Shown one piece after another: positions 1-25,260 of a DNA stretch of 25,260 nt. The stretch is from positions 1 to 25,260 of the forward strand of contig NW_013546149.1 in assembly GCF_000760515.2 (NCBI RefSeq), given 5' to 3'. A program made the position numbers and the translations under genes. Source of the DNA: Mitosporidium daphniae (taxonomy: Eukaryota; Microsporidia). The notes beneath the pieces were generated by a model, which was not told the origin of the DNA, made no database searches, and was given only the letters and a program-made list of their open reading frames with translations. How positions within the stretch are numbered: the stretch's first letter is position 1; every line of letters starts with the position of its first letter.

Positions 1-13
1 GACATCCAAGAAA

Positions 14-205
14 ATGGCATATATTTCCAGAAAAGCAGTCAATATAATTTCGATTTTTTCGTTTGCATACCTTATCTTGGTTTCTTTTCTTCTGCTTCAG
101 ACATTCTTTTTTTTCCATTCATCACTGGAAAAAATTGTCGGCGGAGTCTTGGCAATATCCGGGCATGCTTTCCTGGTTGCAATAGATTTTCTAGATTTTG
201 CTTAG
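14..205 (+). CDS. Possible small membrane protein, 63 aa (unrecognised)
   Basis: An open frame of 63 codons lies near the left edge. The product is strongly hydrophobic, with one clear membrane segment at about residues 10-35 (ending in a run of Phe) and a second weaker one at about 43-60. The frame stays open leftward to the window edge, so the real start may lie outside. I compared it in mind with small ER or V-ATPase subunits (RNASEK/subunit f, DPM2) and found only a vague resemblance, so no function is assigned. It ends 156 nt before the SNRNP27 start on the same strand. It could be a real small gene, the last exon of a larger one, or chance. Confidence 0.3.
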   Translation: MAYISRKAVNIISIFSFAYLILVSFLLLQTFFFFHSSLEKIVGGVLAISGHAFLVAIDFLDFA

Positions 206-298
206 CTTTATTCAAATCAATAAAACTCGATTATTTAAAGGGCCAGCATCAAGGCTGCGTGCATTTGTATCCGGTGAGTGAGAAAATCGGTTGCGCCA

Positions 299-361
299 AG
301 CCGCGGCCAATTTTTGGGTTTTTTAGTCTTTAATTTCGGAAAATTTTAAGCATCGATTCCG
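299..361 (+). promoter_or_regulatory. Putative SNRNP27 promoter with CCAAT box
   Basis: The short stretch before the SNRNP27 start codon carries GGCCAAT at 305-311, followed by a T-rich tract. The same 7-mer, inverted, occurs in two other 5' intergenic regions of this window (3926-3932 and 23263-23269). A CCAAT/HAP-type site is an inference from the motif alone. Confidence 0.3.
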
Positions 362-1098
362 ATGCCTAGCAAAGATTCTTTTAGAGGTGAAGATTCTCCT
401 AGACAAAAGGATCGGTACGACACCAAGGAAAGGGATCGGTACGACACCAAGCAAAGAGATCGGTACGACACCAAGCAAAGAGATCGGTACGACACCAAGG
501 AACGGCATAATAGTGATTCCAGGGAAAGACATCATCATCATTCCAGGGAAAGATACAGGGTTTCAAGACATTCTATTGAAGGTAGAGATCATGAAGATGA
601 TGGAAAAAGGGAACGACAACCTAAAGAAAGAAATGCATATTGTTCTTCTTCAAATTCGAGTGGTGATAAATACACAATTTCCAAAGAAGGGCCTAAAGAC
701 GTGTCTGCAAGTTATCACTTTGGCTATAAAAGATGCGATCGCGATTTTTCCGATAATTTTAGCAGTAAAAGTTCCGTTAAACTTGGACAAACATCTCGCC
801 CCTTAAAGGATCATTTTCTTTCAAGCGAGCATCATAATTTAGCAAAGATCCAGAAATTAGAAGTAGCAGAAGATGTGGAAGAGGTGGAAGATCTAGGGTC
901 TATTGATCCTGATATGGAGATTATGCGATCAATGGGATTCGGCTCGTTTTCATCCACCAAGGTAGGAGATTTGTATCTAAAAATTAGGGCCAGCATGTTT
1001 TGGGAGCCGATGTTTCTGCAGTCTCCACTAGTGCCCCGTTAAAGTACCGACAATACATGAACCGAGTAAATGGGTTCAATAAACCGCTTCAAAACTGA
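362..1098 (+). CDS. SNRNP27: U4/U6.U5 tri-snRNP 27 kDa protein (SNRNP27), spliced
   Basis: Two exons, 362-961 and 988-1098, are joined over a 26-nt intron (962-987, GTAGGA...TTAG, phase 0) and give 236 aa. The family signature is split exactly by the intron: exon 1 ends with the MGFGSF block followed by a Lys, and exon 2 begins GQHVLGAD and ends with KYRQYMNR and GFNKPL. That C-terminal domain is the conserved part of SNRNP27, a component of the spliceosomal U4/U6.U5 tri-snRNP that acts in the nucleus during spliceosome activation. The N-terminal 100 residues are an Arg/Asp/Ser/Tyr-rich low-complexity region like the RS domain of animal homologues, here enlarged by an 8-residue tandem repeat. 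The protein is longer than the human one (about 155 aa), mainly through this region. Its stop lies 45 nt from the stop of the convergent neighbour. Unspliced, the frame would run 27 codons past the exon and lose the conserved C-terminus. Confidence 0.93.
411..499 (+). repeat. 24-bp in-frame tandem repeat, four copies (SNRNP27 N-terminus)
   Basis: The core ATCGGTACGACACCAAG occurs at 411, 435, 459 and 483, a strict 24-bp period. It encodes the 8-residue unit RDRYDTK followed by Glu or Gln. The codons are nearly identical between copies, which points to recent expansion rather than selection on the protein alone. Confidence 0.95.
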
Positions 1099-1125
1099 CG
1101 CTATTTACCATTATCATGATGATGA

Positions 1126-1131
1126 TTTATT
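1126..1131 (-). terminator. Putative poly(A) signal of the 891-aa gene
   Basis: AATAAA on the minus strand lies 13 nt past the stop codon at 1144. It sits inside the 45-nt gap to SNRNP27, so the 3' ends of the two convergent transcripts probably overlap. Confidence 0.5.
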
Positions 1132-1143
1132 ATTCATACAAAT

Positions 1144-3819
1144 TCAAAGCACCAAAAAACGAAAAGTTTCAACATCTCTGCAAAAGGAGCCGGTTTCTTT
1201 ACACAAGGTCTCCTCAATTTTGGAGAACAGTCCAGGCAGTATTTTATCGACCATCTTAGCCATCATTATTCCATGCATTGCAAAGGATCTCTGCACAGAG
1301 CTAGCATTAACATAATCCAACGGCTGAATTCCAGTTTTACAGCTACTTTTTATGGTAGAAAAAATGGATTCCGAATCATTTTGTGCATGAATAGTACCAT
1401 TTTGTTCCAAATATAATGAAGGAATAAAATAAGCTTCGGTCCTATTGTAAATCTTTGATGCATCCTTGAAGCGGTTCCTTTGAAGCGCATTTGGGTCCAA
1501 TGGGAATGTATCAATGTGCTTGAGCGCTGAAATGGGCGATTCAAAGTTTGAAGTGAGATTTTCAAATAAAGAATAGAAATTAGCAGCGCTAGGCTTTCTA
1601 GATAAGGAAGTGACATGTTGCATGGAAATTTTTGAATCAGTTTCTGCATCAAAGACAATATTGTAAATTAGCTTTTGAGCGGTATAAGTAAGATGGACCG
1701 GGAAAGAGGGAAGCCGACTATCGGAACTTAAAGAACAATTTCGCGTATCAAATCTAGACATAGAAGCATAAGCGAGGGCTTCTAAACTTCCAAGACCCTT
1801 CTGCCCATAATAAATTGAAGAAAATAAATTCATGTCATACACAATATTTTTGTCAAGTCTCAATGGTAAAGTAATCCAAACAGGCAGTGGAGACAGGGGC
1901 GAGTGTATATCTAAAGTAAGAGCGGCGTCAGCCGTTAAGGGCATGCCAATCGATTCTTTAGAAGATTGAATCCAATAGGAAATAAGAAGTGACATATTAT
2001 CATCAATTGGAATGTCAAGCAAAGACATGGTATCAAAAACAAGAAAAAGCGGCACTGAACGAATTAGCATGGAGACTTCTTTCGCAAACATCGAGCAAAA
2101 AGAATTTGAATTCCAAAAATCATTTCTTAACGACGGATAGGCTACAACAAAACTGTGGAAAAACAAAAAATCATCAAAAGATGACCGAGAATTAAGAAAC
2201 TCCGTGCACCTATTGGACAAATACTTTAGAGACTCGAGCTTTAACAGGCCGTTGATTGTGTTAAAGGCAGTAATTTTGAAAACCTCCGCTTTTAAGATGT
2301 GGAAATTTATCGCAAGGGTTGCTGCAGAAATGGCAAGCGAATATGGGTTCGTCAAATCAAGTGTACTCAGTTGGCTATTCAGAAAATATTGACAAACATC
2401 GTCAGAAAGCAACAGTTTGCTCAACTCGGCTATAGAGCTGCAGGATCGCAAGGCCATGCGCCCTTTTATCAAAATCATAGATAGGACATCGGTTTGTTGC
2501 ACACCTTTCGAAGGGAAATTAATAGATGAGCGTTGAAAATATTCAGCAAGCTTTGATTGGTTTGACACCGGTATCGACCAGAATCTGGGATTACTTTCAT
2601 ATTCCACTTTCAGTTTTTCCAGACCTTTAAGGTCAAAGAGAAGGGGGGGCAGTTTCTTTGCGCTTGAAAAGCTGCAGCTTATATTTGACTGATTGGCCAG
2701 AGAGTGGCCAATTAGCAAGCTGCTGATGTTATTGATAAATGAGTGGATCCCCTTAATTCTGTTCGTATTTCTCAACTTACTAGATTCCCCATTAGATAAT
2801 TCTTGGATTGAATTTCCAGAAAAAAGACGGGCAACCCAGGAATGTTGAGACATCTTAAACAGAGTTGGTCCAGAGTCGGAATAGCTATTTACCTTGATTT
2901 CTTCCCATGGAGACAGATGCCAAAGCGTGTTATTTCGGGGGAAACCAAGTCTCCAAAGCAGATCAAGCTTCGGCCTTCTTCCATATCTAAAATTTGGATG
3001 GAACGTTAAATTTGAATCACTTCGAAATATAACTTGCGGCTCACCAAAGGCAGAGGAAGAGTTGATGAACTTTACCTTTTCATCATCCAAAAGCATGCTG
3101 TTGTTGAGCATCCTAACCATTGGAAGCACGAAATAAGATTGCGAATCCGGAAAGCTTGCAATATTCTTATGCAGCTCCTTGCTTAATTGGTCCATCGACT
3201 CGGGCGTCATAAAACAATTTCCATCAAAGACCATTGTCCACGTGGCATTGATAGTTTTACCCAATTCGATTGCAACATTTCTCCCACCATTGTTGTTAAT
3301 GGCATACAAGTTTTTGGAATGGTAAATGTGGTCGATGCCGCTTAACCTCGTGGCTGGCGAGAGTCGGAAAAACAATGGGGAATGCAGAAAATCGGTGATC
3401 TGGAATTTGTTTACATCAAAAGCAGATCTTTTGTACACCTCATAGTCGAAGGGGATGATTCTGTACGCTTGATTATATTCTGTCAAAAGCGACTCGATTC
3501 TTTTTCTTTTGGCGTTATCAAATATTCTATTTAGGATCCAAAACTTGTATATTCGCAATGAGGAAAAATCTGATTCGTGTTCCAATACGAACTTTAGATT
3601 TAGAATTGTCTGCTCATGGGTATGTCTTGGGGGGAGATCGTTTCCAATAATCCGGATATAAATAGCAAATATATTTTCATTTGGGATCAAGTTCCACTTC
3701 ATGGAAGAAAAGTGTCCAAAAGAATATTGTTGTACGCCCTTAGCCCCATACAATAACACGATAAACAGGATGCTTGAGATCTTGGGAAAAAGACCAAAAA
3801 GACTGTCTTTCTTTGACAT
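1144..3819 (-). CDS. Large secretory-pathway protein, possible glycosyltransferase-like domain (891 aa)
   Basis: A single uninterrupted frame of 892 codons. A hydrophobic segment at about residues 14-27 looks like a signal anchor, and many N-glycosylation sequons (for example NATW, NNTLW, NQSN) follow, so the bulk is probably lumenal. Residues 50-210 resemble a conserved eukaryotic module with the blocks IRIIGNDLPPRH (55-66), a WILNRI stretch, GGRNVAIELGK (178-188) and MVFDGNCF (196-203). The last has an acidic motif placed as in GT-A sugar-nucleotide transferases. From memory, proteins with this N-terminal block are known in protists and algae, sometimes joined to an alpha/alpha-barrel domain of the alginate-lyase type; the helical C-terminal half (about 450-800) could be that domain, but I cannot confirm it. 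The start codon has no upstream rival in frame. Function remains unassigned; a role in glycan handling is a guess. Confidence 0.85.
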   Translation of the reverse strand: MSKKDSLFGLFPKISSILFIVLLYGAKGVQQYSFGHFSSMKWNLIPNENIFAIYIRIIGNDLPPRHTHEQTILNLKFVLEHESDFSSLRIYKFWILNRIFDNAKRKRIESLLTEYNQAYRIIPFDYEVYKRSAFDVNKFQITDFLHSPLFFRLSPATRLSGIDHIYHSKNLYAINNNGGRNVAIELGKTINATWTMVFDGNCFMTPESMDQLSKELHKNIASFPDSQSYFVLPMVRMLNNSMLLDDEKVKFINSSSAFGEPQVIFRSDSNLTFHPNFRYGRRPKLDLLWRLGFPRNNTLWHLSPWEEIKVNSYSDSGPTLFKMSQHSWVARLFSGNSIQELSNGESSKLRNTNRIKGIHSFINNISSLLIGHSLANQSNISCSFSSAKKLPPLLFDLKGLEKLKVEYESNPRFWSIPVSNQSKLAEYFQRSSINFPSKGVQQTDVLSMILIKGRMALRSCSSIAELSKLLLSDDVCQYFLNSQLSTLDLTNPYSLAISAATLAINFHILKAEVFKITAFNTINGLLKLESLKYLSNRCTEFLNSRSSFDDFLFFHSFVVAYPSLRNDFWNSNSFCSMFAKEVSMLIRSVPLFLVFDTMSLLDIPIDDNMSLLISYWIQSSKESIGMPLTADAALTLDIHSPLSPLPVWITLPLRLDKNIVYDMNLFSSIYYGQKGLGSLEALAYASMSRFDTRNCSLSSDSRLPSFPVHLTYTAQKLIYNIVFDAETDSKISMQHVTSLSRKPSAANFYSLFENLTSNFESPISALKHIDTFPLDPNALQRNRFKDASKIYNRTEAYFIPSLYLEQNGTIHAQNDSESIFSTIKSSCKTGIQPLDYVNASSVQRSFAMHGIMMAKMVDKILPGLFSKIEETLCKETGSFCRDVETFRFLVL

Positions 3820-3984
3820 GGATACTAAAAAATTATCCCTACCAATAAATAATTACGGAGCCTCAAAATCACGTCGACACATAATGTTTTGATCAATGGG
3901 AGACCAAAAGGGAAGTCTCCGTTCAATTGGCCCCAAGAGCCGAAACCAGACCAAAAGTAACACTCCGAGTTTGTAATTTTGAAA
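3820..3984. promoter_or_regulatory. Divergent promoter region, 891-aa gene / TFC4
   Basis: These 165 nt separate two divergent start codons. They contain ATTGGCC at 3926-3932 (an inverted CCAAT box). A 26-codon plus-strand ORF starts at 3896 and would act as an upstream ORF if transcribed with TFC4; it looks like chance. Confidence 0.4.
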
Positions 3985-6900
3985 ATGCAATCTTCTGACC
4001 TTGGTATGCTCTCAAATTTACATTTTTGATTTATAGAAGAGGCGCTGGATGACGAGTTCTATAGCCTATCTGCAGACCAGGATACTTGCAAGCTTTCCTT
4101 TGAGAATGACGACATCCAGGAGAATAAATCAGAGTCGTTGAATGATAACCATCATACGCTGTCTTCTCTGTGTCAGGAGATAAGTCATGTTTCGAATTTT
4201 AAAAACTCAAATTTCGCGAACTTCTTACAAGAATGCTCCATCAGGCAAGATGATGAATTCTCTTGGCTCGAAGAAGAGCACCGTGACGAGGAAGAGGCAC
4301 ATGGGCCCCCCAAAAGAAAGGCATTTCACTTTTATTTTTATTTGAAGGGAAAATCAAAGAAGAAAAAAAGAGATGATGATGTCGACATTTCGTCGTCATC
4401 GACGCCATATTTGTCTGCTGAATGTTCTAAAATAATGTGCCAAGCTAACAGTAATTTTGTATCGAAAAACTATCCGGCTGCCATTGATGGATATTTAAAT
4501 GTCATACGGATAGCGCCCAATACGCACGAGGCATATTCTACGCTTGGGATTATTTACAAAGAAATGGGGGAGTCCATCAAGGCATTCAATTATGCCCTGA
4601 TCTCGCTTCATCTTTCTGAAAGCGACTCTTTGGATGGATCGTGTTGGCGCAAATTGGCGCTCGAAGCCATCTCCCTTTCGCTATCTACCGAGGCAATCTA
4701 TTGCTTTAATAGAGCCATTAGGCGGGATTGGAAAGATATTTCTTCAATTTGGATAAGGATGCTTTTATTTCATGAAAGAAGGGACCGTCGAAGGGTGGCA
4801 GACAGCTGTGTCTTGCTTTTGAAAAGCTCTCCATTTCATCCTTTAATTTTAAGGCTGTTGATTCACATTCATTTAGCCCTCAATGAGCCTATAAGGTTAG
4901 TAGGGATCTTGGAAAGCATGCTGTTGACTTCTTCTGCAAGCATCTCACGTTGGACTTATTTCCACTTGAGATTTTTATGCCGTCTTTATGTCCACCTGAA
5001 TGACTATGGAAGATTATTTTCGGCTTTACCCGGAGTCATCATTTGGATGAGAAAATCGTTTTCGGACTTTCCTTGCTCGCCATTGAAAGAAGATGACCCT
5101 GTGAGCGCGATAATCTGTAAAGAATCCATTAATTATGAAGTTGGAACAATGTTTTGCGAGTTGAACTCTCTTTGTTCGCCATTTGATTCCATATTCCATG
5201 GTTCGTTAGTCAATGATCTTCCGATCTCGACAAGTGTCTCTGAAGATGGCAGTTTGAACATTTTCGCATACGAGCAACAGATTCTAAGCAAAGAAGACCG
5301 GTCTCTACGACCTGTCGACGTAGAGGCGGAGAAAGGAGAGCTTATACTGGCCGATCCATTGGCTTATCGTTCAAGCTGGTTCGATTACATGCCTATGGAT
5401 ATTCAAGCCTATTACTTATCATCAGCCATATATGCTAACATGAACCATTACTTTGAGGTAGCCATTGCATATTTACTTTTAGACACTTTGGAAAGTGTTC
5501 AAGTCAAAATACGAGTCATCCTCACCAGAAGTAATATCTCGTTTAGCTATCGAATATGGAAAGTCAAAATTCGAGCTCCATGATCTGGTTGGAGCTGCCA
5601 ATCTTTTTACTTCTGTTTCGGCAGAATCTGATCAATACATTTCTGCCCAATGCTATCTTGCAAGATCTTATCGCCAACTTGATATGGAGCCGGAGGCAAT
5701 TCGTATTTTCAGCTCCATATTATCACTGGATCCTCTTTGCGACGATGCAAATGTTTCCTTGGCTGAAATCTATGCATCTCATGGCGACTCTTTGAGATCA
5801 CAATTCCATGCTGCAAAAGTTGCCTCTCTACTTAACCCTCAAGACATCGGTGGGGGCAAAGATACATCTGGTTGTTTAAAAATTTCGGTTGCCGAATTAT
5901 TTCGGAAATTATCGCATATTGAAGAGGAGAGCCCTGAAACCGAAGACGAGGATTCTCTAAATCTGCCCAGCCAAGATGAAGCAAAAGGATCCCTTATAGC
6001 CTCGTTTCCTAATAGAAGCGATTCAAGGCGTCCCAGAAGACCGCGTATTTCGGCGCTCAATACCAGTCTTTTGAAATGCTCCAAACCCATTTATGTGTTT
6101 GAGAGCATAGTTCCCTTTCGAATTGGAGATCAAAACTTCCCATTTGTCAGGGCAATCTCTTACACCAGATATGATGAACAGGGCTGCAAGCAAGTAAGAC
6201 TGCTTTACAAACGATCTCTGCTTCTTTTGGCGTCCGTGTCAAAGAACGAGTTTCTGATGGCAGCTGGTCTTTTGGTTTCCGACTTTATCAACAATGGCCA
6301 TTTCTATCGAGAAGGCCATGGGGAATTGAGGACATTTTCGTCGCGTTCGTTGCGTAAGGTCAGAAAGGATCTAGCTTTGAATGTATACCAGGATCCAGAG
6401 ATCTTCACCATCATCCATGCACTTTCTAGAGACATTTGCCCTGAGGAAGGTAACCGAGGACTCCGAGAAACCCTTTTACAGGCCTGCCATGGACTGACCG
6501 TTCAGGAGTGGTTTGACATCATTTTCAAGGTTTCCATGCTTTTGATACCCAATGTAGTTTTCTAAAACGGCCGTTGAATTAAGCGACCACAAGTCGGCTC
6601 TCGCAGCGTTGGTTCATGCTTCATCGTCAAATATTTTCTATTATCGGAACGAATACAAGCTGATTCTTCTGTGTTCCATCCTTACCATCGGGTATCTTAC
6701 AAACGACATTCATGCTGTCGGGAAAATCATTCGTGTCTTTTTGTTCTTGAACCCCAGATCGACATCCTATGACTACTTGTGCTCGTATTTTTTGTTGTCC
6801 CTGGGCCTGTTTTCGCACGACTTGGTGACCAACGCAAGCAATTTGAAGTTTTTCCTTCGAAATGAAAAACGGCCAGTCATCTCGGCCCATTGCTCATCTT

Positions 6901-7381
6901 TTGCTGCCACCTTGTGTGCACACTCCTATTTGGCATCAAAGAGTTATGGAGATGCTCTTATTTACTATGAAAAAGCTCTACAAAACGCCCCAAACCATCC
7001 TTTGTTGCTATTGTGCATTGCAACGACCCATCTGCTCAAATCCATACAAAGGGTCTCTCCAAATCCACAGGCCCAATTTCTGCAAGTACGAGGGGATGCA
7101 TGATCACTAATTATTAGGGTCTTTCTTTCATGATGAAATATGCTGCAATTAGAACCGCCAGCACTCCAATAGAGGTAGCCTATAATCTTGGACGGTTTTT
7201 TGACCATGTTGGGATGCACTCCCGCTCTGTATTTTACTATGAAAAGGCGCTAAATTTAGCGCCCATTTGCTCCGACAACCACATCACGCTTTTTTATGCG
7301 AGGCAAAATTTAAGTTTGGCTTATTTGCGCTCTGGGAACATTAAATTGGCTTCTAATTGCATTAAACAAAATATTTTTTAA
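3985..7381 (+). CDS. TFC4: Transcription factor IIIC TPR subunit (tau131/GTF3C3), spliced
   Basis: Five exons, 3985-4003, 4037-5457, 5483-6529, 6558-7085 and 7118-7381, give 1092 aa. The four introns are 33, 25, 28 and 32 nt. TFC4 is the TPR scaffold of TFIIIC that recruits TFIIIB to RNA polymerase III genes. Evidence is the arrangement of TPR units: a first array around residues 105-260 (ANSNFVSKNYPAAIDGY, then NTHEAYSTLGIIYKEMG), a central array after the second intron, and a C-terminal array with GLSFMMKYAAIR, YNLGRFFDHVGMHS and YYEKALNLAP, the typical end of this family. An acidic N-terminus and a basic linker (KGKSKKKKRDDD) also match. Yeast Tfc4 has a similar length (about 1025 aa). The first exon is only 19 nt; I chose it because it restores the frame with a GTATGC donor and a TAG acceptor, and the exon 2 frame has no nearby ATG of its own. 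The stop is one base from the next start codon. Confidence 0.9.
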
Positions 7382-7382
7382 A

Positions 7383-8800
7383 ATGCATACAATTTTCACC
7401 ACCAAATTTAAACTCATTGTTTCTGCTGCCACCTGTTCAAGACTGAACGATGCTGTCAAATTCTATGCAATCTTGAGGGAGATCAACATTGAGGGCATGA
7501 AAGCACAGTACCTTCAAATCCCCCATTCCAAGCCTCCAAGCACGGTTTTCATCACTGCAAGGACAATTTTTGGCAACCTGTCGGCCAGGAATGTCCTATC
7601 AAACGCCTTTTTGCCGCAAAATTACCCGAGCTCCGTATTTCCTCAGTATATGCCCTTTATAAAATGGCTATTCTTTCAAAATGTTATGGGCGCCGCCATC
7701 TGCGGTATTTAATGTTGCTAACAATAGTGATGTCGACTCAGTCTCTTTTGTTGGCCATTGGACTTGGTGCGTCCAGCTCGTTAAAAGTTGCAGCCACGTT
7801 CCAATGGGTCATAAAGGATGCCCTTGGTCAAATAGGCGGCATTTTGGCGGCCGGGGTTTTGGGTAATTTTGCCCCACATATTTGATAGGGAAAAGGTTTG
7901 ATTTGGATACAAAACGGCTTCGGTTCCTGTGCGTTTTGGGCCTGGGTGTGGCTAGCTTTGTCGAAATTTCCACGCTATATTGGCCATCGTATTTCCTAGT
8001 CTTAGGAGGCTGTGCAAACTTCAGTATTTCCTTGCTGTTTTATTGTAGTAAAAAATATTTGTTGGGTAATCTCATCGGCAACAAGGGCGTCCATTTTGAG
8101 GGCATTTTCGAGGGAAGAAAATCTTGGCGATCTGACTGCCAAGTATGCATCCCAATCTACAGCGGCCAGTTTACTGGGAACTGGTCTTGGGCTCGGCGTC
8201 TCTCATTTGTTTTCACTATCGACCTTTTCAAGTTTCTCGCTAACTTATGTCCCTTTCAGCATTGGGCTTTTATGTGGACTCTACAAAACAACCCTGTATA
8301 TTAGAGTGACCAACTTGAAATTTGCGAGTCTGGTGTGCATTTTTTGTGATTTTGAACGGCAGGCCAAAACGTCTGTGTCAGATGATTTGCATGTGCTTCA
8401 CGGCTTTTTAAAAAATTACAATTTAATTTCTCCAGATTCAATCCACAACTTTCAATTGGCTCCTCCACAAAGGCTTTGTATAAACTACCCCATTTCGAAT
8501 CTTGATGGGTTGTCACAAGATATCTGCATTTTTGACTCGGATTCTTTTTTGCTTTGCAAGCATCTGTACTCTTCAAAAACATATTTATGGATTAAAGAGC
8601 ACGCATCGTTTCGGCAAGTGGTGGAATCTGTGGTGTACTCGCTCTTCTTTGATGCATGGAACTTTGCGCCCGATGTTTCCCACATTCTGGTCAGGTTATT
8701 TGTACAAAAACTTGTGACAGAATCTTTTTGGAACCTGGAGTCTTTTGTCCCGCTATCGCCTGAGCTGAGTCAAATATGTTTTCTAAAATCTATTGGCTAA
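7383..8800 (+). CDS. RUSF1: RUS family protein (DUF647), spliced
   Basis: Four exons, 7383-7704, 7728-7862, 7889-8023 and 8049-8800, give 447 aa; introns are 23, 26 and 25 nt, all phase 1. The product matches the Root-UVB-sensitive/C16orf58 (DUF647) family block by block: FLPQNYPSSVFPQY (76-89), the LLLAIGLGASSS helix, ATFQWVIKDALGQIGGIL, then KNICWVISSATRAS and the Gly-rich TGLGLGVS. Each splice joins two of these blocks in the expected order and spacing. The family occurs in plants, animals and fungi as a membrane-associated protein; its biochemical activity is not established, although plant members act in auxin and vitamin B6-linked development. The length fits the family. Start choice: the first ATG lies 1 nt after the TFC4 stop; the alternative ATG at 7497 would cut 38 residues before the conserved domain, so the true start is uncertain. 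Confidence 0.9.
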
Positions 8801-8934
8801 TCTCAATTATGTTAATTTTGAACGCAATTATTTCACTATTGCTAATTTTTAAAATTATGACAAATAATTTTGAATTTAATTTAACGCACCTCAATGGAGG
8901 GGCGGCTTGATTAAAAGCTATTAGATTTTATTTT

Positions 8935-8940
8935 AATAAA
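8935..8940 (+). terminator. Putative shared poly(A) signal between RUS gene and SAP30
   Basis: AATAAA lies 134 nt after the RUS stop on the plus strand. The adjacent TTTTATTT just upstream (about 8925-8934) reads as an AATAAA-like element on the minus strand for SAP30. The rest of the 200-nt convergent gap (8801-9000) is AT-rich and holds no other feature I can see. Confidence 0.35.
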
Positions 8941-9000
8941 GCTAGTTAGGCATGCCTTTGTGAAGCATTGAAAATCTGAAAGCTCAAGATGTCAGTGGCA

Positions 9001-9948
9001 TTAGTTACAATTATTGTCCGAATGAAGCGCACAAATAAACTCAAATATGATTTGGTTTGGATCGGGATTCATTTTTGAATAGTGGTCCATAGCTACGCGC
9101 AAAAGCGAAGATTTTGAGGCAGTCGGACGAATAGATAATTTATAAACTTTCCTGTATCTACGAAGAGCTTCTAAATTTAGAAACTCAATAGGTTGCGGGT
9201 ACTTCTTTTTATACAAATTTGCAGATTTCCTTTTTGGCAAGGCAAAGTCTGAGGTTCCTGAGGCCCTTTGCTGTCGAGGCGAAAGCATTTGAGAAGGATA
9301 TCCCTTAAGTGCAGACGATAACTCTGGAGTTTGATGATGGCGTTCAGATTGTCTTCGTACTAATGTCCCTTCAGATAGCTTTTTTAGCAATGCTCGTTTT
9401 CCAAGAGGACTAGGCTTTTTCTTTTTAAAGCTGTTATATTCAGATAGCAGTACAAACGAGGAAGCTGATGAATTGAGAGAAGTGGAGGAAGCAGATGAAG
9501 AAGATGCCGATGATGGCGACGATGGTGAAATTTGCGGTGATAGTGTTGCTGATAAGGATGTTGTCTCGTTTTGATCTTCAAATTTGTTTGGCAATTTTAC
9601 AGGTGCCTCTTGAAAAAGATCAGTTTTATCACTTTCGTGCGTTATTTTACACTTATCCGGCTCGTTTTGCGAAAATTCAGAGCCTGGTTTTTCAGTCGCT
9701 AACGCAATGAAATTTCGAGCTGCTGATTCTCTATTAGCAAGTAGCTCATTTAAATTAGGAGATGTCGACCTTGAATCAGATGGAGAAGTGATAGATATGT
9801 GTTTCCCATAATGCGAAATTATCTCTGCAGATGGAGAAAATGCTTCGGGTTGTCGAAAGGATTCCATTGGATGACAATGCTCATCTGCTACAAATTCGGA
9901 CCTTATATTTGAATAGTCTTTTGTTTTAAACGTGATCTTCGTTGCCAT
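9001..9948 (-). CDS. SAP30: SAP30-like Sin3/HDAC complex subunit
   Basis: Single exon, 315 aa from the ATG at 9948. The last 60 residues are the SAP30 Sin3-binding domain: LNLEALRRYRKVYKLSIRP, a helix ending in MDHYSKM, and IIFEFICALHSDN. This domain ties SAP30 to Sin3 in the Rpd3/HDAC corepressor of chromatin. The rest is low complexity, with a Ser-rich tract about residues 145-175 and a basic stretch (KKKKPSPLGKRALLKK) that could be a nuclear localisation signal. I see no N-terminal zinc finger of the animal SAP30 type. An in-frame ATG 36 nt upstream (9984) adds 12 residues (MYFYYKENITNK) and cannot be excluded; I prefer the second because its neighbourhood looks more like coding sequence. 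It is convergent with the RUS gene and tandem, 313 nt away, with the kinase gene. Confidence 0.82.
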   Translation of the reverse strand: MATKITFKTKDYSNIRSEFVADEHCHPMESFRQPEAFSPSAEIISHYGKHISITSPSDSRSTSPNLNELLANRESAARNFIALATEKPGSEFSQNEPDKCKITHESDKTDLFQEAPVKLPNKFEDQNETTSLSATLSPQISPSSPSSASSSSASSTSLNSSASSFVLLSEYNSFKKKKPSPLGKRALLKKLSEGTLVRRQSERHHQTPELSSALKGYPSQMLSPRQQRASGTSDFALPKRKSANLYKKKYPQPIEFLNLEALRRYRKVYKLSIRPTASKSSLLRVAMDHYSKMNPDPNQIIFEFICALHSDNNCN

Positions 9949-10261
9949 CTTATTTGTGATATTTTCTTTATAATAAAAGTACAAGGATTTAATGCCAATT
10001 TACGGTCTTCTTCACGGATAAGAATCAATTGAAAATATGTTGTTAAGATGAGTATGTAAAATAATAATTGGTCAAGCTTGGTATTCACATTCGCACCTCA
10101 ATTATTGGCTGATTAGAAATGATTGTGATTTGATTACAACATTTCAACTAGCCATGAATTAATTTATGTGGTGCTTTTTTAGATTTAAAAATACTTTACT
10201 TGGATAAATTTTACATGCATCGGAACAAAAAATGGCACTGCAAGACACGGCAGGGGGATTT
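9949..10261. other. Intergenic region between SAP30 and kinase genes (313 nt)
   Basis: AT-rich sequence upstream of SAP30 and downstream of the kinase gene. It holds an ATTGG (inverted CCAAT) at 10104-10108, about 155 nt from the SAP30 start. I find no RNA gene or convincing ORF in it. Confidence 0.5.
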
Positions 10262-11835
10262 TCATTTTAGCGGGGCTACTTTGGAATTATTGAGTTTCAA
10301 TGCTTTGCGGGTTTCTTCGACACGATTGCAATTGCACGGAGATTTGATGCAAGAGACACATTTTTTTGCGTAACTCTTGTTCTTTCCAAGAATCTTTGCC
10401 CAAAACGATGTGTGTTTGGGCTTACACGGAGACTGCGAGCTATTTACATCCTCTATGCGATCAAAAATTACACAAGAGGACGAATCCGTTTTATCCTCTG
10501 CGCCCTGTTCACTTTTGTCGTGTAGCAGGAAATTTTCAAAGGTCTTTTTGCCTTCCATTCTTTTTCGATGGAGCCATTCATAGTGGAGATGATATAAATT
10601 TTTGATGGGCGATCTTTGATTGTTTTTGAATTCATGGTAGTATTCGTATTTTGAATAGCCCAGTGAAATTAGCTCTTGTAGAGTTTCTTCATCCAAAACG
10701 TCGAGTATGTTTGGGCGGTAGGGGACACCAGAGACTGGGCCGTATTTGTAGCCCAGAATCGTCCAAGGATGGTTTTTGATTTCCTCCAGGGTGGCTCTTC
10801 GCCGAGGGTGAATGTCTAGCATGCGAGAGAGCAGCGAAATTGCATCGGATGACAAGTAAAAAGGTGTCCCATAGCTTCCTTTGGCAATGGACGCATACAA
10901 ATCCGTAATGGTGGCACCTTGAAAGGGCAATCCTCCAGTAATCATCATATAAAGAATGACGCCCAAAGACCATACATCGACCTCGGGCCCCACATATTCA
11001 ATGCCTTGAGTCATTTCGGGGGCAGCGTAGAAAGGAGACCCGCAAAAGGTATTGAGAAATCCATGCTCATTCCATGTATTTCCAAAGCCAAAATCAATCA
11101 ACTTGACCGTCCTGCAATCAGCATCCTTCATCAGCAGGTTTTCGGGCTTCAAATCGCGATGAACAATGCTTGACTACATGGGTTATGATGGCCATCTTGT
11201 GCCTACCTCGTGGCAATAATCGACGGCGGAAACTATTTGCCTGAAAAAAGACCTTGCCTCAAGTTCAGATAATTTCCCTTTCGACGTAATATAGTCATGA
11301 AGCTCCCCTTTGGTGCAGTGTTCCATGATGATGTAAGTGGTCGGCTTGGTCTCCACGATATCTATGATTTTGACAATATTTGGGTGGTGCAATATTTTTA
11401 AAAGCCTAAGCTCTCTCGACACATTTTTCTTTTCCCTCGAGCTCTTGAGGGCGGTCATATCGATCCTTTTTATGGCAAACTAAACAATCAGATTGCAATG
11501 GTTACATATTCTCCAGAATTTCTATGTTTGACCAGATAGACTTTTCCAAACGTGCCCTTGCCGAGCTCTGACACAATTTCATAGTAAATGTCTATGACTG
11601 GCTCTCCGAAGGCTTTGAAGAATGGAGATGCCGTTTCTGTGAGGAAATATGAGGCCGGATGAAGCGATTCCAGCTTTTCCTCGATTTTTAACGGCACATT
11701 TTTAATGAGGTCCCTGTTTTTCCGCGGTGGGCTTTGGGGTGAAGAGGGTGCGGCCAAATTTTGGTCCCTAATGGATCTCTCAATCCTTTGGGCAAGTGTT
11801 GAGGGTTGGGTTAGCGAGGGGTTGACTGTTTTCAT
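10262..11835 (-). CDS. Snf1/CAMKL-family serine/threonine protein kinase, spliced
   Basis: Three exons in coding order, 11835-11506, 11479-11207 and 11173-10262, give 504 aa; introns of 26 and 33 nt, both phase 0. All kinase motifs are present: Gly loop GKGTFGKV (about 92-99), catalytic Lys in FAIKRID (K114, at the first splice), HRDLKPEN (206-213, rebuilt by the second splice), DFG (228-230), and the activation segment with LNTFCGSPFYAAPE. The Thr before FCGSP (T243) sits where LKB1-type kinases phosphorylate AMPK-related kinases. YMMITGGLPFQG and the following lobe are typical of the CAMKL (Snf1/MARK/NUAK/Nim1) group. After the kinase domain a UBA-like segment (DEETLQELISLGYSKYEY) and a YHLHYEWLHRK helix follow, then a Cys-containing basic tail (KKCVSCIKSPCNCNR). 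I cannot say which CAMKL subfamily it is; the lack of a Snf1-type regulatory C-terminus argues against Snf1 itself. Confidence 0.9.
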
Positions 11836-12240
11836 CGAGCAGATATGCCAAAGTGGTGCTTCCAGATATTTTAGGCTGTCTCTAGCTTACGACGAAATTC
11901 GCTTTTGGCCATAGGCTCATTTTCGTTGCTAAGATGAGGAGTAACCGAATTAAATTTAGGGAAAAGCGTGCGACATTCTAAAGTAGGAATTGAAAATTGA
12001 ATTGCAATTTTGAAGTGCGTAAATTGGGGTTCCTTTGGGCCCATTCAAGATTGCAATGCATGAAGCAGATAATAAGGCAAATCTGTAGGGGGACATCCAG
12101 ACTGGTGCCGGCCACTCATCATGTAATTTAAAATGGCTGCATTTGTAAATCGGTGTATTTGTAAATGGCTGCATTTGTAAATGGCTGCATTAAATTTAGT
12201 CTTGATGTGAAATTGATAGTTTGATTTTTTCAAATTAACC
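11836..12240. promoter_or_regulatory. Divergent intergenic region, kinase / SWP1 (405 nt)
   Basis: This is the longest gene-free stretch in the window and separates two divergent start codons. It contains a 16-bp tandem repeat close to SWP1 (12133-12196) and ATTGG at 12023-12027. Short open frames on both strands here have no recognisable product. A small noncoding RNA cannot be excluded, but I see no tRNA fold. Confidence 0.45.
12133..12196 (+). repeat. 16-bp tandem repeat, about four copies, upstream of SWP1
   Basis: The unit ATGGCTGCATTTGTAA is exact at 12133-12148 and 12165-12180; a diverged copy (ATCGGTGTATTTGTAA) lies at 12149-12164 and a half-matching copy (ATGGCTGCATTAAATT) at 12181-12196. 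The period is a strict 16 bp. The array ends 44 nt before the SWP1 start codon. Confidence 0.92.
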
Positions 12241-13216
12241 ATGCAATCCCTTAATTTGTTTTCTTTTGTGTGCCTTCTCTTCGTTGTGTTGCAATTGGCA
12301 GTTTCCGTTGCGACACAATTGACTCCAAACTTTGAAATCGTTGTTACCAGGGATGGCCTTCAGTCAGCCAGCCAAAGGTCGGTGTTTTGTTGTCTTATTT
12401 CGTAGAATTTCGAATTCCAAAATTTCCCAGCATCTGCTGGACCTCCAGGAAAAAAACATGCTAAAACTTACCATTGATTCGTTTTCTGTCCCCGACGTGC
12501 CAAAGAAGGATACCGTCTTCCATTACATCTGTGCACTTCGCGGCGAGCATGTTTTCAAATGTTTTCCCGGGACCCTGGAAAGCAAAAAGTATGCGTTTAC
12601 AATTGTAAGATGACGAGCCGGCATTAACTTATCATCTTAGGATCCGGTGAAAGAATACTTTGTGTCTGGATCTTTTAATTTGGTGCTGTACTCCTCCTTC
12701 ATCTCCATGCAGGACGGAAAGTCTCACATTTCGAATCAGTTCCAAACGGATCTTGGCAGGTTGGATATTTCTCGGAAAGCAGACCAAGCTACAATCAATG
12801 CCGACAGATTGTCTATGTTGGGGCCGAACGCATGGAGAGACTCGTGTGGCCCGCTTCCAGAAGTTGTATCAAGCGGAGAGCCAAAGTCCCCCCCAAAAGC
12901 AAGCACCTTGCTTTCTTTTGTTTTTGTGTTTTTAGTGATCGTTGTGCCTTGGGTTTCGCTACTTTATTTGGTAAGACGCGACCATCTTTTATGTTCTCGC
13001 TAGTGGAGGCAATCGAACATTAACATGCACGGGATCTTCGATTTTTCGGCTCTTGGCTTTGTGTTTTTCCTTTCGTTTTTGGCATCCATTCTTTCACTGA
13101 TGCTTGTCCTAGTCATCAATTGGCTATGGCTGGATATCTTCACCACCTTAAAATACCTTTCGTTGTCAAGTTTTATTACAGCCTTTTCTGTGATCGGCAT
13201 GGCATGCTCCGCATAA
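12241..13216 (+). CDS. SWP1: Oligosaccharyltransferase subunit Swp1/ribophorin II, spliced
   Basis: Four exons, 12241-12377, 12406-12604, 12641-12970 and 13004-13216, give 292 aa (yeast Swp1 has 286). Introns are 28, 36 and 33 nt. Swp1/ribophorin II is a non-catalytic subunit of the ER oligosaccharyltransferase that N-glycosylates nascent proteins. The sequence shows a cleavable signal peptide (residues 1-24), a lumenal beta-rich part, and three C-terminal membrane segments at about 199-222, 239-266 and 273-292. The conserved membrane-domain features LLYLW and FTTLKYLSLSSF match ribophorin II. The first intron has an unusual GTCGGT donor and is the least certain splice. Identification rests on topology, length and the C-terminal motif, not on a searched alignment. 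The stop is 17 nt from the stop of convergent ATG9. Confidence 0.8.
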
Positions 13217-13222
13217 GTCATC

Positions 13223-13228
13223 AATAAA
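13223..13228 (+). terminator. Putative SWP1 poly(A) signal in the 17-nt gap
   Basis: AATAAA begins 7 nt after the SWP1 stop and ends 5 nt before the ATG9 stop codon on the other strand. Cleavage 10-30 nt downstream would fall inside ATG9 coding sequence. Confidence 0.5.
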
Positions 13229-13233
13229 CTAGA

Positions 13234-15707
13234 TTACACTTGACTCTGATTATCGACATACTTATTCACCAGATCTAGTAGACTCTCCGAGTTGGCTTGA
13301 TTTTTATTTGAGGAGACAAGTCTTTTGCCTCTTGATCGCGATTTTGCGAGGTTGACACCAAAGCCCGCAGAAGTAGAGTTCATGTCCAGATGATCGCCCT
13401 CATCACATTGATCATCGGAAGACGATGACGATGTTATTCTTAATTTATACTCATCCTCAGGTGTGAATGGAGCAGACTCTGATCCTGCAAGAATAGAAAG
13501 CCCAATATTTCTTATGGGAGACGTAACTGATAAGCCGCTTTGCGGATTTTTCGGCTTTGCATACGAGCCGAGTGGCGGCAGTTGCCTTGCCGGTTGCTTT
13601 TTAAGGGTCTTGGCACCGAAATCAAGGAGCCGGCTAAGATACATCGTACCAGAGGGACCAGGTGTCCATTCGGGAAACTTTTCTTTGAAGTTGAGAAAGG
13701 ATTTCTCCATCTTTCCATGCTCAGATTGAAAGTAGTGCATGTTTTGATTCTTTTTCGGCTCCGTTACGCATCCATACTAAAATTTAGACCCATTATGGCG
13801 GCAAAAACTTACCTTGGGATTTCCATTTTTATAGAAATCAAAGAGGGCAAAAGAGCAAACATACCCGAGGCCGTCCACATGTACAGAAAAGTCCTTGAAA
13901 AAGCTAATGATTGCGGTTGAGCATTTTGGAAGCGAAAAGCACATGATGATGGGCGTCAAAACGATGCTTAGCATTTCGTGCAAAAAGATCGCAATTTTGT
14001 AGTGAAATAGCGACGAAAACTCGTTTCTGACCGTTTTGGTGTGAAGCGCATTTTTCCAGTGCAACGGAAGGTACCTCAAGTGGAATGTCACTTTGTTGAG
14101 CAGCTCCTCTGGCTTGTATATGATTGTTTCGTCGGGAATCAAATACCTGCAAAAGGCAACAAAGACACCCAATACACCGATATACCAAAGCATTGTTCTT
14201 CCCGTGGTGACTTCCAAATCCAATAAAAGGTCTTCCACCAAAAGACCCCATAATATCAACACAAAGGCCAAAGATCCGGCGACAAAGCCAAAAAATCTAG
14301 TGTTTCAATATTGCAACGCAATTACTTGGCGGCAATTGCGACAAGATGGCCCGGGTACAACGAAGTGTATGTTTTTGCCGCCGAAAGGCTTTGATTGATG
14401 CGCTCATCAAAGAACGATTGCAGCTCATTCAACTCCCGAAATTGCCATAGCGCATAGGGGGTGTATTGGCGCGTTCCAAGCATTTTTGGATTGTGGTACA
14501 ATTCCTAAAAGATAAAGCGCACCACAAGTGACTACTTCTCCATAGCGAAAAATGAAATATACGCCCAAAAAGGCCAAGATGAACGGGCTTGCCAATAAGT
14601 TCATAAATGCCATGATGACAAAGCGCTTCCGAAGCTCCAGGGCCAGCTCGCTTACTTGCACGTTTTCGACAAACTTTTTTCTTATGTGGCCGTTTGAATC
14701 GAAAACAAACTGAAGAATGCAAATGGACAAGTTGATTTCCATCGTTTTGGTGAGCAGCGGCTGCGTACCAAAAACGACCGGAAATGGTGGATGAAGGTCC
14801 AAAATGTTCTTGTTCAGCAAAGAAAGAAAGTAGTTTTCCTTGCGTAATATCCTGTTTGCGATAACTAGCGTGTGAGATACACCAACGTGCGGTACCATGC
14901 GCATCTAGCTGCATTCCGGAAGGATCCAGCGGGAATTTGTCGTTTACCTCGATGACCTTTTTAATGATGTCTTGGATGGAAAGCGTTGCGAGGTCGCGAT
15001 CTGGGATGTCCAGAAGATGAGTATATATGTCCCGTATCTTTACCAAGTCATTATACTCAAAGACGAGCTTCAGAATCTGCCAAATCCAATAGCTGATGAA
15101 GATGACAAAACATATGCCCCAAAAGAAAGAGATGTTGAGCATCCTATTGAGATGGATGAAATTTATCAATTTCCGATGGCGTATGTCGGAGCTGGAATCC
15201 GGGTTCAACAGACACTTATAATCAATGCAATTGAGCAAAAACAGGAAGAAGATCACAATGAACCCAATGGTGAACACAGAGCAGATGCGCTGGAAAAGCA
15301 TCACCTTAAAGCCCTTGCCCTTGTAATAGTCGTATATCTAGGGATATGCAGGCAATCTTAACCTGGATCAGCAACTGGTCGATGTTCAAGGTACTTTGCC
15401 ACAATTGCAGGGCCTTTTTTCTTCCAATGCTCGCATGCGTTGCATCGATCGCATCTCCGTGCTGCACGTTCGCCGCATCTGCATTTGCAAGAAGCCTCTT
15501 GGAATGGTAAGGCACCGATTTTGGCGACCTTTTATTTTTCAAGTTCTTCATTTCAACGAGCAGAGACGAGGAAAGTATATCGTCGTTCGAATTTCCGGCA
15601 AAGTAGTTGGCCGGGTTGTTCTGGTTTAGAGGCGTTGTCTCCGAGATAAAATCAAAGTTAATGGAGGAAGAATCAGAGTCCTCGTTAAAGGAGGCACCGT
15701 TGTGCAT
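13234..15707 (-). CDS. ATG9: Autophagy lipid scramblase Atg9, spliced
   Basis: Six exons in coding order, 15707-15363, 15337-14896, 14864-14536, 14504-14326, 14296-13813 and 13776-13234, give 773 aa. The introns are 25, 31, 31, 29 and 36 nt. Atg9 is the only multispanning core autophagy protein; it scrambles phospholipids in Golgi-derived vesicles that seed the autophagosome. Conserved blocks appear in order: IYDYYKGKGF after the first splice, LDAHVIANRILRKENY (about 257-272, created by the second splice), NPKMLGTRQYTP with WQFRELNEL (third splice, about 377-399), FFGFVAGSLAFVLILWG (fourth), the YLPLHWKNALHTKTVRNEF and LHEMLSIVLTPIIMCFSL segments, and GKMEKSFLNFKEKFPEW in the tail (fifth). 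Acidic/polar N- and C-terminal tails of the usual kind flank the membrane core. It is divergent from COQ11 (114 nt) and convergent with SWP1. Confidence 0.96.
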
Positions 15708-15821
15708 TCAGTTGGAAATTACAAAATTGTAATCAGCCGCAATTGGTAGAATACATCCATCAAAACCATCAAAATAAGTTTTCTTTGATCATAAGTGGAG
15801 CTTATTTAAAATTAATTTTAA
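15708..15821. promoter_or_regulatory. Divergent promoter region, ATG9 / COQ11
   Basis: These 114 nt separate the two start codons and are AT-rich, with ATTGG at 15742-15746. No other feature is visible. Confidence 0.35.
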
Positions 15822-16604
15822 ATGCCTCATATTTCGCCAAAGACCATCATCATCTTGGGGGGCAGTGGATTCCTTGGAAGACACATTTGCGAGCTTGGGT
15901 CGTCCCTTGGCCACAAGATGATCTCGTTGTCCAGATCTGGAGGCCCCGACACATCTTGTGCCGCAAATGCGGTCGAATGGAGGAAATTTGACATTTTCGA
16001 TGCAATGCCCGACTCGTGTGTCAATGTCGACCAGCTGGATGCCGGCGTGAAAGACATCTTTTCCAATGCCGATGCGGTGATCCATTCGATGGGCATTTTG
16101 TTTGAACCCAGCTTCTTTGACTACAAAAAGATCCTCAATTGCAATGCCTCACAACTGACATCTACTAAAGACACCTATGAGCTAATAAATAGAGATTCGG
16201 CGCTCAAACTTGCCATGCTTGCATACCAGTTTCCATCTATAAAGACGTTTGCGTTTGTATCGGCGTGTCATGCTTCTTTCCCCTTCATCCCAGCGCGGTA
16301 TCTTTCCGCAAAAATTGAGGCAGAAAAGGGAGTCTCCTCATTAGACCGCTTCAGGACCTTGATATTCAGACCTGGAATGATATCTTCGCCAGATCGACCA
16401 ATAACTGCCGTCGCATCCTCTCTTTCAACATTGTTTCGTTCGATTCCCATATTACCAGATATGTGCCCAAGTTGGGCTAAGGCTGAACCTTTGCCTGCCA
16501 CCGCCGTGGCAAAGGCCATCATATGCGCAATCGATGCTGATGGAACGACGCCCAGTACCGAAATCTTTGAAATCGACGATATCAAGCAAGATGTTGGCCA
16601 TTAA
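15822..16604 (+). CDS. COQ11: Coq11/NDUFA9-like atypical short-chain dehydrogenase
   Basis: Single exon, 260 aa. The N-terminal Rossmann motif is GGSGFLG (13-19), followed by SLSRSGG, the NADAVIHSMGILFE segment (82-95) and an active-site YLSAK (Y160, K164). This order, and especially SRSG, HSMGIL and FPFIPARYLSAKIEAE, matches the fungal Coq11 (YLR290C) branch of the atypical SDRs related to NDUFA9. Coq11 associates with the ubiquinone-synthesis complex on the mitochondrial inner membrane and modulates it; the exact reaction is unsettled. No strong presequence is visible before the Rossmann fold. If correct, the organism keeps a ubiquinone-using mitochondrion. A complex I NDUFA9 role is the main alternative; the protein is shorter than NDUFA9. 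Confidence 0.8.
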   Translation: MPHISPKTIIILGGSGFLGRHICELGSSLGHKMISLSRSGGPDTSCAANAVEWRKFDIFDAMPDSCVNVDQLDAGVKDIFSNADAVIHSMGILFEPSFFDYKKILNCNASQLTSTKDTYELINRDSALKLAMLAYQFPSIKTFAFVSACHASFPFIPARYLSAKIEAEKGVSSLDRFRTLIFRPGMISSPDRPITAVASSLSTLFRSIPILPDMCPSWAKAEPLPATAVAKAIICAIDADGTTPSTEIFEIDDIKQDVGH

Positions 16605-16614
16605 TTTACGTTGT

Positions 16615-16620
16615 TTTATT
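16615..16620 (-). terminator. Putative PAP1 poly(A) signal
   Basis: AATAAA on the minus strand, about 79 nt past the poly(A) polymerase stop and only 10 nt from the COQ11 stop on the other strand. Confidence 0.4.
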
Positions 16621-16672
16621 TTTTAAATACAAATATTGAGATCGATCGCCAGCCGCGTTCCTCACTTAGTGT

Positions 16673-16698
16673 GGGGGTGGGGCGAGGGGTTAGGAGGG
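16673..16698 (+). other. G-quadruplex-like G-rich tract abutting the PAP1 stop codon
   Basis: Four G-runs (5, 4, 4 and 3 Gs at 16673-16677, 16679-16682, 16686-16689 and 16696-16698) with loops of 1, 3 and 6 nt fit the G-quadruplex pattern. The tract lies on the plus strand in the COQ11-PAP1 convergent gap and touches the PAP1 stop codon. It is C-rich in the PAP1 transcript and G-rich in any COQ11 3' UTR. Confidence 0.6.
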
Positions 16699-18669
<1,971 letters not shown>

Positions 18670-18723
18670 CAGCAAAAAGTAAATTAATAATCAAAATAAA
18701 ATATAAATTTCCACAATTTAAAC
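18670..18723. promoter_or_regulatory. 54-bp divergent promoter, PAP1 / GPI13
   Basis: Only 54 nt lie between the two start codons. The stretch is over 75% A+T, with AAAATATAAATTT near 18702-18714 as a possible TATA-like element. Both 5' UTRs and any promoter elements must share this space or extend into coding sequence. Confidence 0.5.
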
Positions 18724-21651
18724 ATGAAGCATGTTCCCCAAGTCTGTTTGACGCTGTTGTTTTTCCTGCTGTCTATTTATCTTTTTGTGTGTAGCCTTTT
18801 TAGAATTAGAAAAATCTTAAACCATGAGTCTACGATGCTCGGGCCTGAACACAATACCATCTTTGACCAGTTATATTTTGAAATTTATGGAGACCACCAA
18901 GAGATAATTTTAAAATTCAACCCCATTAATGCAGCAATGTCCAAATATGGCATGGGTCCTCTTCCTGTGATCGGTGGGTTTAATGATGCTGGAGATTCTT
19001 GGCTTCCATCAAGATTCAACAGATCAATTTTGTACCTAATTGATGCCATGAGATTTGATTTTACCATTCCCATTGAGGATGATGCTTTAAGAAATGCAAA
19101 CTTTCACAATCGCCTACCGGCTCTCAACGACTCTGATGGCAACTTTTCGTTTTACCAATCGATTTTTATCTCCGATCCGCCCACAACATCGCAGCAAAGA
19201 GTTACTTCAATAGCGTCTGGCTCATTGCCAAATTTTATCGAGGCCGCCTTTAACTTTGCAATGATCGAAAGCGTTCAAGATAACTTTTTGAAACAGGCAA
19301 AAGCCGTGCTCGGGCCAAAAGCAATATATTTCTTTGGAGATTCAATCTGGACTAGCCTATTCCCTTCCATCCTATCAAACGATACCGATAAAACAGGGGC
19401 CGAGAGGACTTTGCATGAGTTTGAGCAAAAAAACGTCCATGCCGACTATTCATTCCACATCTACGATTTAGACACCGTCGATAGGAATATCATTAAAAGG
19501 GTCGGTCCATTTCTAAACAATCACATGGTCTCCGATACGTCGCCATTTATGCTTATATGTCATTTTCTTGGCGTCGATCATTGCGGCCACAAACATGGGC
19601 CAAATTCAAGGTTTATGTCCGATAAATTGGATGAGATAAACTCCTTCATTGATTTTACCAAATCGCGGCTTGATCAGTCTACTCTTTTCTATATTTTTGG
19701 CGATCACGGGATGACCGATAACGGAGAGCATGGGGGTTCTTCTTTAAAGGAAATAGCGGCCGGGTTGACAATGTTCTCTCGAAGCCCGTTGAATATCCTC
19801 AATTGCATTGAAAAGGCTCTGTATGGTGTTCCTGAGCACTGCCCATTATTTGGTGCGTTGCAACTTGAATTTGAGTCTTTGAAGGGATTTTTTAACAAAT
19901 TGAACACCATCAAACACTCGACCTTTGTGGAGTATGACTTTCTTGGATTGTCCAAATTCATTCCAATATCATCGAAAATGGACAAGGTTTCTCAAGTGGA
20001 TTTTGGCGTCAATCTTTGCCTACTAATGGGACTTCCCATCCCATATTCATCTCTTGGAATAGTTATCCCAGAATTATATTTTGCTGTAGACCCGTTTTCG
20101 GTTTTTTGTTGTGCCGAAATTTCAACGGTTCAACTGCAAGTTTTATTGAGGAAATTTCGGGTTCAGAATGGTCTGTTTTTATTGAGAGTGGTTCGGTTGA
20201 ACCTGCTCTCCGTGATTCGCTATTACCGAACGCTAGAATCGCCACAAAGCTTACACACAGGTTCGATTGTTGGTCAAATGATGTCTCAATTTGAGAAATA
20301 TGAATGCGCTCTTATGGATGATGAGCAAGATTTACACCTGCACTATGAAAAGGTAGAGGACTATATTGTTGCGTATATGACTATGTTATGCACACTAGTT
20401 ATCAAGGGGCGGTCCTCTTGGGCGCATCAAAATGAATTTATGTTGCTGTTTTCGATTTTTGTTCTTTTTGTTGCCTTGGTTTTCGTACTGACCTTGGGGG
20501 TTAAAAGATCGCTTTTAAAGGCCGGTGTGGAGCGGTGGATAAGCATTCCCAACCTTGCCGTGTGCTCGATCCTAGTGTTGCATGGAGTTTCTTACTTTTC
20601 CAACAGCTTTATTATTTACGAGTATGACATTGTACGCTATGTGTTGTCCTCTTTTTTTCTTTCCCTGTTTTTTTATAGACTCAAAAGCTCCGCCCGCTTG
20701 TCTCTCTCCGATTCATACACCCTTCTAAAGGTGCTTGCTATACTCAAGCTGTCTTACTATTTTGGTGCATGCAGAGAGGAACAGGACCTTTGCCGCTACA
20801 TTTCAAGAGATTTTGTTGATAGCCTTTCGTCTCAATATCCTGGGCTCGTTGTTTTTGCTTTCTTTCTGTGTTTTGTGGTTTCAATTTCATTGTGCCGAAG
20901 ATTATTTCCGCTTCCAACGCCACATTTTCTTAACCTCGCTTTTGCTTCGCTTTTGATATTTGTACGATGGACATGCATGCTGATGCTAGAAAATCTCCAC
21001 TTGCACGACAACCCAAAAACGGCGTACATTTTATCTTTGCTGGTAGCCAACATCCCGAAACTTGTATATTCCAACTTCTTTGTTGGTCTTTTGGTGTTCA
21101 GCGCTCTCAAAGTATTGTGTTTTTTGCCAATTGTTTTCATATTGCTCCGGCCTACATTTGGGGCTTTTACTATGCTGTCAACGCTATTTTTGGTGGATGC
21201 CCTTGAACTTGCTGATCCCCGACATGTGCCTACAGCATTCAAATGTGTCCTTCTTTTCTTTTCCTCGATTTTTGTCTTTTTTACATCGGGACATCAATTT
21301 TCTTTTTCAACCATCCAATGGGAAGTGTCTTTTTATGGCTTTCTTGATCCCAGCCATTGTGTGGCAGGGCTTTTCATCTTCATCAACGTATTTGGGCCTT
21401 CCATGCTTGTATATTGTTTATCACACGATCCCAAAGACGATTTGACCAATTTCGATTTTTTTCTTCTGTCCTGCCTGATGCTTATGATTTCTTGCTTCCT
21501 ATTTAGACAACACTTGATGCTTTGGGCAGTGTTTGCTCCAAAATTAATTTTTATTCTTCTATTTACGCTCGTTTTTGGCGTTCTATCCCTGTTCAAGGAC
21601 ACTTCATTTCTTGCAAAAAGCACCGAACAGCAAGGGGAAATTGGCTATTAG
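18724..21651 (+). CDS. GPI13: GPI ethanolamine phosphate transferase 3 (Gpi13/PIG-O)
   Basis: Single exon, 975 aa. The enzyme adds ethanolamine phosphate to the third mannose of the GPI anchor in the ER, the bridge to the protein. The N-terminal signal anchor (about 8-26) is followed by an alkaline-phosphatase-superfamily domain: SILYLIDAMRFD with D107, the nucleophile region DPPTTSQQRV (151-160), FFGDSIW, GVDHCGHKHGP (283-293; D285, H286, H289, H291) and FGDHGMTDNGEHGG (325-338; D327, H328, H336). PPTTSQQRV and DHGMTDNGEHGG are diagnostic of the PIG-N/G/O group, and the overall arrangement fits PIG-O best. Residues about 550-960 hold a dozen or so membrane segments, as in the family. The length is close to yeast Gpi13 (about 1000 aa). 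The last 48 nt of the gene overlap the 3' end of the RhoGAP gene on the other strand. Confidence 0.93.
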   Translation: MKHVPQVCLTLLFFLLSIYLFVCSLFRIRKILNHESTMLGPEHNTIFDQLYFEIYGDHQEIILKFNPINAAMSKYGMGPLPVIGGFNDAGDSWLPSRFNRSILYLIDAMRFDFTIPIEDDALRNANFHNRLPALNDSDGNFSFYQSIFISDPPTTSQQRVTSIASGSLPNFIEAAFNFAMIESVQDNFLKQAKAVLGPKAIYFFGDSIWTSLFPSILSNDTDKTGAERTLHEFEQKNVHADYSFHIYDLDTVDRNIIKRVGPFLNNHMVSDTSPFMLICHFLGVDHCGHKHGPNSRFMSDKLDEINSFIDFTKSRLDQSTLFYIFGDHGMTDNGEHGGSSLKEIAAGLTMFSRSPLNILNCIEKALYGVPEHCPLFGALQLEFESLKGFFNKLNTIKHSTFVEYDFLGLSKFIPISSKMDKVSQVDFGVNLCLLMGLPIPYSSLGIVIPELYFAVDPFSVFCCAEISTVQLQVLLRKFRVQNGLFLLRVVRLNLLSVIRYYRTLESPQSLHTGSIVGQMMSQFEKYECALMDDEQDLHLHYEKVEDYIVAYMTMLCTLVIKGRSSWAHQNEFMLLFSIFVLFVALVFVLTLGVKRSLLKAGVERWISIPNLAVCSILVLHGVSYFSNSFIIYEYDIVRYVLSSFFLSLFFYRLKSSARLSLSDSYTLLKVLAILKLSYYFGACREEQDLCRYISRDFVDSLSSQYPGLVVFAFFLCFVVSISLCRRLFPLPTPHFLNLAFASLLIFVRWTCMLMLENLHLHDNPKTAYILSLLVANIPKLVYSNFFVGLLVFSALKVLCFLPIVFILLRPTFGAFTMLSTLFLVDALELADPRHVPTAFKCVLLFFSSIFVFFTSGHQFSFSTIQWEVSFYGFLDPSHCVAGLFIFINVFGPSMLVYCLSHDPKDDLTNFDFFLLSCLMLMISCFLFRQHLMLWAVFAPKLIFILLFTLVFGVLSLFKDTSFLAKSTEQQGEIGY

Positions 21652-23179
21652 GTCTTTTGTGATCACCTGCTCCATGCTCATATCCTTCCCTATTCCCGTA
21701 GAAATGGCCCCCAGTTTTGTGTCGTTTTTTCTTATGATCACTTTTCCCGCAATACGGGAAATCTTGGACAAATCATCTCCAGAAGGCTCTTCACCATTCC
21801 AAAATTGATATATGTGTCCAATAAATTTTGATAGCGTAACGCCATGTTCCATCGGCAGATTGTTGATCGTCTTTGTAATAAGCCCTAATCTTATATCTTC
21901 CTCCCGGCGGTAGGCAATCGCATCCAATTCCGGATGTGTGATGAATGGAAATAGCGGCTCGGGAAGGTCTGAAAAGAATTTCAACACAATGCCAGCTAAA
22001 ATGGGTGGGCTCTGCGTTTCAAGAATCGAAGCTAAAACAAAAATAACACAACCGGGCGTTACGTCCCTCAGCTTCAAACTTGATGCCCACCGCATCTACA
22101 ATGGCGGCATCGGAACATGAACAGAGATAATCATTCAAACTCCCTAGTTTCTCAATTTCAAGGGGATTACCGTTTTTTTCAATTAGCTTAAAGCAAGCCT
22201 GGAGTATGGCTGGATATTGTTCATCCCTCCAGGCAAGTAGATCAATCAAAAACACCCCAAACGAAAGGTCTTCAAATTAGACGTCATATCCATACATTTC
22301 AATTGCCCAGCAACAGGGTGTTCAATCGTCACCATCTCTGGAATCGTAGATTTAGGTCTACACTTGTCCGAATCAAGAGAAAACTCTCCCAAATCACCGG
22401 TTGAGCTCGTTGATGAGCTTGTAAGAAGCTTGAAATTTATCAAGCCGCCGCATACCTTAAACAGGGCATCGACAAAAGAAAATTGATTTTCAACTAATTG
22501 GTGATGATTAAATGATTCCCTCAAACCTAGATACTGGAAAGCAGCTTTCAACAGCTGAGATCTTGATTTGCCAAACTCAGAAAGAAGCTTTTCGTTTAGT
22601 TGAATCAATCTTACTTGGTTGGCCTTTGCAAGTAGCGCTATTTGGGCTGCCCTTCTCTTTCCAAAACTCCCCATTTGGATACGCAGGTCCTTCTAAACAT
22701 AATCACCAAGACAATTACTTCTGTTTGCCCCATCATATTTTCGAAATAATTTTCCTTAAATAAGGAGAGCAGCTACGATGAGCATTGGGCAGTACCTTTG
22801 ACACACAATCTCTTCTTTCGTTAAATTCGGCCTCAGAGTTATTCAAATCAAGCATAATGATATTGATCTGTGTAGCCTGTTCCAAAAGATCGACTCTAAA
22901 AAGCTTCAATATTACAACATTAAATTCTTCAAGAAACTTTTTCCTTAGCTCAATGATTGCTTTGTAGGAATCGAAAATCGACGTACACTTTCCATCATCT
23001 CTCAAATGCTGATACCTTGAAAGAAGCACACTCATCCCAGATAAGTACTCCAATTCAAGGACATAGCTAAAGGTAAGCTAAAAAATGTACTGATTATTTA
23101 AAAAATTATAAAGCTCATTCGTTTCTGGAAGTATGCTGAGATCGATTTCCTGCAAAGTGGAGTCTAAAATATTAATCAT
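21604..23179 (-). CDS. RhoGAP-domain protein with coiled N-terminus and degenerate active site, spliced
   Basis: Six exons in coding order, 23179-23091, 23066-22796, 22772-22719, 22692-22296, 22269-22063 and 22031-21604, give 481 aa. Introns are 24, 23, 26, 26 and 31 nt. Residues 272-480 form a RhoGAP fold: FGVFLIDLLAWRDEQYP at its start (a family hallmark), then ILAGIVLKFFSDLPEPLFPF (350-369, restored by the last splice), and a C-terminal helical part. The arginine-finger motif GIFRxSG is missing; the aligned region reads LNDYLCSCS (316-323), with Cys where Arg is expected, and the later conserved Asn is not seen. GAP activity is therefore doubtful. Residues 1-240 are helical, Leu/Glu/Lys-rich, and resemble a BAR or F-BAR-like membrane-curvature domain, but I cannot tell which. 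The fourth intron uses an AAG acceptor. The final 48 nt overlap GPI13 coding sequence antisense. Confidence 0.85.
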
Positions 23180-23412
23180 TGGTTAAAAATTCGGTGATCA
23201 ATTTTTTTCCAATTTCACGGTCAGATTGTAAAATTCGGAAAGGACTCGACCCCTGCAATGTGATTGGCCCCTTTAGCGTCCGGTTGAAACTTGGTTCTTT
23301 CGGCACCAATGCCAAGCTTCGTTAACTTCTACTGGGTGTGTAAGTTTACCAGTCTTGAAAGTTGCCTGCTATATTTATCAATGTCCCTATGCAGATTCAG
23401 TAGTTTCTTTAA
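23180..23412. promoter_or_regulatory. Divergent region, RhoGAP gene / thioredoxin gene
   Basis: These 233 nt hold ATTGGCC at 23263-23269 (inverted CCAAT box) between the two divergent start codons, and a possible upstream ORF described separately. I see no tRNA or other RNA gene here. Confidence 0.4.
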
Positions 23413-23416
23413 ATGA
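23309..23416 (+). other. Possible upstream ORF overlapping the thioredoxin start (ATGA)
   Basis: A 35-codon frame starts at 23309 and its TGA stop (23414-23416) overlaps the thioredoxin ATG (23413-23415) in an ATGA junction. If the thioredoxin mRNA starts upstream of 23309 this would act as a regulatory upstream ORF. The product is not recognised, and a GTAAGT inside the frame (23340) could instead be a 5'-UTR intron donor. Confidence 0.3.
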
Positions 23417-24092
23417 GCTCATCAAAACTCTGTTTATATATATATGCATATTGCTCTCTTATGTTGATCTATTCGCTATTCTTTCTGACTTCACAAGTAG
23501 CTTGCAGTTCCATCATAAAAGATTCTCATCTAGATCTGCCTTCAAGCAAGGTAATTTCAGGAAATCTGGGCATAATGACAGACGGCAATATGGACAGGGT
23601 ATTGAATTTATTATTCTTAATCACTAGCTTCTTAAAGAGAGCAAGGTTTCAGGTATCCTTATCTACAGTGAAAATTGCAATTCTTGTCTCACGCCACTAA
23701 TAGTAAAAATCCTTCACTGATTACTAATAATATAGGAATTTAGCAAGGCTTCGAAAGCTCTGGAAGACGACGAAAAGATAAAAATGTATGCAATGGACAG
23801 TAAAACAGGAAAAAAGCTTGTGAAACTTGCGTGTATCGATAAGGTTCCGACTGTATTGGTGCATAGAATTGGCGATGGATTTATTGCTTATCCTCATGAC
23901 TTTCCGTTTAGTGAAAAAAAATTTGTCGAATTTTTAAGCAAGATAGCATGCATGGGTTATGATGAGGGACAGACGAATTGGCTCAAATATGTTCTTCCCG
24001 GTGTCGCTACGTTTGTGATCCCTGTTCCAGCGAATTGTGCCGGCATCACAATTCCCCTAGGTGACCCTACCACCGAGACTAATAGAGCATAA
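23413..24092 (+). CDS. ER-type transmembrane thioredoxin-fold protein, spliced
   Basis: Three exons, 23413-23598, 23628-23702 and 23736-24092, give 205 aa; introns of 29 and 33 nt, both phase 0. It has a signal peptide (hydrophobic core at about residues 7-28), then a thioredoxin fold: MTDGNMDRLLKES (strand and helix, joined by the first splice), SGILIYSENCNSC with a redox-type CxxC (C79, C82), and the cis-Pro loop KVPTVLV (P125). A hydrophobic segment at about 172-194 could anchor it in the membrane, leaving a short tail. The design resembles TMX/PDI-family proteins of the ER. The residue before the first Cys is Asn rather than Trp, and the dipeptide between the cysteines is NS, so the redox potential is likely unlike classical PDI (CGHC). 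The substrate is unknown. An extended N-terminus is possible if the upstream region is transcribed and spliced. Confidence 0.78.
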
Positions 24093-24114
24093 ACTAGAGT
24101 AAAACCTAACCCTA

Positions 24115-24120
24115 AATAAA
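24115..24120 (+). terminator. Putative thioredoxin-gene poly(A) signal
   Basis: AATAAA lies 22 nt after the stop codon and within the 46-nt gap to the convergent phosphatase gene. The phosphatase stop codon itself (TAA, 24139-24141) is embedded in an AATAAA on the minus strand (24138-24143). Confidence 0.45.
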
Positions 24121-24138
24121 CTTCAATGTGTCATCGTT

Positions 24139-25113
24139 TTATTGAGCAATAAACTTCACAAGATCACCAATACTTTGGCAAGCAAAAGTGGGCCTCTTAT
24201 CTGTTGGAGTTTCGCTCAACTCTTTTCTGGTTGAATATCCAGAAAACACAAGTAGTGTGTTTATTCCACCCTTATGGCCAAAAACAATATCGGTGTCCAA
24301 TCGATCTCCAACCATGCAGGTGCGTTTGGGGTCAATATGTAACTTTTCCGTTATGCAGTCAAGGAGTTTGATTGATGGCTTTCCTATTATGGTTGGAATT
24401 CGTCCAGATGAATAGATTAGGAACGAGGAGATGCTTCCCGTGCCTGGTAACGAACCGTCTTTCATGACCAATATATTATCCATATTGGTAGTGATGAATT
24501 CTGCCTCATACGCACCTTCAATAGTTATTTAAGGTCCTAAAATAGTTACCTGAGGTATCATTAACGTGTCTTAGGTATGTGTTTGCAAGAGCCAGTTTGT
24601 CATAGGATAGCTTGGAATCGAGCCCGACAATCACAGCGTCAACCTAAAAAAATATACTTCACAAAACCTTTTCAGGCCTGGCGTCGTAATTTGTCCCATC
24701 CTCATTAATGTAGAAGATGCGCAAGTTCGTTAATTCTAGCTCTTCAACGATACCCGGACCTCCCAATACAAATATGTTATTATGTATGGGAGAGATATGA
24801 GTAATGTATTGAGCAGCGGCAGAAGTTGAGGTAAAAATGTCATCAATCGAAACATGAGTTAAGCCGAACGAATGGAAAATATCAACAAAATCTCTTCTGG
24901 AGTGAAGAGAATTGTTGGAGACAAATATAACTCTTTTTCCGAGTGAATGTAAATATTGCAATGCTTCAACAGAGCCTGGGATAGGTGTTTGATATCCAAG
25001 CCATATGACACCTACATTTAATTGAGAGAAATACCATCGCAGTCAAAAAGAAAGGTATCATTTCCATTTATAAATGCTTGGGCCTCTGAAGCAGAAGTAA
25101 TCTCGATCATCAT
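24139..25113 (-). CDS. PHO13: PHO13/phosphoglycolate phosphatase-like HAD hydrolase, spliced
   Basis: Four exons in coding order, 25113-25035, 25011-24668, 24643-24550 and 24515-24139, give 297 aa; introns are 23, 24 and 34 nt. All HAD motifs are present: FLFDCDGVIWLG (motif I, nucleophile D24 and D26, rebuilt by the first splice), VIFVSNNS (motif II), IGKPS (motif III Lys) and MVGDRLDTDI (motif IV). The C2-type cap contains YINEDGTNYDARPEK. These match the eukaryotic 4-nitrophenylphosphatase/PGP group (yeast Pho13, mammalian PGP), which repairs toxic side products of glycolysis and clears 2-phosphoglycolate in the cytosol. The length is close to yeast Pho13 (312 aa). The chosen start gives MMIEITSASEAQAFI, the usual N-terminus. 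The frame is open 34 codons further upstream, but that extension has no family match. The last intron ends AAG. Confidence 0.94.
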
Positions 25114-25260
25114 AAAAATAGATGTTATGTTGATACATCTTTTGATCAAAGGGTAAAAACCCAAGCAATAAATTAAAATTGTAAATTTAACGGGGCATCG
25201 GCGTATTTTTGCCAAATCAAACGCAAATTTATGGGTGTAAATAACAGAAGAGATTACTTC
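25114..25260. promoter_or_regulatory. Upstream region of the PHO13-like gene
   Basis: AT-rich 5' flank running to the window edge; an ATTGC near 25168 is only a weak CCAAT variant. No other gene can be supported here. Confidence 0.3.

What the first reader, a model, noticed from the sequence alone, without database searches (positions are those of the whole stretch)
962..25034. Thirty-seven spliceosomal introns, all 23-38 nt
Every split gene is restored to a full-length, family-conserved protein only if tiny introns are removed. Lengths range from 23 nt (7705-7727, 17603-17625, 22773-22795, 25012-25034) to 38 nt (18093-18130). Donors are GTA in 30 of 37; acceptors are TAG in 32. Some carry a near-perfect branch motif (GCTAAC at 7717-7722 and in the 18295-18325 intron). 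Introns of 23 nt are among the shortest known for any eukaryotic nuclear genome, so the distances between donor, branch point and acceptor must be close to the physical minimum for the spliceosome.
Basis: partly seen in the sequence, partly recalled or inferred. Interest (0 to 1): 0.8.

Follow-up and report, generated by a model that had tools for sequence, protein, structure and literature searches.

The report
Tiny introns of a Daphnia parasite
The genes in this stretch of a Daphnia gut parasite's genome are interrupted by what look like real but tiny introns, 23 to 38 bases long; such introns are known from other reduced eukaryotes, and here they matter because they are still numerous in an early relative of the nearly intron-free microsporidia.

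Summary
Confirmed from sequence; no RNA was available. The window is a whole contig of Mitosporidium daphniae. In 173 kb a gene model called 196 introns of at most 60 nt, 1.72 per kb of coding sequence, median 27.5 nt, and none in reversed or shuffled DNA. Donors are weak; a GCTNAY-like branch motif is enriched 6-12 nt before the acceptor. U1, U2, U5, U6 and Prp8 are present. So: ordinary major-spliceosome introns, miniaturised. That 23 nt is near the physical minimum is not supported: 15-21-nt introns are described, and E. cuniculi has 22-76-nt ones. Boldest reading: introns shrank before microsporidia lost them.

The parts
362..1098 (+). SNRNP27 (tri-snRNP 27K protein) gene, one intron
   Evidence: PF08648 at 74 bits only after splicing; unspliced ORF matches no Pfam family
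962..987 (+). intron 26 nt
   Evidence: frame and homology
3985..7381 (+). TFIIIC tau131/GTF3C3-like gene, 4 introns
   Evidence: sequence match to PDB 8clk_D, 8ffz_C
4004..4036 (+). intron 33 nt
   Evidence: in-frame stop
5458..5482 (+). intron 25 nt
   Evidence: frame
6530..6557 (+). intron 28 nt
   Evidence: frame and homology
7086..7117 (+). intron 32 nt
   Evidence: stop and homology
7383..8800 (+). RUS-family (UVB_sens_prot) gene, 3 introns
   Evidence: PF04884 192 bits across all three junctions
7705..7727 (+). intron 23 nt with GCTAAC
   Evidence: stop and homology
7863..7888 (+). intron 26 nt
   Evidence: stop and homology
8024..8048 (+). intron 25 nt
   Evidence: frame and homology
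10262..11835 (-). Ser/Thr protein kinase gene, 2 introns
   Evidence: Pkinase 255 bits over the full domain after splicing; 107.5 bits for the half in one ORF
11480..11505 (-). intron 26 nt
   Evidence: stop and homology
11174..11206 (-). intron 33 nt
   Evidence: stop and homology
12241..13216 (+). ribophorin II/Swp1-like gene, 3 introns
   Evidence: PF25147 36 bits (on a version with a longer C-terminus, later dropped)
12378..12405 (+). intron 28 nt
   Evidence: stop
12605..12640 (+). intron 36 nt
   Evidence: stop
12971..13003 (+). intron 33 nt
   Evidence: stop and homology
13234..15707 (-). ATG9 gene, 5 introns
   Evidence: PF04109 530 bits, positions 2-478 of 478 after splicing; 200 and 106 bits for two separate ORFs
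15338..15362 (-). intron 25 nt
   Evidence: frame and homology
14865..14895 (-). intron 31 nt
   Evidence: frame and homology
14505..14535 (-). intron 31 nt
   Evidence: frame and homology
14297..14325 (-). intron 29 nt
   Evidence: stop and homology
13777..13812 (-). intron 36 nt
   Evidence: stop
16699..18669 (-). poly(A) polymerase gene, 9 introns
   Evidence: 475 bits to 7q72 (571-residue version); alignment with Rozella and a second homologue
18619..18652 (-). intron 34 nt
   Evidence: stop
18295..18325 (-). intron 31 nt with GCTAAC
   Evidence: homology; also in deposited model
18093..18130 (-). intron 38 nt
   Evidence: the 20-nt alternative leaves a 6-residue insertion against homologues
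17955..17980 (-). intron 26 nt
   Evidence: homology; also in deposited model
17838..17864 (-). intron 27 nt, the one not forced by frame or stop
   Evidence: if kept, a 9-residue insertion absent from two homologues
17603..17625 (-). intron 23 nt
   Evidence: homology; also in deposited model
17454..17481 (-). intron 28 nt
   Evidence: homology; also in deposited model
17035..17066 (-). intron 32 nt
   Evidence: stop and splice signals; deposited model uses 17029-17051 instead and homology does not decide
16880..16913 (-). intron 34 nt
   Evidence: stop and homology
21604..23179 (-). RhoGAP-domain gene, 5 introns and 2 undecided ones
   Evidence: PF00620 36 bits (on a version with all 7 removed)
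23067..23090 (-). intron 24 nt
   Evidence: stop
22773..22795 (-). intron 23 nt
   Evidence: frame only
22693..22718 (-). intron 26 nt
   Evidence: frame only
22270..22295 (-). intron 26 nt
   Evidence: frame only
22032..22062 (-). intron 31 nt
   Evidence: frame and homology
23461..24092 (+). thioredoxin-like gene, 2 introns
   Evidence: PF00085 at 19 bits, below the cut-off of 23.5
23599..23627 (+). intron 29 nt
   Evidence: frame; weak homology
23703..23735 (+). intron 33 nt
   Evidence: stop; weak homology
24139..25110 (-). HAD-family phosphatase gene, 3 introns
   Evidence: PF13344, PF13242, PF00702 after splicing
25012..25034 (-). intron 23 nt
   Evidence: stop and homology
24644..24667 (-). 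intron 24 nt
   Evidence: stop and homology
24516..24549 (-). intron 34 nt
   Evidence: stop and homology

Best explanation
These are ordinary major (U2-type) spliceosomal introns of the nuclear genome of Mitosporidium daphniae, an early-branching microsporidian, shrunk to a median of about 27 nt while staying numerous. Shown from sequence: frame restoration, homology across most junctions, length peak, splice signals, snRNAs. Inferred: U1 pairs with AAG|GTA, U2 pairs with a degenerate GCTNAY-like site whose A often lies 6-12 nt before the acceptor, the spliceosome works across the intron (intron definition) and takes the first AG beyond the branch site. As little room remains between branch site and acceptor, the T-rich stretch lies largely around or upstream of the branch site. 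That splicing occurs was not observed.
For: 196 introns of at most 60 nt in 173 kb; 182 of all 209 calls are 23-38 nt; no gene above the cut-off in reversed or shuffled DNA. With every length up to 300 nt equally allowed, 98 of 162 calls still fell at 23-38 nt. CTNAY with its A 6-10 nt from the acceptor: 36 seen, about 9.5 expected; at 3-5 nt: 1 seen, about 6.7 expected; 31 of 134 introns against 13 of 484 decoys. U1 with ACUUACCUG, U2 with GUAGUA, U6 with ACAGAGA, U5 and a 2,419-residue Prp8 frame are present. The deposited annotation of the same contig has 4 of the 9 poly(A) polymerase junctions, one of them 23 nt.
Against: No RNA evidence. 10 of 37 junctions lack homology support. The branch motif is weak: 103 of 134 introns have no CTNAY 6-12 nt from the end, exact CTAAC is no more frequent than in shuffled introns (4 of 174, shuffled mean 2.5), and TNAC is not enriched. 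The gene model was trained on its own output; its acceptor profile covers the last 12 intron letters one by one, so T-richness and AG avoidance there are partly built in. With lengths free up to 300 nt, 54 of 162 calls exceeded 60 nt, spread without a peak; those in the window skip exons or gaps between genes. It also made a wrong 20-nt call (18093-18112) and a GC-AG artefact (13202-13232).
Confidence: 0.96

Rival explanations
1. The breaks are assembly or sequencing errors (indels), or the genes are decaying pseudogenes, and the introns only patch them.
For: 36 of 37 candidate introns change the frame or hold a stop, as errors would.
Against: Errors would not begin with GT, mostly end with TAG, carry a branch motif and cluster at 24-34 nt. 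Where it can be read in frame (17838-17864), the kept segment is a 9-residue insertion relative to homologues, not a one-base shift. 53 of 69 gene models in 173 kb carry such introns.
Confidence: 0.01
2. The segments are real but are removed from DNA (like ciliate internal eliminated sequences) or bypassed by frameshifting in translation, not spliced.
For: Their size and AT-richness resemble ciliate eliminated sequences (recalled, not tested).
Against: GT...AG ends, AAG| exon context, branch motif and canonical snRNAs point to the spliceosome. I recall no such case in fungi (not searched).
Confidence: 0.01
3. Nearly all are real, but a minority are wrong at one end, so some true lengths are longer or differently placed.
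For: It happened at 18093 (20 against 38 nt) and at 17035 against 17029 between models; 10 of 37 junctions lack homology support.
Against: 27 of 37 junctions sit inside matched stretches; 109 required introns in high-scoring genes keep to 22-42 nt.
Confidence: 0.25

Closest known systems
Encephalitozoon cuniculi introns (37 introns, 22-76 nt; PMC3629993, abstract and passages)
   Same: Microsporidian, GT-AG, down to 22 nt, stop-bearing or frame-shifting; RNA-seq confirmed.
   Different: [quoted passage not shown] here about 1.7 per kb of coding sequence with weak motifs.
Paramecium tetraurelia introns (table row in PMC2483917 gives 25, 25.14 and 3.06, which I read as median, mean and s.d.)
   Same: Short, dense, very weak branch consensus.
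   Different: Narrower length range; unrelated lineage.
Mikrocytos mackini 16-17 nt, heterotrich ciliates 15-16 nt, chlorarachniophyte nucleomorph 18-21 nt (PMC10245619 and PMC9505925, passages)
   Same: Miniaturised spliceosomal introns handled by a recognisable spliceosome.
   Different: Shorter and nearly fixed in length; M. daphniae introns range over about 22-38 nt.
Deposited Mitosporidium daphniae poly(A) polymerase model (P0241)
   Same: Contig of the same length; 4 of 9 junctions identical.
   Different: Starts 77 residues late, keeps two introns, uses other junctions at two more; truncated at both ends and carrying two insertions.

Membership tests
U2-type spliceosomal intron | GT-AG (rarely GC-AG) ends | tested here: met
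   37 of 37 GT-AG in the window. In the wider set 168 of 174 GT and 6 GC, but only GT, GC and AG ends were allowed by the model
U2-type spliceosomal intron | Branch site complementary to U2 GUAGUA | tested here: met
   CTNAY enriched near the acceptor but degenerate; CTRAY in 26 of 174, shuffled mean 12.4; CTAAC not enriched
U2-type spliceosomal intron | Major-spliceosome RNAs and Prp8 in the genome | tested here: met
   U1, U2, U5, U6 over Rfam cut-offs; Prp8. U4 not tested
U2-type spliceosomal intron | Removed from mRNA | not testable with these tools
   No RNA data
U12-type intron | U12 RNA in the genome | tested here: not met
   Best hit 19.2 bits, cut-off 53; the assembly is incomplete and no control genome holds U12
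Ultrashort-intron lineage (short, dense, weak signals; PMC2483917) | Typical length about 20-30 nt | tested here: met
   Median 27.5 nt of 196
Ultrashort-intron lineage (short, dense, weak signals; PMC2483917) | High intron density | tested here: met
   1.72 per kb coding sequence, 53 of 69 gene models, 19 of which run off a locus end
Ultrashort-intron lineage (short, dense, weak signals; PMC2483917) | Weak donor and branch consensus | tested here: met
   1.07 bits over +3 to +6; commonest hexamer of any kind (TTATTT) in 12.7% of 166 introns; bits not computed exactly as in the paper

The most novel reading that the evidence does not exclude
Mitosporidium shows the order of events in microsporidian intron loss: introns first shrank to about 25 nt while remaining numerous and weakly marked; only later did canonical microsporidia lose nearly all of them and tighten the few survivors. 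It would place one lineage first in the 'short, dense, weak' class and its relatives later in the 'few, strong' class, two classes that a 50-species survey described as opposed (PMC2483917, passages).
Probability: 0.45. Interest if true: 0.6.

Novelty: new member of a known kind. Interest (0 to 1): 0.42.

Why it matters
It gives a usable intron grammar for a pivotal early microsporidian and shows, in the one deposited model checked, that missed tiny introns spoil the protein, which bears on gene-loss counts made from such models. It also makes the order of shrinkage, loss and consensus tightening in Microsporidia testable.

Tried and rejected
Rejected: the impression that the genome had no name (none of the 120 hits listed for GPI13 is labelled Mitosporidium); Prp8 and the poly(A) polymerase settled it. 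Rejected: the four 19-20-nt calls of the gene model; the one testable case (18093-18112) is wrong by homology, the other 3 were not tested. Rejected: 13202-13232 (GC-AG) and 13291-13312, which only extend the Swp1-like gene past its own stop. Little or no sign: introner-like copies (one pair at 0.77 identity, shuffled maximum 0.68, 99.9th percentile 0.64 in both, 5,886 pairs); 5' bias of position (50 of 87 in the first half). Inconclusive: a shortage of stopless 3n introns, because these are the ones a frame-based search misses. Open: SF1, U2AF65, UPF1. SF1-HH and the UPF1 zinc domain gave no hit, but neither search rang in any control and only 4.66 Mb is held; U2AF_lg gave 30 exon-sized hits, none over the cut-off; the UHM gene on C78 is an SF-CC1 type; the KH gene on C56 matches the PDB entry named KIAA0907; the one on C33 has several KH domains by eye; C64 and C22 candidates were not obtained. 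Rfam at gathering level found nothing in the window. Left out of the 173-kb set: L001 (part of the window), L014, L015.

Literature: three papers looked up by id are not held (recalled as Haag 2014, Whelan 2019 and the Amphiamblys genome paper), so whether they tabulate M. daphniae introns is unknown. Searches listed no paper whose title or shown abstract treats them. Of the 10 papers that one search listed I opened 7 for passages; one says that an M. daphniae caleosin gene is intronless (PMC6309107), the other 6 showed nothing on M. daphniae introns, nor did PMC5701793 and PMC12449221. 3 of the 10 were not opened.

Full report
What was claimed.

Where the window lies. The window is the whole contig C119 of an assembly of 4.66 Mb in 147 contigs. 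Prp8 from contig C59, 115,468 bases long, is 100% identical over 100% of its length to a deposited Mitosporidium daphniae protein whose contig has 115,468 bases. The deposited M. daphniae poly(A) polymerase comes from a contig of 25,260 bases, the length of this window, and can be reproduced letter for letter from it. NCBI places the species in Microsporidia.

Checking the observation. I rebuilt ten split genes from a gene-model run plus homology. 20 of 37 hold an in-frame stop and 36 of 37 are needed to keep the frame or avoid a stop. Unspliced, the same start codons give ORFs of 14 to 226 residues; spliced, 189 to 1,092.

Homology. Spliced ATG9 matches its Pfam family once, from position 2 to 478 of 478, at 530 bits, against 200 and 106 bits for two separate ORFs. 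The kinase rises from 107.5 to 255 bits. The SNRNP27 tail is recognised only after splicing (74 bits; unspliced none). The RUS-family domain spans all three junctions of its gene. The poly(A) polymerase, nine introns, aligns at 475 bits with fission yeast Pla1. In all, 27 of 37 junctions lie inside matched stretches; two of these, in the thioredoxin-like gene, rest on a match below the family's cut-off. The other 10 rest on frame and signals. Three proteins were searched in a version that differs a little from the final model: poly(A) polymerase with the 20-nt intron, the RhoGAP gene with two more introns removed, the Swp1-like gene with a longer end.

Against the deposited model. The deposited poly(A) polymerase (455 residues) starts at 18404 and uses introns 18295-18325, 18093-18112, 17955-17980, 17603-17625, 17454-17481 and 17029-17051. 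It shares 4 of the 9 junctions given here. Its 20-nt version at 18093 leaves six extra residues and its read-through of 17838-17864 leaves nine, neither present in the Rozella protein nor in P0242. It also lacks the first 77 residues and breaks off at the retained intron 16880-16913. At 17035 homology does not decide.

Beyond the window. I trained a simple gene model on the window and 17 further loci (173 kb). The final run gave 69 gene models (19 open at a locus end), 114,231 bp of coding sequence and 196 introns of at most 60 nt: 1.72 per kb, in 53 of 69 genes, median 27.5 nt. Of all 209 searches are 23-38 nt, 13 exceed 60 nt, and 4 are below 22 nt and unsafe. 188 of 209 are required by frame or stop. 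In an earlier run with every length up to 300 nt equally allowed, 98 of 162 calls fell at 23-38 nt; 54 exceeded 60 nt, spread without a peak, and those in the window skip exons or gaps between genes. Reversed and window-shuffled copies of the same DNA gave no gene above the score cut-off.

Anatomy. Donors are AAG|GTA-like with only 1.07 bits over +3 to +6, and the commonest hexamer of any kind is in 12.7% of 166 introns. Motif search without a preset pattern found GCT(A/T)(A/T)T-like sites well above shuffled introns; exact CTAAC and TNAC are not enriched, CTRAY and CTAAY are. CTNAY sites put their A 6-10 nt before the acceptor 36 times against about 9.5 expected, and once at 3-5 nt against about 6.7. 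Compared with 484 look-alike stretches in coding sequence, 134 GT...TAG introns have the motif 6-12 nt from the end more often (31 of 134 against 13 of 484), more T (43% against 31%) and fewer AGs in the 10 nt before the acceptor (7% against 31%). Single letters of the donor and of the last 12 intron positions were used in training, so the last two contrasts are partly built in; the CTNAY pattern as such was not used. Estimated donor-to-branch distances are mostly 12-20 nt. Positions along genes show no clear 5' bias (50 of 87 in the first half) and phase 0 prevails (64 of 109).

The machine. U1 (5' GUACUUACCUGG), U2 (GUGUAGUAUCUGUUC), U5 (GCCUUUUAC loop) and U6 (ACAGAGA) each have one hit over the Rfam cut-off. 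U12 is not seen; U4 was not sought. SF1, U2AF65 and UPF1 are unresolved. Inference: a standard spliceosome defines these introns across the intron and tolerates weak signals because so little sequence lies between the ends.

What is known. E. cuniculi introns are 22-76 nt and confirmed by RNA-seq, though 81% of junctions there are spliced below 50% (PMC3629993, abstract and passages). Introns of 15-16, 16-17 and 18-21 nt are described (PMC10245619, PMC9505925, passages). So 23 nt is short but not a limit. A 50-species survey says that the genomes with the shortest introns are intron-dense with weak signals while intron-poor lineages have strong ones (PMC2483917, passages). A fungal survey whose main text does not mention Mitosporidium gives the microsporidian ancestor 0.22 introns per kb and Rozella 2.53 (PMC8476143, passages). 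With about 1.7 per kb, M. daphniae lies near Rozella in density with lengths in the E. cuniculi range. That suggests shrinkage before loss. Intron positions could not be compared here, so intron gain is not excluded, and I found no intron lengths for Rozella.

Verdict. The kind is known; the member is an intron-rich early microsporidian whose tiny introns are only partly captured in the one deposited model that I could check.

Noticed in passing
16699-18669 (-): The deposited M. daphniae poly(A) polymerase model is truncated and carries two insertions because tiny introns were missed; other deposited proteins may be affected.
   Followed up: yes
362-1098 (+): The window itself encodes a spliceosome part, the tri-snRNP 27K protein SNRNP27, whose conserved tail is interrupted by one of the tiny introns; its start holds several near-identical RYDTK repeats.
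   Followed up: partly
18724-21651 (+): A 975-residue GPI13/PIG-O-like gene in one open frame; the 120 hits listed include a near-identical protein from source lgn but none labelled Mitosporidium.
   Followed up: no
window 18724-21651 and L025:425-7684: Unnamed public proteins match at 60% (GPI13, P0002) and 89% (Prp8, P0122), so an unnamed relative of Mitosporidium has probably been sequenced.
   Followed up: no
G000 as a whole: No hit for the UPF1 zinc domain or the SF1 helix-hairpin domain; the searches rang in no control and the assembly is incomplete, so this is only a lead.
   Followed up: partly
22429-22455 and 22494-22526 (-): Two further GT-AG stretches in the RhoGAP gene that keep the frame either way; undecided.
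   Followed up: partly
9001-9948 and 1144-3819 (-): Two long ORFs; the gene model put no intron in the first and one optional GC-AG stretch, not counted here, in the second. The second matched no Pfam family; the first was not searched.
   Followed up: no
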